This document shows, piece by piece, positions 1 to 64,000 of a stretch of DNA of 64,000 nt (its first letter is position 1; each line of letters opens with the position of its first letter). The translations under genes were made by a program, and so were the position numbers. This DNA comes from Rudanella lutea DSM 19387 (GTDB lineage Bacteria; Bacteroidota; Bacteroidia; Cytophagales; Spirosomataceae): assembly GCF_000383955.1 (NCBI RefSeq), contig NZ_KB913013.1, positions 5,661,694 to 5,725,693 of the forward strand, given 5' to 3'. The notes beneath the pieces were generated by a model, which was not told the DNA's origin, made no database searches, and saw only the letters and a program-made list of their open reading frames with translations.

Positions 1-42
1 CCGGCGCTTTGTTTTTGTATGTTTTATGTATTGAATCGGAAT

Positions 43-138
43 GAAATGTATAATGTAGAATGAATAGTGAAAACGATGATGACCAGCGCATTGAGCTTTT
101 TCCATTGTACATTATTTATTGTGCATTAACTTATAATG
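43..138. repeat. AT-rich imperfect intergenic hairpin (AATGTA word family, copy 1)
   Basis: The left part (about 53-70, AATGTAGAATGAATAGTG) pairs imperfectly, roughly 14 of 18 positions, with a segment near 108-126; the arms are built from the words AATGTA, GAATGAAT and their complements. Three similar structures lie near 3390-3484, 51104-51180 and 53256-53357, all between genes. There is no coding potential and no poly-T tail. It sits next to the GAGTGAATG-type hairpin that precedes the hydrolase gene. Confidence 0.5.
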
Positions 139-139
139 G

Positions 140-207
140 AGTGAATGATTGTGTGAAACGCTCTGGCCCTATTCACTCAATCGCTCATTCACTCAATCAC
201 TCAATCA
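140..207. repeat. Quasi-tandem GAGTGAATGATTG / CACTCAATC hairpin
   Basis: GAGTGAATGATTG near 140-152 is answered by repeated ACTCAATC/GCTCATTC words from about 172 to 207, which are its reverse complement with small slips. The result is an imperfect hairpin ending just before the ATG at 215. The right arm is a run of four to five 8-12 base quasi-repeats. A similar half-structure (GAGTGAAAGAGTG ... CATTCGCTCATTTAC) lies at 23006-23046. Role unknown; it may sit in the 5' leader of the hydrolase mRNA. Confidence 0.5.
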
Positions 208-214
208 AAACCGT

Positions 215-946
215 ATGGATCAGAAAAAAACAGTGGTGCTGGTGCATGGGCACGGGGTCGATGCGTCGATCTGGGACTCCTTGTACACCGAACTCGCTCA
301 GGATTATCAGCTGATCAAACCCGATTTCTCAGCCCTTGCCAACCATACTACCATTGAAGCCTATGCTGAATATCTGTACAGCATGCTGCAGGCAGCTCAG
401 GTCGACAAGGCAGTGCTGATAGGGCACTCGATGGGTGGATACATTGCTCTGGCTTTTGCCGAGTATCACCCCGAGCTGGTGAGTGGGCTGGTTTTGTTTC
501 ACTCGACGGTCTTCGCCGACGATGACGAACGGAAAGCGAAACGGCAGGCCGCTATTGAACAAATTCAGCAGCAGGGTAGCCGGGCTTTTGTCGAAGAGAC
601 GGTACCCAAAATGGTGGCATCGTCGCATCGTGAAGCGCTGGGCGAACAGGTTGCCAAGCGTATCGAAATCGGCTCACAGCTGCCTCCTGATGCGCTGGCT
701 GCGGGTGTACGTGCCATTGCCGCCCGACCCGACCGTTCGGCGGTGCTGCAACATGCGTCGTTTCCAATACTCGTGATTGCCGGCAAAGAAGATAACCTCG
801 TTCCGTTTGAGAAAAGCACCCAAATGGCCGATCTGCTCAATGACAAAGGGGCGTTTGTGGGGCTGGACAATGCCGGGCATCTGGGTATGATAGAGCAACC
901 CGAGGAGTCGCTTCGAATTCTGCGCGAATTTCTGGTGCGTGTATAG
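215..946 (+). CDS. Alpha/beta-fold hydrolase
   Basis: A 243-residue cytoplasmic alpha/beta hydrolase. The N-terminal HGHG stretch (residues 11-14) is the oxyanion-hole strand. GHSMGG holds the nucleophile Ser72, an acidic residue follows in the GKEDNLVP segment, and the late DNAGHLGMIEQPEE segment supplies the catalytic His. These make a complete Ser-Asp-His triad, so the protein is probably active, but the substrate cannot be read from sequence; closest in type are small esterases and lactonases. I start it at ATG 215 (MDQKKT...) because the upstream in-frame extension reads through the CACTCAATC repeats and has no family similarity. A hairpin terminator at 985-1012 follows, so it is probably monocistronic and separate from the arginine genes. 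Confidence 0.85.
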   Translation: MDQKKTVVLVHGHGVDASIWDSLYTELAQDYQLIKPDFSALANHTTIEAYAEYLYSMLQAAQVDKAVLIGHSMGGYIALAFAEYHPELVSGLVLFHSTVFADDDERKAKRQAAIEQIQQQGSRAFVEETVPKMVASSHREALGEQVAKRIEIGSQLPPDALAAGVRAIAARPDRSAVLQHASFPILVIAGKEDNLVPFEKSTQMADLLNDKGAFVGLDNAGHLGMIEQPEESLRILREFLVRV

Positions 947-984
947 GGGAAGGGCGGCCGGGCGGCTGGCCTTGTCAAGTTTAC

Positions 985-1020
985 AAAAAGGAGGCCCGAG
1001 TGCTTCCTTTTTGCTTTTTT
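985..1020 (+). terminator. Rho-independent terminator after the hydrolase gene
   Basis: AAAAAGGAGGC (985-995) pairs with GCTTCCTTTTT (1002-1012) with one G-T wobble and a six-base loop, followed by GCTTTTTT. It separates the hydrolase gene from argD. Confidence 0.8.
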
Positions 1021-1119
1021 TAGCCCTTATTCCCCTAAAAATCCGTAATCTTGTTCTTCTTTTTTTGCGAAACATGAAATGTGCGCAGTCGTACTGACGG
1101 CTGACGCCCTCTACTGCCG

Positions 1120-2253
1120 ATGGCTGAGTTATTTAATGTGTACCCGCTGAACGATGTGGAACCCGTTCGGGCGTTGGGCAGCTACCTTTGGGATACCAGG
1201 GGAGATCGTTATCTGGACTTGTACGGTGGCCACGCCGTAATTTCGGTAGGGCACACGCATCCGCGTTATGTACAGGCCCTGACGGAGCAGCTAAACCGAA
1301 TTTCGTTTTACTCGAACTCGGTCAGGATTCCGTTGCAACAGGAGTTGGCCGATAAGTTAGGTGAGATGTCGGAACACCCGGATTATGCCCTGTTTCTATG
1401 CAATTCGGGGGCCGAGGCCAACGAAAATGCCCTCAAACTGGCGTCGTTTCATACCGGCCGCAAAAAAGTGATTGCGTTTAGTAAGGCGTTTCATGGTCGC
1501 ACGGCTGGTGCTGTGGCGGCTACCGACAATAAGGCTATTGTGGCTCCGGTCAATTACAGTGAGCACGTTACCTTTTTGCCGTTCAATGATGCCGAAGCTG
1601 CCCAGCAAGGAATTACCGACGAAGCCTGCGCGGTGATCGTTGAAGGAATTCAGGGAGTAGGGGGCATTCAGGTGGCTTCGGATGCGTTTTTGCAAACTTT
1701 GCGGAAGCGTTGCGACGAAACAGGTGCCGTGCTTATTCTGGACGGTGTGCAGTGTGGCTACGGTCGCTCCGGCAAGTTTTTCTCGCATCAGTTCAGCGGT
1801 ATTCAGGCTGATATTATCTCCATGGCGAAAGGCATGGGCAACGGTTTCCCGATTGGAGGTATTCTTATTTCACCCAAGTTCAAGGCGAGTTACGGCTTGC
1901 TAGGCACCACGTTTGGCGGTAATCACCTGGCCTGCACGGCAGCCATCGCGGTTCTTGACATCATGCGCGACGAAAACCTGATCGACAATGCCACCCGAAT
2001 GGGCGAGTACCTCATGAATGGTATCCGGCAGATTGGCGGCTACAAAGAGTTGCGTGGCCGCGGGCTCATGATCGGAATCGAGTACGATTTTCCGGTGGAG
2101 TCGCTACGGAATACACTGCTGTACGATCACCATATTTTTACGGGGGTAGCAGGCAAAAACACGGTTCGTCTGTTGCCGTCACTGGCCGTTGGACAGGCCG
2201 AAGCCGATCAGTTTCTGGAGGCTCTGAGCGTTTGCCTGGCCGTTCAATCGTAA
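1120..2253 (+). CDS. argD: Acyl-ornithine aminotransferase (ArgD family)
   Basis: A 377-residue class III, fold-type I PLP aminotransferase of arginine synthesis that converts N-acyl-glutamate semialdehyde to N-acyl-ornithine. The NSGAEANENALK segment (residues 95-106) forms the phosphate cup, Asp208 should bind the PLP ring nitrogen, and Lys237 in SMAKGMGNG is the Schiff-base lysine. The usual DEVQ box reads DGVQCGYGRSG, so the Glu is replaced by Gly. Length and order match the family. It is followed by argF' (102 bases later) and argB, so the pathway context is secure. Whether the acyl group is acetyl or succinyl depends on argF' (see the finding there). A near-consensus -7 box TAATCTTG lies at 1046-1053. 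Confidence 0.93.
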   Translation: MAELFNVYPLNDVEPVRALGSYLWDTRGDRYLDLYGGHAVISVGHTHPRYVQALTEQLNRISFYSNSVRIPLQQELADKLGEMSEHPDYALFLCNSGAEANENALKLASFHTGRKKVIAFSKAFHGRTAGAVAATDNKAIVAPVNYSEHVTFLPFNDAEAAQQGITDEACAVIVEGIQGVGGIQVASDAFLQTLRKRCDETGAVLILDGVQCGYGRSGKFFSHQFSGIQADIISMAKGMGNGFPIGGILISPKFKASYGLLGTTFGGNHLACTAAIAVLDIMRDENLIDNATRMGEYLMNGIRQIGGYKELRGRGLMIGIEYDFPVESLRNTLLYDHHIFTGVAGKNTVRLLPSLAVGQAEADQFLEALSVCLAVQS

Positions 2254-2354
2254 CGATATTCCTGACAAAAACACTTTTACCAACACAGGAGAACACGGGC
2301 TACCAATTGAGCTTGTCGTTGACGGGTGTTCGTCTCCTGGGTTTACGATTCATT

Positions 2355-3341
2355 ATGCAGCATTTCATTTCCCCCACCGACGTCACTGATATTCACGCCC
2401 TCGTTAAGCAGGGGCTGTATGTGAAAGCCAATCCGTTTGAAGATGCGCACCTCGGCAAAAACAAAACCATTGGCCTCATCTTCTTCAATTCGAGTCTGCG
2501 TACCCGGCTGAGTACCCAAAAAGCGGCTCAGAATCTGGGTATGAACGTGATGGTTATGAACGTCGGGCAGGATAGCTGGGGGCTTGAAATGGAAGAAATG
2601 ATTGAAGGCCACCCCGTTATCATGAACGGCGACAAAGCCGAACACGTGAAGGAAGCGGCAGCCGTGATTGGGCGCTACTGCGACGTGATCGGAATTCGGG
2701 CCTTTGCCGAGCTGAAAGACCGCGATAAAGACTACCGCGAGCTGGTGATGAGTCAGTTTCGGAAGTATGCAGGTAAACCCATTGTGAACCTCGAGTCGGC
2801 TACCCGGCACCCGCTGCAATCGCTGGCCGACTGTATCACCATTGCCGAGGCAAAAGCGGCCTATGCCATGCCGGCCCGCCCTAAGGTGGTACTGACGTGG
2901 CTCCCGCATTTTAAAGCATTGCCGCAGGCGGTTGCCAATTCATTTTGTGAATGGATGAATCCGCTGGCCAATGCTGGAGAAATTGAGTTTGTTGTGACGC
3001 ACCCCCCCGGATACGAACTGGCCCCCGAGTACCTCGGCAACGCACGCGTTGAGTACGATCAGGAGAAAGCCTTCGAAGGAGCCGATTTTATCTACGGTAA
3101 AAACTGGTCGTCGTACACGCATTACGGACAGGTGCTTACGCAAAACCCGGCCTGGATGGTAACTATGGATAAGATGCAGCTGACCAATAACGGTAAGTTT
3201 ATGCACTGTTTGCCCGTGCGTCGGAACGTGAAAGTGTCCGACGATGTGCTCGACAGCCCGCAGTCGCTGGTGATTGAGCAGGCAGCCAACCGCGAATGGT
3301 CGGCGCAGGCGGTACTGAAAGAAATTCTGCTTACGCTGTAA
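2355..3341 (+). CDS. argF': N-acetyl/N-succinyl-ornithine carbamoyltransferase
   Basis: A 328-residue transcarbamylase of the acyl-ornithine branch: carbamoyl phosphate plus N-acyl-ornithine gives N-acyl-citrulline. The carbamoyl-phosphate loop SSLRTR is at residues 46-51 and the late HCLPVRR box is present. This differs from the STRTR/HCLP pattern of ordinary OTCases and fits the Xanthomonas AOTCase and Bacteroides SOTCase group. In NGDKAEHV, Ala95 appears to align with Xanthomonas Glu92 and B. fragilis Pro90, the residue that sets acetyl versus succinyl preference; Ala points to succinyl. Start: ATG 2355 (MQHFISP) matches family N-termini; the longer reading from 2232 overlaps argD and has no similarity. 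Confidence 0.93.
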   Translation: MQHFISPTDVTDIHALVKQGLYVKANPFEDAHLGKNKTIGLIFFNSSLRTRLSTQKAAQNLGMNVMVMNVGQDSWGLEMEEMIEGHPVIMNGDKAEHVKEAAAVIGRYCDVIGIRAFAELKDRDKDYRELVMSQFRKYAGKPIVNLESATRHPLQSLADCITIAEAKAAYAMPARPKVVLTWLPHFKALPQAVANSFCEWMNPLANAGEIEFVVTHPPGYELAPEYLGNARVEYDQEKAFEGADFIYGKNWSSYTHYGQVLTQNPAWMVTMDKMQLTNNGKFMHCLPVRRNVKVSDDVLDSPQSLVIEQAANREWSAQAVLKEILLTL

Positions 3342-3389
3342 TTCTACGTCCACGCGCTTCGCACAGCCAGGTGTATAGCCGAAATTGAC

Positions 3390-3484
3390 TGTATAATGTA
3401 CAGTGAATAATGTAGAATGAATGGTCTGATAATCAGTAAGGTAAATCTCTGTTCATTATGCATTGTTCCGTATTTATTCACGTA
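3390..3484. repeat. AT-rich imperfect intergenic hairpin (AATGTA family, copy 2)
   Basis: TATAATGTACAGTGAATAATGTAGAATGAATG near 3392-3422 faces TGTTCATTATGCATTG and TTTATTCACGTAT near 3450-3484. Both arms are made of the same AATGTA/GAATAATG words; the best paired block is GTGAATAA with TTATTCAC. It sits between argF' and argB. Just downstream (about 3510-3535) the words AAACCATAAACCC resemble one arm of the hairpin at 24990-25056. Confidence 0.5.
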
Positions 3485-3547
3485 TCTTGCTGTTTTGTAG
3501 GCGTGTATGGCAAACGAAAACCATAAACCCAAAACCTTAACTTCTTC

Positions 3548-4348
3548 ATGAGTACCCAACTGACTATAATCAAGATTGGTGGTAATGTGGTCGACAATCC
3601 GGATGCACTCAAACGGTTTCTGACCGCGTTTGCGGGGCTGCCCGGCGATAAAATCCTGATTCATGGCGGAGGGAAAGTGGCTACCCAGGTGGCCGAGAAA
3701 TTAGGGGTGCAGACAACCATGGTCGATGGACGGCGGATTACCGATCGCCCTATGCTCGACGTGGTGACGATGGTTTATGGTGGCCTCGTAAACAAACAAC
3801 TAGTGGCCCAATTACAGGCACTGGGAGTCAATGCCATTGGGCTTACCGGTGCCGATGCTGGTACGGTACTGGCCCGTAAGCGGCCCGTCAAAGAGATCGA
3901 TTATGGGTTTGTAGGCGATGTGATTGAGGTCGATTCGGGGCAGATTCTGTACTTCCTGAGGCAAGGCCTCACGCCTGTGTACGCACCCCTGACCTACGAT
4001 GAGGCAGGTAACATACTGAATACCAACGCCGACACAATGGCGTCGGCTATTGCCGTTGATATGGCTGGGCGGGCTTCGGTTACGTTAGTGTACTGCTTTG
4101 AAAAGAAAGGCGTACTGGCCAACCCCGACGATGATAATAGCGTTATGGGCAAGCTTACCCCCGACCTGTACGCCGAACACAAGGCGGCTGGCACCATCAA
4201 CAAAGGCATGATTCCGAAGCTCGACAATGCCTTTAATGCGCTCGACAAGGGCGTATCGCGGGTGGTGATTTGCCACGCCGATGAAGTGGCTGCTGCCGTA
4301 ACCGGAGAGGGAGCTGGCACCACCCTGCGTTTGCCAACGCCTGCCTGA
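3548..4348 (+). CDS. argB: N-acyl-L-glutamate kinase (ArgB)
   Basis: A 266-residue amino-acid kinase that phosphorylates N-acetylglutamate, or N-succinylglutamate if the pathway here is succinylated as in Bacteroides. IKIGGNVVD with Lys9 and the Gly pair at 11-12 contacts ATP phosphates, and LIHGGGK at 37-43 forms the second phosphate loop. The ADAGTVLARKR and NTNADTMASAIA segments fit the acyl-glutamate and ATP sites. Length is normal. It follows argF' after a 206-base gap holding an AATGTA-type hairpin, so it may have its own promoter. argC, argG, argH and a deacylase are not in the window. Confidence 0.93.
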   Translation: MSTQLTIIKIGGNVVDNPDALKRFLTAFAGLPGDKILIHGGGKVATQVAEKLGVQTTMVDGRRITDRPMLDVVTMVYGGLVNKQLVAQLQALGVNAIGLTGADAGTVLARKRPVKEIDYGFVGDVIEVDSGQILYFLRQGLTPVYAPLTYDEAGNILNTNADTMASAIAVDMAGRASVTLVYCFEKKGVLANPDDDNSVMGKLTPDLYAEHKAAGTINKGMIPKLDNAFNALDKGVSRVVICHADEVAAAVTGEGAGTTLRLPTPA

Positions 4349-4419
4349 ACTGGTTAACTTTTTGTGTCGATTGGCCGTTTTAGGTGCAGAAACCTTACAT
4401 CTGTTTCTGTTGCTTGCCT

Positions 4420-5265
4420 ATGCACCTTGTTGAGTGCCCCCGCGATGCCATGCAGGGCCTGCCGCATCTTGTACCCACCGACCTGAAAATCTGCTATCTG
4501 AATGCCCTGCTTCGGGTCGGCTTTCACACGCTTGATTTTGGTAGCTTCGTGTCGCCTAAAGCCATTCCGCAAATGGCTGATACCGCCGACGTACTGGCCG
4601 GGCTCGACCTTACCACAACGCGCACCCATCTGCTGGCCATTGTCGCCAACCTGCGCGGAGCGGCCGAGGCACTCACCCACGATCAGATCGGGTACATCGG
4701 GTTTCCGTTGTCGGTATCCGAAACATTTCAGCAACGCAATACGAACAGGAGTATCGACCAGGCTCTTGCCGATTTGGCCGAGATGCAACGGATGGCCCAG
4801 CAGGCCCGCAAACAGCTGGTGGTTTACCTATCTATGGGTTTTGGAAACCCGTATGGTGACCCCTATAGCCCTGAACGGGTTGGTTTGTTCACACAAAAGC
4901 TTGTTGATCTGGGTGTGCGAATCATTGCCCCGTCGGATACCGTGGGTACATCGACACCGGCGGCAATTGAGTCGTTATTCCGGCATTTGCTGACTCGATT
5001 TCCCGGTGTAGAATTTGGCGCTCACCTGCATACCCGACCGGGTGAAACCCGCCCGAAGGTAGCTGCTTGCCTACGGGCAGGGGTGACCCGAATAGACGGG
5101 GCTTTGCGCGGGTTTGGCGGGTGCCCCATGGCGGCCGACGACCTTACGGGGAATCTGCCAACCGAAGAAATTATCCCGTTGGTAGGGGTTGAGGGGCTCA
5201 ATATGGCCGCGCTTGATGAAGCCCTCCGGCTTTCAAAAGACGTATTTGGGCCAGTTGCGCATTGA
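4420..5265 (+). CDS. HMG-CoA-lyase-like enzyme (DRE-TIM metallolyase family)
   Basis: A 281-residue TIM-barrel lyase resembling hydroxymethylglutaryl-CoA lyase, which cleaves HMG-CoA to acetyl-CoA and acetoacetate late in leucine breakdown. The catalytic ECPRDAMQG motif (Arg8, Asp9) is at the N-terminus, the metal-binding HLH is in FGAHLHTRPGE, and GGCPMA carries the active-site Cys. The usual PRDGLQN is PRDAMQG, and the first strand is short, so the exact substrate is less certain than the fold. I start at ATG 4420, which places the PRD motif at the usual distance from the N-terminus; a GTG at 4384 is in frame but less likely. It is on the same strand as argB, 71 bases away. Confidence 0.78.
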   Translation: MHLVECPRDAMQGLPHLVPTDLKICYLNALLRVGFHTLDFGSFVSPKAIPQMADTADVLAGLDLTTTRTHLLAIVANLRGAAEALTHDQIGYIGFPLSVSETFQQRNTNRSIDQALADLAEMQRMAQQARKQLVVYLSMGFGNPYGDPYSPERVGLFTQKLVDLGVRIIAPSDTVGTSTPAAIESLFRHLLTRFPGVEFGAHLHTRPGETRPKVAACLRAGVTRIDGALRGFGGCPMAADDLTGNLPTEEIIPLVGVEGLNMAALDEALRLSKDVFGPVAH

Positions 5266-5270
5266 CTCAC

Positions 5271-5316
5271 GCCGTAGCAGGTTGTAATGGGTATTCTTCC
5301 CGTAGCCTGCTTCGGC
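5271..5316. terminator. Hairpin between convergent genes
   Basis: GCCGTAGCAGG (5271-5281) pairs with CCTGCTTCGGC (5306-5316), 10 of 11 positions, with an inner GGG...CCC. It has no T-tract on either strand and may end transcription of the lyase gene or protect its 3' end. Confidence 0.4.
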
Positions 5317-5329
5317 GGAGGGGAGGAGT

Positions 5330-5854
5330 CTACATAAACAACTGCTGAATTTCTTCTTTTACTGCCCGAATTGCGGCAGCGGTGGGTTGCGTGTCGCGCT
5401 GAACAATCCGCTCAAAAATTCGCTTCGATAGGTCGATAGCGGGGGCTTCGGGCGACGTATCACCGGAGGCCTGATTGATAAGCATCGTGACCTCGTTCAT
5501 CGCATTCTGAATTTGATCCCAGACGACCTCACTCATGTACACCTGTTGCGAGAGGTTATGGTTGTACTCGTCCCGGATTTCGGCCAGCAGGCGCTGCTGG
5601 AAATCGAGTACGGTGGTCGCGCTGCCGTTGAGCCGTACCAGCAAGTGATTGGGGCTGATTCGCTCCAGAAACAAAATCATTCGCTCATAGGCCTGCAACC
5701 GGATCGGAATTACAGCTTCGGTATAGCGGGTTTTCACGTCGTTCTGATGCCGGGCTGCTTCACGTTCCAGTAACAGTTTAACGGTCAGAAACATACCGTA
5801 TAAAACCAGAGCGGCCGGTATGGTTAACTTGAGTAAGTCAGCAATTAACTCCAT
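5330..5854 (-). CDS. Conserved hypothetical protein with one membrane segment
   Basis: A 174-residue protein that I do not recognise by function. Residues about 5-28 are hydrophobic (LLKLTIPAALVLYGMFLTVKLL) and form one probable membrane anchor. The rest is charged and mostly helical: EREAARHQNDVKTRYTEAVIPIRLQAYERMILFLERI, then VLDFQQRLLAEIRDEYNHNLSQQVYMS, suggesting a cytoplasmic helical bundle or coiled coil. It is convergent with the lyase gene and divergent from the Fe-S carrier gene, so it is likely its own transcript. Complete, with a normal ATG. Confidence 0.75.
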   Translation of the reverse strand: MELIADLLKLTIPAALVLYGMFLTVKLLLEREAARHQNDVKTRYTEAVIPIRLQAYERMILFLERISPNHLLVRLNGSATTVLDFQQRLLAEIRDEYNHNLSQQVYMSEVVWDQIQNAMNEVTMLINQASGDTSPEAPAIDLSKRIFERIVQRDTQPTAAAIRAVKEEIQQLFM

Positions 5855-5886
5855 TTGTTCAGTCTGCTTGTTTGGGCAAAAATAAA

Positions 5887-5894
5887 TAACTTTG
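5887..5894 (+). promoter_or_regulatory. Bacteroidota-type -7 box before the Fe-S carrier gene
   Basis: TAACTTTG is an exact TAnnTTTG match, 41 bases before the ATG at 5935. The best -33 candidate is TCTG at 5863-5866 (20-base spacer, one mismatch to TTTG). This predicts a start near 5901. Confidence 0.45.
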
Positions 5895-5934
5895 ACTAGA
5901 GGGCCTGTTTTGGAGGCCTTCCGGAAAACTACCT

Positions 5935-6225
5935 ATGCTTGATCAACCCGTTCGGATTACGGCCGAAGCCCACTACCAAATTCAAAATACCTTAAACCAT
6001 CAGAAGATTCCGGCTGAATACGGTCTTCGGGTGGGTGTACGCGGAGGGGGCTGCGGGGCCTCCTGGTTGCTGGGCTTCGATACCCCCGGCCCAACCGACG
6101 AAGTGTATAACGTAGAAGGGGTGCGTGTCATTATCGACCGCAAACACCTTCTGTATGTTTTAGGGGCGCAAATTGGTTTCGAAGCCGGTGAAGAGGGGCG
6201 CGGATTCACCGTCGAAAAGGCGTAA
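5935..6225 (+). CDS. A-type iron-sulfur carrier-like protein lacking the C-terminal cysteines
   Basis: A 96-residue HesB/IscA-fold protein. The N-terminal half is standard: TAEAHYQIQ, then GLRVGVRGGGCGASWLLGFD with the first conserved Cys, then the IIDRKHLLYVLGAQIGFE strand. Canonical IscA, ErpA and SufA proteins end in a CGCGxSF motif whose two cysteines bind iron or the cluster; here the equivalent end reads GEEGRGFTVEKA, without them. The protein therefore keeps one of three ligands and may have a regulatory or altered carrier role. It is followed 47 bases later by the large histidine kinase gene, so the two may be cotranscribed. Confidence 0.82.
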   Translation: MLDQPVRITAEAHYQIQNTLNHQKIPAEYGLRVGVRGGGCGASWLLGFDTPGPTDEVYNVEGVRVIIDRKHLLYVLGAQIGFEAGEEGRGFTVEKA

Positions 6226-6272
6226 GTTGGCATGATTTTAGTGGGAAGAGCCCCGAAGCCTCACCCTGTCTT

Positions 6273-9200
6273 GTGAAACACATTGAGAAGCATATCTTCC
6301 TGATTCTGGCGGTACTTCTGGTCGTTCTGTCGGCCCTTTGCTACACGCTGCTGGAACGAGGAGCCCCCGGTGCTACCGACGAGCAGTATGTGTCGTTGGT
6401 GCGTGATCGTGTTCGGGCTGAATTGGCCGTTAGTAATGAAGAGCTGAAACAGGTTGGCGAGCAAGTTCGGCTGGCTCAGGATTACTCTTTTTCAGGACTT
6501 CAACAGCCAACACGTTACCCGTATTTCATTTTCAAAAACGGCGAACTTCTATTCTGGTCCGATTACCAGTTTGTGCCAAACTATGCGGCCGTGGCATCCG
6601 TAAACCGGCCTCAGCTCGTTGATTTTGAACAGGGGCGGTACCTGGTTAGTCGGCTGAATGTGCGTAAAGGGGCCGATGTTCTGGCTATTTATTCGCTAGT
6701 TAATATCTATCGGCAGTACAAAACATCCAGCAGTTATTTGCAATCGGGTTATAACGCCGATCTGTTCCGGCTCGACCCGCAGCAGATCAACGGGGTGCGG
6801 AGCCCAACGGCCTACCAGAACATTTACGAGCCCAAAGCGGGGTTCCTGTTCTCGGTTGTTCCTCCGCGCGTCGATGCGTTTCGGAACGACTCTACACCGG
6901 TTAATACCGTTATTTTAGGTTCGCTGGCCGTTTTGTTTCTGGGCCTGTACGTAGGATTGCAAATTGTACGCTTGCGCCGGAGCCGGCATTATGGGGCTGG
7001 CTTTGCACTGCTCGCGCTGTATTTTGTCATTTTGCGGGGGGTAATGCTTTATTTTGGTGTGCCGTTTCTGTTTTTTGAAACGGAATTGTTTAACCCCAAA
7101 TTCTACGCATCGTCGTTTTTGGCCCCTTCTTTGGGCGACATGCTGCTCAACTGCGTGGTGGTGGCCATGTTGTTGCTGTATCTGGTGCTGTACTACTTCC
7201 GGTCGCATTTGTACAACCGGCTGATTCATTTCCCTCAGTGGAGCCGCTGGGCCTTAGCACTTGTATGTGTGTTGCTTAGTTACGGCACGTTTTACGCGTG
7301 CTTCGTGGAGTTGAACAACATCTACGTCAAGTCGCAGTTTACGCTCGATATTACCCTCAATATCCGGTTCAACGGCCTCAAAGCGGCCAGTTTGCTTGTT
7401 TTTGTCTCGATTTCGATCATCTATTTTTTAGCCCTGAACCTGCTTGGAAGCCTGTACATCCGGTTTGTTGATACGCCCTGGCTCGGTGTGTTGGCGATCG
7501 GGATTGCCAGTGTGCTGGCCGCCATTGGTTTCTACACGGTAGATGCGTTCAATGATCCGATCTGGATTGTCAATGGCCTGTTTTTCCTACTTCTGTACCT
7601 TAGCCGTTTTCCCCGCACCTTGTACGCGTTTGAGTACCGTACGTCGATCTACCTGTTTCTGTCGGCACTGGTGTGTGCCTGTATGACGACGTATGTGGTG
7701 TATCAGCAGGAAATTCGGAAAGATGTTGCCCAGAAAAACGAGTTCGGGATGCGGCTGCTGGCCGAAAACGATGATTTCGGCGAGTTTTTACTCCAAAAAT
7801 CAGCCGAAGTGATTAGCCGGGACCCGGACATTCAGCGGTTCATGGACGATACGCTACTGGCCCCCGGTCGAATTCAGCAACACGTGAAAACGGCGATTCT
7901 CGACCGCTATTTCAATAAGTACGATACTGAGGTATTGTCGTTCGATGCAAATGGATATCCCATTGACCGGGCGCTGGCGGGTGAAAGTTTGCAGCAACTG
8001 CGCGAGCAATTTGGGCAGGAGCGGTACAAAACCCAGTACAATAATCTGTTCTTTGTCAACGAAGTCGGCAGCACGTTTATCAAGCAGTACGTGCAGTTTA
8101 TCGAGATTCGTAAAAGCCAAACCAACGCGACAATTGGATACATTGTGTTACGATTGCGGCTCTGGGGAGGATTGCCCAAGAATGTATATCCCGAGTTGCT
8201 TGTTGATAACCCGCTTTTCGAACTCCCCGAAGCGCAGGATTACAGCTACGCGATTTACGGTCGCCCCCCACTGGGTCAAACCCATCCAAATCGCTTGATT
8301 TACAGCGACGGTCCGTACAATTATGACCGAAAATTGCCGCTCAACGCACTGAGTAATGCCTCGCTGTACAACGGAGGTCTGGTGATCAACGAGTACAAGC
8401 ACGTAGGCCTGAGAGGGAAAAACGGCCGGACGGTGGTGGTATCATCGCTCAACTACCCGTATCAGAGTATGTTGTCTAACTTTTCGTTTCTGTTTCTGGT
8501 GCTGGTTATCACGGTGCTGGTTGTGATTGCGGTGTACGCTGTCAAATACGGATTGTCGCGGTTCAGCATCAACCTCTCTACCCGGATTCAGATTCTGCTC
8601 AATCTGGCTTTTTTCCTGCCGTTGCTGCTGGTGGTGCTCATCATCCTGAGCGTGATTAGCTCCAACTACATAGCAAATCAGGAGGCTACTTACATCAGCA
8701 ATACCCGGAACATTGCCGCCAATTTCCTGACCTACCTCGATGAGTACGCGCAGGAACGCCGGAGTAAGGCGGCTATGGAGGAAGAACTAAAAAAGATTGC
8801 CCACGATGCTGGCGTCGATATCAATCTGTTCGATACCAAAGGACGCTTGTTTTCGTCGTCGCGACCACTTATTTACGAAGGGGGCCACCTGTCGAAGTTT
8901 ATCAATCCCGAAGCTTACGTTCACCTGATTGAGAATAAAGAAAATCAGGTTCTGCTCGACGAATCGCTGGGAAGCAAGCCGTACCGTACGGCGTACACCA
9001 ATATCCGCTCGTACGATGGGCGGCAGTTGGGTGTGTTGAGTATTCCGTATTTCTACGCCCGGCCCGACCTCGACCGGCAAGTGAGCGAGGTGATCGCGTC
9101 GGCGCTGAACGTGTTTATGTTTCTGTTCATCATTTTCATGGCTCTGTCGTACGTGGCTTCGCGCAAACTGACCCGACCCCTGAAAATTCTGACGCAGAAA

Positions 9201-10124
9201 ATCCGGCGAACCAATCTGGACAAGCTGAACGAGCCCCTCGAATGGAAGTCAGATGACGAAATTGGCTTGCTAATTGGCGAGTACAACCGGATGCTGGTAA
9301 AGCTTCAGGATAGTAAATTGGCCTTGTCGCAGAGCGAAAAACAGTCGGCCTGGCGCGAGATGGCCAAGCAGGTAGTGCACGAAATCAAAAACCCGCTGAC
9401 GCCCATGAAGCTCACCCTGCAACAGCTTCAGCGCACGCTACCCGCTGGTGAGGGCGATACCCGCGCCCGCCGGATTTTGCAACGGACGTTCGATTCTCTG
9501 CTCGAACAGATTGATAATCTGAGCGACATTGCCACCTCGTTTTCGGAGTTTGCGAAGATGCCTATGCCCAAAAATGAGGTGTTCGAAATCTCGTCGGTGC
9601 TCAATAAGGCGGCTGATCTGTACGCCGATGATACCCGAATTTCGCTTACCCGGCAGGTGCAAACAGGCCCGATTATGGTGCGGGGCGACCGGCACATGAT
9701 GGGTCGAATCCTGACTAACCTGATTATCAACGGTATTCAGTCGGTGCCGGCGGGTCGTCGGCCTACGGTCGAGCTGAAACTGTTTACGAGCGACGATCTG
9801 GTCAATATTGAAGTGCACGACAACGGGGCTGGAATACCGGAGGCTATCCGTAACAAAATTTTCCTGCCCAATTTTAGTACCAAACAGGGAGGTTCAGGGC
9901 TTGGGTTGGCCATTGCCAAGCGCGGAATCGACCATGCTGGGGGCAGTATCTGGTTCGAGACCACGGAAGATGTCGGCACATCATTTTTTATCTCGCTGCC
10001 CCTCACAGACCCGGCTACGATTAGTTCGGCCCGTACCCTTACCGGTGATTTTACGCCGGTGATAACCAAAAAAAACGGGTCTGCACCGATCGGGATTAAT
10101 CCCCTTGGTACAAACCCGAATTAG
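6273..10124 (+). CDS. Large multi-pass sensor histidine kinase (NtrY-like)
   Basis: A 1283-residue membrane histidine kinase. One helix near residues 8-25 is followed by an extracytoplasmic region, then a multi-helix block (about 210-480), a second sensor region (about 480-730), a two-helix segment that includes SNFSFLFLVLVITVLV, another periplasmic loop, and a HAMP domain (about 950-1015). His1036 in VVHEIKNPLTPMK is the phosphorylation site, with the NtrY-type HEIKNPLTP signature. The ATP lid appears as NLIINGIQS, DNGAGIP and GGSGLGLAIAK. The start is GTG 6273; no in-frame ATG lies near it. No response regulator is adjacent. The multi-span centre resembles Bacteroidota cell-envelope kinases, but the signal is unknown. 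Confidence 0.88.
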   Translation: MKHIEKHIFLILAVLLVVLSALCYTLLERGAPGATDEQYVSLVRDRVRAELAVSNEELKQVGEQVRLAQDYSFSGLQQPTRYPYFIFKNGELLFWSDYQFVPNYAAVASVNRPQLVDFEQGRYLVSRLNVRKGADVLAIYSLVNIYRQYKTSSSYLQSGYNADLFRLDPQQINGVRSPTAYQNIYEPKAGFLFSVVPPRVDAFRNDSTPVNTVILGSLAVLFLGLYVGLQIVRLRRSRHYGAGFALLALYFVILRGVMLYFGVPFLFFETELFNPKFYASSFLAPSLGDMLLNCVVVAMLLLYLVLYYFRSHLYNRLIHFPQWSRWALALVCVLLSYGTFYACFVELNNIYVKSQFTLDITLNIRFNGLKAASLLVFVSISIIYFLALNLLGSLYIRFVDTPWLGVLAIGIASVLAAIGFYTVDAFNDPIWIVNGLFFLLLYLSRFPRTLYAFEYRTSIYLFLSALVCACMTTYVVYQQEIRKDVAQKNEFGMRLLAENDDFGEFLLQKSAEVISRDPDIQRFMDDTLLAPGRIQQHVKTAILDRYFNKYDTEVLSFDANGYPIDRALAGESLQQLREQFGQERYKTQYNNLFFVNEVGSTFIKQYVQFIEIRKSQTNATIGYIVLRLRLWGGLPKNVYPELLVDNPLFELPEAQDYSYAIYGRPPLGQTHPNRLIYSDGPYNYDRKLPLNALSNASLYNGGLVINEYKHVGLRGKNGRTVVVSSLNYPYQSMLSNFSFLFLVLVITVLVVIAVYAVKYGLSRFSINLSTRIQILLNLAFFLPLLLVVLIILSVISSNYIANQEATYISNTRNIAANFLTYLDEYAQERRSKAAMEEELKKIAHDAGVDINLFDTKGRLFSSSRPLIYEGGHLSKFINPEAYVHLIENKENQVLLDESLGSKPYRTAYTNIRSYDGRQLGVLSIPYFYARPDLDRQVSEVIASALNVFMFLFIIFMALSYVASRKLTRPLKILTQKIRRTNLDKLNEPLEWKSDDEIGLLIGEYNRMLVKLQDSKLALSQSEKQSAWREMAKQVVHEIKNPLTPMKLTLQQLQRTLPAGEGDTRARRILQRTFDSLLEQIDNLSDIATSFSEFAKMPMPKNEVFEISSVLNKAADLYADDTRISLTRQVQTGPIMVRGDRHMMGRILTNLIINGIQSVPAGRRPTVELKLFTSDDLVNIEVHDNGAGIPEAIRNKIFLPNFSTKQGGSGLGLAIAKRGIDHAGGSIWFETTEDVGTSFFISLPLTDPATISSARTLTGDFTPVITKKNGSAPIGINPLGTNPN

Positions 10125-10140
10125 AAGCGAGCCCGTTACT

Positions 10141-10710
10141 CTACTCGTTATCGATGGTTACGTGTTTCCAGTTTTCACCCGACCGGATGCGGTTCAACTG
10201 GGTGTGCGTGATACCAAATTGCTTGGCGATCATCTTCAACCGGTTTTTGTCGTTCCGGAGCAACTTCTTAATGATCTTCACTTTGCTTTCTGTAAGCTTG
10301 TAGTTACGGGTGCGTAGCGGAATCTCCGGGCGTTTGATGTTCGGATTGTGCCGGTTATGCTCAATCATGCTGTCTTTGGTCACCCAGCGCAGGTTCTGGT
10401 AATAGTTGTTGTGTTTATCGTGATCCAGATGAATCACATACGAACACGTCTCCTCTTCGCGATCCAGAAAGTACTCGGCTACCAGCTTGTGCACGTATCG
10501 GTTGATCGTTTTGCCCGATACCCGGATGTTCAGTGTCCGATACCCCTGAATCACCGAGCCTTTGATAATTGTGCCCTCTCCGTTGCCTGATTGAAAGCTA
10601 CGAATTCGGCCATAGTTTGATACTTCGTACCGGGGTGGGTTTTCGATTTGATCGAATACAATCGGCACCCACTTTTCATTCCAGAAACTCTGGTTTCTCT
10701 TGTCATTCAT
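10141..10710 (-). CDS. NUMOD4-HNH domain protein with C-terminal helix-turn-helix
   Basis: A 189-residue DNA-binding protein. Residues about 13-42 (EKWVPI...YEVSNYGRIRS) are a NUMOD4 module, known from homing endonucleases. Residues about 75-115 hold an HNH_3 fold: VHKLVAEYF, then VIHLDHDKHNNYYQNLRWV with the His-Asp-His and Asn-Asn positions intact. Residues about 134-180 (LTESKVKIIKKLLRND...IAKQFGITHTQLNRIRSG) form a resolvase-type helix-turn-helix. It is not inside an intron or gene, so it is a free-standing copy; a regulatory role is as likely as cleavage. A promoter and a palindrome lie just upstream on its strand. It converges with the kinase gene, 16 bases apart. Confidence 0.85.
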   Translation of the reverse strand: MNDKRNQSFWNEKWVPIVFDQIENPPRYEVSNYGRIRSFQSGNGEGTIIKGSVIQGYRTLNIRVSGKTINRYVHKLVAEYFLDREEETCSYVIHLDHDKHNNYYQNLRWVTKDSMIEHNRHNPNIKRPEIPLRTRNYKLTESKVKIIKKLLRNDKNRLKMIAKQFGITHTQLNRIRSGENWKHVTIDNE

Positions 10711-11065
10711 TTGCCAAGACGTTTGTGCCGCACTATAGGTCTACCTAGTCTAGCGCTGAGTGTTGTTTAACAAATGTACAACGCGATAGTCAGGATATAC
10801 AAGTTAAAAGACCCTGAAAATGATCTTTTTAAGGCTACGGGCGACGTATATGGGTGATAAAAGCCGAAAGTTCGGCTCTATTTTTAAGTAAAACCTCCAC
10901 AAAGGTTCTTTTGTTGCCTTTATATTGTTTAATATTTTTCTATAATTGTTAAACAATATCTATATCTCTACCGAGTCGTAGGCTAAACTTGTTGAACCAT
11001 TGAGGCCCCAACAAGCGTAATAGTATCAGTAGGGGGATAAATGCCCTTCTGAATAGATAAGACTA
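10711..11065. other. AT-rich divergent intergenic region with two short hairpins
   Basis: These 355 bases have no open frame of note. Besides the promoter at 10763-10803, they hold AGCCGAA-AG-TTCGGCT (10862-10877) followed by CTATTTTT, and AACCT-CCACAA-AGGTT near 10892-10907 followed by CTTTTG. Both look like small terminators, so a short RNA may end here. A second palindrome ATTGTT-A-AACAAT spans 10945-10957. TAAACTTG (10984-10991) is a near-consensus -7 box for the gene at 11066. Confidence 0.45.
10763..10803 (-). promoter_or_regulatory. Promoter and TTGTT-AACAA palindrome of the NUMOD4 gene
   Basis: Read on the minus strand: -33 CTTG (10800-10803), a 21-base spacer, and -7 TACATTTG (10771-10778, exact TAnnTTTG). 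Transcription should begin near 10764, about 54 bases before the ATG. The palindrome TTGTTTAACAA (10763-10773) covers the predicted start, and a related one (ATTGTTAAACAAT) lies at 10945-10957. Confidence 0.55.
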
Positions 11066-11434
11066 ATGAGCAGAAAAGGAAAAACCTTGATTCTGGGTGC
11101 TACCGAGAAGACTGACCGATATGCCAACCGGGCTGCAGTTTCTTTGTTGAATCATGGCCACGAAATCGAAATGATTGGCCTGCGAGAGGGGCAGGTGCGG
11201 GGTAAGCCCATTCTGACCGGCTTGCCGGAGTTGACCGATGTTGATACGATCACGATGTATGTCGGGGCCCGGAATCAGACCGGCTATTACGACTACATAA
11301 AAAAACTGAAGCCCCGGCGGGTTATTTTTAACCCCGGGGCTGAAAATCCCGCTTTCGAACGGGAGCTAAATGAAGCAGGCATCGAACCGATCGATGCCTG
11401 TACGCTGGTAATGTTGTCGGTAGGGACGTATTAA
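11066..11434 (+). CDS. CoA-binding domain protein
   Basis: A 122-residue single-domain protein of the CoA_binding_2 Rossmann-fold family. The N-terminus KTLILGATEKTDRYANRAA gives the nucleotide-binding strand-loop, followed by GREG-like turns and the typical RVIFNPGAENPAFERELNEAGI segment near the end, where the Asn-Pro-Gly loop closes the site. Close relatives such as YccU-like proteins bind CoA, but their reaction is unknown. It is followed by a purine-rich hairpin and is convergent with fabH. Confidence 0.85.
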   Translation: MSRKGKTLILGATEKTDRYANRAAVSLLNHGHEIEMIGLREGQVRGKPILTGLPELTDVDTITMYVGARNQTGYYDYIKKLKPRRVIFNPGAENPAFERELNEAGIEPIDACTLVMLSVGTY

Positions 11435-11530
11435 TGGGGGGGAGAAAGGAGGAGGGAGGAGGGAGGAGGAATGCCGTACTTGTGTTCCTTCTTTTTTCCT
11501 CCTTCCTCCTTTCCTCCGTTCTCCCTCTTT
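11434..11530. repeat. Purine/pyrimidine mirror-type intergenic hairpin, copy 1
   Basis: GGGGGAGAAAGGAGGAGGGAGGAGGGAGGAGG occupies about 11436-11468 and is answered by TTCCTCCTTCCTCCTTTCCTCCGTTCTCCC to about 11525. One strand is almost pure purine and the other half almost pure pyrimidine, giving a long imperfect stem between convergent genes. Related structures lie at 13722-13781 and 45627-45714. Confidence 0.6.
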
Positions 11531-11532
11531 TT

Positions 11533-12534
11533 TTACCACCTTATCAACGCGGATGCCCAGGTGAAGCCACTACCAAAAGCTGCCAGGCAGATAAGGTCAC
11601 CGGGTTTGATGCGGCCCTCGTCGAAAGCTTCGGTCATGGCGATTGGGATAGATGCCGCGGTTGTGTTACCGTATTTGTGGATGTTGCTCACCACCTGTTC
11701 TTCGGATAAGCCCATTTGTTGCCGTACATACTCCGAAATTCGGACGTTGGCCTGATGCGGCACCAGCAACGAAATATCGCTCGGCTTGAATCCGTTGGCG
11801 TCCAGGCTTTCGTTAATTACTTCCGAAAACCGAACCACGGCGTGCTTGAATACCGCATTGCCGTTCATAACCACATCGAAGCCGCCTTCGTCGATCATCT
11901 CTTTGGTTGCAGCTCGTCCGGGCCGACTGCTGCCGGGATCTTTCACGTACAAATCTTCGGCGAAGCGTCCGTCGGCATGCAAGTGGGTCGACAGAATGCG
12001 GTGTTCCGGGTCGGTGGTAGCTTGCACCACAGCGGCCCCAGCCCCATCGCCGAAAATAACCGCTACGTTGCGGCCCGCCGTGCTTTTGTTAATCCAGCTC
12101 GACTGAATTTCGGAACCGACTACAAGAATAGTCCGGTACATACCGGTTTTAATAAACTGATCGGCAATGGAGAGGGCATACACGAAGCCCGAGCATTGGT
12201 TACGAATGTCGATCACACCAATGCCCTCCAGCCCCAGCTCGCGCTGCATCAGGAAGGCCGATCCGGGAAAGAAGTAGTCGGGCGTGATGGTGGCATACAC
12301 AATCAGGTCCACATCCTGTGCCTGTACGGCCGCCCGCTCAAGTGCCATGCGCGAAGCTGCCGTAGCCATGCTGGCGTTGGTTTCTTTACCGTAAGTGAAA
12401 TATCGACGCTGCTGAATACCGGTTCGCTCCTGAATCCACTGATCGGAGGTCTCCATATATTGCGTCAGGTCATTGTTGGTCACTACGTTTTCGGGCACGT
12501 AGAAGCCCAACCCCGTTATGGTCGAGTACGTCAT
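11533..12534 (-). CDS. fabH: 3-oxoacyl-ACP synthase III (FabH)
   Basis: A 333-residue condensing enzyme that starts fatty-acid synthesis by joining an acyl-CoA primer to malonyl-ACP. The Cys-His-Asn triad is complete: Cys114 in RNQCSGFVYA, His260 in LLVPHQANVRI and Asn290 in IHKYGNTTAAS. The C-terminal GSGFTWASALIRW is typical. It lies downstream of pssA and purS on the same strand but 154 bases after purS, so it probably has its own promoter; a 7-bp hairpin, AAGTGCT/AGCACTT at 12547-12568, sits just upstream of its ATG and could be an operator or leader element. Confidence 0.93.
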   Translation of the reverse strand: MTYSTITGLGFYVPENVVTNNDLTQYMETSDQWIQERTGIQQRRYFTYGKETNASMATAASRMALERAAVQAQDVDLIVYATITPDYFFPGSAFLMQRELGLEGIGVIDIRNQCSGFVYALSIADQFIKTGMYRTILVVGSEIQSSWINKSTAGRNVAVIFGDGAGAAVVQATTDPEHRILSTHLHADGRFAEDLYVKDPGSSRPGRAATKEMIDEGGFDVVMNGNAVFKHAVVRFSEVINESLDANGFKPSDISLLVPHQANVRISEYVRQQMGLSEEQVVSNIHKYGNTTAASIPIAMTEAFDEGRIKPGDLICLAAFGSGFTWASALIRW

Positions 12535-12546
12535 GAGAAAGACTGA

Positions 12547-12568
12547 AAGTGCTGTAAAAATAGCACTT
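12547..12568 (-). promoter_or_regulatory. Palindrome directly upstream of fabH
   Basis: AAGTGCT (12547-12553) and AGCACTT (12562-12568) form a perfect 7-bp inverted repeat around GTAAAAAT, 13 bases from the fabH ATG. On the minus strand the centre reads ATTTTTAC. It could be a leader hairpin or an operator for a fatty-acid regulator; no regulator is visible nearby. Confidence 0.35.
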
Positions 12569-12688
12569 CTTCGCCGGATATTGGATATTGGATAGGCGTT
12601 GTTGGACTTTTTAACGCCCCTTTAAACGATGAAGTGCAGGTTAATTAGCTGCCAAAAATAGTCAGGCGGATGCCTCGCCAATGAATGA

Positions 12689-12940
12689 CTAAGCCGGTTG
12701 CAGCGTAAATGTGTACTCTTCCATAATCAGGTTGGCCAGCAGTTGGCGGCATGCCGAATCAACGGTTTGGCGAGCCTGATCCTCCGTCTCGGCGTCGACC
12801 TCCAGCGTAATGTGTTTGCCAATCCGCACATTATCAATCGCGTCCATCTGTAGGTTGTGCAACCCCAGCTTTACAGCTTTGCCTTGCGGGTCAAGAATCT
12901 CCTTACGGGTCATTACGTCGATCTGAGCGAGGTATTTCAT
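12689..12940 (-). CDS. purS: Phosphoribosylformylglycinamidine synthase subunit PurS
   Basis: An 83-residue small subunit of the three-part FGAM synthase (PurS-PurQ-PurL) of purine synthesis; PurS helps the glutaminase and synthase subunits dock and channel ammonia. LDPQGKAVKLGLHNLQM and VRIGKHITLEVDA are the family blocks, and the end ANLIMEEYTFTLQ is typical. purQ and purL are not in the window, so the complex is encoded at separate loci. It follows pssA after 72 bases on the same strand. Confidence 0.88.
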   Translation of the reverse strand: MKYLAQIDVMTRKEILDPQGKAVKLGLHNLQMDAIDNVRIGKHITLEVDAETEDQARQTVDSACRQLLANLIMEEYTFTLQPA

Positions 12941-13012
12941 GAGTCAATCATTGGGCAATCCGGGCGAAAAGCTACCGGGTGTATCTCCCGGCTACCAACT
13001 GCTTGTGGACCG

Positions 13013-13711
13013 CTACTTTTTGAAAACGAGTGAAAAAAGAATGTACAGTAGAATAATGAGCGGAAGGCCCGCGAACTGCAAAAATAGCAAGAGTAGCGTG
13101 GAAAGGACTAAAAAAATGTACTTGATCTGATTGTCGGCCCAGGCAAACGTTTTGAATTTGAATGCCATCAACGGCAGTTCGGCCACCAGCAAATATGACA
13201 TCACCAGCGAATACCCGACCAGAAACCACGGTTGCTGCACCAGGTCGGCCCCCGGTTGTCCGTACGCAATCATGAGCGGAAAGGCCGCTACAGCCAGCGC
13301 GTTAGCCGGTGTGGGTACGCCAATAAACGAATCGCTCTGCCGCGTGTCGACGTTGAATTTGGCCAACCGAAGTGCTGAGAATACCGCCAGCGAAAATGCA
13401 ACATACGGCAGGTAATCGCCTTGGAGCGACAGGGTTTCGAACCCTTCGGTAAAGGCCCCAAGCAGCGAAAAAATGATGAAGGCGGGCAGCACGCCAAACG
13501 TGACGCAATCGGCAAGCGAGTCGAGTTCTTTGCCAATAGCCGATTGGGCGTTGACGAGCCTCGCCACAAACCCATCGCCAAAATCGAGTAGGGCGGCCGC
13601 AAAAATAAGCCCGGCTGCCAGCGGTAAGTTACCGGCGTAGACCTGTACGATCCCGAAGCAACCACACAGCAGGTTGCCACAGGTCATGGCGTTGGGAAGA
13701 TGTTTGAGCAT
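13013..13711 (-). CDS. pssA: CDP-diacylglycerol-serine O-phosphatidyltransferase
   Basis: A 232-residue membrane enzyme that makes phosphatidylserine, the precursor of phosphatidylethanolamine. The CDP-alcohol phosphotransferase signature is complete: Asp43, Asp46, Gly47, Ala50, Arg51, Gly60, Asp64 and Asp68. Six to eight hydrophobic segments cover the rest, and the protein ends in the basic tail LVFKK. The N-terminal LKHLPNAMTCGNLLCG matches the subclass II synthases of Bacillus type. It is separated from the upstream MBL-fold gene by a purine-type hairpin. Confidence 0.92.
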   Translation of the reverse strand: MLKHLPNAMTCGNLLCGCFGIVQVYAGNLPLAAGLIFAAALLDFGDGFVARLVNAQSAIGKELDSLADCVTFGVLPAFIIFSLLGAFTEGFETLSLQGDYLPYVAFSLAVFSALRLAKFNVDTRQSDSFIGVPTPANALAVAAFPLMIAYGQPGADLVQQPWFLVGYSLVMSYLLVAELPLMAFKFKTFAWADNQIKYIFLVLSTLLLLFLQFAGLPLIILLYILFSLVFKK

Positions 13712-13721
13712 AGGAAAGCAA

Positions 13722-13781
13722 TGGGAGAAAAGGAGGAAGGAGAAGGGAGGAAAGGTTTGGTTTTCTTCCCTTCTTCGTCAC
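13722..13781. repeat. Purine/pyrimidine hairpin, copy 2
   Basis: GGGAGAAAAGGAGGAAGGAGAAGGGAGGAAAGG (about 13723-13756) faces TTTTCTTCCCTTCTTC (about 13761-13776). The inner stem GAGAAGGGAGGAAA/TTTTCTTCCCTTCTTC has two mismatches. It lies between the end of the MBL-fold gene and the start of pssA, both on the minus strand. Confidence 0.55.
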
Positions 13782-14429
13782 TCAGCCACGTACATAGGGG
13801 TTGTGCTTTTTCTCGTGACCGATGGTTGTGGGGTCCATGTGTCCCGGATACACGGTATAGTCGTCGGGTAGGGTGTATAACTGCCCGGTAATGCTCCGCT
13901 TGAGGTCGGCGGCATTACAGTACGGGAAGTCGGTGCGTCCAACGCTTTCGCGGAACAGCACATCGCCCCCAATCACGTACCAGTCGGCATGATTCACAAA
14001 GGCTACGTGACCCGGTGCGTGGCCGGGCACAAACCGGACTTCAAATGCACGGCTCCCCACGGTCAGCGTATCGCCTTCCTGAATGTATCCGTCAATCTCA
14101 AACGGCTCAAAACCACGGAGGCCGTACATGGCCGCGCGGTTGGGTGTATCGTTCAGAATGACCTGTTCGTTGGCGTGCATAAACACCGAAACCCCGTACC
14201 GGCGTTTCAGGTACGCACAGCCAAACACGTGGTCAAGGTGAGCGTGTGTGAGCCAAACGGCTTTGAGTGTGAGGTTGTTGCTGTCCAGAAAGGCACCCAG
14301 GGCTTCTTTCTCGGCCTGATCATAACAACCGGGGTCAATCACAACGGCCTCGCGGGGTGTAACCCCCGTCTCATCGGCGATGACGTAAGTGTTTTCGGCA
14401 AATGGCGAAAAGGTGAACGATTGAAGCAT
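13782..14429 (-). CDS. MBL-fold metallo-hydrolase (glyoxalase II-like)
   Basis: A 215-residue metallo-beta-lactamase-fold enzyme. THAHLDHVFG carries the HxHxDH zinc site; later histidines in FVPGHAPGHVAF and YTVYPGHMDPTTIGHEKKHN complete it. Length and order match the single-domain hydroxyacylglutathione-hydrolase-like (YcbL) group, which cleaves thioesters, but without the C-terminal glutathione domain the substrate is uncertain. Its ATG follows the upstream methylase stop codon by one base, so the two are translationally coupled. Confidence 0.86.
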   Translation of the reverse strand: MLQSFTFSPFAENTYVIADETGVTPREAVVIDPGCYDQAEKEALGAFLDSNNLTLKAVWLTHAHLDHVFGCAYLKRRYGVSVFMHANEQVILNDTPNRAAMYGLRGFEPFEIDGYIQEGDTLTVGSRAFEVRFVPGHAPGHVAFVNHADWYVIGGDVLFRESVGRTDFPYCNAADLKRSITGQLYTLPDDYTVYPGHMDPTTIGHEKKHNPYVRG

Positions 14430-14430
14430 A

Positions 14431-15132
14431 TTACAAAAGTAGAAACACCGTTGGTTTCTTGTGTAAATCGGGCACGTTGGCTTTCCACTCGCGCACAGAT
14501 TTGGTCTGCACCAGCGCGTCGGGTGCAGTTAGGTTGCAGGCCACACAGACACGCGTTTCGGGATGGCAATGAGTCAGAATATCGCCCATGAGGTGATTGT
14601 TTCGGTAGGGCGTTTCCATGAAAATCTGGGTTTGCAACCGCTGTTGGGCTTCTTTTTCGAGATGCTTGAGCGTGCGTGCCCGGTCGTGCCGGTCAATGGG
14701 CAGATAGCCGTGAAAGACAAACGACTGCCCGCTCAAGCCTGAGGCCATCAGGGCCAGCAGAATAGACGATGGCCCGATGAGTGGTACCACTTTCCAGCCG
14801 AGTTTGTGGGCCATACCAATTACCACGGCACCGGGGTCGGCCACACCGGGGCAACCAGCCTCCGACATGACGCCCGCGTTGCGCTTCTGCTCCATCAGCT
14901 CCTGAATCTGACGGCGTGTGTCGGCAGGGGGCGTGTCTTTGTCGAGCAGATGAAACGTGGTTTCGTCGATGACCCGGCCGGTTTTCAGCTCGGTGATAAA
15001 TCGGCGGGCTGTGCGCAGGTTCTCAACAAAGTACGCATCGGTACGGCTCACCACCTCGCTTACAAAGGGCGGTAGTACCTGCGGAGCCGTTCCTTCGGCA
15101 AGGGGAGTGGGTATTAAATAAAGCGTTGGCAC
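14431..15132 (-). CDS. Tetrapyrrole-methylase-fold rRNA methyltransferase (RsmI-like)
   Basis: A 233-residue SAM-dependent methylase of the RsmI group, which 2'-O-methylates cytidine 1402 of 16S rRNA. TLYLIPTPLAEG forms the first strand, MSEAGCPGVADPG is the SAM-binding loop (canonical SDAGTPLISDPG), and [19 protein letters not shown] and FVFHGYLP follow as expected. It is about 45 residues shorter than E. coli RsmI and lacks the C-terminal domain. Short forms like this occur in Bacteroidota and are usually annotated as plain SAM-dependent methyltransferases, so the rRNA target is inferred. Coupled to the MBL-fold gene. Confidence 0.82.
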   Translation of the reverse strand: MPTLYLIPTPLAEGTAPQVLPPFVSEVVSRTDAYFVENLRTARRFITELKTGRVIDETTFHLLDKDTPPADTRRQIQELMEQKRNAGVMSEAGCPGVADPGAVVIGMAHKLGWKVVPLIGPSSILLALMASGLSGQSFVFHGYLPIDRHDRARTLKHLEKEAQQRLQTQIFMETPYRNNHLMGDILTHCHPETRVCVACNLTAPDALVQTKSVREWKANVPDLHKKPTVFLLL

Positions 15133-15195
15133 AGTTGTGTCAGGTTATTTAGGGGCCGCCCGTTTCGGAGCGGATTGACTATGAACGAAATGCGT

Positions 15196-15996
15196 TTATT
15201 GACCTTTAATAAAGCCGATAAGCGCCTGAACAAACTCCGCCGGTTTTTCGGCCTGTACCCAGTGCCCGGCGTCGGCAATGGTTTCTACGCGGCTGTTGGG
15301 GAAAAGTTTCCGGATGCCCGGCAGGTCGCTATCAGCAATGTAGCCTGATTCGCTTCCCCGAATAAACAGAGTTGGCTCGGTTACGATCCGTGGGTTGTTG
15401 AGTTCTTCGCCCACGCTATGAATTTCGCGTTCGATCACGGGCAGGTTGATTCGCCAGTCGAACCGGCCTTCGGCGGTGCGGTACAAATTCTTTAATAGAA
15501 ACTGCCGGACTGTGGGCGAGGGCTCGTAATTTTTCAGGGTCTCGTCGGCAATGTTGCGGTTGTTGAGCGTAGCCAGATTAATGGCACCCAGCCCCCGCAA
15601 AATTTCGCCGTGATGTACCGGGTAGAACTTGGGCGCAATATCCACCACTACTACTTTACTGTACGACGGGTTGGCGGCCGCATCACCCTCGTTAGGGTAG
15701 TTCATCACGTATTGCATCACGGTTTTGCCGCCCATTGAGTGGCCAACGAGTACCGGTTTGTGGAGGTTATGCTCGCGGATAAACTCGTGCAGGTCGGCGG
15801 CCATACTGTCGTAATCGAACACCTCGTGCCGGGGCGACTGACCGTGGTTTCGCTGATCAATCAGATAGACGTGGTAGCCCTCGGCGGCAATGCTTTTGCT
15901 GATGGTAAGCCAGTTGTCCGACGACCCAAACAGGCCGTGCAGAATAATGATGGTAGGGTGAGCCGGGTCGCCCACTTCACGAAAAAAGAGTTTCAT
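15196..15996 (-). CDS. Alpha/beta hydrolase (YbfF/PLDH-like esterase)
   Basis: A 266-residue hydrolase. ILHGLFGSSDNW gives the oxyanion strand, DQRNHGQSP is the strand-4 turn typical of the YbfF group, and GHSMGG holds the nucleophile Ser87. FIRGSESGYI and AGHWVQAEKP supply the acid and His. Members hydrolyse short acyl esters or thioesters. I start at ATG 15996 (MKLFFREVG); the in-frame GTG at 16002 adds only two residues. It lies 26 bases after selD on the same strand. Confidence 0.87.
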   Translation of the reverse strand: MKLFFREVGDPAHPTIIILHGLFGSSDNWLTISKSIAAEGYHVYLIDQRNHGQSPRHEVFDYDSMAADLHEFIREHNLHKPVLVGHSMGGKTVMQYVMNYPNEGDAAANPSYSKVVVVDIAPKFYPVHHGEILRGLGAINLATLNNRNIADETLKNYEPSPTVRQFLLKNLYRTAEGRFDWRINLPVIEREIHSVGEELNNPRIVTEPTLFIRGSESGYIADSDLPGIRKLFPNSRVETIADAGHWVQAEKPAEFVQALIGFIKGQ

Positions 15997-16022
15997 AAAC
16001 ACAACGAACAGTGAACAACGAA

Positions 16023-17108
16023 TCAGTGAACGTAAACAACTTTGTCCTGTTGGGCAACTAATCGCCCAAACGAGTGCAGACTGAAACCGTGTTGGCTGGC
16101 CAGTTGCTCAAATTCGTCGGTATGTTCAGGGGCTACTGCAATCAGTAAGCCACCCGAGGTCTGTGGGTCGGCCAGAATAATCCGTTGGTTGTCGGTGAGC
16201 GGAGCAATTTTGTGGCCGTAGCTATCCCAATTGCGAACGGTGCCGCCCGGAATGCTTTTTTGGGCAATGTAATCGTCGATTACCGACAGTTTCGGAACGG
16301 CCGCAAAGTCGACTTCGGCACTTAGCCCGCTACCCTCGGCCATCTCGGTTAGGTGGCCCAGCAAGCCGAAGCCAGTTACGTCGGTCAAGGCTTTCACGTA
16401 CGGAAGTTTGCCCAGCACGGCCCCGAATGAATTCAATTGGGCCATTTGGCGGGGAGCCAGTTCGGCATGTTCGGGGCGAAGGAGGCCTTTCTTTTGGGCC
16501 GTTGTCAGAATACCTACACCCAGCGGTTTGGTCAGATACAACCGGCACCCCTCGGTAGCAGTGTTGTTTTGTTTCAGGTGCTCAATACGTACCCGACCCG
16601 TCACGGCGAGGCCAAACACCGGTTCGGGGCAGTCGATGCTGTGCCCACCGGCGAGCGGAATACCCGCCTGTGCACAAATAGCTCGGCTCCCCGCCAGTAC
16701 CTGTCCGGCTACTTCGGGGGGGAGTTTGTCAATCGGCCAGCCCAGAATCGCAATAGCCATGATAGGCTCACCACCCATGGCGTACACGTCGCTGATAGCG
16801 TTGGCTGAGGCTATACGCCCAAAATCAAACGCATCGTCGACGATGGGCATGAAAAAATCGGTGGTGCTGATAATGGCCTCACCATTGCCCAAATCCATCA
16901 CGGCAGCATCGTCGCGGGCGTCGTTGCCAACGAGTAAGCTGGCCAGTGTCGAAGTGGGGGAGGGGGTGACGAGGTCGGTATCGGGTCGCTCGGTTTCGTT
17001 CGACTGGTTCCCGTGGAGAATTTTGTCGAGGACTTTGGGGGCAATTTTACAGCCACAACCCGCCCCATGACTATATTGAGTAAGTTGATACGTCGATTCG
17101 GAGAGCAT
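16023..17108 (-). CDS. selD: Selenide, water dikinase
   Basis: A 361-residue enzyme that makes selenophosphate from selenide and ATP. The N-terminal SHGAGCGCK loop carries catalytic Cys18 (position of Sec/Cys17 in E. coli) and Lys21. [22 protein letters not shown] binds metal and nucleotide, and [16 protein letters not shown] and DPQTSGGLL are the expected later motifs. The protein is a Cys form. No selA, selB, tRNA-Sec or mnmH is in the window, so whether selenium goes to selenocysteine or to 2-selenouridine in tRNA cannot be decided here. A -7-like box TATTTTTG lies at 17177-17184 on its strand. Confidence 0.94.
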
Positions 17109-17176
17109 TGTACGATGTGCGTAAGAGAATGACTTGAATTAGAATAGTACCCAAATAGCGGATAAATAGTTTCTGG

Positions 17177-17184
17177 CAAAAATA
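17177..17184 (-). promoter_or_regulatory. -7 box upstream of selD
   Basis: On the minus strand the sequence is TATTTTTG, an exact TAnnTTTG, 69 bases from the selD ATG. No good -33 TTTG is at the usual spacing. Confidence 0.35.
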
Positions 17185-17304
17185 TTTGAAGGCTTAACAA
17201 AAAATTAATACCCCAAAATAGAATGGATACGCGGAGTAAATGACTTTTTCCATGAAATAACCCCGTTCAAAAGAAAATCGTAGTACTTTTTTAAGACGCG
17301 GTGC

Positions 17305-17336
17305 TTTGAAGTCACCGATAAAAAAATGCAATTTTG
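17305..17336 (+). promoter_or_regulatory. Promoter of the Oar-like receptor gene
   Basis: TTTG at 17305-17308, a 20-base spacer, and CAATTTTG at 17329-17336 (one mismatch to TAnnTTTG) fit the Bacteroidota promoter. Transcription would start near 17343, 36 bases before ATG 17379. Confidence 0.55.
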
Positions 17337-17378
17337 CACCCGGAATTGAACACCTTGAGTCCAACCCATACGGACTTC

Positions 17379-20300
17379 ATGACATTATCAACCAAACCAA
17401 TCAAATCTATGTACAAAAAGTTACTGCAATCACGAGCAGCGCTCCTGCTGTTCGGCAGTATGCTACTGGCTATTCTTGGCGGTAGTGCAGCTTTGGCACA
17501 GGTAACATCGTCGGCCATCAACGGCTTTGTTACTGACGGTAAGGGCGATGGTCTGCCAGGAGCGACTGTCATTGCCGTACACACGCCATCAGGTACCCGG
17601 TATGGTACAACTACGAATGCATCGGGTGTTTATACATTTCCGAACGTTCGGGTTGGTGGACCGTACACAATTACAGTAACCTATGTAGGTTTCCGGGAGC
17701 AGGCGTTGAACAACGTATTTGCGAGCCTCGGTACTACGGCCGACGCCAACTTTAAAATGGTTGACGAAAGCACGAGCCTGAACGAAGTAGTGATCACCAC
17801 CAACCGCTCGGATATTTTCAGCTCAGAGCGCACGGGGGCCGCTATCTCGTACGGTCGCGAAACCATCAACACGACGCCAACCATTGGCCGTACGCTGAAC
17901 GACATTACGAAGTTCAACCCGTACGGCAACGGTCAGTCGTTTGCTGGTCAGGATAGCCGCTTTAACAACATTACTATTGACGGTGCTGTGTTCAACAACG
18001 GCTTTGGTCTGGGTAGCTCAGCACAAGCTGGTGGCCGGACGGGTACGACGGCTGTTTCGCTCGACGCCCTCGATCAGGTGCAGGTAAACGTAGCGCCTTT
18101 CGACGTTCGTCAGTCAGGTTTTACCGGTGCTGGTATCAACGCCGTAACGCGCTCGGGTACAAACGAATTTTCTGGATCGGCTTACACGCTGTTCCGTTCT
18201 GACCGGTTTGTTGGTAAAACGGTAGATGGTGTGAAGTACACCCCGGCTCCAAACCTTAGCGAAACCACGTGGGGTTTCCGTTTGGGTGGCCCGATCATCA
18301 AAAACAAACTGTTCTTCTTTGTCAACGGTGAGCAATTTGACAGTAGCACACCGGCACTTACGTGGTCATTGAATCGCGGTCAGACAGGCGGAGGTAATAT
18401 TTCACGTCTTACAGAGGCCGAAGCAAATGATCTGACGCAGTTTATGCAAACCAACTTTAACCGGACGCTGGGACCATTCGATGGTTTCAACAACCAGGTA
18501 AAAAGTATCAAAGGTCTGGCTCGTATCGACTATAACATCAACGACAAGCACAAACTGTCGGTACGGTATTCGCACCACAACTCAGAATCGGGCGTGCCCA
18601 TCAGCAACAGTAACAGTAGCAACACGGCTGGTAACGGTAACCGTACCAACTCGGCGCTGGCCCTATCGCCCGAAAACACCGGTTATATCATTGCCGATAA
18701 CACGCGCTCAATTGCGGCCGAGTTGACATCAACTCTGAGCAACAAAATTGCTAACAACCTGATTGTTACGTACAATAAGCAGATTGAAGACCGGACGTAC
18801 AAAACGGATATTTTCCCGACCATTGATATTTTGAATGCGCCGGGTGGTAACACGCTGACGTCAATCGGTTTTGATCCGTTTACGCCCAATAATAAACTGA
18901 ACTATTCGACGTTCAACATTACAAACAACCTGAGCTACTTTGCGGGCAAGCACACGCTGACGGCTGGTGTTGTTTACGAACGCTTCACGTCGAACAACGT
19001 ATTCTTCCCATCATCGAACGGAGTTTACGTGTACAACTCAATCGCTGACTTCAAAGCTGCTGCTCTGGCTTCGATCACCAACCCAAACAGCACCACGTCG
19101 CCGGTAGTTGTAAACCGGTATAACCTGCGTTACTCGCTGGTTGATGGTGGCGCTGAGCCACTGCAGCGTCTGGATCGTGACCTGTATAGTGCGTATGTTC
19201 AGGATGAGTATCAGGCATCGCCGAACTTTAAACTGACGCTTGGTCTGCGCGGTGATGTGTTTGTCTATGACAATGCAAATGCGGCATCGTTTGACAACCC
19301 ACGCGTTGCGAATTTGACCTTCCGCGACGAAAACGGCGACCCCTACAAGATTACAACGGGTTCGTTCCCCAAGCCACGTCTGCTGCTTTCTCCCCGTATC
19401 GGCTTTAACTGGGATGTAAAAGGTGATAAGACAACACAAATTCGGGGTGGTAGCGGTTTCTTCGTATCGCGTATTCCTGAGGTATTGATCTCAAACCAGT
19501 TGGGTAACAATGGTATTAACACGGCTGTGTTTAACCTGACTAACACCCGGGTTCCGTTTGTTACTGATCCGAGCAAGCTGCCGGCCGGTATTCTGCCTCC
19601 GCCAACAAGTGCCAGCAGCCTGACGGGCTATGCCATCAACGCATCGGATCAGAATTTGCGGTATCCGCAAATCTGGAAAACCAACATTGCGGTTGACCAG
19701 CGTTTGCCATTTGGTTTTGTAGGTACGGTTGAATTCATCTACAACAAGACCCTGAACGGTTTGCGTTACATTGATGCCAACCTCAACGCCCCCAACGGTA
19801 CAACTCCCGATGGTCGTCTGCGCTACCCTGCTCTGGGTCTGTCTGGAACGGCTGCTACTACGGCGCGTTTTATCAACCCAACAATTAGTAATGCCTTTGT
19901 TTTGAAGAACACCAATCAGGGTAACTCGTACATCGCTACCGTGAAATTGGAGAAGCCGGCAACTAAAGGATTCGGTGGATTCATTTCATACACGTATGGT
20001 GAAGCTCGCGATATTGCGTTCGTGGGTAGCACTGTACAAGCTAACGTACCCTCGACGGTTGGTCAGAACTTCCTGCCGCTTACGTATTCTGACAACGACC
20101 TGCGTCATCGGATCGTTGGTTTGTTGAACTATCGTCTGAACTACGGTGGTAAGTTCGGTGGTTCATCGACCTTCTCATTGGGTCTGGTATCAAACAGCGG
20201 TTCGAAAGTTTCGTACACATACAACCAGGATGTTAACGGCGACGGTCAGACGACCAACGACCTGATCTTTGTACCTAAGAGTGCATCTGAGCTGACGTTC

Positions 20301-20780
20301 CTGCCACTGGTAGTTGGCTCAGGCCCATCGGCTGTTACCTACACGGCTGCTCAGCAGGCGGCTGCGTTCGATGCGTACATTGAAGGTAACGATTACCTGA
20401 AGACCCGTCGGGGTCAGTATGCTGAGCGTAACGGTGCTCAGTTCCCCTGGTTGACCCGCGTTGACTTCACCTTCATTCAGGAGTTCTACGTAGCCGTTGG
20501 TGCCAAAGGCAAGCGCAACACCATTCAGTTGCGGGCTGATATCCTCAACGTAGGTAACCTGCTCAACGATAAGTCGGGTGTAGGTTATGTTTCAACTGCG
20601 TTCAACCCCCTTGCAACCACAGTAGGTGCCAACGGTGCGCTCTCGTATCGCCTGGCTACGCAGCAAGTTACCGAAGGTGGTGTTTCAAAAACGGTTCTGT
20701 TGCGGGATTCATTCGTACCCAATGTGTCGCTGAACGCTGTTTGGCAGGCTCAATTTGGCGTGCGTTATATCTTCAACTAA
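17379..20780 (+). CDS. Oar-like TonB-dependent outer-membrane receptor with carboxypeptidase-regulatory domain
   Basis: A 1133-residue outer-membrane protein. A signal peptide ([20 protein letters not shown]) is followed by a CarboxypepD-regulatory domain (about residues 35-120: [39 protein letters not shown]), a plug with TFNNITIDG-like strands, and a long beta-barrel ending in FGVRYIFN with the terminal aromatic residue. It matches the Oar family of Myxococcus and Bacteroidota, used for protein or OMP-related uptake and adhesion. I choose ATG 17379; ATG 17409 (MYKKLL) is also possible and gives a tidier signal peptide. The gene uses a more regular codon set than its neighbours, a sign of high expression. 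A strong hairpin terminator follows. Confidence 0.9.
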
Positions 20781-20802
20781 GACACAACGTTTTGTATGTA
20801 CA

Positions 20803-20832
20803 GGGCCCGCCAGAAATTCTGGCGGGCCCTTT
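20803..20832 (+). terminator. Terminator after the Oar-like gene
   Basis: GGGCCCGCCAGAA (20803-20815) and TTCTGGCGGGCCC (20817-20829) form a perfect inverted repeat followed by TTT. It probably works in both directions, since the patatin gene converges here. Confidence 0.82.
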
Positions 20833-20885
20833 CATTTAGTTCTATTTGTAGTTTGTACTATTACGTGCTTCGGGCTGAACGAACG

Positions 20886-21845
20886 TTATGACTTCAGCGC
20901 GGCCGTAGCCACCTTGTAGCCCTCCACCACGAGCCGACTGATGTCGTCGGAGGTAAACTGAAGCAGGTCCAGGTGCAGCGGGTCTACGGGGCGAATCATC
21001 ATCAGGTCAATTGGGTTTCCCCGGAGCCGTTCGCGGTCGGCGTAGCGTTCGGCCCAGGCAATGTCGTTGTTGACTAACTGATTAACCGTAATGTCTTTCA
21101 CGCGCTCAATCAGAGTAAGCAGCCCCCGGTAATTAATAGCCTCGCCCGGAATCCGTTTGGCATGGCAGGCCACGCCCACAATCTGACGGGCCCCGTCTTC
21201 GATAGCTACGCGTAACGGAGCCACCTCGCGCAGGCCACCGTCCATGAAGGCCTTCCGGTGGTCGCCCCCGATTTGTACAGCGGGCATCAGGAACGGCAGA
21301 GCACTACTGGCAAATACGTAGTCGAGAAAGTGCTCATCATGGGCATCGGCATAGACCATATCGCCGTTCAGAATATCTACTGCACCAACCTTTACGTGTA
21401 CCGATCCGCCCCGGAGCTGCTCCAGGTTGATGGTCTGGCGAATGAGGTTCTTGATGGGAGAATTGTCCAGAAACCCATCGAATCGGCTCAGGAGGGTATC
21501 ATAACCGGTTCGGAACCGGGAGCGCTCAACGGCGACATCGTCGGGGCGGGTGATGTTTCGGATCCAGAACTCCATCAGAGCCCGCCCGGCTTTGGGCCAG
21601 TTGATTTGGCCAGTTTCTTTCTCCTGTCGGGCTACTTCGTGTGCCAGAAAGGTCGCGTTGAGGCTACCTACCGAGATACCGTAAATGGCATCGGGCTGAA
21701 AGCCTGTTTCCAGAATAGCCAGTACGGCACCAGCCTGAAACGCGCCTTTGAGTGACCCACCGCCCAGTACCAGAGCTTTGTGGACGGTGGGGTCGGGATG
21801 CATATCGGCCCGTTGGGGGCCCGGTGGGTTCGGATTATCAATCAT
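20886..21845 (-). CDS. Patatin-like phospholipase
   Basis: A 319-residue lipid acyl hydrolase. GGGSLKGAFQAG (residues 28-39) is the oxyanion loop, GISVG holds nucleophile Ser58, and DGGLREVAP supplies the catalytic Asp202. This Ser-Asp dyad is complete. The body matches bacterial patatin-like (RssA/YlbK-type) cytoplasmic proteins; no signal peptide is present. Bacteroidota carry many patatin proteins whose lipid substrates are mostly unknown. It is divergent from the polyprenyl synthase gene with 183 bases between. Confidence 0.88.
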   Translation of the reverse strand: MIDNPNPPGPQRADMHPDPTVHKALVLGGGSLKGAFQAGAVLAILETGFQPDAIYGISVGSLNATFLAHEVARQEKETGQINWPKAGRALMEFWIRNITRPDDVAVERSRFRTGYDTLLSRFDGFLDNSPIKNLIRQTINLEQLRGGSVHVKVGAVDILNGDMVYADAHDEHFLDYVFASSALPFLMPAVQIGGDHRKAFMDGGLREVAPLRVAIEDGARQIVGVACHAKRIPGEAINYRGLLTLIERVKDITVNQLVNNDIAWAERYADRERLRGNPIDLMMIRPVDPLHLDLLQFTSDDISRLVVEGYKVATAALKS

Positions 21846-22028
21846 GCGACTAAAGTAAAAGCCATATTGAATACTGACTAACCATCCGAACTTTAAGCCG
21901 TAGCGGAACCATTATTCAGCATTCGTTTTTCATTATCTATAGATACCGACGTAATATTGCCAAAAAATCGGTGAGCAACGTACTCCCACCTGTTGTTAGC
22001 TGTTCACCTTTTACTGCTCCCTGATACG

Positions 22029-23003
22029 ATGCCTCTTTCCGTTGCCACCATACAAGCCCCGATTGCCCACGAAATGCAGTTATTCGAGCGCAAATTTCGG
22101 GATTTGATGAAGAGTGAGGTGATGCTGCTTGACCAGATTATGAATTACATCGTCAAGCGCAAGGGTAAGCAGCTCAGGCCTATGTTCGTGTTTCTGACGG
22201 CCGGAGTAAGCGGAACGATCTCCGAAGCTACCTACCGGGGAGCAGCCCTTATTGAACTGCTACACACGGCAACGCTGGTACACGATGATGTGGTAGATGA
22301 TTCAAACTACCGTCGGGGATTTTTCTCAATCAACGCCCTCTGGAAAAACAAGGTAGCCGTACTGGTTGGCGATTATCTGCTCTCGCGGGGGCTGCTGCTG
22401 TCGGTTGATAACGGCGATCACGACCTGCTGCAACTTGTATCGCGGGCGGTACGTGAGATTAGTGAAGGTGAACTGCTACAGATCGAAAAGGCGCGTCGGC
22501 TCGACATAACCGAGGACGTTTACTACGAAATTATCCGCCAAAAAACGGCGTCGCTCATCGCGGCCTGTTGTGCGGTAGGGGCCCGCTCAACCGGGGCCGA
22601 TGCCGAAACGGTTGAAAAAGCCCGTCTGTTTGGTGAAAAAGTCGGTATTGCGTTTCAGATCAAAGATGACCTCTTCGACTACGGTACAGCCGAAGTAGGT
22701 AAGCCGCTGGGCATCGATATTAAGGAAAAAAAGATGACCCTCCCCCTTATTTATGCCTTACAGAAAGCGGGGTACTGGGATAAGCGCCGAATTATAAACA
22801 TGGTGAAAAACGAAAGCGAAAACCCTAAAAAGGTGGCCGAGGTCATCGCTTTCGTGAAAGGGTCGGGAGGTATTGAGTACGCTACGACTGTCATGCAACG
22901 CTACGTCGACGAAGCACAGGCCATTCTGCATTCGTTTCCGGAGTCTACCTACCGCACTTCGCTGGAACAGCTGGTACAGTACACGATTGAGCGGAGCAAG
23001 TAG
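22029..23003 (+). CDS. Polyprenyl diphosphate synthase
   Basis: A 324-residue trans-prenyltransferase that extends allylic diphosphates with isopentenyl diphosphate. The first aspartate-rich motif DDVVDD is at residues 86-91 and the second DDLFD at 213-217; GKQLRPM before the first is the usual Lys-Arg diphosphate contact. The length and KRKGKQLRP motif fit long-chain (octaprenyl or solanesyl) synthases that make the menaquinone side chain, so product length of C35-C45 is plausible but not provable here. The ATG at 22029 is preferred over the TTG at 21993. It is divergent from the patatin gene. Confidence 0.88.
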   Translation: MPLSVATIQAPIAHEMQLFERKFRDLMKSEVMLLDQIMNYIVKRKGKQLRPMFVFLTAGVSGTISEATYRGAALIELLHTATLVHDDVVDDSNYRRGFFSINALWKNKVAVLVGDYLLSRGLLLSVDNGDHDLLQLVSRAVREISEGELLQIEKARRLDITEDVYYEIIRQKTASLIAACCAVGARSTGADAETVEKARLFGEKVGIAFQIKDDLFDYGTAEVGKPLGIDIKEKKMTLPLIYALQKAGYWDKRRIINMVKNESENPKKVAEVIAFVKGSGGIEYATTVMQRYVDEAQAILHSFPESTYRTSLEQLVQYTIERSK

Positions 23004-23040
23004 TAAAAGAGTGAAAGAGTGGGGTTCGACATTCGCTCAT

Positions 23041-23211
23041 TTACTGTTCCGGCGCTAATTCCACGTCGAGGTAGATTTCCTGCCTGGGCAGGTCAACGTC
23101 AATGGAATCGAATTTGATCTCGGCCCCATCTTCTCATCGCGAGATATTCCTCAACGGTGTATAGGCGTTCGGCAAGGTTCACTTCAACACGTACGGCCTA
23201 AAATTAAAGAG
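23041..23211 (-). pseudogene. Uma2-family endonuclease remnant with internal deletion
   Basis: On the minus strand, one frame reads VRVEVNLAERLYTVEEYLAM, the typical N-terminus of Uma2 (DUF820) restriction-like endonucleases. After a frame change at about 23120-23130, the next frame reads GAEIKFDSIDVDLPRQEIY and then LDVELAPEQ to a stop at 23041, the typical Uma2 C-terminus. The catalytic PD-(D/E)xK centre, about 130 residues, is missing, and no start codon remains. So this is a collapsed gene, most likely deleted across the core. The sequence lies in the gap between the prenyl synthase and pafA-like genes and is otherwise unexplained. Uma2 copies are very numerous in Spirosoma-type genomes. 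Confidence 0.78.
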
Positions 23212-23280
23212 GCTCCTTAAAGTAAGAAAAAAACCGTGCTGTGTTTTGTTTGTACCTTTAAGTTGGAATAATCAATCATT

Positions 23281-24981
23281 ATGCAACATTTCCGTTTCGG
23301 ACGCCTGATTCTGGCGGCTTCCCTATTGTCTATTTGTTTCAATGCTTCTGCGCAAACCCGCAACGCAGCCAAAGAGCAAAAACGTCCCTCGGCCGCTACA
23401 GCCCCCCGAACCCCAAGTTTTCCGGATCGCCCCAAACTGGTAGTTGGTATTGTTGTCGATCAGATGCGCTACGATTACCTCTACCGCTACTACGATAAAT
23501 TCTCAAATGGTGGTTTTCGGCGTATGATGACCGAAGGCTTCAACTGCCGGAATAATCATTACCACTACGCGGCTACGTACACGGGTCCGGGTCACGCGGC
23601 TATTTACACGGGGTCGGCCCCGGCGCTCAACGGCATTGTTGGCAATGAGTTTTACGACCGGAAGCTGGGCCGGATTGCGTATTGCGCCGAAGATACCACT
23701 GTGCAAACGGTAGGGTCTACCAGCCGGGCAGGCCTTATGTCGCCCCGAAATATGCTCTCGACCACCATCGGCGACCAACTCAAACTGGCTACCGACGGGC
23801 GGGCCAAAGTAGTGGGTGTAGCCCTCAAAGATCGGGGGTCTATTTTACCGGCTGGTCATGCTGCCGATGGTGCCTACTGGTTCGATTCAAAAGACGGCAA
23901 CTGGATCACGAGTACATTCTACCGGAAAGACCTGCCAAAGTGGGTACAGGATTTCAACGCCCGGCGCTTGCCCGACGGTTATCTGACCCAGAAGTGGGAG
24001 ACCCTGTTGCCCATTGAACAGTATACCGAAAGTGCTCCCGATGATCAGCCGTATGAGGCTACCTTACCCGGCGAAACCAAAGCCGTGCACCCGCATGAGT
24101 TTGTGACGGTAGCGGGCAACAGCAAGTATGAAATTTTGCGTACCAGCCCCTTTGGCGATGCCCTCACGAAAGAGTTTGCGCTGGCCGCCCTCAAAGGCGA
24201 ACAACTGGGGCAGGACGGCATCACTGATCTGCTGTGCGTGAGTTTCTCATCACCCGACTATATCGGTCACGCCTTTGGTACGCATGCCGTTGAAACGGAA
24301 GATAACTACCTTCGGCTCGACCGGCAATTAGCCGATCTGTTTGCGCAACTGGATGCCACCGTGGGTAAAGGTGCCTGGACTGCATTTTTGTCGGCCGATC
24401 ATGGCGTTGCTGATATTCCGGGTTTTGCCCAGACCTACCGGATTCCGGCTGAGGTGAAAAACGGGGGTGAACTGAACGATGCGGTCAAGAAAGCCCTCGT
24501 CGAAGCGTTTGGCCCCGGCGACTGGACCCTGACGTATTTCAACCAGCAGGTGTATATGAATCATGATCTGCTGGCGCAGAAGAAAATTTCGCTCGATGAC
24601 GCTTATAGTGTGGTGAAGCGGGCGTTGCTGAAGCAGCGTGGCGTAGTCAACGTAGTGAACCTGCACCGGTTGGGCGACGAAGCGCTGCCGGTAAACCTGC
24701 AACCCCTGTTTGAAAACATCGTGTTTCCGAATCGGAGTGGCGATTTTCAGGTCATGTTGCAGGCGGGTTGGTTCGAAGGCCGGAGCCGGGGGACTACCCA
24801 TGGCACCACGTACGCTTATGATACCCATGTGCCGTTTTTGCTGTATGGCTGGGGTGTGAAGCCCGGTCAGACCCTGCGCCGGACGCGTATCGCCGATATT
24901 GCCCCAACCATCTGTGCCTTGTTGGGAATTCTGGAACCGAGTGCATGCGTTGGCGACCCGGTCGAAGAGGTGTTTAAGTAA
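23281..24981 (+). CDS. pafA: PafA-type exported alkaline phosphatase
   Basis: A 566-residue alkaline-phosphatase-superfamily enzyme, exported by a signal peptide ending about ASA-QTR (residue 24). Asp60 (VVDQMRYD) is a metal ligand, Thr101 in TYTGPGHAAIYTGS is the nucleophile, and Asn122 (GNEFYD), Lys183 and Arg185 (LKDRGSILPAGH) match PafA Asn100, Lys162 and Arg164, the monoesterase signature. SADHGVAD and the histidine near TTHG complete the two-zinc site. It should release phosphate from organic monoesters in the periplasm. Near-consensus -7 TACCTTTA lies at 23253-23260. Convergent with cvfB across a hairpin. Confidence 0.88.
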   Translation: MQHFRFGRLILAASLLSICFNASAQTRNAAKEQKRPSAATAPRTPSFPDRPKLVVGIVVDQMRYDYLYRYYDKFSNGGFRRMMTEGFNCRNNHYHYAATYTGPGHAAIYTGSAPALNGIVGNEFYDRKLGRIAYCAEDTTVQTVGSTSRAGLMSPRNMLSTTIGDQLKLATDGRAKVVGVALKDRGSILPAGHAADGAYWFDSKDGNWITSTFYRKDLPKWVQDFNARRLPDGYLTQKWETLLPIEQYTESAPDDQPYEATLPGETKAVHPHEFVTVAGNSKYEILRTSPFGDALTKEFALAALKGEQLGQDGITDLLCVSFSSPDYIGHAFGTHAVETEDNYLRLDRQLADLFAQLDATVGKGAWTAFLSADHGVADIPGFAQTYRIPAEVKNGGELNDAVKKALVEAFGPGDWTLTYFNQQVYMNHDLLAQKKISLDDAYSVVKRALLKQRGVVNVVNLHRLGDEALPVNLQPLFENIVFPNRSGDFQVMLQAGWFEGRSRGTTHGTTYAYDTHVPFLLYGWGVKPGQTLRRTRIADIAPTICALLGILEPSACVGDPVEEVFK

Positions 24982-24989
24982 GGGGGTAT

Positions 24990-25056
24990 GGTTTCGGGTC
25001 TATGGTTTGTTGTGCTGAGTCCACCGTGGCCAACAATAAACCATAGACCCGAAACC
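24990..25056. terminator. Long near-perfect hairpin between convergent genes (GGTTTCGGGTCTATGG family)
   Basis: GGTTTCGGGTCTATGGTTT (24990-25008) recurs as its exact reverse complement at 25038-25056, and flanking bases (GTTG/CAAC) extend the stem to about 23 pairs around a 19-base loop. The arms contain the same GGTTT word several times. No T-tract follows. It probably ends both transcripts. A related half-copy (AAACCATAAACCC) lies near 3515-3530. Confidence 0.65.
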
Positions 25057-25064
25057 ACAAACCA

Positions 25065-25898
25065 TTATAAAAGTCGAATGCCGCCTTCTTCCAGGCTAAT
25101 TTTGCGTTCCCGATACAGCGTACCAATCGCTTTTTTGAAGGTCTTCTTGCTCATTTCCAGCGTCCGGTAAATTACCTGTGGGTCGCTATGGTCGGTGAGC
25201 GGCAAAAAGCCACCCGATTGTTGCAGCTTAGTCAAAATCGCCTGTGCATTGGGTTCAATTCCTTCGAAGCCCGGCTTCTGTAGGGTCAAATCGATGCGGT
25301 AATCGTCCCGAATCCGTTTTACGAAACCTTTCACCTGGTCGCCCGGCCGCAGAGCCCGGAAGGTTTCGCCCGCATAGAGTAACCCCCGGTACCGATTGTC
25401 CACAACGGCATTGTGCCCCAGATCGGTCCGTTCGTAAATGAGCAGGTTTACTTCGTCGCCCTCCTCCAGATCAGGCATCCGTCCTTCTTCGATAAATCGG
25501 TTGATCCGGCTCGATCCGACGAGTCGGTCGGTAGTTTCGTCGTAGTACACAAACACCACGTACGACTGGCCTACCTCCATCGGTTGTGCCTGCTCGCGGT
25601 GGGGAACCAGGAGGTCTTTTTCGAGGCCCCAGTCGAGAAACGCGCCATAGCTCGTCACCGACACGACCCTGAGTACGCCAAACTCGTCGCGCTGAACGGT
25701 AGGGTGTAGGGTGGTGGCCACAATCCGGTCTTCGGAGTCGGTGTACACAAACACATCGATGAACTCATCTTCGCGCAGTGTTTGGGGAACGTATTTATTG
25801 GGTAGCAGTACCTCCTCGCCCGACTCGTGGCCCAGAAACATGCCTACGCTCGTAAGCCGGAGCGCGCGCAACCGGTTGATTCGTCCTAATTCAATCAT
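25065..25898 (-). CDS. cvfB: S1-domain RNA-binding regulator CvfB
   Basis: A 277-residue cytoplasmic protein of the CvfB/YitL family. It contains three S1-like barrels and a C-terminal winged helix: residues about 1-65 (MIELGRINRLRALRLTSVGM, GEEVLLPNKYVP), about 70-135 (VVSVTSYGAFLDWGLEKDLLVPHREQ), about 140-215, then SGGFLPLTDHSDPQVIYRTL...SKKTFKKAIGTLYRERKI. In staphylococci CvfB affects virulence and binds RNA; in Bacteroidota its role is untested. Complete; the ATG is clear. Confidence 0.9.
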   Translation of the reverse strand: MIELGRINRLRALRLTSVGMFLGHESGEEVLLPNKYVPQTLREDEFIDVFVYTDSEDRIVATTLHPTVQRDEFGVLRVVSVTSYGAFLDWGLEKDLLVPHREQAQPMEVGQSYVVFVYYDETTDRLVGSSRINRFIEEGRMPDLEEGDEVNLLIYERTDLGHNAVVDNRYRGLLYAGETFRALRPGDQVKGFVKRIRDDYRIDLTLQKPGFEGIEPNAQAILTKLQQSGGFLPLTDHSDPQVIYRTLEMSKKTFKKAIGTLYRERKISLEEGGIRLL

Positions 25899-26228
25899 AC
25901 AGCAAAGGTACGTGGTGCGTTGGCCTATGCCAAGGCCAAACAGACAGGTACGGCGCGTTTGCTAGAAATAAGACGTTAAAACAGACGTACCCCAAACAAT
26001 TTAGCGGCCCGTTTGTCGTATAGGCACCTTTATAAAGGCGTCATTCTCAGTCGCTACACTACCAGCACTATGATTTGATTCTTTACAAATTACACATGTA
26101 GGCGCGTAAACCGGAGTCGGATAACCGATAGAGTAGGCTTGCCCAACCCCGGTCTAACTCGAACAAGGTGGTAATTGGGCTGGCTAAAACCAGCCCAATT
26201 CTGTATCTATGTATTCCAAAGCGCTCGC
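25899..26228. other. Intergenic region with a 12-bp palindrome and an 11-bp hairpin
   Basis: No gene is seen in these 330 bases. CCTTTATAAAGG (26027-26038) is a perfect palindrome that could be an operator. AATTGGGCTGG (26173-26183) pairs perfectly with CCAGCCCAATT (26190-26200) around CTAAAA, ending 28 bases before the aldolase ATG at 26229, so it would lie in the leader if transcription begins upstream. The stretch 26090-26160 has a tRNA-like look but no intact cloverleaf. Confidence 0.45.
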
Positions 26229-26993
26229 ATGAAAGAGAACCCGATTAAACGCCGACTGAAGAATAACCAGCCTGTACTGGGCATTATCACGAATAGCACC
26301 GACCCGACCGTCGCCGAACTGTGTGGGTTTTCGGGGCTCGATTTTTACATGATTGACGGGGAACATAGCCCCGTCACTACGGCTCAGGTGCAGGACATTG
26401 TGCGGGCTTGTGAAACAAGTGGCATCACCGCCCTCGCCCGGGTTCGTTCCAACGATCCGAAGCTTATTTTGCAGTATCTGGATGCTGGCGTGATGGGCGT
26501 CATGATCCCCGGTATCAAAACGGTTGCCGACCTCGAAAACATGGTACGGGCTGTGAAATACCCCCCGCTGGGCGACCGTGGTCTGGGGCCGGTGCGGGCG
26601 GCTGAGTATTTGCAGGGGACCATGGGGCAGGGCGAATATGTGGGGTTTGCCAATGAGCAGACGCTGGTGCTGCCCCAACTCGAAGACAAAGAAGCCGTAG
26701 AAAATCTCGACGCCATGCTGACCGTCGAAGGGGTCGATGGGTTTGTGATCAGCCCCCGCGACCTTGCCATGAGTATGGGGTATTACGACGGCCCTGGGCA
26801 CGATGAGGTGAAGAAGACCATTGGTGCCGTTGTTGAAAAAATCAAGGGTGCGGGTTTGGTTGTGGGTACCACAGCCGCCAGTGGCGATCAGGCAAAAGCC
26901 CTCATCGATCGGGGTGTGCTGTTTTGCCTGAACTCATTCGCGGGCCTGCTTAAGACCGCAGCAACCGATTTTATGAAAGGTCGGGGCGAATAA
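26229..26993 (+). CDS. HpcH/HpaI-type aldolase (class II, 2-keto-3-deoxy sugar acid)
   Basis: A 254-residue pyruvate aldolase of the GarL/RhmA/HpcH family that reversibly cleaves 2-keto-3-deoxy acids. DFYMIDGEHSPV carries Glu45 and His46, Arg71 in ALARVRSND binds the carboxylate, and MIPGIKTVADL and GDRGLGPVRAAEY are family blocks. LPQLEDKEAVENLD includes a metal ligand. It precedes uxaC and eda on the same strand, so it probably acts in sugar-acid breakdown. The start is ATG 26229 (MKENPIK); the longer reading from TTG 26175 runs through the hairpin. Confidence 0.85.
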   Translation: MKENPIKRRLKNNQPVLGIITNSTDPTVAELCGFSGLDFYMIDGEHSPVTTAQVQDIVRACETSGITALARVRSNDPKLILQYLDAGVMGVMIPGIKTVADLENMVRAVKYPPLGDRGLGPVRAAEYLQGTMGQGEYVGFANEQTLVLPQLEDKEAVENLDAMLTVEGVDGFVISPRDLAMSMGYYDGPGHDEVKKTIGAVVEKIKGAGLVVGTTAASGDQAKALIDRGVLFCLNSFAGLLKTAATDFMKGRGE

Positions 26994-27098
26994 ATGGCCC
27001 TTGCTACCGGCGAATTCTTACCGGCTAAACCCTTTTTTAATGGCAGAAAAACGGATTCATTCCTTACCCGAAGGGTATAGGTTTTGACCCGTTGTCTT

Positions 27099-27106
27099 TA
27101 CTTTTG
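27099..27106 (+). promoter_or_regulatory. -7 box upstream of uxaC
   Basis: TACTTTTG exactly fits TAnnTTTG, 61 bases before the uxaC ATG. No TTTG lies at the right -33 distance, so activation by a regulator is possible. Confidence 0.42.
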
Positions 27107-27166
27107 AAACCTGACTCGTAGCTTATCAGATCATCAGGCACGATCGAAAGCCGGGGTGACTTTCCG

Positions 27167-28603
27167 ATGAAAACATTTATTACCGACGATTTCCTGCTTA
27201 AGACCGAGACGGCCCGGCGGCTATACCACGAGTACGCGGCCCCGATGCCTATCATCGATTACCACAATCACCTGCCGCCCGCGCAGGTAGCCAACGACCA
27301 TCAGTTTGAGAATATCACCCAGGTATGGCTCTACGGCGATCATTACAAGTGGCGGGCAATGCGTACCAACGGTATTCCCGAACGGTATGCAACGGGTGAT
27401 GCGAGCGATTACGAAAAGTTTGCCAAGTGGGCCGAAACGGTGCCTTACACCGCCCGGAATCCCCTGTACCATTGGACCCACCTCGAGCTGCTGCGGTACT
27501 TTGACATTGACGAACTGCTAACGCCCGAAACGGCCCGCTCTATTTACGATCAGTGCTCCGAAAAGGTGCGGTCGCCGGAATTCAGTGCCCGCAATCTGTT
27601 GCGCAAAATGAATGTTGAAGTGGTAGCCACTACCGACGACCCCACCGACTCCCTGGCCGACCATGCCCGGTATGCCGCCGAAGGGGCTGATTTGCTGATG
27701 GTGCCTACTTTCCGGCCCGACAAGGCCATGATGCCGTTTGATACCGTTGCGTTTGGGCAGTACGTCGAGCGGCTGGCTACGGTTTCGGGGATTGCCATTA
27801 CCGAGTTTAGTGAGTTCCTTAAAGCGCTCGAAGCACGTTGCGACTTTTTTGCCAGCTTGGGTTGTCGGGCGTCTGACCACGGTCTGGAGCAGGTTTGGGC
27901 CGAGCCCTGCACCGAATGGGAAGCAGCCGCGCTCTTTGGCCGGTTGCTCGAAGGCGAAACCCTGTCGACTGCCGAAGTGCGTCAGTTTGGCTCGTTTATG
28001 CTGGTTTGGTTTGGGCAGCAGGATCACAGTCGTGGTTGGGTACAGCAGTATCACCTCGGTGCCCTGCGCAACAACAACAGCCGTTTGCTTAAGAAATTAG
28101 GCCCCGACACGGGCTGGGATAGCATCGGTGATTTCAATCAGGCTCAACCCCTGTCGCGTCTGCTTGACCGGCTCGATAGCAACGATCAACTCGCCCGCAC
28201 AATTCTGTACAACCTGAATCCGGCCGATAATGAGCTGATGGCCACCATGATTGGGAATTTCCAGGACGGAACCGTGCCGGGCAAATTGCAGTTTGGTTCG
28301 GGTTGGTGGTTCCTCGATCAGAAAGATGGCATGGAAAAGCAGATCAACGCCCTCTCGAACATGGGTCTGTTGAGCCGGTTTGTAGGTATGCTGACCGATT
28401 CGCGGAGCTTCCTGAGTTTCCCCCGGCACGAATATTTCCGGCGCATTTTGTGCAACATGCTCGGGCAGGATGTCGAAAATGGCGAACTCCCCAACGATGT
28501 TGCCTGGCTCGGTAAAATGGTTCAGGATATATGCTATAACAATGCTCGCGACTACTTCCAGTTTGCGGGCACCTCTCAGCCTGCTGCTGCGGGCGTCCAG
28601 TAA
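27167..28603 (+). CDS. uxaC: Glucuronate isomerase
   Basis: A 478-residue isomerase that converts D-glucuronate to D-fructuronate (and galacturonate to tagaturonate), the first step of uronate breakdown. MPIIDYHNHLPP (His-x-His metal site) is at residues 28-39; the HWTHLELLRYF-type segment appears as YHWTHLELLRYFDID. VVATTDDPTDSL and DSRSFLSFPRHEYFRRILCN are family motifs. The kinase and dehydratase steps (uxuA/uxaA, kdgK) are not in the window. eda follows 76 bases later, so the two are probably an operon. Confidence 0.95.
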   Translation: MKTFITDDFLLKTETARRLYHEYAAPMPIIDYHNHLPPAQVANDHQFENITQVWLYGDHYKWRAMRTNGIPERYATGDASDYEKFAKWAETVPYTARNPLYHWTHLELLRYFDIDELLTPETARSIYDQCSEKVRSPEFSARNLLRKMNVEVVATTDDPTDSLADHARYAAEGADLLMVPTFRPDKAMMPFDTVAFGQYVERLATVSGIAITEFSEFLKALEARCDFFASLGCRASDHGLEQVWAEPCTEWEAAALFGRLLEGETLSTAEVRQFGSFMLVWFGQQDHSRGWVQQYHLGALRNNNSRLLKKLGPDTGWDSIGDFNQAQPLSRLLDRLDSNDQLARTILYNLNPADNELMATMIGNFQDGTVPGKLQFGSGWWFLDQKDGMEKQINALSNMGLLSRFVGMLTDSRSFLSFPRHEYFRRILCNMLGQDVENGELPNDVAWLGKMVQDICYNNARDYFQFAGTSQPAAAGVQ

Positions 28604-28635
28604 TGGCTCAACAGAGCCCATTCTCCCGCCAGTAA

Positions 28636-28662
28636 CCTCCCCGCGTCTTCGGGCCGGGGAGG
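28636..28662 (+). promoter_or_regulatory. Intra-operon hairpin between uxaC and eda
   Basis: CCTCCCCG (28636-28643) pairs perfectly with CGGGGAGG (28655-28662) around an 11-base loop. No T-tract follows, so it more likely processes or stabilises the mRNA, or tunes eda translation, than terminates. Confidence 0.45.
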
Positions 28663-28679
28663 AAACGGTGGCTTTGCAC

Positions 28680-29336
28680 ATGATGACAACAACCGAGCAA
28701 CTTCTTCAGGCGGGTATTGTACCCGTTTTTTCGCATCCCGATGCCGAAACCAGCGTCGCTGTAGTGGCGGCCAGTTATGCAGGCGGAATCCGCGTGTTTG
28801 AGTACACCAACCGAAATGCTTCGGCGCTTGATAACTTCCGACGACTGGTCGATGCGAAAGCTGGACAGTTTCCTCAAATGCTGCTGGGTATCGGAACCAT
28901 CTGGGAGTCGGCGCAGGCCCACGCGTTTATCGATGCAGGGGCTACGTTTGTGGTGAGCCCGGTGATGAACCCAGCCGTAGGTGCTGTTTGTCAGGAACGC
29001 AACATCCCCTGGATTCCGGGCTGTATGACGCTCACAGAAGTGTACCAGGCCCAGAAAGCGGGCGCTACGTTTATCAAAGTGTTTCCCGGCGAAGTAGTTG
29101 GTCCAGCGTTTGTACGTTCGGTAAAGAGTGTACTGCCCGACGTGCAGCTGATGATTACCGGGGGGGTAGAGCCTACCGAGGCCAGTTTGTCTGCCTGGTT
29201 TGGGGCCGGGGCAACGGCTGTTGGTATGGGATCACAATTGTTCAACAAGCAGGCTGTAGCCCAGAAAGACGGGCGAGTAATTGAGGCTGCTGTGGCCAAT
29301 GCGATGCAGGTTTACCAACAGGTGAAAGCGCGCTAA
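28680..29336 (+). CDS. eda: 2-keto-3-deoxy-6-phosphogluconate (KDPG) aldolase
   Basis: A 218-residue class I aldolase that cleaves KDPG to pyruvate and glyceraldehyde 3-phosphate, the last step of Entner-Doudoroff and uronate routes. RVFEYTNRN carries the proton-shuttle Glu41, TFIKVFPGE the Schiff-base Lys133, and MITGGVEP the phosphate site. The reading frame extends upstream into uxaC, but Met28680 (MMTTTEQ) matches family starts. A strong terminator follows. Confidence 0.93.
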   Translation: MMTTTEQLLQAGIVPVFSHPDAETSVAVVAASYAGGIRVFEYTNRNASALDNFRRLVDAKAGQFPQMLLGIGTIWESAQAHAFIDAGATFVVSPVMNPAVGAVCQERNIPWIPGCMTLTEVYQAQKAGATFIKVFPGEVVGPAFVRSVKSVLPDVQLMITGGVEPTEASLSAWFGAGATAVGMGSQLFNKQAVAQKDGRVIEAAVANAMQVYQQVKAR

Positions 29337-29370
29337 AGGACGGGCTGCGAGAAGCCTTTCAATCATTCAG

Positions 29371-29421
29371 GCGTATAGCCGGTTACCGAATCCTCATCGG
29401 TAGCTGGCCATACGCTTTTTT
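29371..29421 (+). terminator. Terminator after eda
   Basis: A 19-base stem (29371-29389 with 29397-29415), including three G-T wobbles, with loop ATCCTCA and a run of T directly after. It ends the uxaC-eda transcript. Confidence 0.85.
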
Positions 29422-30002
29422 GGTTGATAAACCTGCTTTGGCGTGTGCTAAAACGGGTTTTGGGCAGGAGGGCTGGGCGTGACAAGCAAAAGTCGGTGCT
29501 TTCGGAATGGTTGACTGAATCCGTTTAATCAAAAAATAAAATTTACTTGCCTGTGCGTAGCTCTTTCTGGTTTTTAGTTGTGCGGTTATATTCAGTTAAA
29601 TAGCATCTGAAAAAGATGCTTTCTGGCGGCTTAGGGCCAGAAAATATTAGTTATGGATAACAGAAAATCTGCATCCGTGCTTTAGATTTGGCCCGAATTC
29701 GCAGTGGAAGAGATTATAGGCACAGATTTTGTCCGCTCAGACCATGAACTGGAAAGATATTTTTCTCGGCCAGTATGGATAAAATGAGTTTACGGCACAA
29801 ATTTGCGTGTCAAATGGTCTAAAACGCTGTCAATTAGTTGGTTGGTGGGTGCGTCGCAGCCGGGTTTACAGAAGATTGGCCAGGGTTTCTGAACGGTGCT
29901 GATGGTCGAAAACATGAAAACTTTGTTGGCCACTGGCTAAACTTTTTGGAATAGTGACGTATAGTTGTAAGTTTCGTCTGAGAATGACAAAATCGGATTA
30001 CC
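29422..30002. other. 580-base non-coding stretch with two adjacent stem-loops
   Basis: No gene was found. AGCATCT-GAAAA-AGATGCT (29602-29620) is a perfect 7-bp stem and is followed at once by TTTCTGGC-GGCTTAGG-GCCAGAAA (29620-29643, 8 bp). This pair is the most RNA-like signal in the region. A 12-codon frame MNWKDIFLGQYG (29743-29781) is too short to call a gene. A promoter for the next gene lies at 29945-29975. Confidence 0.45.
29945..29975 (+). promoter_or_regulatory. Promoter of the outer-membrane protein gene at 30003
   Basis: TTTG (29945-29948), a 19-base spacer and TAAGTTTC (29968-29975, one mismatch to TAnnTTTG) fit the Bacteroidota promoter. The transcript should begin near 29982, about 21 bases before the ATG. 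Confidence 0.6.
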
Positions 30003-31955
30003 ATGATCAAACTTATCCCCCCTGCGCTTAATCATCGATTTAAGCGTCGAGCGATGTTATCTTGTACCATTGGAGGTGCGTTGTCGGCAAGCCTAATGCT
30101 CAGCCCGACGGTGGCCAACGCGCAACAGTCTGCCGATACGCTCCGTCGAAATGAGCAAGGTGACAAATGTACGCCCAAAGAAAACATCTACCGCCTGGGC
30201 CGTGGCGTGTACACCGATACGTTGCGCCGGGCTGACTTCCGGGCGCGTGCCAGCGACGTTGCCGAGCTGGACGATTGTGACACAACACTGCAAACGTTCG
30301 TATTGGTACGGCGGCCCTCGCCATGGCGGGTTGGGGCTTACGTAGGACCTAACTTCGCGTATTGCGGAACCTGGGACGCTACGTTTGGCAACAACCGTCG
30401 TGACAACACGTTGTACAACGGTACCGGTTTCAATATCACCCTCAACACCGACTATTTCCTGAGCCGTCCTGAGCGCCGGCTGCGGTTTGGTATCGGTGCT
30501 GCGTTTGGTTATCAGAACTACCGGACCCGGCGCGACTACATCGACTTCCTGCGTACGCGGGCGTCGCAATTAGGGATTCCGAATACGGCCGAAGTGCAAA
30601 TCCGTCAACGCTCATCTGAAGACTTCTTCTTCACGTTGGGTCCTGTTTTGCAGTGGACGTTTGCCCGGAGCCGCCGGAACCCGTCTTGCACGTCGTTCCT
30701 CGAACTGTCACCGAAAATTGGTATCTATCGCACGGAGGCTGCCTTGCTGGCAGCTTCGGTACCGAGCCTGAACGACCGGCTGGTTCGGATGGTATCGCCA
30801 AGCAACCGCCTGAACCACTTCGGTGGTAACCTGTCGTTGGGCGTATTTTTCCCCCTGCGTAATACATGGCACGTGGGTGTGCAGGCACAGGGCTTTTACA
30901 CCGGTCTGAACTACTTTATCGTGGATGGGGTAGCTGATCAATTGCTCTCGTACTACCGGAAACATGGTGGTTTCAATGCCGGTCTAGCCGTTCGCAAAGG
31001 CTTCCAGCAGAAGAAGCTCATCCCGAAAGCACCGGTATCTTGCCCAACCTGCGACTCAGTTCCTGTCGTGACGGTACGCTTTGCTAATCAGACTCCGCTG
31101 GGTGGTCTGTCGTATGTAGGCGACAGCACGGCTGCTAATTCACTGCCGAGCATCAGCTGGAGAAGCCGTACGGTAAACCCGAAAAACGAAACCTTTACGG
31201 CTCGTTTGTACTACCGTCCGGATTCAGTAGCTGCTGGCTCACCTGCTTCCGATCAGATCATTGCTGAGGTAGTAAATACCACCGACACCACACTGGCTTT
31301 CCCCTCTACGTACGTAGACGAGGCTGGTCGCGCCCGTCGTGGTTTCTACTACGTAACGGTTCACAACCGGCAAACGGCCAAGTGCGGTACATGTATGAGC
31401 GAAGTAGCTACGACAAGCTTTGCCTTGTTGAAGCCAAACTTCACGCCACAGGCACCGTGCGAGTTCCGTCACAAACTGGAGCGCCTGGAGGTGTTCTACC
31501 GCAATCCATACACGCGTGACATCGCCAGCGTTTGTTACTGTAACGGTGAGGTTATCTCGGTTGGTGAGAAAACGACGCGTCTGCGCTTCAGCGGCCTGAA
31601 CCGCCGTCTGGCTATCGATCCGTACACCTTCGATTCTACCGCCCTTGTGCTGAACTTCTCACAACTGCCTGGCCCGCTGGCACAGCAGCTGCAGGAAGAG
31701 AAGCGTAAGATCGAGTCAGGTCAGGGTATCCGTTACAAAGGCCGTCGTGTACGTCCGCAGGTACAGTACTTCCGCGCTGTGTTCTCGGCTGAGCAACTGC
31801 CATGCAACGGTCAGGAAGGTCGCCCAGTGGGTAGCTTCAACGTAATCGTGAGCGACAACACGTACTCGATTACTGATCTGAAGCCACTCAGCCCTGAGCA
31901 GTATCAGAAACTGACGGCACCCGCTGCTCCACAGCCAAGCCGTCGCCGTCGGTAA
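30003..31955 (+). CDS. Putative outer-membrane protein with N-terminal barrel and cysteine-containing C-terminal half
   Basis: A 650-residue exported protein of unknown function. The signal peptide ends near ANA (residue 40). Residues about 100-340 have barrel-like alternation (WRVGAYVGPNF, FNITLNTDYFLS, LRFGIGAAFGYQNY, FFFTLGPVLQWTF, HVGVQAQGFYTGLNYF). The second half, residues 340-650, is soluble and contains paired cysteines (CPTC, CGTC, CYC) and an Arg-rich tail (SRRRR). Codon use is like the Oar-like gene, suggesting strong expression. The promoter and terminator at 29945 and 31981 frame it as a single-gene transcript. I cannot name a family. Confidence 0.75.
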   Translation: MIKLIPPALNHRFKRRAMLSCTIGGALSASLMLSPTVANAQQSADTLRRNEQGDKCTPKENIYRLGRGVYTDTLRRADFRARASDVAELDDCDTTLQTFVLVRRPSPWRVGAYVGPNFAYCGTWDATFGNNRRDNTLYNGTGFNITLNTDYFLSRPERRLRFGIGAAFGYQNYRTRRDYIDFLRTRASQLGIPNTAEVQIRQRSSEDFFFTLGPVLQWTFARSRRNPSCTSFLELSPKIGIYRTEAALLAASVPSLNDRLVRMVSPSNRLNHFGGNLSLGVFFPLRNTWHVGVQAQGFYTGLNYFIVDGVADQLLSYYRKHGGFNAGLAVRKGFQQKKLIPKAPVSCPTCDSVPVVTVRFANQTPLGGLSYVGDSTAANSLPSISWRSRTVNPKNETFTARLYYRPDSVAAGSPASDQIIAEVVNTTDTTLAFPSTYVDEAGRARRGFYYVTVHNRQTAKCGTCMSEVATTSFALLKPNFTPQAPCEFRHKLERLEVFYRNPYTRDIASVCYCNGEVISVGEKTTRLRFSGLNRRLAIDPYTFDSTALVLNFSQLPGPLAQQLQEEKRKIESGQGIRYKGRRVRPQVQYFRAVFSAEQLPCNGQEGRPVGSFNVIVSDNTYSITDLKPLSPEQYQKLTAPAAPQPSRRRR

Positions 31956-31980
31956 TTAACCGATAGGTCGATTTAGTACA

Positions 31981-32012
31981 AGGCCCGCTCAACCTGAGCG
32001 GGCCTTTTTTTA
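31981..32012 (+). terminator. Terminator after the outer-membrane protein gene
   Basis: AGGCCCGCTC (31981-31990) pairs with GAGCGGGCCT (31996-32005) and is followed by a run of T. Confidence 0.88.
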
Positions 32013-32110
32013 TACCTGTTCCAACGCTTTTGTTTATTCCAGAGTCATGGAAAAAACGGGTTTGGCATAAGCGTTGCGAGCGCTAAGCCGAAACCTAAAG
32101 CGTACCTTTT

Positions 32111-32494
32111 ATGAAGCACTTTTTCATGACCATGCTGGCGGTAGGGGCAACAAGCTGCCAGTCAGATGAGCTTTCGGCGCTCCGGCTTGTTGATCAGCCG
32201 GGGTTTTTAGAAGTAGCCGTGTGTAGCCGGGGCTGCTACCAGTATTTTTTGAGCGTTTCTCGCCCTAATACGGCCGAACGCTGGTTCCCGGTCAACCTGG
32301 ATAAAGAATTGCAACAGGCCGCGCTGGATTACGCCATTGCGAATCAGGTGACGACGGATAACCGGTTGCCGGTTGTTTTCACCGGTACGTTACTGACCGA
32401 TTCGACCACCATAAAAACAGCCGGGGCCGACGATGTGCCAGTCCCGGCCTTCAAAGCCCGAAATATTGAGTTAACCGGTATTCGGAAGCGTTAA
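32111..32494 (+). CDS. Small putative lipoprotein
   Basis: A 127-residue protein. The N-terminus (MKHFFMTMLAVGATSCQ) ends in Cys16 with a weak lipobox (A-T-S-C), so it is probably acylated and anchored in a membrane. The mature part is polar with CSRGCYQYF (two close cysteines), and TGTLLTDSTTIKTAGADDVPVPAFKARNIEL looks like a small beta domain. Short Bacteroidota proteins of this build are common and unannotated. It ends beside a bidirectional hairpin. Confidence 0.65.
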   Translation: MKHFFMTMLAVGATSCQSDELSALRLVDQPGFLEVAVCSRGCYQYFLSVSRPNTAERWFPVNLDKELQQAALDYAIANQVTTDNRLPVVFTGTLLTDSTTIKTAGADDVPVPAFKARNIELTGIRKR

Positions 32495-32550
32495 AAGCTG
32501 TTTGCGTCAATCACCTTGGCTGCTGCTCAAATCGCTAATGCAAACAGCTT
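32495..32550. terminator. Bidirectional hairpin between convergent genes
   Basis: AAGCTGTTTGCGT (32495-32507) pairs with ATGCAAACAGCTT (32538-32550) through 13 positions including one wobble. It separates the lipoprotein gene from the transglutaminase-like gene, and the flanks contain short A/T runs on both sides. Confidence 0.65.
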
Positions 32551-32551
32551 C

Positions 32552-33589
32552 TTAACCTTTTACCACCGAAAACGACCCGATGGCTTCGTACTGCTGATAC
32601 CGGCCACCCGGTTCGGCTTTCGGTTTAGCAAATACAAACAGGGTAGAGGTGCCCCGCTGGGGTACGCGTACCGTGAGGGTATAGGTGTCGCCGTTACGTT
32701 GTAGGGTAGAGGGCACCGTCTGTACGGAGTTATACCCCGGCCGGGCTAGTGAACAGATAATTTTTACATCTTCCGGATTCCGAAACGTAATGGTAGCTAC
32801 GTCGTTGGTTCGTATAAGCCCGTTTTGTGGAAACCGGCTATCGAATCCCATCCGAAAGTAGGCGTCGTAGAGCTTGGGGAACCGGTCGAAAGCGGCTTTG
32901 CTGACGGGCGGGTTGAGTAGCTGCCAACGCGAGTCGGCAGGCAGGTGCTGAGCGACAAACGCCTGTGGGTCGGTCAGGAAATAGTGATCGTTTGGCCGAC
33001 CGTTTTTGCCGGTTGTAATCGCCCACGTAATATCCACCAGATACCAGTCGCCATCGAGTTTTACGGCATTCCATTCGTGATCTACGGGGCCGGTGGGCTG
33101 ACCGGCCGTACCGTCGTCGGTGCGTGAGTATCCTTTTACATTAGCCACATCGACCCCCGCCCGGTTGAGCAGGTGTTTGTACAACAGCGAAAAGCCCGTA
33201 CAAACCGCCCGGCGCGATTTGAGTACCCGGTTGGCGTACTCAACTTCCGAAAAATACGTGCCGTTACCATACGCATTCATATCGTACCGTACGTGCGATA
33301 AAATCCAGGCGTATATTGATCGGGCTTTGGCCAGATCCGACCGGGCAGGTGCCGTCAGGTGCTTGGCCAGCGTGGTCAGGTCGCGGGATTGGCTTTCGGG
33401 CGTACGACGCGCATAATTGTCGATAGCACTATAATTGGCGTCGGGCGCGTAGGCCAGCAATGGATTGGCGGTGGTTTCCCAGCTTACAAGGTTGGTTGAG
33501 CGGGCTGGGGCAGTGGGGGCGGCAACAAATCCGCTGCCGGTGAGTAGCATTAGGGTGGCCAGCGAAAGGCCTAATGTGTAGTTTCGCAT
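32552..33589 (-). CDS. Exported transglutaminase-like (CYK3-type) protein A
   Basis: A 345-residue protein with an N-terminal signal or anchor (LSLATLMLLTGSGFVAAP). Residues about 90-190 are a transglutaminase-core fold: Cys130 in RRAVCTGFSLLY, His171 in VDHEWNAVKLDG and Asp186 in WYLVDITWA. The C-terminal third is a beta-rich domain. Such extracytoplasmic proteins may be peptidases or cross-linking enzymes. It is a paralogue of the gene at 34134, and the two flank an exported PPC protein. Its ATG lies only 32 bases from that of the PPC gene, so the promoters must overlap coding sequence. Confidence 0.85.
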   Translation of the reverse strand: MRNYTLGLSLATLMLLTGSGFVAAPTAPARSTNLVSWETTANPLLAYAPDANYSAIDNYARRTPESQSRDLTTLAKHLTAPARSDLAKARSIYAWILSHVRYDMNAYGNGTYFSEVEYANRVLKSRRAVCTGFSLLYKHLLNRAGVDVANVKGYSRTDDGTAGQPTGPVDHEWNAVKLDGDWYLVDITWAITTGKNGRPNDHYFLTDPQAFVAQHLPADSRWQLLNPPVSKAAFDRFPKLYDAYFRMGFDSRFPQNGLIRTNDVATITFRNPEDVKIICSLARPGYNSVQTVPSTLQRNGDTYTLTVRVPQRGTSTLFVFAKPKAEPGGRYQQYEAIGSFSVVKG

Positions 33590-33621
33590 TCCTCAATCAG
33601 TTTCACATAGGCATAACTTTC

Positions 33622-34125
33622 ATGCGGGCCTTATTATTGCTCATTACCCTACTCAGTTTACCGATTATGGCTTACAGTCAGTCTTCGCCCGTTCCCGTCA
33701 TGGCATCGGATATGAAAACCCTCTCCTTTCGGCTACGGCCGGGCCAGGATCTGAAAGAAGAATTAGATAAACTGGTGCAGCAAGAAGGTATCGAAGCGGG
33801 CGCGGTTCTGACCTGCGTCGGAAGTCTGACCGACCTTACACTGCGACTGGCTAACCAGGAAGGCCCGAGCCGATGGCAGGGGCATTTCGAGATTGTATCG
33901 CTGGTGGGTACGCTTTCAACCAGTGGGAGTCATCTGCACCTGTCGGTTTCCGACTCTACCGGGCGTACCCTGGGCGGACATTTGATGGCTGGCTGTAAAA
34001 TATATACAACGGCCGAGACGGTGGTAGGCGTACTGACCGATGTTGGGTACACCCGCGAGCCTGACCCAACATTTGGGTACCGGGAGCTGGTTGTCCGGAA
34101 AAAAGCTAAGGCCCGGAAAAAATAA
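33622..34125 (+). CDS. Exported PPC/DUF296-domain protein
   Basis: A 167-residue protein. A signal peptide (RALLLLITLLSLPIMAYSQ) precedes one PPC domain, here residues about 35-155: FRLRPGQDLKEELDKLVQ, AVLTCVGSLTDLTLRLA, then SGSHLHLSVSDSTGRTLGGH and LMAGCKIYTTAE. The HxH and GGH histidines, thought to bind metal in bacterial PPC proteins, are all present. The family is usually cytoplasmic and in plants carries AT-hooks for DNA binding; here it has an export signal instead. It is cotranscribed with the second transglutaminase-like gene 8 bases downstream. Confidence 0.85.
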   Translation: MRALLLLITLLSLPIMAYSQSSPVPVMASDMKTLSFRLRPGQDLKEELDKLVQQEGIEAGAVLTCVGSLTDLTLRLANQEGPSRWQGHFEIVSLVGTLSTSGSHLHLSVSDSTGRTLGGHLMAGCKIYTTAETVVGVLTDVGYTREPDPTFGYRELVVRKKAKARKK

Positions 34126-34133
34126 ACCAGCGA

Positions 34134-35123
34134 ATGAAACCGGCGGTAGCGAATGACATACGGAGAAGCAAGCCGACAGCCGCTTTACGGGGGTGTTTTG
34201 GCATGCTGGTGGCTTTGGGTGTCGCTATGGCAGGATATGGCCAGGTTTCAAAACAGGTAACAACCCCTGAGCCACCGTCCGATTTGGCGGAGTTGGTGCA
34301 GGGCATCACCGCCGGTGCTGCTACCGATTCGGCCAAAGCAAGAGCTTTGTTTGTATGGGTAGCTACCCATATTCGGTACGACGCACCCAAAGCGGCCGAG
34401 TTTCGGGTTAGCTACGGTAGTCGGCCTATCGATACGCTGGCGGCTGCCCGGCAGGTTTTGCAGGCTCGTAAAGGCGTTTGTACCGATTACTCACTTTTAC
34501 TGTATCAGTTGTACCGGCAGGCTGGTTTGCGGACTCGAATCATCAGCGGGTACGCCAAAGGGCAGTTCGAACAGGCCGGAACTCCCATTCAGTCCATTAA
34601 TCATCAATGGAACGCCGTTTGGCTCGACGGGCGCTGGCGTATGCTCGATCCGACCTGGGCCAGTACCAACGGGGGGAGCCGCCCGGCCAATATGCATTAT
34701 TTTCTGACCCACCCCGAGTGGTTTGGGGGTGATCATTTCGCCCATGACCCGGCCGATAGGCTGACCGGCCCTGTTTCGACCAAGGCCCAATTTGACGCGT
34801 TGCCGCGGGTGTACAGTTCGTTTTTTGGGCTGGGTTTTGGTCCCGATATTCCCCGGCAGGGGTTGTTCCAGATCCGGCGCAAACTCAAACTGGTGCTGCA
34901 AAACCGGGCTGATATGGAGTTTCAGGTGTTGGCGCACCGGTTTGGCAACCCTCAGAAAGAACAGGCGTTTTACGGGCGGGCGTTCCGCACCCCAACCGGC
35001 TACGAACTGCCGATGGTGGTGTATCGGCCCGGCCCATACTCCGTGCATGTACTGAGCCGACCCAAAGGCAATCCAGACGATTTTAAACTCATTCTGACAT
35101 GCACGGTTGTGAGCAGTCAGTAA
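34134..35123 (+). CDS. Exported transglutaminase-like protein B
   Basis: A 329-residue paralogue of the protein at 32552. A hydrophobic segment (about 20-36) acts as signal or anchor. The catalytic triad is Cys116 (KGVCTDYSLLL), His157 (NHQWNAVWLDG) and Asp172 (RMLDPTWAS). Both share the layout of core domain then beta domain, with FFGLGFGPDIPRQGL here matching YFRMGFDSRFPQNGL in A. Alternative ATGs lie within the first 40 residues. A bidirectional terminator follows. Confidence 0.85.
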   Translation: MKPAVANDIRRSKPTAALRGCFGMLVALGVAMAGYGQVSKQVTTPEPPSDLAELVQGITAGAATDSAKARALFVWVATHIRYDAPKAAEFRVSYGSRPIDTLAAARQVLQARKGVCTDYSLLLYQLYRQAGLRTRIISGYAKGQFEQAGTPIQSINHQWNAVWLDGRWRMLDPTWASTNGGSRPANMHYFLTHPEWFGGDHFAHDPADRLTGPVSTKAQFDALPRVYSSFFGLGFGPDIPRQGLFQIRRKLKLVLQNRADMEFQVLAHRFGNPQKEQAFYGRAFRTPTGYELPMVVYRPGPYSVHVLSRPKGNPDDFKLILTCTVVSSQ

Positions 35124-35159
35124 AACGTTGTCGAGAGCTGGACCGGCGCGAACAAAGTC

Positions 35160-35200
35160 AAAGGCCCACGACCGGACTTCAGCAACGGGCGTGGGCCTTT
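35160..35200. terminator. Bidirectional terminator
   Basis: AAAGGCCCACG (35160-35170) pairs perfectly with CGTGGGCCTTT (35190-35200). It serves the transglutaminase-like gene and the convergent sorbosone-dehydrogenase-like gene. Confidence 0.82.
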
Positions 35201-35220
35201 ATGGTACCGCAGGGGTAGGC

Positions 35221-36534
35221 TTACTTTTTCGAGGCACTCGTCTTGGCAACCGGCCCTTTGTAGCTGATTTTGAAAATAGTGCCGTTCAGGTCGTCGGTCA
35301 CGTACAACGAGCCATCAGGTCCCTGCGCCAGCCCACAGGGGCGGTGCTGTACCGGGCCCGAAGGTTTGGCAAGGTCGATACCGGCAAAATTATCGGCGAA
35401 AATCTCCCACGGGCCAGATGGCTTCCCGTTTTTGAACGGAACAAACCCCACCATATACCCTTTATGCAGGGGTTGTGACTGACCGTGGAAGGCAATAAAG
35501 GCGCCGTTGCGGTAGCGTTCGGGGAAGGCGTTACCGGTGTAGAACAGCAGGGCGTTGGGGCCGAGGTGGGCCGGGAAAGCCGCCACCGGGTCAATCGTTT
35601 TGGCCGTGCCCAGTTTTTTGCCGTCGCCACCGTATTCGGGTGCTAAGAGTTTCTTCTTCTGGATGTGATCGTAGTAGATGTACGGCCACCCGGCATCGTC
35701 GCCCTGCTTCAGGGCATACATCGTTTCGGCAGGGAGTTCGGCGCTTTGTTGAGGGGTGTAATATTGCGGGTAAAAATCATCGAACGCTCCCCGGCCGTGC
35801 ATCATCACAAAGAGGGTGTTGCTTTTGGTGTTCCAGTCGAGGCCCACCACGTTTTTCAGGCCGGTTGCAAACCGAACGCCATCGCTGAAAACCTGATTAG
35901 CCACATCGGCTTTAAAACGCCAGATCCCGGCGGCCGAATCGAGCAAGGGGCAGGGCATCATGCCTTTGCCGCTGTTGGGCTCACGACACCGGTCGTTGTC
36001 GGAGGCAATGTTGACGTAAAGGTTGCCCGCTCCATCTATGGCAATCGATTTCGACTTGTCGCGTTCTTTTTCGCGCAGGCCCGACACGAGCTTTTCGGGT
36101 TGATCGGGGGCTATTACTTCCTCGTTGGCGTTCAGTTTGTACCGGAATACGCTGTTGTTCGACGATGCGTACAGGTAACCATTATGAATCAGGATGCCCG
36201 TGCCGGGGTAGTCGCCGAATCCGACCCGTTCGTCCATCACACCATCATTGTTCGTATCGCGCAGCCGGTAAATGCCCTTGCCATCTTTGAGCTTGGCTAA
36301 TTTCACGTAAACGTCGCCGGTTTTGCTTACCGCAATGTGCCGGGGGGCACCCACGCCATCGGCTACGATACTGGCCGAGAAACCCGCCGGGAGTTTGACA
36401 TCGGTGGGATTAATTGAGCGTTTGGGGGCCGCTACCGATTTAGTGGGCGGAATGGCCCGTACGTGGGCCTGTACACCCTCGGTGGCTAAAACCGAGGTAA
36501 GCAGACAGGTCAGGGAAAATAGGGTTTTGTTCAT
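35221..36534 (-). CDS. Exported PQQ-type sugar dehydrogenase (sorbosone dehydrogenase-like)
   Basis: A 437-residue secreted beta-propeller of the glucose/sorbosone dehydrogenase family. The signal peptide is MNKTLFSLTCLLTSVLATEG-like. Strand motifs are ADGVGAPRHIAVSKTGDVYV, GTGILIHNGYLYASSNNSV, SKSIAIDGAGNLYVNIAS, and VVGLDWN, then QHRPCGLAQGPDGSLYVTDDLNGTI. DTNNDGVMDE is a possible calcium loop. PQQ synthesis genes are not visible here. It could oxidise sugars in the periplasm or be a non-enzymatic propeller. Confidence 0.83.
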   Translation of the reverse strand: MNKTLFSLTCLLTSVLATEGVQAHVRAIPPTKSVAAPKRSINPTDVKLPAGFSASIVADGVGAPRHIAVSKTGDVYVKLAKLKDGKGIYRLRDTNNDGVMDERVGFGDYPGTGILIHNGYLYASSNNSVFRYKLNANEEVIAPDQPEKLVSGLREKERDKSKSIAIDGAGNLYVNIASDNDRCREPNSGKGMMPCPLLDSAAGIWRFKADVANQVFSDGVRFATGLKNVVGLDWNTKSNTLFVMMHGRGAFDDFYPQYYTPQQSAELPAETMYALKQGDDAGWPYIYYDHIQKKKLLAPEYGGDGKKLGTAKTIDPVAAFPAHLGPNALLFYTGNAFPERYRNGAFIAFHGQSQPLHKGYMVGFVPFKNGKPSGPWEIFADNFAGIDLAKPSGPVQHRPCGLAQGPDGSLYVTDDLNGTIFKISYKGPVAKTSASKK

Positions 36535-36633
36535 GGAAACGGATGTGCCAACTACACGGCAGTCATACGTATTTCAAAGACGAAAGACGGAGTCGGTTAC
36601 CCGTCTGATACGGGTATAAACGGCCCTAAAACA

Positions 36634-36669
36634 AAAACCTCGCCCGTCGGGAGTGACAGGCGAGGTTTT
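36634..36669 (-). terminator. Terminator after the DUF2807 gene
   Basis: AAAACCTCGCC (36634-36644) pairs with GGCGAGGTTTT (36659-36669). On the minus strand the stem is followed by TTTTTGTTTT. Confidence 0.82.
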
Positions 36670-36695
36670 CAGTAGTTGGGTTACAAACGTTGGGG

Positions 36696-37403
36696 TTAAC
36701 TATCCCGGCGCACACTGCTGGCCCCTGAGGTGTTGCTGCTAACCGAAGCCCCGCCCCGGTAGCGAACGCTGCTGGCTCCGCTGGCTTCCACATTCACTTT
36801 TTCGGTAGCGGATACGTTGGCGTTGCTCGCCCCCGACACGTCGAGGTTAACCTGTTTGGTTTTGAGCTCGTAAGCGCGCAGGGTAGTGGCCCCCGACACA
36901 TCGCCCGTCATGCGGGTAGCGCGGCCATTAAGTGTTACCGACGAGGCCCCCGAAAAGTCAACCTGAAGCCCGTCGGCGTCGAGATCGATATTGGCTGTCG
37001 AGGCTCCCGATACGTCAAGTTTTACATCGCCCTGATTGCGGAAACCGCGCACGGTAGCCGTACTGGCCCCGGAGAAGTTCATGCCGCGCAACTGAGGCAT
37101 GACCACGTCGATGCGGATGTTCTTACGGTTGTTGTTCCAGCCCCAGTTACTCTTTTTGTACCGAACCTTGAGGGTGCCGCCTGTTACGGTGGCTTCCAGT
37201 TCTTTCAGGTCTTCGTCGCGGCCCGACGCCTTTACGCTGAACTGACTGCCCTGAGTCACCTGAATGGTGAAGGCACTGCCGATGTCGACTTTGTCGAAGC
37301 CGCTGAGGGTAAACGTGCGGACATCGTCGGCGGCCCGGGCAAAGCCCATCGTGAGACCGGTGAGCAGCGTCAGGGCGAGAAGGAAAAAGGTGTTTCGTTT
37401 CAT
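36696..37403 (-). CDS. Exported DUF2807 adhesin-like auto-transporter-fold protein
   Basis: A 235-residue exported protein with a signal peptide (FLLALTLLTGLTMGFARA). The rest is a right-handed beta-helix of DUF2807 type in which the words SGAS and SGAT recur about eight times (FSGASTATV, VSGASTANI, FSGASSVTL, VSGATTLRA, VSGASNANV, ASGASSVRY). Each copy marks a turn of the helix. It is probably a co-transcribed partner of the PspC-DUF2807 gene 65 bases upstream. The family is linked to envelope stress, function unproven. Confidence 0.85.
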   Translation of the reverse strand: MKRNTFFLLALTLLTGLTMGFARAADDVRTFTLSGFDKVDIGSAFTIQVTQGSQFSVKASGRDEDLKELEATVTGGTLKVRYKKSNWGWNNNRKNIRIDVVMPQLRGMNFSGASTATVRGFRNQGDVKLDVSGASTANIDLDADGLQVDFSGASSVTLNGRATRMTGDVSGATTLRAYELKTKQVNLDVSGASNANVSATEKVNVEASGASSVRYRGGASVSSNTSGASSVRRDS

Positions 37404-37468
37404 GACTGTTTATTCGGTTAATCAGTGGATAGATGCAGATTATAGCCTCAGCGTTGCATGCGTCCGGA

Positions 37469-40012
37469 TTAATTGCCCCGGCTGATGCTGCTGGCACCCG
37501 ACGTGCTTTCGTCCAGATTGTTCACCTGCCCAAAGGCGGCTTTGCTGGCGCCGTGGGCTGATACCTCGGCCTTATCGATTGACATTTGCTTGGCTGCGAG
37601 CAGCGATGCCCCGGTCAGTGAGCTTTTCAGCTCGTCGGCATTGCCTTTTAATTGCGCTTTTGAGGCACCAGTCATCTCAACACTAAGCATACCCACATTC
37701 GCATCGACTACGGCGAGGCTGGCACCGGTGAGGTCGAGGTTGAGTCGGTTGAGCCGCCCGAACCCATCCAGTTTACCCTGGCAGGCTCCCGTCAGGCTGA
37801 GGCCTTCGACGGTGGGCATGGTCACGCTGACGCGGACGGGTGCCTTTGAGCGATTGCCAAACAGGCTGCCTTTCGAGGGTGAGAGTTTCAGGGTCTGACC
37901 GTCTACCTCAACATCCAGCTTATCCAGTTCGCGCTGTTCGCCATCGGCTACGACCTGAAACGTTTCGCCCTGCCGTACCCGAACAACCAGCGCACCCGTT
38001 GCTTCGATCTCGTCGAATCCACGAACGTTGAAGGTACGTGTGCGGGGGCCTGCCTCGTCGAAGCTGGCGTTGAATTCGTCGTCTGAGAAGTCCTCGTCGT
38101 CGGTATTGGCCTGATCGTCACGTTCGTTCGATTCCTGGTCAATATCTCTCGGAAAGTTGATGCTCACCAGCCCCTCGTTGGCGGTCAGTTTCCAGATTGT
38201 CCGATCCATCCGGTCGAGTTCGGTCTGGGTAAACTGGTTGCGAACGAAATACGCAAACTCGCGGGTCATACGGAACGGTTTTTCAAACGGAATAAGTAGG
38301 TCCATATCCAGTTCCTGAGCACGGAAACGGGCTTTGGGAGCCAGCTCAAGCTCGCTGTTGAATCGAATCACAGAGTCTTTGACGGTATAATTGTACTCGA
38401 TGGTCCGGGCATTGTTTTCGGCATCTTTCCGATTGCGGCCACGGGCCTTGAAGCGCTGAAGCAGCTGTACCTCATTGCCGGCATACCCCCGAATTTCGAT
38501 GCTTGGGTTGTAATCAAACTCGGTATCGGTATCGCTCATGGCGAAGGTGGGCGTGGGAATATTCGCGATGGGTATCGTAACGGTCTCTTCGATGGTTTCG
38601 CTACGGCTAAACCCGCTCACCAAAGGCGTAATGGTGGCTCCGGCAATAACAAGGCTCAGAATCCAGATACCCAGCAGGGTAAGGGCTGTGCGGCCATTGA
38701 AGTACAACCGGCGGGTGATGAGCATTACGCCCAGCACACCCAGGGCAATGCAGGGCAGAACCCCGGCAATAAAGCTGGTAATAACCATCGGTGCGTCGAG
38801 GTCGGCCCGAATCCAGTCGAACGGAAACGGCCCGGAATTGTCAGGATATACCCCTGACATAATGCCAAAAGCGGCTCCAGCCAGGCTCACACAGGCAATT
38901 ACGCCCGAAAAGGCCACCAGAATCAGAATGATGCCGGCCAGTACCCGAATTACGCTCACAATCCCGTTCAGAAACGGCCCGAGTGCCTGACCCAACCCCG
39001 CCAGAATCATGGACACCGCCCGAAAAGGAAATAGCAATACCTTGGTGAGACCGCTCTCGGGGCCACCATCAGGTACGTTCAGGTTGTGCTTGATGGTCTG
39101 CTCAATGTTAGCCAGTGTGATGGGCCGGCCCTGCATCTCCATTTTTTCGGTCACGGTATCGGCCGTGGGCGAGATCGCCCACAAGACCAGATACGAGATC
39201 AGACCGATACCAAACAGGGCAATCAGGACCACAAACAACAGGCGAACCAGACCCCGGTCGATACCGAAATAGGCACTCAGACCAGCGGCAACACCACCCA
39301 GGACTTTATCGTCGGGGTCGCGGTAAAATTTCTTTACCGTCTTATCGTCCTCCAGCGTGCTCGATCCCGGAAACGCGATCCACATGGCTATATAGGCCAG
39401 AACCGTCACCCCGGCCAGACTGCCAAAGAAACCTTCATTGTTCGATGTACCACCCAGAGCCGGGAAACCCAGCACCAGCAATACGAACAACAGACGAACC
39501 CAGACCGGGTCTACGTTGAAGTAGTTGGCCAGGCCGGAGGCTACGCCACCCAGGGTTTTGCGGTGCAGGTCGCGCACCAGCCGCCGGGGGGCCGTGGTTG
39601 TCCGGCCGCTTTGGGTGCTACCCGTAGCGGAGCCGTACCCGTAGGCACCACCTGCCGAGCTTGCCGAGCCACCCGCGGGGTTGCTTTGGTTACTGCGGGC
39701 TGAGGTCGTAAACAGTTCCTCTTCTTCAACGGCTTCAAAATCGGCTACGGTACCCATAGCCGCAATCAGTTCGTTGACGTCTTCGAGGGTAACGGCTTCG
39801 CGGGGGCTGCCCGTTTGCTTTTCGTTCGCCTTCAATTTGGCAAACAGCTTCTCGGCAATCCGGTTTTCGATATCGGTAATAATTTCCTGGCTGTCTTCGT
39901 ACGAGGAGAAGTACTGCTGCACCGAAGTCAGGTAACTCTTAAGTTTGTCGTAGCCGTCTTCTTCAATGTGGAAGATGACGCCACTAATATTGATGCTGAT
40001 CGTCTTTTTCAT
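37469..40012 (-). CDS. Double PspC-domain membrane protein with C-terminal DUF2807
   Basis: An 847-residue inner-membrane protein. Residues about 1-105 form a cytoplasmic helical N-domain (ISINISGVIFHIEEDGYDKL). Two PspC domains follow, at about 145-215 (RKTLGGVASGLANYFNVDP) and 225-285 (DKVLGGVAAGLSAYFGID), then four or five more membrane helices to about 470, and finally a DUF2807-type beta-helix from about 670 (FNVRGFDEIEATGALVVRV; LTGACQ, LTGAS, MTGAS, LTGAS). PspC is a membrane-stress partner of PspA in other bacteria. Upstream is the padR gene and downstream a second DUF2807 gene, so this is one envelope-stress operon. Confidence 0.88.
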   Translation of the reverse strand: MKKTISINISGVIFHIEEDGYDKLKSYLTSVQQYFSSYEDSQEIITDIENRIAEKLFAKLKANEKQTGSPREAVTLEDVNELIAAMGTVADFEAVEEEELFTTSARSNQSNPAGGSASSAGGAYGYGSATGSTQSGRTTTAPRRLVRDLHRKTLGGVASGLANYFNVDPVWVRLLFVLLVLGFPALGGTSNNEGFFGSLAGVTVLAYIAMWIAFPGSSTLEDDKTVKKFYRDPDDKVLGGVAAGLSAYFGIDRGLVRLLFVVLIALFGIGLISYLVLWAISPTADTVTEKMEMQGRPITLANIEQTIKHNLNVPDGGPESGLTKVLLFPFRAVSMILAGLGQALGPFLNGIVSVIRVLAGIILILVAFSGVIACVSLAGAAFGIMSGVYPDNSGPFPFDWIRADLDAPMVITSFIAGVLPCIALGVLGVMLITRRLYFNGRTALTLLGIWILSLVIAGATITPLVSGFSRSETIEETVTIPIANIPTPTFAMSDTDTEFDYNPSIEIRGYAGNEVQLLQRFKARGRNRKDAENNARTIEYNYTVKDSVIRFNSELELAPKARFRAQELDMDLLIPFEKPFRMTREFAYFVRNQFTQTELDRMDRTIWKLTANEGLVSINFPRDIDQESNERDDQANTDDEDFSDDEFNASFDEAGPRTRTFNVRGFDEIEATGALVVRVRQGETFQVVADGEQRELDKLDVEVDGQTLKLSPSKGSLFGNRSKAPVRVSVTMPTVEGLSLTGACQGKLDGFGRLNRLNLDLTGASLAVVDANVGMLSVEMTGASKAQLKGNADELKSSLTGASLLAAKQMSIDKAEVSAHGASKAAFGQVNNLDESTSGASSISRGN

Positions 40013-40044
40013 GGCTATGTGGCCGAAAGGGCAGAAAAGTCAGG

Positions 40045-40458
40045 TTAAGAAGGTTGATTCGATTGAGGAGGTTCTGGGGTATTCTCTGAGAGGGTAATGG
40101 GCTTACCGTTCTCAGGTTTCTTGTACTGTTCCGTTTTCTCCACAATGGTGTGAACCGACGCTGATAGTTCCTGCCAGGTTTCGTTGAGGGCCGTGAGGGA
40201 GGTACGGCCAAGTTCGGTCAGGATATAGTACTTACGCGGTGGCCCCGATGTCGACTCCACCCATTTGTAATCGAGCAGGCCGGCGTTTTTGAGCCGGGTC
40301 AGTAGGGGGTAGAGCGTTCCTTCCACAACCATGATGCGGGCTGAGGTCAGCTCGTCAAGCATGTCGGAGGCATACACCTCACCCCGGGAAATAATGTGCA
40401 AAATGCAGAATTCCAGAATCCCCTTGCGCATTTGCACCTGGGCGTTCTCTATGTTCAT
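40045..40458 (-). CDS. PadR-family transcriptional regulator
   Basis: A 137-residue winged-helix repressor. The PadR core covers residues about 8-80: RKGILEFCILHIISRGEVYASDMLDEL, VVEGTLYPLLTRLKNAGLLDY, PPRKYYILTELG. The C-terminal dimerisation helix is followed by a polar tail. It starts the operon with the PspC and DUF2807 genes and probably represses its own promoter (40549-40580), which holds triple AAGGTACT repeats. Its signal is unknown. Confidence 0.9.
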   Translation of the reverse strand: MNIENAQVQMRKGILEFCILHIISRGEVYASDMLDELTSARIMVVEGTLYPLLTRLKNAGLLDYKWVESTSGPPRKYYILTELGRTSLTALNETWQELSASVHTIVEKTEQYKKPENGKPITLSENTPEPPQSNQPS

Positions 40459-40795
40459 GGGCGTACGGTATTAGCGTGAAAGATCATGTTCATTAGTAGT
40501 TGTCCGGCTTACAGACTGGCTCATAGCCGTTTGTTGTTTTCGATGGTTCAAAGGTACTGTAAGGTACTTTGTTATGCAAGGTACTTTATTAAAATTTTGG
40601 TCGTTGCGTGATGAGTGGCCGGAAAGCTGGGCTGAATGGTAGAAAACGATTGCTTACTTTTTCGTTTAGATTCTCTGCCAATGTCGGAGCAGTGTATGAG
40701 TCGCCCCTGTGCCGAACGGCAGATATCACATGTCATGCCTTTGTTGTATTCCTTTTTTGAAAATTTGTAGTTTACCGGCATAAATCACCCCATTT
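40459..40795. other. Divergent regulatory region between padR and the PorU2-like gene
   Basis: These 337 bases carry the padR promoter and repeats at 40549-40585. No gene is visible. On the plus side, T-rich sequence from 40740 (TTTG at 40740-40743, AAATTTGTAG at 40761-40770) probably contains the PorU2-like promoter, but no good spacing is found. Confidence 0.5.
40549..40585 (-). promoter_or_regulatory. padR promoter embedded in three AAGGTACT repeats
   Basis: On the minus strand: -33 CTTG (40577-40580), 20-base spacer, -7 TACCTTTG (40549-40556, exact TAnnTTTG). AAGGTACT occurs three times (40551-40558, 40561-40568, 40578-40585), so each basal promoter element overlaps a copy. The transcript would begin near 40542, about 85 bases before the padR ATG. 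Confidence 0.6.
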
Positions 40796-43700
40796 ATGCA
40801 GTGGCTATTACGTATTGTTCTGGCCTTTTTGACCCACAGCGTATTTGCGCAGCCAACCGGGGACGAATGGATTCGGGCCGACCAGATGTACCTAAAAATA
40901 CCCGTGGCCCGGTCGGCAACGTACCAACTCACGGCAGCGCATCTACGGCGGGCAGGCATTGACCCGGCAGGCGTTGATCCCCGCACGCTTCAAGTCCTTC
41001 ACCACGGGCGCGAAATTCCGACCTCGCTGACTGGCGATTCCGACGGCCGATTCGATACGGGCGATACCCTTTTGTTTGAAGGACACGCCAACGACGGCAC
41101 CCTCGATTCAGCTCTGTACCGACCGGCGGGGGCGCAGCCGCATTCGTTGTACAGCCTTTTTTCCGATACAACCTTCTATTTCCTGACCTGGCGCGTTGGT
41201 GTGCAGGGGTTACGCCAACCCGTTCCTGACCCATCGCGTCCGTACCGATGGACCGAAAGCCGAATGGTGCTTACCACGGACTATGCCGCCGGAACCATTT
41301 ACCCGCTCGGTGCCTCGCTTACCACCGGATCGGTACTGAGTGGGTACGACGAAGGGGAGGGGTGGACTGGTCCGGTAATTAATACGGGGCAGTCTTACTC
41401 GGTGCTTATGCCGCTATCGGGCGTTGTGTGGGCCGATAGCCTGCCCATACGATTGCAGGGTTGGGTGGTGGGCCGGAAGAATGGATCGCATCGGGTCGTT
41501 TGGCGCATAAATGGAAAGCAGGTGGCCGAAAGTAGGTTTCTGAACTACCAGACCGGAAGGGTAGAATTACTGCTGAAATCGGCCGATTGGGGTCTGGTTG
41601 AGTCACTGACCATCACGGTAGAGCCGCAGTTGTCGGGCGATCAGGTGTCGCTCTCGGCCCTACAAATCGAGTATGCGCAACACCGAACGGCTGCTCCCGT
41701 ACCCGCCCCCGAATTGACCCCTGTGCGGTTTCGATCGTTTGACAACCGACGCCCCAACTATTTGATTGTAACGCACCCGCAGCTCCGACAGCCTGTCGGC
41801 CCGGTATCCGACCCGATACAGGCGTATGCGGCCTACCGGGCTTCGCGGGCGGGTGGGGGATACGACACCCTGACGGTAGACGTGAATGAGCTGTTCGACC
41901 GGTTTACGTATGGCGAGCGTTCTCCGTTGGCGATTCGGCGGTTTGCGCAGTCGATCCTGAAAACCCGCAAGCCGACTGATCCAGCGCCGATGCTGTTTCT
42001 GGTGGGTTCCTCGCGCGACCCACAGGGGGTTCGGCCCCGGCCGGGTGGCCCCAATCGCGACCCCGCCCGGCTTGATCTGGTTCCGAACGGCGGATGGCCC
42101 GGCTCCGATGGAGTGCTGGTTGAAGGGCTCAACAACGAGGCCCCCGATGTGCCGGGCCTGCCTGTAGGCCGTCTCAATACCGATAGCCCCGCTACGGTGC
42201 TCGATTATCTGGCTAAAGTGCGGGCGCACGAATCAGAAACCCCTGGCCTGTGGTCGAAACGAGTGCTGCACCTGAGTGGGGGGCAGTCATCGGCTGAATT
42301 GAGCCGATTTCGCCAGTATGTCGACGGGTTAGCGGCTCAGATTCGGCAACCGCCATTTGGAGCTATGGTCCAAACGTTTTCCAAACAAACCACAGCACCG
42401 GTTGAGGTGATACCCGTTGCGCCAGCCATAAATGATGGGATTGGTCTGATTACCCTATTCGGCCATGCCGGGCTGGCGGTGAGCGATCTGGATATTGGCT
42501 TTGCCTCCGACGACCGGCGCGGCTACCGAAACGAAGGGCGTCACCCATTTTTGCTCGTTAATGGTTGCGCGGCCGGCAATGTGTTTTTTGGCCGTCCCAC
42601 GTTTGGAACCGACTGGGTAACGGCACCAGGGCGGGGTGCCATTGGGTTTCTGGCCCATACCCACAATGGCTTTGAACTGGAAATGAAGGCCTTTGCCGAA
42701 ACGTTTTACGCCGTGCTCAACGACCCCCACTGGCTCGGTGAACCGGTTGGCCGGGTGCAGCAGGAAACCATCAGGCGGTATCTGCGGGCTCACCAATCCG
42801 TGGTGGATCGGGCCAATGTGCAGCAGTTTCTGCTCCAGGCCGACCCGGCGATTCGGCTGTTTCGGGCCGTTAAACCCGATTATGCGTTCGCCCCACCGAA
42901 TCTGCTGCTGCAAGTGCCCCGGTCCGATTCCTTGCTTATCCGTACCGGGCTGACCAATGCCGGCCGGGCCGTGCAGGGGCGGCTGCCGGTACGTGTACGC
43001 CAATACACGCCAGAGGGGCAGTTGCTGCACGAACAAATGGTTTGGGTGTCGGCCCCGACGGTGTCCGATACCGTATCGATCCGTGTGCCGCGTGTGTCGG
43101 CCCAGAATCTTTTGGTCGAGCTGCGACTAAATCCAGCCGGGGAGGCTGAGGAGCAGAATACCGAAAACAATACGCTGGTTCTCGGCGGAAACAACCCGAC
43201 GGCTTTGCCCTTTCCGCCCGATCAAATGGCTCCACTGCTGGAAGTAACCTTCGACGGGCGACCTATCGAAAACGACGACCTGGTGTCGCCACGGCCGTTG
43301 ATCACATTGCGTGTGCTTGACGACAACCCCCGGTTGCTCCGGCGCGACACTACGGGATTACTGCTTTATTTGCAACGGCCGGATCAGGTGCAAACGGGCG
43401 GTTTCGAGCGGCTTTGGTGGCAAAACGCGACGCTAACCCGCGAAGGGGATGGGCGGGCCGTTCGGGTCGATTTCAGGCCGGCCCAACCCTGGCCCGATGG
43501 TCGGTACACGCTGGAGGCTTACGCGAGCGACCTGAGTGGTAACCGGGCCACGCCCTACCGTATCTCGTTTCGGGTTGTACGTGAACCCGGCCTGATGGCT
43601 GCGGGTGTCGGTCCGAATCCGTTCGACCGGTTTACCCGTTTTTTCTGTCAGTTGTCGGGTTCAGTACCGCCCCAACAGATTCGGTTGACGCTCACCGATC

Positions 43701-43903
43701 TGAGCGGTCGGGTGGTGCGGGAGGTGACGCTGCAGGGGCGTATTGGCACCGTCGACTGGCTCTGGGATGGGACCGATGCGCAAGGGTATCGGCTTCCGGC
43801 GGGGCTGTACCTGTACCGATTCGAGCTACTGGGTGAGGGCGCTCACCGGTTTCTCTCCACCGAAAATCGACCCCTGACCGGGCGGGTTGTTTTAGTCCGA
43901 TGA
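40796..43903 (+). CDS. PorU2-like C25-family cysteine peptidase (type IX secretion type)
   Basis: A 1035-residue exported protein with a short signal peptide (LLRIVLAFLTHSVFA). The middle is a gingipain-like C25 domain: His557 in LFGHAGLAVSDLD and Cys591 in FLLVNGCAAGN make the catalytic dyad. The N-terminal part is beta-rich. The C-terminus (NPFDRFTRFFCQLSG; LTLTDLSGRVVREV; GLYLYRFEL) is an FlgD-like Ig domain. The overall plan fits PorU/PorU2 sortases, which cut and attach type IX cargo to the surface, but the true PorU and other T9SS genes are not in the window. The downstream gene starts in an ATGA overlap. Confidence 0.82.
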   Translation: MQWLLRIVLAFLTHSVFAQPTGDEWIRADQMYLKIPVARSATYQLTAAHLRRAGIDPAGVDPRTLQVLHHGREIPTSLTGDSDGRFDTGDTLLFEGHANDGTLDSALYRPAGAQPHSLYSLFSDTTFYFLTWRVGVQGLRQPVPDPSRPYRWTESRMVLTTDYAAGTIYPLGASLTTGSVLSGYDEGEGWTGPVINTGQSYSVLMPLSGVVWADSLPIRLQGWVVGRKNGSHRVVWRINGKQVAESRFLNYQTGRVELLLKSADWGLVESLTITVEPQLSGDQVSLSALQIEYAQHRTAAPVPAPELTPVRFRSFDNRRPNYLIVTHPQLRQPVGPVSDPIQAYAAYRASRAGGGYDTLTVDVNELFDRFTYGERSPLAIRRFAQSILKTRKPTDPAPMLFLVGSSRDPQGVRPRPGGPNRDPARLDLVPNGGWPGSDGVLVEGLNNEAPDVPGLPVGRLNTDSPATVLDYLAKVRAHESETPGLWSKRVLHLSGGQSSAELSRFRQYVDGLAAQIRQPPFGAMVQTFSKQTTAPVEVIPVAPAINDGIGLITLFGHAGLAVSDLDIGFASDDRRGYRNEGRHPFLLVNGCAAGNVFFGRPTFGTDWVTAPGRGAIGFLAHTHNGFELEMKAFAETFYAVLNDPHWLGEPVGRVQQETIRRYLRAHQSVVDRANVQQFLLQADPAIRLFRAVKPDYAFAPPNLLLQVPRSDSLLIRTGLTNAGRAVQGRLPVRVRQYTPEGQLLHEQMVWVSAPTVSDTVSIRVPRVSAQNLLVELRLNPAGEAEEQNTENNTLVLGGNNPTALPFPPDQMAPLLEVTFDGRPIENDDLVSPRPLITLRVLDDNPRLLRRDTTGLLLYLQRPDQVQTGGFERLWWQNATLTREGDGRAVRVDFRPAQPWPDGRYTLEAYASDLSGNRATPYRISFRVVREPGLMAAGVGPNPFDRFTRFFCQLSGSVPPQQIRLTLTDLSGRVVREVTLQGRIGTVDWLWDGTDAQGYRLPAGLYLYRFELLGEGAHRFLSTENRPLTGRVVLVR

Positions 43904-45009
43904 TAGAAGAAAAACACCGGTTATCCCTTATCTGGCTTGTTCTGGGCGTTTTACTGGCCGGGCTGGGTTTCGTTCATCCAACACACGCTACCTCACCCGA
44001 CTCGGTTCATTACCTGCGCATGGCCACCGATTTCCGTACGTACGATGGTGCCTTCCCGCCGGGTTACCCGTTCTTGATCGCGTTTATTTCGTACCTCACT
44101 CAGTTGCCGGTTTTGTGGGCATCCAAGCTGGTCAATTGGCTGGCATTGGGCGTTTCAGGCGTTTGCTGGGCCCGGCGTATCGGTTCTGGTCGGGCTGCGG
44201 GTCTGTTGGCACTCTGGCTGTTGCCGGGGGCGCTTCGGGTGGCGGCTTACACCTGGTCCGAGACGGTATTTGTCGTTTTGCTGCTGGAGGTGGTCTGGCA
44301 AGCTCACTCGGTCTGGTACTGGCAGGGCAATACCACCGACAGCGGGTGGGCATCGGTTCAATTGGCCGGGTTGGCGGTAGCCCTCATCATGGTGCGCTAC
44401 GTGGGTTTATTCGTGCTCATTGGGTTGGCCGGGCTCATAATCGGGTACCAGCCGAAGGGTAGTTTGGGGACACGCATGCTGGGGCGCGCCAACGCCAACA
44501 GACGTGGGCTAACCTGGGCCTTACTCGGGGCAGGGGTAGGCGTGGGTTTGTTGCTGGTGTTCAACTACACCAGCACGGGGCATTGGGTGGGCGGCCCCCG
44601 GCTGGCTCCCACTGATCCGTGGCCTCAGTTGCTCAAAATAACCGCTCTCGGGTTTGCCAACGAAGTATTCCTGTACAACTACCGGCCCGGTGTAAACTGG
44701 GTGGGTTTCGGCCTCGCTATACTCATGCAGGGGAGTGTCTGCCTCTTTCTCTATCGGAACCTCAACAGGCGGTTTCGGTGGCCCCCGATTACCAGTTTGG
44801 CCACCTGGATGGCCGCAACGGGCCTGCTGTACTGGCTCATCCTCATTACCTTACGCATCCTTAGTCCCTTCGATCCGCTAACCGAGCGGCTCATGATGCC
44901 CGGAAGCCACTGCGTGCTGGTCGCGGTTGTGCTAGCGCTCGGTCAGTCCCAGCACTCCATGATGAGTAAATCGCCGGAGCGGGCCGAGATCCGGACAAAC
45001 CCATCCTGA
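43900..45009 (+). CDS. Multi-pass membrane protein, possible GT-C glycosyltransferase
   Basis: A 369-residue protein with about eight to nine membrane helices. The first loop after helix 1 (HATSPDSVHYLRMATDF) carries acidic and His residues at the place where GT-C enzymes keep their catalytic Asp, and PPGYPFLIAFISYL follows. The overall look is that of ArnT/PMT-like lipid-linked sugar transferases, but no decisive motif is visible. It starts four bases inside the protease gene (ATGA) and so is translationally coupled. Its last 67 bases overlap the 3' end of the convergent thiamin pyrophosphokinase gene. Confidence 0.75.
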   Translation: MIEEKHRLSLIWLVLGVLLAGLGFVHPTHATSPDSVHYLRMATDFRTYDGAFPPGYPFLIAFISYLTQLPVLWASKLVNWLALGVSGVCWARRIGSGRAAGLLALWLLPGALRVAAYTWSETVFVVLLLEVVWQAHSVWYWQGNTTDSGWASVQLAGLAVALIMVRYVGLFVLIGLAGLIIGYQPKGSLGTRMLGRANANRRGLTWALLGAGVGVGLLLVFNYTSTGHWVGGPRLAPTDPWPQLLKITALGFANEVFLYNYRPGVNWVGFGLAILMQGSVCLFLYRNLNRRFRWPPITSLATWMAATGLLYWLILITLRILSPFDPLTERLMMPGSHCVLVAVVLALGQSQHSMMSKSPERAEIRTNPS

Positions 45010-45620
45010 GCGGCTTCGTTGCTGCTGCCGGTCCGATGCCCGAGGGTCAGGCGCTCGTCGTGCAGGTTGTACTTGAGGCCACTCGTCACCACGCCGTCTA
45101 CCGTACCCACCGGAATGAGCGATAGGGGTGTACCGGCTTCGTACCATTTCTCGAAGGTGTTGACGAGCGGAAAAATGCGCGAATAGTCGTCGTGAATGAC
45201 TAGTTTGATCTGGTCTTTGTACCGTACAATATTGGTCATGTTGGTAATGGAGTGGTCGGCGCGCCGACCCGTTGCCCAAACAATATTGACGGCCGAGTGA
45301 CCCCGCGCCATAAGGTACTCAATACCTTTTTCGAGATCGGTTTTATTCTGGTCGGGTGTATGAACTACCTCAAGCGGGTACTGCCGGTGCCGGATCAGGT
45401 CCAGATCGAGCGGGTCGCCATTGGCCGCGGGGTCGAAATCGCCCAGCAACACGTCGACTTTGATACCCAGATCGAGCACCCGCCAAATGGCCCGGTCGAG
45501 CACCACGACTACCGGCGACCATTCGAGCAGCTGGCCGAGCAACTCGTCGGAGCAGCGTTCGCCGTTGGCAATTAATAAAGCGGGCTCCTGTTCGTCCCGG
45601 ACAATATGATGTGATGACAT
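44943..45620 (-). CDS. Thiamin pyrophosphokinase
   Basis: A 225-residue enzyme that transfers pyrophosphate from ATP to thiamin, giving thiamin diphosphate. LLIANGE, VVVVLDRAIWRVLDLGIKV and LLGDFDPA cover the ATP/Mg site; HTPDQNKTDLEKGIEYL is the key thiamin-kinase motif; ATGRRADHSITNM closes it. The C-terminal domain, SLIPVGTVDGVVTSGLKYNL, is the TPK thiamin-binding sandwich. No thiamin-riboswitch was recognised. Its 3' end overlaps the membrane protein gene on the other strand by 67 bases. Confidence 0.9.
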   Translation of the reverse strand: MSSHHIVRDEQEPALLIANGERCSDELLGQLLEWSPVVVVLDRAIWRVLDLGIKVDVLLGDFDPAANGDPLDLDLIRHRQYPLEVVHTPDQNKTDLEKGIEYLMARGHSAVNIVWATGRRADHSITNMTNIVRYKDQIKLVIHDDYSRIFPLVNTFEKWYEAGTPLSLIPVGTVDGVVTSGLKYNLHDERLTLGHRTGSSNEAAQDGFVRISARSGDLLIMECWD

Positions 45621-45626
45621 AAAAAA

Positions 45627-45714
45627 GGAGGAAGGGGGGAAAGGGAGGAAAGGGAGGAAAGGGATTGAGAGTTTACCTCCCTTCGCCTTTACTCCCTTCC
45701 TCCTTTCTCCTTGA
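45627..45714. repeat. Purine/pyrimidine hairpin, copy 3 (with tandem GGGAGGAAA)
   Basis: GGAGGAAGGGGG then GAAAGGGAGGAAAGGGAGGAAAGGGA (about 45627-45663) is a 9-10 base tandem word GGGAGGAAA. After TTGAGAGTTTA the complement CCTCCCTTCGCCTTTACTCCCTTCCTCCTTTCTCC runs to about 45710. It lies between the thiamin kinase start and the end of the guanine deaminase gene. Confidence 0.6.
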
Positions 45715-45715
45715 A

Positions 45716-46186
45716 TTAATACTTCGTTTTATCCGTCTTGGCTCTCCATTCGTCGAATACGGTGTTGGCTTCGTCGCGCAGGGCCTGACTCATCGGAATG
45801 CTGCGTTGTTCGCGGGGCTTGTCGATTTCCTCGTAAATGAACTGGTCATCGAAACCCGCCCCGGCCGCGTCGGAGTGAAAAGCCCCGTACACAATGCGCT
45901 CGGGCCGGGCCCAGTAAATAGCACCCAGACACATAGGGCAGGGTTCGCAGGAGGCATACAGCGTACAGCCGTCCAGCTGAAAGGTGTTCAGATTTCGGCA
46001 GGCATCCCGGATGGCCACTACTTCCGCATGAGCCGTTGGGTCATTGGTCGAGGTAACCTCGTTGCTGCCTCGGCCCACAATCTGACCGTCTTTTACAATA
46101 ATACAGCCGAATGGACCGCCCTTACCGGTGTTCATGCCTTCGCGAGCGAGCCGAATGGCTTCCCGCATGAAATATTCGTCGTTCAT
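45716..46186 (-). CDS. guaD: Guanine deaminase (CDA-fold)
   Basis: A 156-residue zinc deaminase that converts guanine to xanthine. The zinc ligands are His53 in the PTAHAEV motif (with Glu55 as proton shuttle) and Cys83/Cys86 in SCEPCPMCLGAIYWA. The stretches NDPTAHAEVVAIRDAC and AAGAGFDDQFIYEEID match Bacillus GuaD rather than TadA or CDA. The start is ATG at 46186. It is 9 bases after the nucleotidyltransferase-like gene and likely cotranscribed. Confidence 0.9.
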   Translation of the reverse strand: MNDEYFMREAIRLAREGMNTGKGGPFGCIIVKDGQIVGRGSNEVTSTNDPTAHAEVVAIRDACRNLNTFQLDGCTLYASCEPCPMCLGAIYWARPERIVYGAFHSDAAGAGFDDQFIYEEIDKPREQRSIPMSQALRDEANTVFDEWRAKTDKTKY

Positions 46187-46195
46187 AAGAGGTTG

Positions 46196-46981
46196 TCAAA
46201 TAGCAGCGATATAGTTTTTCAGGGCCTTTTCGGCGGCCGGACTGCGTACAATACCGGCGGGGGCCAGCGCGTCGCGGAGGGTTTCGTACAAATCGATCAC
46301 CGCCTGCGTACTCGTCAGGAGCGACCCCCGCTCAGGTGTAGCGACCGTTTGCCGGAGTGCCGCGAGGTCAGCAGCGGGTAGGCTTGATTCAACCCGCCGG
46401 ACGCCCCGAGGTAAGTTGCCCTGCTTTAGGTGTAACATAGGTCCAAGCACCATGTTACGAACAAAAGAAAGAAAATCCATGGCTTCGAAAAACTCACCCC
46501 GGCCAATTTTGAGGGCTGCGTAATGCATCCAGATCCAGAATCGGTCTTCAGTGGCCTGAAAATCAAAGGGCGGGTACTGAGCCACCGATTGGCCAAAAGC
46601 CGAGGTCAGAATACCGTCGCGCTCCCACAAAATAACCGGGTCTTCAACGCGCTCGTGCAACTCGTTGGGTAATACAAACTTCACATCGACGTGCAACAGT
46701 GGATCGGCAAACAAGGCAATCAGCAGCCGGGGCTCACCCACATGGTCGCCCCGAAACGAGGCCAGCATGGTACCAAACCGGGCGGCATAGGCGCGCATCT
46801 GCCGGAGGTCGGGGGCAATGGGTGTCGCCGTAACCAGCACCAGATCGAGGTCGGAGTAGGCGTCCATATCGCCCGAAATCCAGGAGCCACCCACCGCCAG
46901 CCCCAACGCATTAGGGTCAGCTTGAATAGCTGAGATTACCGAGTCGACAAACGGTTGAAAAGCGGGTAATTGATGCGCCAT
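46196..46981 (-). CDS. Nucleotidyltransferase-domain protein (ANT-like)
   Basis: A 261-residue protein. LAVGGSWISGDMDAYSDLDLV has the GS...D.D motif of pol-beta-like nucleotidyltransferases, close to the streptomycin/kanamycin adenylyltransferase type, and LHVDVKFVLPNEL gives the third acid. Residues 115-260 are a helical domain as in ANT enzymes. Substrate is unknown; resistance cannot be claimed. It is cotranscribed with guaD. Confidence 0.78.
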   Translation of the reverse strand: MAHQLPAFQPFVDSVISAIQADPNALGLAVGGSWISGDMDAYSDLDLVLVTATPIAPDLRQMRAYAARFGTMLASFRGDHVGEPRLLIALFADPLLHVDVKFVLPNELHERVEDPVILWERDGILTSAFGQSVAQYPPFDFQATEDRFWIWMHYAALKIGRGEFFEAMDFLSFVRNMVLGPMLHLKQGNLPRGVRRVESSLPAADLAALRQTVATPERGSLLTSTQAVIDLYETLRDALAPAGIVRSPAAEKALKNYIAAI

Positions 46982-47067
46982 GGGGTCAGTTCAGATTAGT
47001 AAATTATCGCAGAACGGCCGTCTCGGGGCATAAGTTCACCGATGAGGCCGTTTTGTCCGGCCAGTTT

Positions 47068-47685
47068 CTACCGCAGCGGAATCACTAGCCCAACACCGTC
47101 GCTGGTGCGGCCAAGCAAGGCATCCTGTTGCCGGTCGCCCCGCTTTTTAAACAAGGCGTAATTGACCAGGTCGAATACCAGCAGAAATCCACCCTGCACG
47201 ATCACCGATTTCCCGAAGCCCGTCAGCTGATCGCGCTTGTCGGCATTATGGCGTCCCCGTTCGATCAGGTAGGCCCCGCCGGCCATGTAGGCAACATCGA
47301 GCCCCGCGTTGAACAGCAACGTTTGCTTCATGCTTTGGTGCCGCCGAACGGCCTCCGAAAGCGTTTCAGTTGTCGGGTCTGCCTTGCGCGATCCCAGCAA
47401 ACCTAGTCCGGCAATGCCCAGATTGACGAGGTTCCAGTACACGTTCATCCGGTGGAAATAGTGAGCTTCAGTACGCTCGCGTCCGGCGGCCAACGCCCCT
47501 AAGGCGATGTTGGCGAGCGCGTATGAGCCCAGGGTGAGCTCCAGCGTACGTTGGTGCGCCACCCGGCCCCGGCTAAACTCCTGTAGCTGAGGAGACGGAG
47601 CGGGCGCTGGGTTCGTTTGGGCCGATGCCGAGAAACCGGCCATCACCGACCCGGCCAGAAAAGCCATACGTTGTAGTCTATTCAT
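47068..47685 (-). CDS. Hypothetical protein with signal peptide and membrane segments
   Basis: A 205-residue protein. After a signal peptide (MAFLAGSVMAGFSASAQ) come hydrophobic segments (TLGSYALANIALGALAAG, NVYWNLVNLGIAGLGLLGS, NAGLDVAYMAGGAYLIE, IVQGGFLLVFDLVNYALF) interrupted by HRMN and SMKQT turns. It fits a small family of Bacteroidota envelope proteins with three or four helices and no known role. Start taken at 47685 (MNRLQR), because the in-frame extension upstream runs into the moaC end. Confidence 0.68.
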   Translation of the reverse strand: MNRLQRMAFLAGSVMAGFSASAQTNPAPAPSPQLQEFSRGRVAHQRTLELTLGSYALANIALGALAAGRERTEAHYFHRMNVYWNLVNLGIAGLGLLGSRKADPTTETLSEAVRRHQSMKQTLLFNAGLDVAYMAGGAYLIERGRHNADKRDQLTGFGKSVIVQGGFLLVFDLVNYALFKKRGDRQQDALLGRTSDGVGLVIPLR

Positions 47686-47731
47686 GCTTTCTGTAACCCG
47701 CCGGGCCGCCCGGTTGTTAGGCAAGTGCCCG

Positions 47732-48205
47732 TCAGCTCCGCCTGAAATCGCGCTTGCCGCCCGCTTTGGCCATCAGTTTGGTCTCCGCAATGACAATATC
47801 ATGCGAGAGCGCCTTGCACATATCATAAATGGTCAGAGCCGCCACCGAGGCTCCAACAAGGGCTTCCATCTCAACGCCCGTTTTGCCTTCGGTCGTAACG
47901 GTACAGTCGACTACCGCATCGTTGCCCTGTAGTTCGATGGTCAGTCGGCAGCCGTCGAGGCCGAGCGAATGACAAAGCGGAATCAGTTCATCGGTTCGTT
48001 TGGTGGCCATAGTACCGGCAATGATAGCCGTCTGGAAAACCGGGCCTTTCTTGGTCTGAATATCGGCATGGGCAAACTGCGCGACTACGGCGTCGGGCAG
48101 TCGGACAAGGCTGCGGGCGTGGGCCATGCGGTGCGTGACGGCCTTCGCGCCAACGTCGACCATGGCCGGGTTGCCTTGTGGGTCGAGGTGTGTAAATTCG
48201 TTCAT
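47732..48205 (-). CDS. moaC: Cyclic pyranopterin monophosphate synthase
   Basis: A 157-residue enzyme that rearranges the GTP-derived intermediate into cyclic pyranopterin monophosphate for molybdenum cofactor. NPAMVDVGAKAVTHR, LIPLCHSLGLDGC (family LCHPL) and TGVEMEALVGASVAALTIYDMCKAL are the landmarks. It starts at ATG 48205, where family N-termini begin (MNEFTHLD). The molybdenum cofactor partner moeA is divergent. Confidence 0.93.
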   Translation of the reverse strand: MNEFTHLDPQGNPAMVDVGAKAVTHRMAHARSLVRLPDAVVAQFAHADIQTKKGPVFQTAIIAGTMATKRTDELIPLCHSLGLDGCRLTIELQGNDAVVDCTVTTEGKTGVEMEALVGASVAALTIYDMCKALSHDIVIAETKLMAKAGGKRDFRRS

Positions 48206-48340
48206 GGGGTAAAAGTAGGCAGAAGGGGGCAACCGGGAAAACTCCTAGATAGCCGACCATCCAATTTTCGGGGCGGGCCGGTCGGGATTTGCGTTTTTCC
48301 TCTTTCCTTTGTTTTTGTCTCCAACCAAGAACCAATTCGT

Positions 48341-49540
48341 ATGCTTTCTGTGCACGACGCCGTCCGTATTACGCAAACTCATTTGCTCGCCTTACCCGAC
48401 CAGATGGTCACGCTTGAAGAAGCCGTTGGCCGCGTGCTGCGCCAACCCCTGACTGCCGACCGCGACGTGCCGCCGTTCAACCGGGTGACTATGGACGGGA
48501 TCGCGTTTCGGTACGAAGCCTTTGCCGGTGGGGCGCGTCAGTTTCGGGTGTTGGGGTCGCAGTTTGCCGGGCAGCCCGCCAGCACACTTACCGACCCGAC
48601 AGGCTGCCTGGAAGTAATGACCGGAGCTGTGCTGCCCCTCGGCACCGATACGGTAGTGCGCTACGAGGATGTGCAGATTGAGGAGGGGATCGCGACCGTT
48701 CAGGTAGCGGAGGTGCAGGCCGGGCAAAACATCCACCCCCAGGGCAACGACCGACCCGCGGGGGATGTTTTGCTTCGGGAGGGGACATTGTTTCGGTCGG
48801 TCGATGTGGCCGTAGCGGCCTCGGTCGGGGCGTCGAAGGTGTCGGTGGCCACCCTGCCCCGGGTGGCCATTATTGCCACGGGCGACGAACTCGTGGGCGT
48901 CGACGAAACCCCCGCGCCACATCAGATTCGGCATTCCAACATTTACATGATTCGGGCGGCTTTGCGGGCGTTGGGGGTCCGGGCGATGCTCCATCACCTG
49001 CCCGACGACCGTGAGGTACTCAAAATTGGGCTTCAGAACCTGCTGGAGCATAACGATGTGTTCATTTTAAGCGGAGGGGTGTCGGCGGGGAAGGCCGATT
49101 TTGTACCGGCTACCCTGACCGAGCTGGGGGTACAATGCCATTTTCATAAAGTGGAGCAGCGCCCCGGTAAGCCACTCTGGTTCGGAACCACCGAGGGTAA
49201 TAAGCAAGTGGTATTTGGTTTGCCCGGCAACCCGGTTTCGACGGTGATGTGCACCTATAAATACGTGTTGCCGTACCTGCGGGCGGCTATGGGGCAAACC
49301 GCGCCCCGCCCTATGTACGCCCAACTGGCCGAACTGTTTGTGTTTCGGCCCGCCCTCACGTACTTCCTGCCCGTACGACTCCAATACGCGCCCGATGGCC
49401 GATTGCTGGCTCACCCGCTACCGGGTTCGGGTTCGGGTGATTTTACCAACCTGACCGGTGCCGACGCGTTTCTGGAACTCCCGGCCGACCAAACGACCTT
49501 TGCCGAGGGCGAAGCCCTGCCCGTGGTGAGTGCCTGGTAA
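48341..49540 (+). CDS. moeA: Molybdopterin molybdotransferase
   Basis: A 399-residue enzyme that inserts molybdate into adenylylated molybdopterin. Motifs are MDGIAF (residues about 49-54), TGAVLP, GDELVG, SGGVSAGKADF and FGLPGNPVST. I begin at ATG 48341 (MLSVHDAVR), the family start; the 124 residues upstream in the same frame read antisense to moaC and are noise. moaA, moaD, moaE and mogA are not in the window. Confidence 0.93.
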   Translation: MLSVHDAVRITQTHLLALPDQMVTLEEAVGRVLRQPLTADRDVPPFNRVTMDGIAFRYEAFAGGARQFRVLGSQFAGQPASTLTDPTGCLEVMTGAVLPLGTDTVVRYEDVQIEEGIATVQVAEVQAGQNIHPQGNDRPAGDVLLREGTLFRSVDVAVAASVGASKVSVATLPRVAIIATGDELVGVDETPAPHQIRHSNIYMIRAALRALGVRAMLHHLPDDREVLKIGLQNLLEHNDVFILSGGVSAGKADFVPATLTELGVQCHFHKVEQRPGKPLWFGTTEGNKQVVFGLPGNPVSTVMCTYKYVLPYLRAAMGQTAPRPMYAQLAELFVFRPALTYFLPVRLQYAPDGRLLAHPLPGSGSGDFTNLTGADAFLELPADQTTFAEGEALPVVSAW

Positions 49541-49571
49541 GCTGTTGTAATCCTGTAAACCCGCCGTGTTC

Positions 49572-50126
49572 ATGGCCGACCCACCCAAACGAACCATTCT
49601 TTCGACGGTAAAGCAGTACGGTAACCGGCTGTCGCAGTTTATTCGTGGGCGGGTGCGATCGAGCTATGATGCCGACGATGTGTTGCAGGACGTTTGGTAT
49701 CAGTTGAGTAAGGTAGTCGATCTGGACACCATCGAGAGTATGAGCGGCTGGCTGTATCAGGTGGCGCGCAACCGCATTACCGATCTGTACCGCCGACGGC
49801 CTGAAGAAAGCTTTTCCGATCTGGCTTCGGATGACGAAGAGGGTGGGCTGTTGGGCTTTCGCGAGATTCTGCTGGCCGACCCACAGACGCCCGAAGATGC
49901 GTACTTCAAAGACCTGTTCTGGAATGAACTGATGGCTGCCTTAGACGAACTTCCTGATAATCAACGGACGGTGTTTGTTCAGAACGAGCTGGAAGACCGT
50001 ACTTTACAGGCTATTGCCGATCAGACCGGCGAGAGTCTGAAAACGATCATCTCGCGCAAACGCTATGCCGTGCAGCACCTGCGCAAGCGGCTCCAAAATC
50101 TGTATAACGAACTTGGTTCGCTCTGA
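49572..50126 (+). CDS. ECF-type RNA polymerase sigma factor
   Basis: A 184-residue sigma-70-family factor. Region 2 is DADDVLQDVWYQLSK then SMSGWLYQVARNRITDLYRR; region 4 is ELPDNQRTVFVQNELE then TLQAIADQTGESLKTIISRK. The spacer between regions is short and no anti-sigma is adjacent; instead three tiny membrane proteins follow (50131, 50580, 50906). It lies 31 bases after moeA and may be read partly from that transcript. ATG 49572 is preferred over the in-frame GTG at 49566. Confidence 0.9.
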   Translation: MADPPKRTILSTVKQYGNRLSQFIRGRVRSSYDADDVLQDVWYQLSKVVDLDTIESMSGWLYQVARNRITDLYRRRPEESFSDLASDDEEGGLLGFREILLADPQTPEDAYFKDLFWNELMAALDELPDNQRTVFVQNELEDRTLQAIADQTGESLKTIISRKRYAVQHLRKRLQNLYNELGSL

Positions 50127-50130
50127 CATC

Positions 50131-50442
50131 ATGAAACGCTTTCCCCGACGACGGTTTCTTTTTCCTCTCATGCTCGTGCCGATCCTGCTGGCGGTAACCG
50201 GTCTGGTGTACTGGCTCTGGAATACGGTGCTCGTGGCAGTGGCCCCCCTGCGGCCGGTCACGTATTGGCAGGCCATGGGTCTACTGGTCCTGTCGCGAAT
50301 CCTGTTCGGCGGAATGCGGTTTGGTCGCCCCGGCAACCGGCCGGGGTGGGGTGGGCCACCGTGGCGCGAAAAATGGCGGTCGATGAGCGAGGAAGAACGC
50401 GAAACGTTTAAAGCCGAATGGCGCAAACGTCATCACTCCTGA
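50131..50442 (+). CDS. Small membrane protein of the sigma-factor cassette, 1
   Basis: A 103-residue protein starting 4 bases after the sigma factor. One or two hydrophobic segments (FPLMLVPILLAVTGLVYWLW; MGLLVLSRILFGG) are followed by a Pro/Gly/Arg-rich stretch and the C-terminal PPWREKWRSMSEEERETFKA segment ending in EWRKRHHS. The SM-S-EE-x3-FK motif recurs in the next protein (QMSDEEYNAFK). No known family is recognised. The motif could form an amphipathic helix on the membrane face. Confidence 0.7.
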   Translation: MKRFPRRRFLFPLMLVPILLAVTGLVYWLWNTVLVAVAPLRPVTYWQAMGLLVLSRILFGGMRFGRPGNRPGWGGPPWREKWRSMSEEERETFKAEWRKRHHS

Positions 50443-50579
50443 AGGGCAAAGTCCCGTTGTGCGCCAGTTTGCGCGGTTTTTGCCGTTTTTGAAAAAAAAG
50501 TCTCAAACCGGTAAAGTATTTTCCCGGTGAGTCCGTCATCCTCTTCAGAACGTTTGTAAATCCGCGTTCTGACAAGACG

Positions 50580-50894
50580 ATGAACCTAATTTTGAAATCC
50601 ATTTTGGCCGGTCTGCTTTTGGGCGCGGCTTTGTTTATGCTGCCGTTCTTTTTGTTGCGGCTGGCTATTTTCTTTCTGCTGATGGGCGCCTTTTTTCGGC
50701 TGGTGCGTGGCCCGCGCCGAGGGCCCTGGGCGTTTGGTAAATCCGGTCGAGGGTTCGGGCAACGGGGTTTCGCCTTTGCCGACCGCATTCGGCAGATGAG
50801 CGACGAAGAATATAATGCGTTCAAACAACAACGCTGCGGGCATTGGGGGCGTCAGGCTCCGTACACCCAATCAGCCGAAACCACCAACCTCTAA
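50580..50894 (+). CDS. Small membrane protein of the sigma-factor cassette, 2
   Basis: A 104-residue protein. Two hydrophobic segments (LKSILAGLLLGAALFMLPFF and LLRLAIFFLLMGAFF) precede an Arg/Gly/Phe-rich part and the motif RQMSDEEYNAFKQQRCGHWG. This contains the MS[ED]EE...FK word shared with the protein at 50131 and the C-x-HWG word shared with the protein at 50906. A perfect 8-bp hairpin TCAGAACG/CGTTCTGA (50545-50572) lies 8 bases before its ATG. No known family. Confidence 0.7.
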   Translation: MNLILKSILAGLLLGAALFMLPFFLLRLAIFFLLMGAFFRLVRGPRRGPWAFGKSGRGFGQRGFAFADRIRQMSDEEYNAFKQQRCGHWGRQAPYTQSAETTNL

Positions 50895-50905
50895 TCTCGA
50901 TCGCC

Positions 50906-51079
50906 ATGCAACGCCGTATCAATCCAATCGTTGTTTTTCTGACGGCTGCCCTCACGCTGGGTAGTTTGCTTGCTCTGGTGGGACATAACCATCTCGACGG
51001 TCGAGGCCACTGGAGCTTCGGGTCGGGGGCCGAGTGCCGCCATTGGGGGCAAGCCCCGGACGCTCAACCGAAGCCTTAA
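50906..51079 (+). CDS. Small membrane protein of the sigma-factor cassette, 3
   Basis: A 57-residue protein with one hydrophobic helix (NPIVVFLTAALTLGSLLALVG) and a short tail, GHNHLDGRGHWSFGSGAE then CRHWGQAPDAQPKP. The tail repeats the HW word (GRGHW and CRHWG) and shares C-x-HWG-x-AP with the protein just upstream. His and Cys content hints at metal binding. Start ATG 50906, 11 bases after the previous gene. Confidence 0.62.
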   Translation: MQRRINPIVVFLTAALTLGSLLALVGHNHLDGRGHWSFGSGAECRHWGQAPDAQPKP

Positions 51080-51103
51080 AAGCTGGTTAAGCGGGCATAA
51101 GTG

Positions 51104-51180
51104 AATGAACAATGTAAAATGCATAATTGAATTACCTACTCACAACCAGTCGTTTAATTGTACATTTTACGTTGTTCATT
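51104..51180. repeat. AT-rich near-perfect intergenic hairpin (AATGTA family, copy 3)
   Basis: AATGAACAATGTAAAATGCA (from 51104) pairs through about 22 of 26 positions with the complement of 51155-51180 (TAATTGTACATTTTACGTTG then TTCATT). The loop is about 25 bases. It sits after the sigma-factor cassette and before the AraC terminator. It is the best-paired member of its family in the window. Confidence 0.62.
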
Positions 51181-51233
51181 ATACATTTAATTCAGTCTGA
51201 GTACTTAGTTTCGGGCTAATCGCCTGATTAAAC

Positions 51234-51270
51234 GAAAGCCGACAGCTCCGCAATGGGGTTGTCGGCTTTC
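51234..51270. terminator. Hairpin terminator between the sigma cassette and the AraC gene
   Basis: GAAAGCCGACA (51234-51244) pairs perfectly with TGTCGGCTTTC (51260-51270) around a 15-base loop. It lies between two convergent transcripts and probably ends both. Confidence 0.78.
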
Positions 51271-51316
51271 TGTATTACAGGGCATTGAGTTGGCAGAAGC
51301 GGGGTTGTATCGGTCG

Positions 51317-52189
51317 TTACAAGGCCCGGTAGGTACGCACGTAGGTTGAGGGTGTTTTGCCCGTCACTTCTTTAAACTGTCGGTTGAAGTTAGAAAGTGT
51401 TCGGTAACCGCTTTCGTAACTGATTTGGGTTACGCTCATTGAGCCGTCCATCAGCAGCTTACAGGCATGGCCTACCCGTACCTCGGCCACAAAATTGGAA
51501 AACGTTTTGTTGGCCCGGATTTTAAAATACCGGCAAAAAGCAGAGGGGGTCATACCCGCCAGATCGGCAACGGTGTCGAGGCAAATATGGTCGTGGAAAT
51601 GGCTCATTACATAGTCGTGTACCACCTGAATGCGGTCGGTTTCGGAGGGTTTTACGGTGTTGGTGTACCCCAGGCTGGTAATAAACTGGTAGTCCGACGT
51701 CCGCGAGAGCTCGTGGAGCAGGTTCAGCAAAGCCAACACCCGCTCGAAACCCGGTTCGGTTTGTTGCACCCGGCGAAGCAGCTCAATGGCGCGGTCGCGG
51801 GTGGGCGAAAGCCACTCCAGCCCCCGGCGGGCGTTTTCGAGCAGTTGCCGAAGTAATCCCATTTCGCGCTGGGCGAAGAAGGTATCACCCAGAAAATTTT
51901 CGGTGAAATACACTACAATGCCGTGCGTCTGGAGGCCACTGTCGCGCTCAAAATAGGGTTTATCGCTGCGCCACAGGTGAGGTAGGTTGGGACCAAGCAT
52001 GACGAAGTCGCCCTCGGCAAAAGGCCGGATTGAGTCGCCGATAAATCGGGTGCCCGTGCCCTTTTCGACCAGAAAGAGCTGATAATGCGGATGAAAGTGC
52101 CAGTTAGGGTCGAAGTGTGGTTCGGTGAGCTCGTGAACCGCAAACGATTCGGCGACCGGCTCAAGGTCTTTGCGGAGGGCTTGTTTCAT
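51317..52189 (-). CDS. AraC-family transcriptional regulator
   Basis: A 290-residue regulator. The N-terminal cupin sensor is visible at residues about 20-100 (FDPNWHFHPHYQLFLVEKGTGTRFIGD; DFVMLGPNLPHLWRSD), and the C-terminal double helix-turn-helix at about 190-290 (LADLAGMTPSAFCRYFK; VTQISYESGYRTLSNFNRQFKEV). This is the two-helix layout of sugar-responsive AraC proteins. It is divergent from the sugar epimerase gene, 137 bases apart, so it is likely its local regulator. The shared region has a -7 box TAGATTTG (52297-52304) for the epimerase gene. Confidence 0.88.
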   Translation of the reverse strand: MKQALRKDLEPVAESFAVHELTEPHFDPNWHFHPHYQLFLVEKGTGTRFIGDSIRPFAEGDFVMLGPNLPHLWRSDKPYFERDSGLQTHGIVVYFTENFLGDTFFAQREMGLLRQLLENARRGLEWLSPTRDRAIELLRRVQQTEPGFERVLALLNLLHELSRTSDYQFITSLGYTNTVKPSETDRIQVVHDYVMSHFHDHICLDTVADLAGMTPSAFCRYFKIRANKTFSNFVAEVRVGHACKLLMDGSMSVTQISYESGYRTLSNFNRQFKEVTGKTPSTYVRTYRAL

Positions 52190-52296
52190 AACGACTTCCA
52201 GATTTTAGGCTTAAATTTTAGTCTATTGAGTAAAGTGAAGGTAAAATACAGTCGGTATTGGGTAATAAAAGCAGGGCAACCCGCCGATTTACTATG

Positions 52297-52304
52297 TAGA
52301 TTTG
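52297..52304 (+). promoter_or_regulatory. -7 box of the epimerase gene
   Basis: TAGATTTG matches TAnnTTTG exactly, 23 bases before ATG 52327. No TTTG lies at -33, which suits an activator-dependent promoter under the AraC protein. Confidence 0.42.
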
Positions 52305-52326
52305 TGGTAATTTAGAAAGGTACTCT

Positions 52327-53232
52327 ATGAATAAATTGGGGATGAACCTCTTCGTCTGGACCATGTCGATGGACGAAGATATGGCGGAAACGCTCCGGTA
52401 TCTGAAAGAAACCGGCTTTGAGTTTGTCGAAATGCCCGTGGGCGGTACCGATGACCGGGCGGCAGACCTGGCCAAGTGGACACAGCTGGGTCAGCAGGCC
52501 GCTGCTCTCGGACTGGATGTTCAGACGTGTTCGTTGCTGCCACCCGAACTGACGCTCCTCAGCCCCGACGAGACGGTGCGGCAGGCTGGTGTTGAGTACC
52601 TGAAACACGTGGTTGATTGTTCGGCAGCAGCTGGTTCCACTATTCTGATGGGGCCGCTTTTTGCGGGCTTCAAAACGTTTGCCGGTCGGCCTGCCACCGC
52701 CGATGAGTGGCAGTGGTCAGTAGAAAGTATGCGGCAGGTTGCCGATTATGCCCAAACGAAAGGGGTGGTACTGGCCATCGAATCGCTCAACCGGTTCGAG
52801 ACGTACCTGCTCACCTGCGCCGATGATGTGGTGCGCTATGTCAAGGCCGTTGACCATCCGTACTGCCGGGCTGCGTTTGATACGTTTCATGCCAACATTG
52901 AGGAGAAAAACGTGGCCGATGCCATCCGAACACTGGCCCCGTACCTTGTGCACGTACAAATCTCTGAAAATGACCGGTCGACGCCGGGGCAGGGCCAAAT
53001 CCGGTTCGAGCAGGTGTTTAACACTCTCGCCGAAGTAGGGTACTCAGGCCCCATCGCCATTGAAGCCTTTGGGCCTAATCCGCCCGAACTGGCTGCCGCT
53101 ACGCACATATTCCGCCCGATGTTTGCCTCAGCAGAGCAACTGGCAGCCGAGGGGTTTGTGTACCTCCGGCAAATGCTCGAAGAGGCTCAGCCAATTACCG
53201 AAATTCCCGATAGTCAGGTTATAGAAGCGTAG
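52327..53232 (+). CDS. Sugar phosphate isomerase/epimerase-like TIM barrel
   Basis: A 301-residue xylose-isomerase-like TIM barrel. FGF-like entry MNKLGMNLFVWT, then YLKETGFEFVEMPVG, then AIESLNRFETYLL with a metal-ligand Glu, AFDTFHANIEE with Asp and His, and VQISENDRSTPGQGQI and IAIEAFGP with a final Glu. It resembles D-tagatose 3-epimerase and IolE/IolI groups. It starts an apparent operon with the oxidoreductase and ThuA genes. Exact sugar unknown; a 3-keto-sugar role is plausible. Confidence 0.83.
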   Translation: MNKLGMNLFVWTMSMDEDMAETLRYLKETGFEFVEMPVGGTDDRAADLAKWTQLGQQAAALGLDVQTCSLLPPELTLLSPDETVRQAGVEYLKHVVDCSAAAGSTILMGPLFAGFKTFAGRPATADEWQWSVESMRQVADYAQTKGVVLAIESLNRFETYLLTCADDVVRYVKAVDHPYCRAAFDTFHANIEEKNVADAIRTLAPYLVHVQISENDRSTPGQGQIRFEQVFNTLAEVGYSGPIAIEAFGPNPPELAAATHIFRPMFASAEQLAAEGFVYLRQMLEEAQPITEIPDSQVIEA

Positions 53233-53255
53233 TGTACGTATTGAGTCAGAATTTA

Positions 53256-53393
53256 ATGGACAATGTACAGTGTAGGATGAATAATGAACTCAAGCTGGTA
53301 TCAGTAGAGCCAATCATTATACATTATTCATTACGGTTCATTATACATTATTCATTCATGTATAAGTAATTGAGCGTATTGGGCTCAATTACT
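53256..53393. repeat. AATGTA-type repeat (copy 4) followed by a perfect 11-bp hairpin
   Basis: ATGGACAATGTACAGTGTAGGATGAATAATGAAC (53257-53290) faces CATTATACATTATTCATTACGGTTCATTATACATTATTCATTCATG to 53360, giving alternating pairing blocks such as ATGAATAATG. Directly after, AGTAATTGAGC (53365-53375) pairs perfectly with GCTCAATTACT (53383-53393) around GTATTGG, followed by a T-rich stretch. The last hairpin may end part of the epimerase transcript before the oxidoreductase ATG at 53428. Confidence 0.6.
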
Positions 53394-53427
53394 GAAAGCC
53401 CTTTTGTTTTTCTTTTCCTTTTACCCA

Positions 53428-54537
53428 ATGAAATTCAACATCGCTATTGTAGGTCTCGGGTTCGGGGCCGAATTTATCCCTATCTACCAGCGGCATCCGC
53501 TCGCCAACATGTACGCCATTTGCCAGCGTAACGTCGAGAATCTAAACAAGATTGGCGACGAGTTTGGCGTTGAAAAGCGGTATTCGAGCTACGACGAGCT
53601 GTTGGCCGACCCGGACGTGGATGCCGTACACATCAATTCGCCCATTCCAAATCATGCTGAGCAAAGCCTCAAAGCCCTCCGGGCGGGTAAGCACGTAGCC
53701 TGTACAGTGCCTATGGCGACCACCGTGGAGGAGTGCGCCGAGATTGTCCGGACGGTTCGCGAAACGGGCAAGAAGTACATGATGATGGAGACCGTTGTGT
53801 ATGCCCGCGAATTTCTGTTCGTCAAAGAACTGTACGAAAAAGGCGAGCTGGGTAAAGTTCAGTTTCTGAAAGCTTCGCACCAGCAGGATATGGACGGCTG
53901 GCCCGATTACTGGCCTGGTTTGCCTCCCATGCACTACGCTACGCACTGCGTGGGTCCGGTGGCGGGGCTGCTTAAACTGGAAGCCGAGTACGTATCGTGC
54001 TTTGGCTCAGGAACCATCCGTGAAGAACTGGCTAAGATCCATAACTCACCGTTTGCGGTCGAGTCGGCGCATATCAAGTTCCGCAACAGCGATCTGTCGG
54101 CTTACGTGTACCGGTCGTTGTTCGACGTGGCCCGTCAGTACCGGGAGAGTTTCGAGGTGTACGGCGACAAGAAGTCGTTTGAATGGCAGCTGATTGAAGA
54201 TGAGCAGCCGGTGATTCACACGGCGAAAAAACCGGAGCCTGAAATCCCCGAAAAAGTAACAGTTCCTGATTACGCCCACCTGTTGCCCGAACCCATTCAG
54301 CGGTTCACGACCAAGGGCGTGTACGATGCCGACGACAGCCAGCACCTGTCGTTTACGCAGGGGGGCGGCCATGGCGGCTCGCACCCACACATGGTGCATG
54401 AGTTTCTGACGGCCCTGAGCGAAGACCGCGATCCGTTCCCCAACGCAGCCCAGTCGGCCAACTGGACGAGCGTCGGGATTCTGGCGCACGAGTCGGCGCT
54501 GAAAGGCGGAGAGTTGATTCGACTGCCGGAGTTTTAA
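53428..54537 (+). CDS. Gfo/Idh/MocA-family oxidoreductase
   Basis: A 369-residue NAD(P)-dependent sugar oxidoreductase. IAIVGLGFGAEFIP is the Rossmann loop, HINSPIPNHAEQSLKALRAGKHVACTVP is the family strand with the catalytic Lys, and MMMETVVYAREFLFVKELYE and the HYATHCVGPVAGL segment (His-x3-His type) shape the active site. Start ATG 53428 (MKFNIAIVG); the longer reading adds a T-rich leader. Twelve bases later starts the ThuA fusion gene, so the two are a unit. Confidence 0.88.
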   Translation: MKFNIAIVGLGFGAEFIPIYQRHPLANMYAICQRNVENLNKIGDEFGVEKRYSSYDELLADPDVDAVHINSPIPNHAEQSLKALRAGKHVACTVPMATTVEECAEIVRTVRETGKKYMMMETVVYAREFLFVKELYEKGELGKVQFLKASHQQDMDGWPDYWPGLPPMHYATHCVGPVAGLLKLEAEYVSCFGSGTIREELAKIHNSPFAVESAHIKFRNSDLSAYVYRSLFDVARQYRESFEVYGDKKSFEWQLIEDEQPVIHTAKKPEPEIPEKVTVPDYAHLLPEPIQRFTTKGVYDADDSQHLSFTQGGGHGGSHPHMVHEFLTALSEDRDPFPNAAQSANWTSVGILAHESALKGGELIRLPEF

Positions 54538-54549
54538 TAAAACATCAGT

Positions 54550-57500
54550 ATGAACAAAGTTTGGCTACTGGGAGCAACTCTGCTCTTTTCTCACTGTACG
54601 CGTACCCCCTCAGCCACCTTGCGCGATACGGGAACGCAGCAGAACACCGTCGTTGGGGCGCCAGCCGATACCAAACCGCGCCGGACGGAAATCTTGTTTT
54701 TGGGCGACAACGGGCACCATCGGCCTGTTGAACGGGTGCCGCAACTGATGGCTGCCCTCGGCAACCGGGGGATAAACATTACGTACACCGACCGGCTGGA
54801 AGACCTCAACCCGGAAAATCTGGCCAAGTACGACGGGATGCTCATTTTTGCTAACTGGGATAGCATCCCGAAACCACAGGAGCGGGCCTTGCTCGACTTC
54901 GTGTCTTCGGGCAAAGGCCTGATTCCGGTGCATTGTGCATCGTTCTGCTTCCGAAACTCGCCCGAGTACGTCGATAAAGTGGTGGGTGGGCAATTCTGGC
55001 GGCACCGGATGGATACCATTCAGACCCGGTTTACCCAGCCCAACGATGCCCTGGTAATGGGTCTGCAGTCGTTCAAAGCATTTGACGAGACGTATCTGCA
55101 TAGCCACCTGCAGCCCGACAACAATGTGTTGGCTGTACGTGAGGTAAAAGCGGATCAGTTCAAAGACCTCGCCGACGCCGGCCGGCCCAACCAGAAAGAA
55201 GAACCGTACACCTGGACCCGTACGTACGGCAAAGGGCGGGTATTCTACACGGCCTATGGGCACGACGAGCGTACCTGGAGTCAGCCCGGATTCATGCAAC
55301 TGCTGGAGCGGGGGATTCTGTGGTCGGTGGGCGATCGGGTGAAGAAGTTGCACGACGATCTGAAACCCCAGGCCTTCGCCTACGACGAGGCTAAACTGCC
55401 GAACTACGAAAAACGTCCTGGTCCTCAGATGAAGCAGCGAGCCCTCTCACCCGAGGAGTCGCTGAAGCATATTCAGGTACCGGTCGACTTTACGCTCGAT
55501 CTGTTTGCCCACGAACCCAATGTGATGCACCCCATTGCCATGACCTGGGACGACCGTGGTCGGCTGTACGTGCTTATCACGAAAGACTACCCCAACGAGC
55601 GTAAGCCTGAGGGGGGCTCTGACTACATCGTGATCTGTGAAGACACTAACAACGATGGTAAGGCTGATAAGTTTACTAACTACGCCGAAGGGTTGAGCAT
55701 TCCGACCGGGATGGTCTGGGCCAACGGCGGTCTGGTGGTGTCGCAGGCTCCGCACATGCTGTTCCTGCGTGATACCAACGGCGACGATAAAGTCGATGAG
55801 AAGAAGATTCTGTTCACGGGCTTTGGTACGTTCGATACGCACGCTGGCCCCAGCAACCTCCATTATGGGTTCGACAACTGGATCTGGGGGAGTGTAGGCT
55901 ACTCAGGCTTCAAGGGTAAGGTGGGTAGTGCTGATTCGCTGCAGTTCGGACAGGGCTTTTTCCGGTTTCGTCCCGATGGCTCGGCGCTCGAATACATGAC
56001 CAACACCTCCAACAATACCTGGGGGCTGGGCTTCAACGAAACCGGCGACGTATTTGGTAGCACGGCCAACAACGCACACGGCTGGTACATGGCCATTCCG
56101 AATGCAGCCTACAAGTCGCGCCCCAACGTCATGAACGGCAGCCGGAGCACCGATACGCACAAGGACATGAAGCCTATTACCGACCGCGTTCGGCAGGTCG
56201 ACGTCTTTGGGGGCTTCACGGCCGCGGCCGGGCACAACCTGTACACCGCGCGGGCGTTCCCCAAAGCGTACTGGAACAAGGTTGCGTTTGTGTCGGAACC
56301 AACGGGCCACATTGTTCACCAGAACGTGCTCGAAAAGAACGGTACGGACTACGAAGACCGCGAAGGCACGCAGGGTATCGGCTTTAACCTGATGGCCGGT
56401 GCCGACGAATGGTTCTCGCCAGTATTTGCTCAGGTGGGTCCCGATGGTGCCGTTTGGGTAGCCGATTGGTACAGCTTTATCATTCAGCACAACCCGACAC
56501 CGCAGGGCTTTGAAAACGGTAAAGGAAACGCCTACGAAACCGACCTGCGTGATTTTACGCACGGCCGTATCTACCGCGTAGGTTATAAGAAAGCCCCGAC
56601 GTACGTAGCGCCCCGACTAGACAAAAATGACCCGGCTACGTTGTTGGCTGCTCTCAAAAACGACAATCAGTTCTGGCGGATGAAAGCCCAACGGCTGCTG
56701 GTTGAGCGCGGGCAGCGCGATGTAGTGCCCCAGTTGCTGGCCATCGCCAACGACCCGAGCGTAGACGAAATCGGAATCAATGCCCCGGCTGTACACGCCC
56801 TCTGGACGCTGCACGGACTTGGTGCAATCAAACCGTCTGATCTGACTACGGCTCTGAAACACCCGTGTGCAGGTGTTCGGAAAACAGCCGTTCAGGTGAT
56901 GCCCCGCACAGAAGAGGGCGTAACCATGCTGCTGGCTCAGAAAGCCCTTTACGATGCCGAACCGCTCGTGGTACTCAACAGCCTGCTGGCGTTGGGAGAG
57001 GCTCCGGCTTCACCAACTATCGATGAGGCTGTGCTGGCCCGGCTCCGGCAAACCGATGCCAACAACGACCGGTGGTTGCCCGATGCCTTTGCCGTTGCCC
57101 TCAACCGGGATAAAGGCCGACTGATGCGTCAGTGGCTGGGTTCAATTAAAACCGCACAGGCGGCTCCGGCCGGAAACGGCTCAGGGGCCATGCACCACGA
57201 TCACAGCACCATGCATCAGGGTGGCCCGAACGCGGGCAGCCAGGCCGGAAGCCCCACGGCGCGGACCGAGGTGAAAACGACCAATGGTCCTGATCTGGTG
57301 GTGACGCGCGTGGCTACCGAACCGCTTCAGCCGTTTGTGCGCGAAGGGGCCCGCACCACGATCTACGTAACTAATCAGGGCAGCGTGGCTGTGCCGAAAG
57401 GAACGCCTGTACCCCTTACGATTCGGTTTGAAAGCAAAGGTGGTGGGCCAGCTGCTCAGAAAGTAGATTACGTTAGCCGTACGCACGTCGACGGGATTCA

Positions 57501-58359
57501 GCCGGGCGAAACGGTAGCCATTCGCCGGACCAACAACGGTCCGTGGGTGGGCGACCTCTGGCTCACGGCCGAACAGGCAGGTGACTATACTTTTGCGGTG
57601 AGCATTGACAAGGAAAATACACTGGGTGACAGCGACCGGAAAAATAACGAATTCCGCACGACACTTACGTTCCGGGCTCCGGCGCGTATGCGGACCGTAG
57701 CGCTCGAACGTACCGCCCGTGCGTATGCCTCAACGGCTGCTCCCGATTCGGTAGTAGCGATGCTGACCCAGGCCGCTTCGCTCGAAGCCGATGATGCCAA
57801 TGCTCTAGTGAAAGGCTTAGCCGATGGGTACGATTACCGGGCGAAAGTGAAGCCATCGGCTGCAGCTCAGGGTTTGTTGGCCGGTCTGGACAACCGCCTG
57901 CCCGCCGACGCCCGCCCGCGCCTGAACCGGCTGCTCGAAGCCTGGGGTATGCGTGATGCCAACGCCGACCTCGACCCCAATGCGCAGGTTGTACGGATCA
58001 AAACGATTCGGGAAGAGATGCGTTTCGACAAGAAAACGTTCGAAGTAACGGCGGGTAAACCCGTTGTGATTATTCTGGAAAACCCGGATGCCATGCAGCA
58101 CAACCTGGTGGTGGTGAAGCCAAAGTCAATGGAGCGGATCGGGAAACTGGCCGACGCCATGATTACGGCCAAAGACGGTGCCGAGAAGAATTACGTACCC
58201 GAGTCGTCGGATATATTGGCGGCTACCACGCTGGTGAACCCCAACCAAACCGTGCGGGTCACCTTCAAAGCGCCCGACCAACCCGGTGACTATCCGTTTG
58301 TCTGTACGTTCCCCGGCCACTGGCGAATCATGAACGGGGTCATGAAAGTGAAGAAGTAG
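54550..58359 (+). CDS. ThuA-PVC dehydrogenase-CARDB-azurin fusion lipoprotein
   Basis: A 1269-residue exported protein. The N-terminus ends in SHC (Cys16), a plausible lipobox. Residues about 45-260 are a ThuA (glutamine-amidotransferase-like) domain (ILFLGDNGHHRPVER, GLIPVHCASFCFRN, AYGHDERTW). Residues about 310-700 are a PVC-type membrane-bound dehydrogenase propeller (MTWDDRGRLYVLITKDYPN, DTNNDGKADKF). HEAT-like helices follow to about 865, a His-rich linker (MHHDHSTMH, 881-889), a CARDB domain (about 900-1040) and a C-terminal cupredoxin: His1184, Cys1252, His1257 and Met1261 in CTFPGHWRIM, nearly identical to azurin. It should pass electrons from sugar oxidation to a copper site. Confidence 0.88.
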   Translation: MNKVWLLGATLLFSHCTRTPSATLRDTGTQQNTVVGAPADTKPRRTEILFLGDNGHHRPVERVPQLMAALGNRGINITYTDRLEDLNPENLAKYDGMLIFANWDSIPKPQERALLDFVSSGKGLIPVHCASFCFRNSPEYVDKVVGGQFWRHRMDTIQTRFTQPNDALVMGLQSFKAFDETYLHSHLQPDNNVLAVREVKADQFKDLADAGRPNQKEEPYTWTRTYGKGRVFYTAYGHDERTWSQPGFMQLLERGILWSVGDRVKKLHDDLKPQAFAYDEAKLPNYEKRPGPQMKQRALSPEESLKHIQVPVDFTLDLFAHEPNVMHPIAMTWDDRGRLYVLITKDYPNERKPEGGSDYIVICEDTNNDGKADKFTNYAEGLSIPTGMVWANGGLVVSQAPHMLFLRDTNGDDKVDEKKILFTGFGTFDTHAGPSNLHYGFDNWIWGSVGYSGFKGKVGSADSLQFGQGFFRFRPDGSALEYMTNTSNNTWGLGFNETGDVFGSTANNAHGWYMAIPNAAYKSRPNVMNGSRSTDTHKDMKPITDRVRQVDVFGGFTAAAGHNLYTARAFPKAYWNKVAFVSEPTGHIVHQNVLEKNGTDYEDREGTQGIGFNLMAGADEWFSPVFAQVGPDGAVWVADWYSFIIQHNPTPQGFENGKGNAYETDLRDFTHGRIYRVGYKKAPTYVAPRLDKNDPATLLAALKNDNQFWRMKAQRLLVERGQRDVVPQLLAIANDPSVDEIGINAPAVHALWTLHGLGAIKPSDLTTALKHPCAGVRKTAVQVMPRTEEGVTMLLAQKALYDAEPLVVLNSLLALGEAPASPTIDEAVLARLRQTDANNDRWLPDAFAVALNRDKGRLMRQWLGSIKTAQAAPAGNGSGAMHHDHSTMHQGGPNAGSQAGSPTARTEVKTTNGPDLVVTRVATEPLQPFVREGARTTIYVTNQGSVAVPKGTPVPLTIRFESKGGGPAAQKVDYVSRTHVDGIQPGETVAIRRTNNGPWVGDLWLTAEQAGDYTFAVSIDKENTLGDSDRKNNEFRTTLTFRAPARMRTVALERTARAYASTAAPDSVVAMLTQAASLEADDANALVKGLADGYDYRAKVKPSAAAQGLLAGLDNRLPADARPRLNRLLEAWGMRDANADLDPNAQVVRIKTIREEMRFDKKTFEVTAGKPVVIILENPDAMQHNLVVVKPKSMERIGKLADAMITAKDGAEKNYVPESSDILAATTLVNPNQTVRVTFKAPDQPGDYPFVCTFPGHWRIMNGVMKVKK

Positions 58360-58363
58360 AAAG

Positions 58364-58395
58364 AAAAAAGGATCGGGCAACCGGTCCTTTTTTTA
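58364..58395. terminator. Bidirectional terminator with GCAA tetraloop
   Basis: The stem 58364-58376 pairs with 58381-58393 (AAAAAAGGATCGG with CCGGTCCTTTTTT, one G-T wobble) closed by GCAA. Runs of A and T on the two sides serve the ThuA-azurin gene and the convergent kinase gene. Confidence 0.85.
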
Positions 58396-59109
58396 TGCCC
58401 GTTCGTAGCAAACCAGTTGCGGTACCGGGTGCGTCAACATAGCCGGGAAGGGAATGTGAATACAGAATTCGCTTCCCTGCCCAACCTGGCTCCGAAGCTG
58501 AATACGCCAGCCGTGAGCCTCAATAATCTTACGAACGTAGCTAAGCCCCAGCCCAAAGCCCTTAACGCTGGGGGAGTCGGCCAGATTGACCCGGAAAAAA
58601 GGCTGAAAAATCTGCTCCTGCAAATCAGCCGGAATCCCAATACCCCGATCCGAAATCGAAACCCGAATACCGTCTTCGTTACAGGTGGTGGTGAGGCAAA
58701 TGTCCAGATTCTCCTCACTGTATTTAACCGCATTGTCGATCAGGTTGAACAGGACATTGGTCAGGTGCAACCGATCGGCCAGGCACTCCGTACGGGAGGC
58801 CAGCAGATTCAGGCGCAGGTACGAGCCATGCCGTCGGGCTACCGACCGGACCAGCTCATGAATGTCGAGTCGTTCCACGCACATATACAGGGCGTGGTGA
58901 TCGGCCCGGGCTAAGCTGAGCATCACCTCTACCTGTTGCTGTAGTCGGTCGGTCTCTTCACGAATAATCTGCACGTACTTGTTGGTGCGCTGCGGATTAT
59001 TGTGGGTAATAGGCGAGTCGAGCACATCGGCAGCCATTCGAATAGCCGCGATAGGTGTCTGGAACTCGTGAACAAGTGTGTGTAGAGTTTGTGTCGTTAG
59101 CGTGTTCAT
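58393..59109 (-). CDS. Soluble sensorless histidine kinase
   Basis: A 238-residue kinase that is only a HisKA plus HATPase. LVHEFQTPIAAI holds the phosphorylated His14 (canonical HELRTPL), NLIDNAVKY is the N-box, SDRGIGIP the G1-box and GFGLGLSYV the G2-box. No membrane helix, HAMP or receiver domain is present, and no response regulator is adjacent. It could be a complete small kinase fed by a partner, or a kinase core cut from a longer gene. Start ATG at 59109 is clear. Confidence 0.85.
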   Translation of the reverse strand: MNTLTTQTLHTLVHEFQTPIAAIRMAADVLDSPITHNNPQRTNKYVQIIREETDRLQQQVEVMLSLARADHHALYMCVERLDIHELVRSVARRHGSYLRLNLLASRTECLADRLHLTNVLFNLIDNAVKYSEENLDICLTTTCNEDGIRVSISDRGIGIPADLQEQIFQPFFRVNLADSPSVKGFGLGLSYVRKIIEAHGWRIQLRSQVGQGSEFCIHIPFPAMLTHPVPQLVCYERA

Positions 59110-59249
59110 GACCGGTGGCAGGCTTTTTGAAGAGACCGTTCACGGATGATTAAAGTGTTGTTTTAAGGTTTTTCAGACTAAGGAAGGTGAATTGAGGGGG
59201 TGGTGTAGATGTATGGCTAGTTGATCAAATGGAAATTGAAGTAAATAAA

Positions 59250-59274
59250 AACCCGCCTGGTTTGCAAGCGGGTT
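59250..59274 (-). terminator. Terminator after the H1-like gene
   Basis: AACCCGC (59250-59256) pairs with GCGGGTT (59268-59274). On the minus strand the stem is followed by TTTTATTT. Confidence 0.72.
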
Positions 59275-59297
59275 AGAGGTATTTAATAACCAGTTAA

Positions 59298-59786
59298 TTA
59301 TTCGGCGGCCACAGGAGCTGCCTCAGCAGTAGCTTCAGGTTGGGTTGTTGCCTTGGCGGATGTGGTTTGGCGAGTGGTTTTGGCACGGGTAGTCGGGGCC
59401 TTAGCCGTCCGGGTTGGTGCCGGTTTGGTTTTGGCAGCTGCGGGGTCAGCTTTAGGTAGGGGTAGGGCAAGGGGCTGAGGTTCTTTGGCGCGTTTGTTCT
59501 GAGCTCGTTGCGCATTTTTAGCCGCCTTAGCCTCGTTCTTTTGGTTCTTCTTGGCGTCCTTTTTCGCTTTCTTTTCGGCTTTTTTTACCGATTTTTCGGA
59601 CTTCTTCTGATCCTTCTCGGCGTTTTTAGTCAGTTTATCCGCCAGTTTTATCAGCTTCTTTGCCAACTTCGCGGCTGCCTTATCAACGGCCTTCTGCACC
59701 TTTTTAGATTGGGTGCCAACTTCATTGATTTTCAGTTCGATGGCGCTTTTGATGTCGCTCGCCAGCGATTTCTTGTCTGCTTTCAT
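59298..59786 (-). CDS. Histone-H1-like Lys/Ala-rich protein
   Basis: A 162-residue very basic protein. After MKADKKSLASDIKSAIELKI comes a run of Lys-rich heptads (KKVQKAVDKAAAKLAKKL; KKAEKKAKKDAKKNQ) and a C-terminal Pro/Thr/Ala/Lys-rich tail (PKADPAAAKTKPAPTRTAK, then RAKTTRQ). The plan is like histone H1-type proteins of Bacteroidota and Bordetella/Pseudomonas AlgP, which bind DNA. Start chosen at ATG 59786; an upstream in-frame extension reads as noise. Confidence 0.8.
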   Translation of the reverse strand: MKADKKSLASDIKSAIELKINEVGTQSKKVQKAVDKAAAKLAKKLIKLADKLTKNAEKDQKKSEKSVKKAEKKAKKDAKKNQKNEAKAAKNAQRAQNKRAKEPQPLALPLPKADPAAAKTKPAPTRTAKAPTTRAKTTRQTTSAKATTQPEATAEAAPVAAE

Positions 59787-59869
59787 GAGGGTTTTATTAA
59801 GTTCTATAACTGCATTATGTCTAACTGGTAAATACAAGCAGATTTGTGCGGTAAAGCAAGAAAAGTCTG

Positions 59870-60403
59870 TTAAGCTTTTGTTGTTTTTTGCAGGAAGTCC
59901 CAGCAAACAATACCGGCTGTAACCGCAATATTGAGTGAGTGCTTCGTGCCAAACTGCGGGATTTCGACCACCAGGTCGGCCTGTTGGACAACGGTATCGG
60001 CAACACCGGTTACCTCGTTACCAAACACAAAGGCATATCGTTTGTTCGGGGTGGGGGTAAAATCCGACAGTGAGGTACTTCCCTCGGCTTGTTCAATAGC
60101 CACAACGGCCCAGCCTTCGGCCCGGAGCCGGCTGCACAGCGCCAATACGTCAGGTTCATAAATCCACTCAACCGACTCGGTGGCACCCAGGGCCGTTTTG
60201 GTGATGTCGCGGTGGGGTGGCTGTCCCGTGATACCACAGAGGTACAGTTTTTCGGCCCGGAAGGCATCGGCCGTTCGGAAGACCGAGCCCACGTTGTTGA
60301 GGCTGCGAATGTCGTCCAGAATAAGGCAGTACGGAAATTTAGGGACGGTTTTAAATTGATCAACCGAGAGCCGATTAAGCTCGTCGAGAGCGAGTTTACG
60401 CAT
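59870..60403 (-). CDS. SpoU-family RNA 2'-O-methyltransferase (TrmH-like)
   Basis: A 177-residue SPOUT methylase with a trefoil knot. Motif 1 is DDIRSLNNVGSVFRTADAF, motif 2 YAFVFGNEVTGV and motif 3 IPQFGTKHSLNIAVTAGIV, with the Asn-Ile-Ala at the active site. Without an N-terminal extension it fits small TrmH/TrmL-type tRNA methylases. It lies 83 bases upstream of the H1-like gene on the same strand. Confidence 0.88.
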   Translation of the reverse strand: MRKLALDELNRLSVDQFKTVPKFPYCLILDDIRSLNNVGSVFRTADAFRAEKLYLCGITGQPPHRDITKTALGATESVEWIYEPDVLALCSRLRAEGWAVVAIEQAEGSTSLSDFTPTPNKRYAFVFGNEVTGVADTVVQQADLVVEIPQFGTKHSLNIAVTAGIVCWDFLQKTTKA

Positions 60404-60498
60404 ACGTTGGGTACGGGTGATGGCACGTTTGGAGGGGGCAAAGAAACGAACAGCCGGGGAATGTGCAATCTGAATGGGTGATTTTGGACAAACAAAAA

Positions 60499-60547
60499 CC
60501 CGTCGGTCGCGACTTGCCCCAAAGCTGGGCAGGTCGCGACCGACGGG
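60499..60547 (-). terminator. Long terminator after the CHRD lipoprotein gene
   Basis: A 21-base stem (60499-60519 with 60527-60547) with a single wobble and seven-base loop; on the minus strand it is followed by GTTTTTGTTTG. Confidence 0.85.
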
Positions 60548-60592
60548 GTATAACTCGGGGTTGCTCTCTAAAACAACCTCTGGCTTTCTGGC

Positions 60593-61258
60593 TTATTGCG
60601 TGCGGATAATGCCGCCGATTTCGCCGGTTGGCGTGGTCGTTGTCCGTATATTGATCCGGTACAGGCCCCGGCTGAGACTGTCGGCCCGGCTGGCTGATAC
60701 AGATACCGTTCCGCTCAGGGGTGATGTAATGGCTACAGCCGTACCGCTACCGGGGGTTGTGCTGGTGCCGCTGCCTGGTGTGGTACTCGTGCCGCTACCC
60801 GGTGTTGTGCTGGTGCCACTGCCGGGCGTGGTACTTGTGCCGCTACCTGGCGTGGTGCTGGTACCGCTACCCGGTGTTGTGCTGGTGCCACTGCCGGGAG
60901 TAGATACACTCGGGAAGCTACCGGCCAGCAAGATGCTGTTCGCGTAGGCCGCCGTGCCGCTCGCCGTGCCCGTTGTTACGGGGTCGAGGGTGACGGCCGT
61001 GGCGGTCAGGCCCGAATACGATACGGTGTAACTCATGACGTTGGTTGTCCGATTGAGATTGCCCGAAAACGAACCGGTTGCTGTTGAGCTGCCGGACGTA
61101 GCTGAGGTCGATGTGCCAGCACTGTTGATGGTCGCCGTCAGGGGCGTCGAAGCGACTGGTACCGGCGTCGTGTTGTTGTCGTCGTCTGCATTATTACAGG
61201 CGTAGAACAAGGTCGAAAGCAGCCCAAGGGTGGCCACGGCACTCATTACTTTTTTCAT
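60593..61258 (-). CDS. CHRD-domain lipoprotein with internal TPGSGTST repeats
   Basis: A 221-residue lipoprotein; LFYAC places the acylated Cys at residue 21. A CHRD domain (chordin-like, calcium-binding in some) is split: strands ATINSAGTSTSATSG, GSFSGNLNRTTNVMSYTVSY at residues 40-90, then SGTVSVSASRADSLSRGLYRI and EIGGIIRTQ at the end. Between them is a 7-copy run of TPGSGTST, from a 24-base minisatellite (60747-60907). The repeat lies in a loop of the domain. Gene followed by a strong terminator. Confidence 0.85.
   Translation of the reverse strand: MKKVMSAVATLGLLSTLFYACNNADDDNNTTPVPVASTPLTATINSAGTSTSATSGSSTATGSFSGNLNRTTNVMSYTVSYSGLTATAVTLDPVTTGTASGTAAYANSILLAGSFPSVSTPGSGTSTTPGSGTSTTPGSGTSTTPGSGTSTTPGSGTSTTPGSGTSTTPGSGTAVAITSPLSGTVSVSASRADSLSRGLYRINIRTTTTPTGEIGGIIRTQ
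60747..60907 (-). repeat. 24-base minisatellite inside the CHRD gene
   Basis: Six complete units of 24 bases (60747-60770, 60771-60794, 60795-60818, 60819-60842, 60843-60866, 60867-60890) and part of a seventh encode TPGSGTST. Units differ at wobble positions (CTACCGG, CTGCCTGG, CTACCCGG), some alternating as higher-order pairs, which suggests expansion of a two-unit block. Multiples of 24 keep the frame. Confidence 0.9.
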
Positions 61259-61462
61259 ACCAATACGTACGTGTGTTTAAGTTGAACGTATAGAGATAAC
61301 GGCTATGCTATTTGTTCTATATAGATTATTGTGTAAAGCAAGGCAATGGACCCGTTAAAAATGTATATCTAAAGAATGTCATAAAATTCATTTGAATTGT
61401 GAAGCAGTGGGGTGGTTTAAGAGGCTCAAAGCGTGGCTGAGCCGGTACGCACGAGCGGGTTT

Positions 61463-61496
61463 TTTGCCCGTTTCTCCCCGATTTTTACTAAATTTG
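61463..61496 (+). promoter_or_regulatory. mutS promoter
   Basis: TTTG (61463-61466), a 22-base spacer and TAAATTTG (61489-61496, exact TAnnTTTG). The transcript would begin near 61503, giving a leader of about 16 bases before GTG 61519. Confidence 0.55.
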
Positions 61497-61518
61497 TTTA
61501 AACTACCCGCTTACATTA

Positions 61519-64000
61519 GTGAAGACAGCCACGGCTCCCAAACAGGCCAAACCAGCTAAAGAAACTCCTCTCAACCGGCAATACAATCAGGTAAAAGCGA
61601 AATATCCAGGTGCGCTGCTTTTGTTTCGTGTCGGCGACTTTTACGAGACGTTTGGCGAAGATGCCATCAAAGCCAGTAAGATTCTGGGCATTACCCTGAC
61701 CAAGCGGAACAACGGTGGAGCCAACGAAGAACTGGCCGGCTTTCCGCATCACTCGCTCGATACGCATTTGCCCAAACTCGTGCGGGCGGGCGAGCGCGTG
61801 GCCATCTGCGATCAGCTCGAAGACCCGGCGCAGGCTAAGGGAATTGTGCGACGGGGCGTAACCGAACTGGTAACGCCCGGTGTTTCGTTTAACGATAACG
61901 TGCTTGATACCCGCCGGAACAACTACCTGGCATCGGTACATTTTGGGAAAGGGGCGGATGAGTTCGGGGTGGCGTTTCTGGACATCTCGACGGGGGAGTT
62001 TCTGGCCGCTCAGGGCAATGCCGCCTATGTCGATAAGCTGTTGCAGAGTTTCAATCCATCGGAGGTGCTGTACTGTAAACGCAACCGGCAGGAGTTTGGT
62101 AGCCTGTTTGGCAACTCGCCCTCCGGCGATAAATTTCATACGTTTACCCTCGAAGACTGGGCTTTTACCTACGATTTTGGGTACAACTACCTCAAACAGC
62201 ATTTCCAGACTACCTCGCTGAAAGGGTTCGGTATTGAGGGGCTGCCCGATGGCATCATTGCGGCCGGGGTGATTCTGCACTACCTCAACGAGACCGAACA
62301 CAAAGATCTTCAGCATATTACCCGGATAACCCGGCTGGAAGAAGACAAATACGTGTGGCTCGACCGGTTTACCATTCGTAACCTCGAACTGGTGGCGGCT
62401 CAGCAGGAGGGGGGCGTGCCGCTGATTCAGATTCTCGATGGGTCGGTGACACCCATGGGCGCCCGGCTCATGCGAAAGTGGCTCATGCTCCCGCTCAAAG
62501 AAAAGTCACTCATCGACGAGCGGTTGAGCATGGTGGCTCTGTTGCACGACGACGATGAACTGCTCGACCAACTGGTAGGTCACCTGAAACAGATTGGCGA
62601 CCTCGAACGGTTGATCTCCAAGGTCGCCGTTCGCCGGATCAGCCCGCGCGAAATGCTGCAACTGAAACGGTCGCTTCAGCACATACTGCCCATCAAAGAG
62701 CTGTTGATCAACGCCCTAAATGCGCAGCCTGACTCGCCCTCGCTCAAAAAATACGCCGATCAACTGAACCCGGTGGCTTTTCTGGTCGACCGGATCGAGG
62801 CCGAACTGCGCGAAGACCCACCGGTGGTCTCAAATCAGGGCGGAATGATTAAATCGGGGGTGAATGCCGAGCTGGATCACCTGCACGCCTTAGCCTATAC
62901 CGGCAAGGATTATCTGGTGCAGTTGCAGGAGCGCGAAATTGCCCGTACTGGCATAGGCTCGCTCAAGATTGCCTATAACAAGGTGTTCGGCTACTACCTC
63001 GAAGTGACCAATGCCCACAAAGACCGCGTTCCGGCCGACTGGATTCGGAAGCAGACCCTGGTGAATGCCGAGCGGTACATTACGCCCGAGCTGAAAGAAT
63101 ACGAAGACAAGATTCTGAACGCTGAGGAGCAGATTTTTGCCATTGAAGCTCGGATGTATAACGAGCTGGTGCAGGCCGCGGGCGAATACGTCGGGGCTAT
63201 TCAGCAGAACGCGCGGGTTATTTCGGTGCTCGACGTGCTGTCGTCGTTTGCGCGGGTAGCACTCCGTAACAAGTACGTATGCCCGACCATCAACGAGTCG
63301 AAAGTCCTGAATATCAAAGACGGTCGGCACGCGGTGATTGAGCAGCAACTGCCTCCCGGTGAGCCCTACGTACCGAATGATATTTATTTAGACGACGAAA
63401 CCCAGCAGATTATCATCATTACCGGGCCTAACATGGCGGGTAAGTCGGCTCTGTTGCGGCAAGTGGCTCTTATTGTGCTCATGGCGCAGGCGGGGAGCTT
63501 CGTGCCTGCATCGGCGGCTGAAATCGGGTTGGTCGACAAGATTTTCACCCGTGTAGGGGCCGCCGATAACCTCTCGCGGGGCGAAAGTACGTTCATGGTC
63601 GAAATGACCGAAACGGCCAGTATTTTGAATAACCTGAGCGAGCGTAGTCTGGTACTGATGGACGAAATCGGCCGGGGAACGAGTACCTACGATGGTGTGT
63701 CCATTGCCTGGGCTATTGCTGAGTTTCTGCACAATCACTCCAATTGCCGCCCCAAAACCTTGTTTGCTACCCACTACCATGAACTGAACGAGCTGGCTAA
63801 CGACAACCCGCGCATTCGGAACTTCAACGTGGCGGTGAAAGAGGTAGGCAACAAGGTGATTTTCCTCCGCAAACTGAAAGAGGGTGGCTCAGAGCACTCG
63901 TTCGGAATTCACGTGGCTCAAATGGCGGGTATGCCGCCCTCGGTAGTGAGCCGGGCCGGGCAGATTCTGAAACAGCTCGAAGCCTCGCATCAGCGCGAAG
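61519..64000 (+). CDS. mutS: DNA mismatch repair ATPase MutS (3' end beyond window)
   Basis: The window holds 827 residues of a MutS whose end lies past base 64000. The mismatch-reading Phe-x-Glu is present ([13 protein letters not shown], Phe41 and Glu43). The Walker A loop is [10 protein letters not shown] (Lys642), the Walker B is [16 protein letters not shown], and THYHELNEL is the late His motif. Start: GTG 61519 is the first start codon after an in-frame TAA at 61489-61491, and is 16 bases from the predicted transcript start. No mutL is in the window. Confidence 0.95.

Follow-up and report, generated by a model that had tools for sequence, protein, structure and literature searches.

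Intergenic hairpins in the genome of Rudanella lutea DSM 19387 are a mix of two classes, one copied (class A), the other built from short words and pinned to stop codons (class B). What is new in these hairpins is that many vocabularies in one genome share a single architecture, polarity and position, and that hairpins of different wording occupy the same gap in relatives. For class B we tentatively favour a mutational origin in place, by slippage in steps of 7 or 8 nt and fold-back after stop codons, with some of the hairpins serving as transcript ends, and we hold this account at somewhat below an even chance. The window referred to below is the whole stretch of 64,000 nucleotides that was analysed.

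A reading of the sequence alone had placed long inverted repeats at no fewer than nine sites in the window, and an inverted repeat is present at all nine listed coordinates. The best stem at each was set against those from its own dinucleotide-shuffled sequence, 200 shuffles per site. The observed score was matched by none of the 200 at 3390, 11434, 13722, 24990, 45627 and 51104, by one at 140 and at 53256, and by six at 43, the weakest site. The supposed single site at 53256-53393 is two unrelated things, an AATG hairpin (53256-53355) and a short hairpin (53365-53393). Scans of the window gave no Rfam match at the gathering score and no tRNA match. The features are collected in the table, in which the hairpins at 43-207 are assigned to neither class.

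Table. Hairpins and word arrays in the window, with their class, their gap and their state in relatives.
Position	Feature	Class	Gap	Relatives
43..138	AATGNNN-word hairpin, best stem 51-128		309-nt tandem gap, unpinned to stop codon	nearly identical counterpart in Rudanella paleaurantiibacter
140..207	GAGTGAAT-word hairpin		stretch ends 7 nt short of next called start codon (215)	
3390..3484	AATGNNN hairpin, loop CTGATAATCAG common to copied class	A	between OTC-fold and amino-acid-kinase genes	
3517..3536 (-)	half site, GTTTATGG-type words in one array without a partner (by eye)			
11435..11532	purine/pyrimidine word hairpin, + strand T run after stem	B	fills convergent gap, stop codon to stop codon	loop kept, arms rewritten
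13722..13781	purine/pyrimidine word hairpin, stem modest (score 24, or 26 with flanks)	B	tandem (--) gap, reaches stop codon of upstream gene	differently worded purine stretch, stem score <26
15997..16022	unpaired AACARYG words		26-nt gap	gap of 78 nt, purine-rich
24973..25072	GTTT(C/T)GGGT(C/T)TATGG hairpin	B	fills convergent gap	partly matching changes in the two arms; third genome carries another hairpin
32486..32559	AAGCTGTTTG... hairpin, ~61 bp, separate family, not word-built		at TAA stop	insertion (at 32495) only in window genome, absent from relative; TAA duplication possible
45624..45706	purine/pyrimidine word hairpin, - strand T run after stem	B	fills tandem (--) gap	
51104..51180	AATGAACAATGTAAAATG... 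hairpin, loop CTCACAACCAG	A	flanking stops 209 and 136 nt away	this hairpin absent from same gap
53256..53355	AATGNNN hairpin, loop like copied class (by eye)	probably A		5' arm longer by one 7-nt word (by eye)
53365..53393	short hairpin AGTAATTGAGC..GCTCAATTACT, separate from word hairpin			

The sequence-only reading had named a scarcity of further copies in the genome as grounds against it. The class is instead genome-wide, with 204 strong hairpins in 1.343 Mb. Gene borders were those of a codon-score ORF caller written for this analysis rather than a curated annotation. With these borders, hairpins scoring at least 30 in the first 864 kb numbered 142 between genes and 5 within them; three shuffles per gap gave none, and shuffled genes gave 2.

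The arms were significantly periodic in 66 of the 204 hairpins (chance expectation 4), with periods of 14 (n = 34), 7 (n = 14), 16 (n = 7) and 8 nt (n = 5). A 7-nt unit thus accounts for 48 of the 66, at 7 or 14 nt, and 12 more fall at 8 or 16 nt; 138 of the 204 hairpins were not counted as periodic. At 80 loci in relatives, 36 of 157 hairpins were periodic (∼5 expected at the cut-off), again at 14 (12), 7 (8), 16 (5) and 8 nt (4), with different words. The number of families, first put at four or more, exceeds four, and the sample of the window genome holds at least nine vocabularies. Judged by eye, GGG is absent from most words, and the purine, GGCAGT and GTTTATGG words contain some. Words acting as stop signals in all frames were considered and found not to be general, since the GTTTWCR and purine words have no stops on the sense strand (by eye).

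The two classes were divided by rules of our own, based on family names and F1 loop motifs. Under these rules ACAGGATT (F10), GCGGAT (F13) and GATGACATCT (F11) count as class A despite unshared loops, and F3 was left in class B although half its loops are shared. Loops are common to 4 of 7 hairpins in F9, 7 of 15 in F1 and 4 of 8 in F3. In four families, AACARYG, GAGYGAA, GATGAGY and purine, the loop of one copy is unrelated to that of the next, and the same is true of 8 of 10 GTTTWCR hairpins. Class B loops as a whole are mutually no more alike than shuffled loops, the exceptions being 4 of 8 in F3 and 2 of 10 in GTTTWCR, with F6 and F12 too few to judge. A GC-rich loop core of the GCTGACGC type was found in 10 of 74 hairpins, where shuffling gave 1.4, and was rejected as a general feature because the 10 concentrate in F3 (5) and F5 (3).

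Position separates the classes further. Class B hairpins lie within 15 nt of a stop codon in 53 of 60 cases, compared with 10 of 31 for class A (p = 8e-8) and 46 of 92 for other hairpins. The constancy of intergenic position first proposed therefore holds for class B but not for the copied class. Class B hairpins occupy a median of 84% of their gap and favour convergent over divergent gaps (13 versus 4, against 106 versus 141 gaps; p = 0.010). The median span of word hairpins is 93.5 nt, versus 50 nt for others.

If all the hairpins were non-autonomous copies moved by a transposase, their loops having decayed past recognition, the shared loops of F9, F1 and F3 would be explained, and class A does fit. 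Four hairpins (-49336, -18365, -153661 and 51104) are also present in one species only, and a 61-bp hairpin has been inserted at 32495. Class B stands against this: apart from F3 and two GTTTWCR hairpins its loops are at shuffle level, its arms are reshuffled words that cannot be aligned as copies, and no clean target-site duplication was seen for it. Mobility of the whole set is thus quite unlikely, and the earlier suggestion of mobile repeats stands for a subset with shared loops, some of them in one of two Rudanella species only. The insertion polymorphism it looked for at orthologous gaps is seen as one-species presence, and a target-site duplication (TAA) is possible only at 32495. BLAST of one AACARYG and one AATG hairpin gave no match to plasmids.

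The transposases of the genome point elsewhere. REPs have a fixed polarity, and the hairpins here are palindromic, intergenic and polar, in a genome with four Y1 transposase matches, as a REP/RAYT system would have it. At three of the four Y1 loci, however, the flanking palindromes are of other kinds (TTTACCCCGTAGGGG among them), and the fourth has none beside it, a purine hairpin lying one gene beyond. Y1 matches are nearly as common without the words, in 9 of 10 genomes chosen for lacking three words versus 12 of 12 word-rich genomes. We therefore rejected Y1 transposases as the explanation, and a REP/RAYT origin is largely refuted and extremely improbable. Reverse transcriptases (RVT_1) were likewise rejected as writers of the hairpins: none was found in five word-carrying genomes (the window genome, G001, G002, G304 and G363). 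One word-rich genome, G413, has RVT_1 matches.

The word strand lies on the 5' arm, by 70 to 0 in the sample of the window genome and by 33 to 0 in G001 (counted by clusters). For AATG words in 18 chosen genomes the ratio was 1483:31 overlapping matches, with backward-pattern controls of 28 and 37. Unpaired arrays, detected with loose patterns, outnumber pairs in the window-genome sample (111 versus 70). Those closer to the next start codon are antisense in 22 of 23 cases; those closer to a stop codon are 16 sense and 14 antisense. Among hairpins of the same genome with non-periodic arms, the 5' arm has G > C in 80 and the reverse in 45.

Comparison between species gave no sign that base pairing in the heptamer stems is selected, as none of the 24 changes in 354 pairs was compensatory; all were one-sided (14 breaks, 10 G-U). 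Pairing in these stems is not maintained pair by pair. Purine and GTTTATGG stems together had 3 compensatory changes in 124 pairs, and other hairpins, the positive control, 16 in 360. Word hairpins diverge by 0.085 per aligned site versus 0.285 at fourfold sites, which could reflect constraint acting directly on the words. That the two arms evolve in concert was rejected as a general rule because arm-arm identity in word hairpins (0.83) is below between-species identity (0.89), in 19 word pairs of which 7 go the other way; 11435 and 24973 look partly symmetric. In other hairpins the order is reversed (0.93 arm-arm, 0.89 between species).

Length changes by one whole word were seen by eye between orthologs at 53256 and -189008, and 7 nt were lost from both arms at -12571, but just 4 of 11 arm indels of at least 4 nt were sized 7, 8, 14, 16 or 21 nt. 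The loop is inverted between orthologs, clearly by eye, at -161818, -130391 and -167130. An automatic test for such inversion was noisy, flagging 6 of 34, mostly with weak scores, and only one of the three by-eye hairpins was among the 6. Dissimilar long hairpins recur across species in the same tandem gap (79 pairs versus 46 ± 8), whereas convergent gaps show no slot effect (82 dissimilar pairs observed versus 92 expected). The comparison with G002 had one collinear gene pair, so one gap was compared. Unrelated, structureless sequence in the same gaps of relatives had been named as evidence against the sequence-only reading, and here the outcome is mixed. In the OTC gap a hairpin scoring at least 26 is present in 9 of 24 species, mostly of other words (by eye), and missing from the remaining 15, among them the window's own at 25.5.

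These data bear on the possibility that the hairpins are a functionless by-product, simple-sequence palindromes that arise everywhere and survive where harmless, outside genes and promoters. The lack of compensatory changes in heptamer stems next to the 16 in other hairpins, the numerous unpaired arrays, the OTC gaps without a strong hairpin and the depletion in divergent gaps all agree with it. It does not account for stop pinning far tighter than that of copied hairpins, for a single polarity that is uniform also where two genes converge and there is no start codon to protect, or for words that differ three times less than fourfold sites. We consider a purely neutral by-product somewhat unlikely.

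A role at transcript ends was weighed in the same way. The observation that most sites lack a U-tract was borne out, a T run following the stem by eye at just two of nine, 11434 (+) and 45627 (-), the latter on the sense strand of the upstream gene. T runs (at least 6 T of 8) follow 6 of 50 class B word hairpins, 5 of 10 in the purine group and 35 of 92 other hairpins; in a narrower window and with a slightly different word set the values were 9 of 65, 3 of 10 and 17 of 92. The purine group looks more terminator-like. Many other hairpins of the window genome look like plain terminators. Another U-tract terminator was found in 0 of 57 tandem or convergent gaps with a (masked) class B hairpin versus 101 of 515 without, and 13 of 13 convergent gaps holding a class B hairpin had none; part of this exclusion is simply mechanical, since a gap that holds such a hairpin has little space for anything else.

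Two-way intrinsic terminators, in which sequence is free while the fold and a purine-5'/pyrimidine-3' polarity are selected, would fit the position at 3' ends, the polarity, the exclusion, the reuse of tandem gaps by dissimilar hairpins, the T runs of the purine group and the compensatory changes of the purine and GTTTATGG stems. Against them are the heptamer stems, the arm identity below species identity and the rarity of T runs, and as a general account they are unlikely. Like Rho-independent terminators, the word hairpins are stem-loops after stop codons, in the purine group also with T runs, but they are longer, have fewer T runs and, in heptamer stems, lack compensatory changes. The earlier idea of alternative transcription ends is supported by position and by the purine and GTTTATGG stems, but the heptamer stems speak against it.

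In the mutational account that we prefer, slippage in 7- or 8-nt steps in the untranslated stretch just 3' of the stop codon would build up an array of words on the sense strand, to which fold-back (strand-switch) copying would add the second arm. As proposed, copying of a sense-strand array would fix the polarity, with the word strand as 5' arm. Hairpins would persist where harmless, and some, the purine ones above all, may serve as transcript ends. Anatomy, position, polarity and periods are observed, as are replacement between species and, in some cases, length changes by whole words; from these we infer the slippage, the fold-back, the link to transcription and any function in termination. 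The idea of one process making hairpins from local word copies fits class B best, given its shared vocabulary, mostly unrelated loops, periods and some whole-word length changes, but 'local' is insufficient, since the same vocabulary turns up at many loci and always with a single polarity. Local slippage does not predict a vocabulary shared in trans across loci with unrelated loops.

Such sharing would follow if the hairpins were written rather than copied, a dedicated process using a template elsewhere to add words of 7 or 8 nt at the gene end, on its 3' side in the sense strand, and fold-back making the second arm. The remote template would give one vocabulary at many loci, unrelated loops and a fixed polarity with G > C on the extended strand. 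We regard this as very improbable; if true, the writing of hairpins would parallel telomere-like repeat addition, but in bacteria, at gene ends and with species-specific words.

The hairpins separate architecture from sequence, and by-product, transcript end and written element can now be tested against each other in ordinary soil bacteria. For gene-end hairpins in such genomes, shape alone is no ground for annotation as a terminator or a mobile repeat.

Among known systems, REPs are intergenic palindromes that measure 20-40 bp and carry a GTAG or CGTC tag (PMC3733652; see also PMC2817692 and PMC8266576). The present hairpins resemble REP/RAYT systems as intergenic palindromes, but the Y1 genes of the window genome carry other palindromes. 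In Porphyromonas gingivalis a minisatellite is reported to lie inside a MITE, combining tandem and inverted repeats in a Bacteroidota genome (PMC4596501); class B shows no copied boundaries. Direct TAACTGA repeats described in Beggiatoaceae, Cyanobacteria and five Bacteroidetes (MacGregor 2015, PMC4679880) share with ours the heptamers, the dispersed intergenic location and a patchy distribution including Bacteroidetes, and between two related strains their indels are mostly in 7-nt steps. As described there, they are direct, one word was studied, and in the main genome they lie mostly just upstream of start codons, whereas ours are inverted pairs, at stop codons, with many words.

The closest known system among these sources is the inverted GGGAATC heptamers of Xanthomonas. 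Heptameric repeats GGGAATC / GGGGA(C/T)T were described in Xanthomonas and Nostoc (Rehm et al. 2015, PMC4692102), and in two xanthomonads two arrays in convergent orientation form an inverted repeat in 70 and 75 cases. The heptamers lie on average 28 nt from the 5' gene versus 160 nt from the next and are rare between divergent genes; they are sense near stops and antisense near starts, with lengths that vary between species. Polymerase slippage is cited there as an idea, and the inverted heptamers, of one word type, are assigned no function or role (PMC4692102). Our hairpins share the 7-nt units with variable positions, the intergenic location, the inverted pairs and the polarity, as well as the closeness to the 5' gene, the rarity between divergent genes and the length variation between species. 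They differ from that description, which has one quadruplex-forming word type per genome studied, in having nine or more vocabularies within the sample of a single genome, a 14-nt alternation, a vocabulary that changes between species, and gap filling.

Inverted-repeat stems were found at all nine intergenic sites for which the sequence-only reading had proposed them. When the best stem at each site was compared with 200 dinucleotide shuffles, shuffles reaching the observed score numbered 0/200 for six sites, 1/200 for two and 6/200 for the site at 43. The ninth site (53256–53393) does carry a hairpin, but as two unrelated hairpins joined rather than the single element described. A score of at least 30 was reached by 142 hairpins in intergenic DNA and 5 in genes across 864 kb, made up of the window and 40 stretches of 20 kb at even spacing. 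When every gap was shuffled three times no such hairpin arose, and shuffling the genes produced 2. The window spans G000:C1:5661694–5725693 of a 6.55-Mb genome. Searching more of this genome (1.343 Mb in 38 blocks) yielded 204 hairpins; the class is real and more widespread than first noted. Gene calling relied on an ORF caller based on codon scores and written for this analysis, so that start positions are approximate; the 10 flanking proteins that were scanned all fall into ordinary families of enzymes or domains.

The word build was assessed by comparing the best arm self-match of each hairpin at shifts of 4–18 nt with 100 shuffles, a hairpin being termed periodic at ≥18 pairs and p ≤ 0.02. 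This gave 66 periodic hairpins out of 204, where about 4 were expected (68/203 in a repeat run), with periods of 14 nt (34 hairpins), 7 nt (14), 16 nt (7), 8 nt (5) and others (6). The vocabularies in this sample include AATGNNN, AACARYG, GGAGTGA, GAGYGAAW (8 nt), GTTTWCR, GGCAGTN, GATGAGY, purine words and GTTTATGG. Of the purine arms just 2/10 pass the test, as expected of two-letter sequence. Two additional dispersed families in the genome sample, F11 (GATGACATCT palindromes) and F13 (CGCGGAT repeats), are without the 7-nt-word build.

In every non-palindromic family, one and the same strand of the word lies on the 5′ arm (95/95 hairpins, not counting 102 that fell into no family and 7 with the self-complementary GATGACATCT), using patterns composed after viewing examples, yet run in both directions. 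Counted by clusters, polarity was 70:0 in the window genome sample (plus 111 unpaired arrays), 33:0 in G001, taken as Rudanella paleaurantiibacter (plus 46), and 10:0 in 69 loci of relatives, where the AATG pattern is loose enough that many of the 108 unpaired arrays probably match it by chance. Across 18 genomes of six genera, selected for the presence of AATG words, overlapping matches were 1483 AATG-first against 31 CATT-first (backward-pattern controls, 28 and 37); 20 of the 31 came from one genome and, as listed, are part of other words such as GGTCATT. The 5′ arm had G>C versus G<C in 51 versus 15 periodic hairpins of the window genome (n = 68) and 28 versus 3 in relatives (n = 33), the non-periodic figures being 80 versus 45 (n = 135) and 77 versus 59 (n = 148). 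Unpaired arrays in tandem gaps were 22 antisense and 1 sense where closer to the next start, and 16 sense and 14 antisense where closer to the stop.

Loops matched between copies in F9 (GGACATTAG, 4/7), AATG (7/15) and GGAGTGA (4/8); in the remaining families with enough loops, matching was at the shuffled-loop level, except for 2/10 in GTTTWCR and one weaker AACARYG match. Class A, the dispersed copied hairpins, was defined as families F9, F10, F11 and F13 together with AATG hairpins having a CTGATAATCAG-type loop (n = 36), and class B as all remaining word and purine hairpins (n = 66). The median distance to the nearest stop is −1 nt for class B and 25 nt for class A, with 53/60 and 10/31, respectively, lying within 15 nt (p = 8 × 10−8). 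Class B fills a median of 84% of its gap and class A 40%; at least 70% is filled in 42/64 and 2/36 cases. By orientation of the flanking genes, class B lies in 26 ++, 21 −−, 13 +− and 4 −+ gaps, with one hairpin at a block end and one within a called gene. T runs (≥6 T of 8 at the stem end, read in gene sense) follow 6/50 class B word hairpins, 5/10 purine hairpins, 4/31 of class A and 35/92 of the other hairpins.

Compensatory changes were counted in orthologous stems of a single species pair (20 word or purine pairs in the sample), excluding hairpins without an alignable ortholog and gap-touching pairs (98, 91 and 47 for the other, heptamer and purine or GTTTATGG stems). Among 360 pairs, the other, mostly terminator-like hairpins had 16 compensatory changes where 0.5 were expected, alongside 10 breaks on one side only, 2 G-U and a single double break. 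Heptamer stems showed no compensatory change in 354 pairs, with 14 breaks and 10 G-U; among 124 pairs of purine and GTTTATGG stems there were 3 compensatory changes, together with 7 breaks, 5 G-U and one double break. The test detects selection where it is expected and detects none in the heptamer stems. Differences per aligned site were 0.155 for purine and 0.152 for other hairpins, compared with 0.11–0.23 for other intergenic DNA and 0.285 at fourfold sites; the value for word hairpins was 0.085 (78% aligned), in which repeat re-registering may hide changes.

The close relative used was G001, taken as R. paleaurantiibacter, whose OTC-fold protein is 99% identical to that of the window and whose matching 20-kb locus has about 90% DNA identity. 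With 188 of 205 gaps pairable, word hairpins were mostly present at the same gap in both species, the vocabulary being kept and words gained or lost (Table), and only 4/11 internal arm indels of ≥4 nt were of word length. At −161818, −130391 and −167130 the ortholog loops look inverted, as if the inter-arm segment had flipped, an observation made by inspection since an automatic test was noisy.

Hairpin sites and gaps compared between species, and two further loci (negative positions lie upstream of the window start; relative, R. paleaurantiibacter)
Location	Words or sequence	Observation
32486–32559	AAGCTGTTTG...CAAACAGCTT	About 61 bp, exactly at TAA stop between convergent genes; absent from relative, whose called genes overlap there
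20781, gap in relative		Longer hairpin related to that of 32486–32559
3342–3547, gap in relative (locus L055, 10988–11308)	TTTGTCATCCCGACGAAGGAGGGATCT	Additional hairpin beside AATG hairpin
53256; −189008		One-word difference (by eye)
−12571		One word differs in both arms
51104; −49336; −18365; −153661		Copied hairpin in just one of the two species
−169436	Purine versus AATG words	Differs between the two species
15997	AACARYG words versus purine-rich sequence	Differs between window genome and relative
24982, gap in genome G002		Different hairpin, 58 nt, occupying entire 58-nt gap
OTC gap, Spirosoma validum	Purine
OTC gap, Fibrivirga and S. oryzae	GTTT
OTC gap, Fibrisoma	CGCAAAG
Locus L217 (G000:C1:4131100-4134500)	TTTACCCCGTAGGGGTT	Y1 transposase gene amid copies at about 55-nt spacing
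Locus L043, 13137–13292	AAAGCGAGTC...GACTCGCTTTTTTT	tRNA-like sequence between two nearly identical terminator-like hairpins (by eye)

The expectation of a hairpin at orthologous gaps held in part at the gap beside the OTC-fold gene: 9/24 species had one scoring ≥26 (seven of them ≥55 nt), its words mostly different by eye, and 15/24 had none that reached this score, a group that includes the window itself at 25.5. Over 59 orthologous tandem gaps (673 cases, 60 permutations with matched gap length), there were 377 species pairs with dissimilar hairpins versus 194 ± 20 expected, and 79 versus 46 ± 8 for long hairpins; genuine transcript ends with ordinary terminators will account for part of this excess. 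Convergent gaps gave no excess (82 versus 92 expected; 33 versus 42). One record, titled Flavobacterium sp. SUN052 (NZ_JAPQNS010000009.1), has similar word hairpins and an OTC protein 88% identical to Rudanella's; its label may be wrong.

As general background, words of this kind are common in still other phyla. In the genomes searched here, counting overlapping matches, AATGNNN arrays were found in 57/121 genomes of the family (95+96 in the window genome versus 5+3 in its control, with controls high in a few genomes, e.g. G326, G346 and G369) and GTTTWCR in 28/121, its control matching in one genome. AACARYG was found in 12/121 (20+20 in R. paleaurantiibacter, 8+9 in G002) and, across the phylum, in 12/296 including the window genome (59+61); since its backward control matched in 6/296, with up to 27+16, isolated hits beyond the genus carry little weight. 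Species of one genus were listed with AATGGTA/AATGGTG or AATGTAG/AATGAAG. As a maker of the hairpins, Y1 transposase was rejected, matching in 9/10 genomes chosen for lacking three words and in 12/12 with words; three of its four matches in the window genome lie next to other palindromes, and the array around the L217 gene is apparently that gene's own REP array. RVT_1 reverse transcriptases matched in 4/12 genomes searched, including word-rich G413, with no match in G000 (the window genome), G001 (R. paleaurantiibacter), G002, G304 or G363.

We infer a role of the hairpins at transcript ends, and they may have originated by slippage and fold-back. Among the literature matches listed, which mostly do not cover subscription journals, no title or abstract opening describes hairpins built of words for Spirosoma, for Rudanella or for the family of the two. 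One report describes heptamer direct repeats in Beggiatoaceae, Cyanobacteria and five Bacteroidetes (PMC4679880). Inverted heptamer pairs have been published for two xanthomonads and have the same polarity and position as the hairpins here (PMC4692102).
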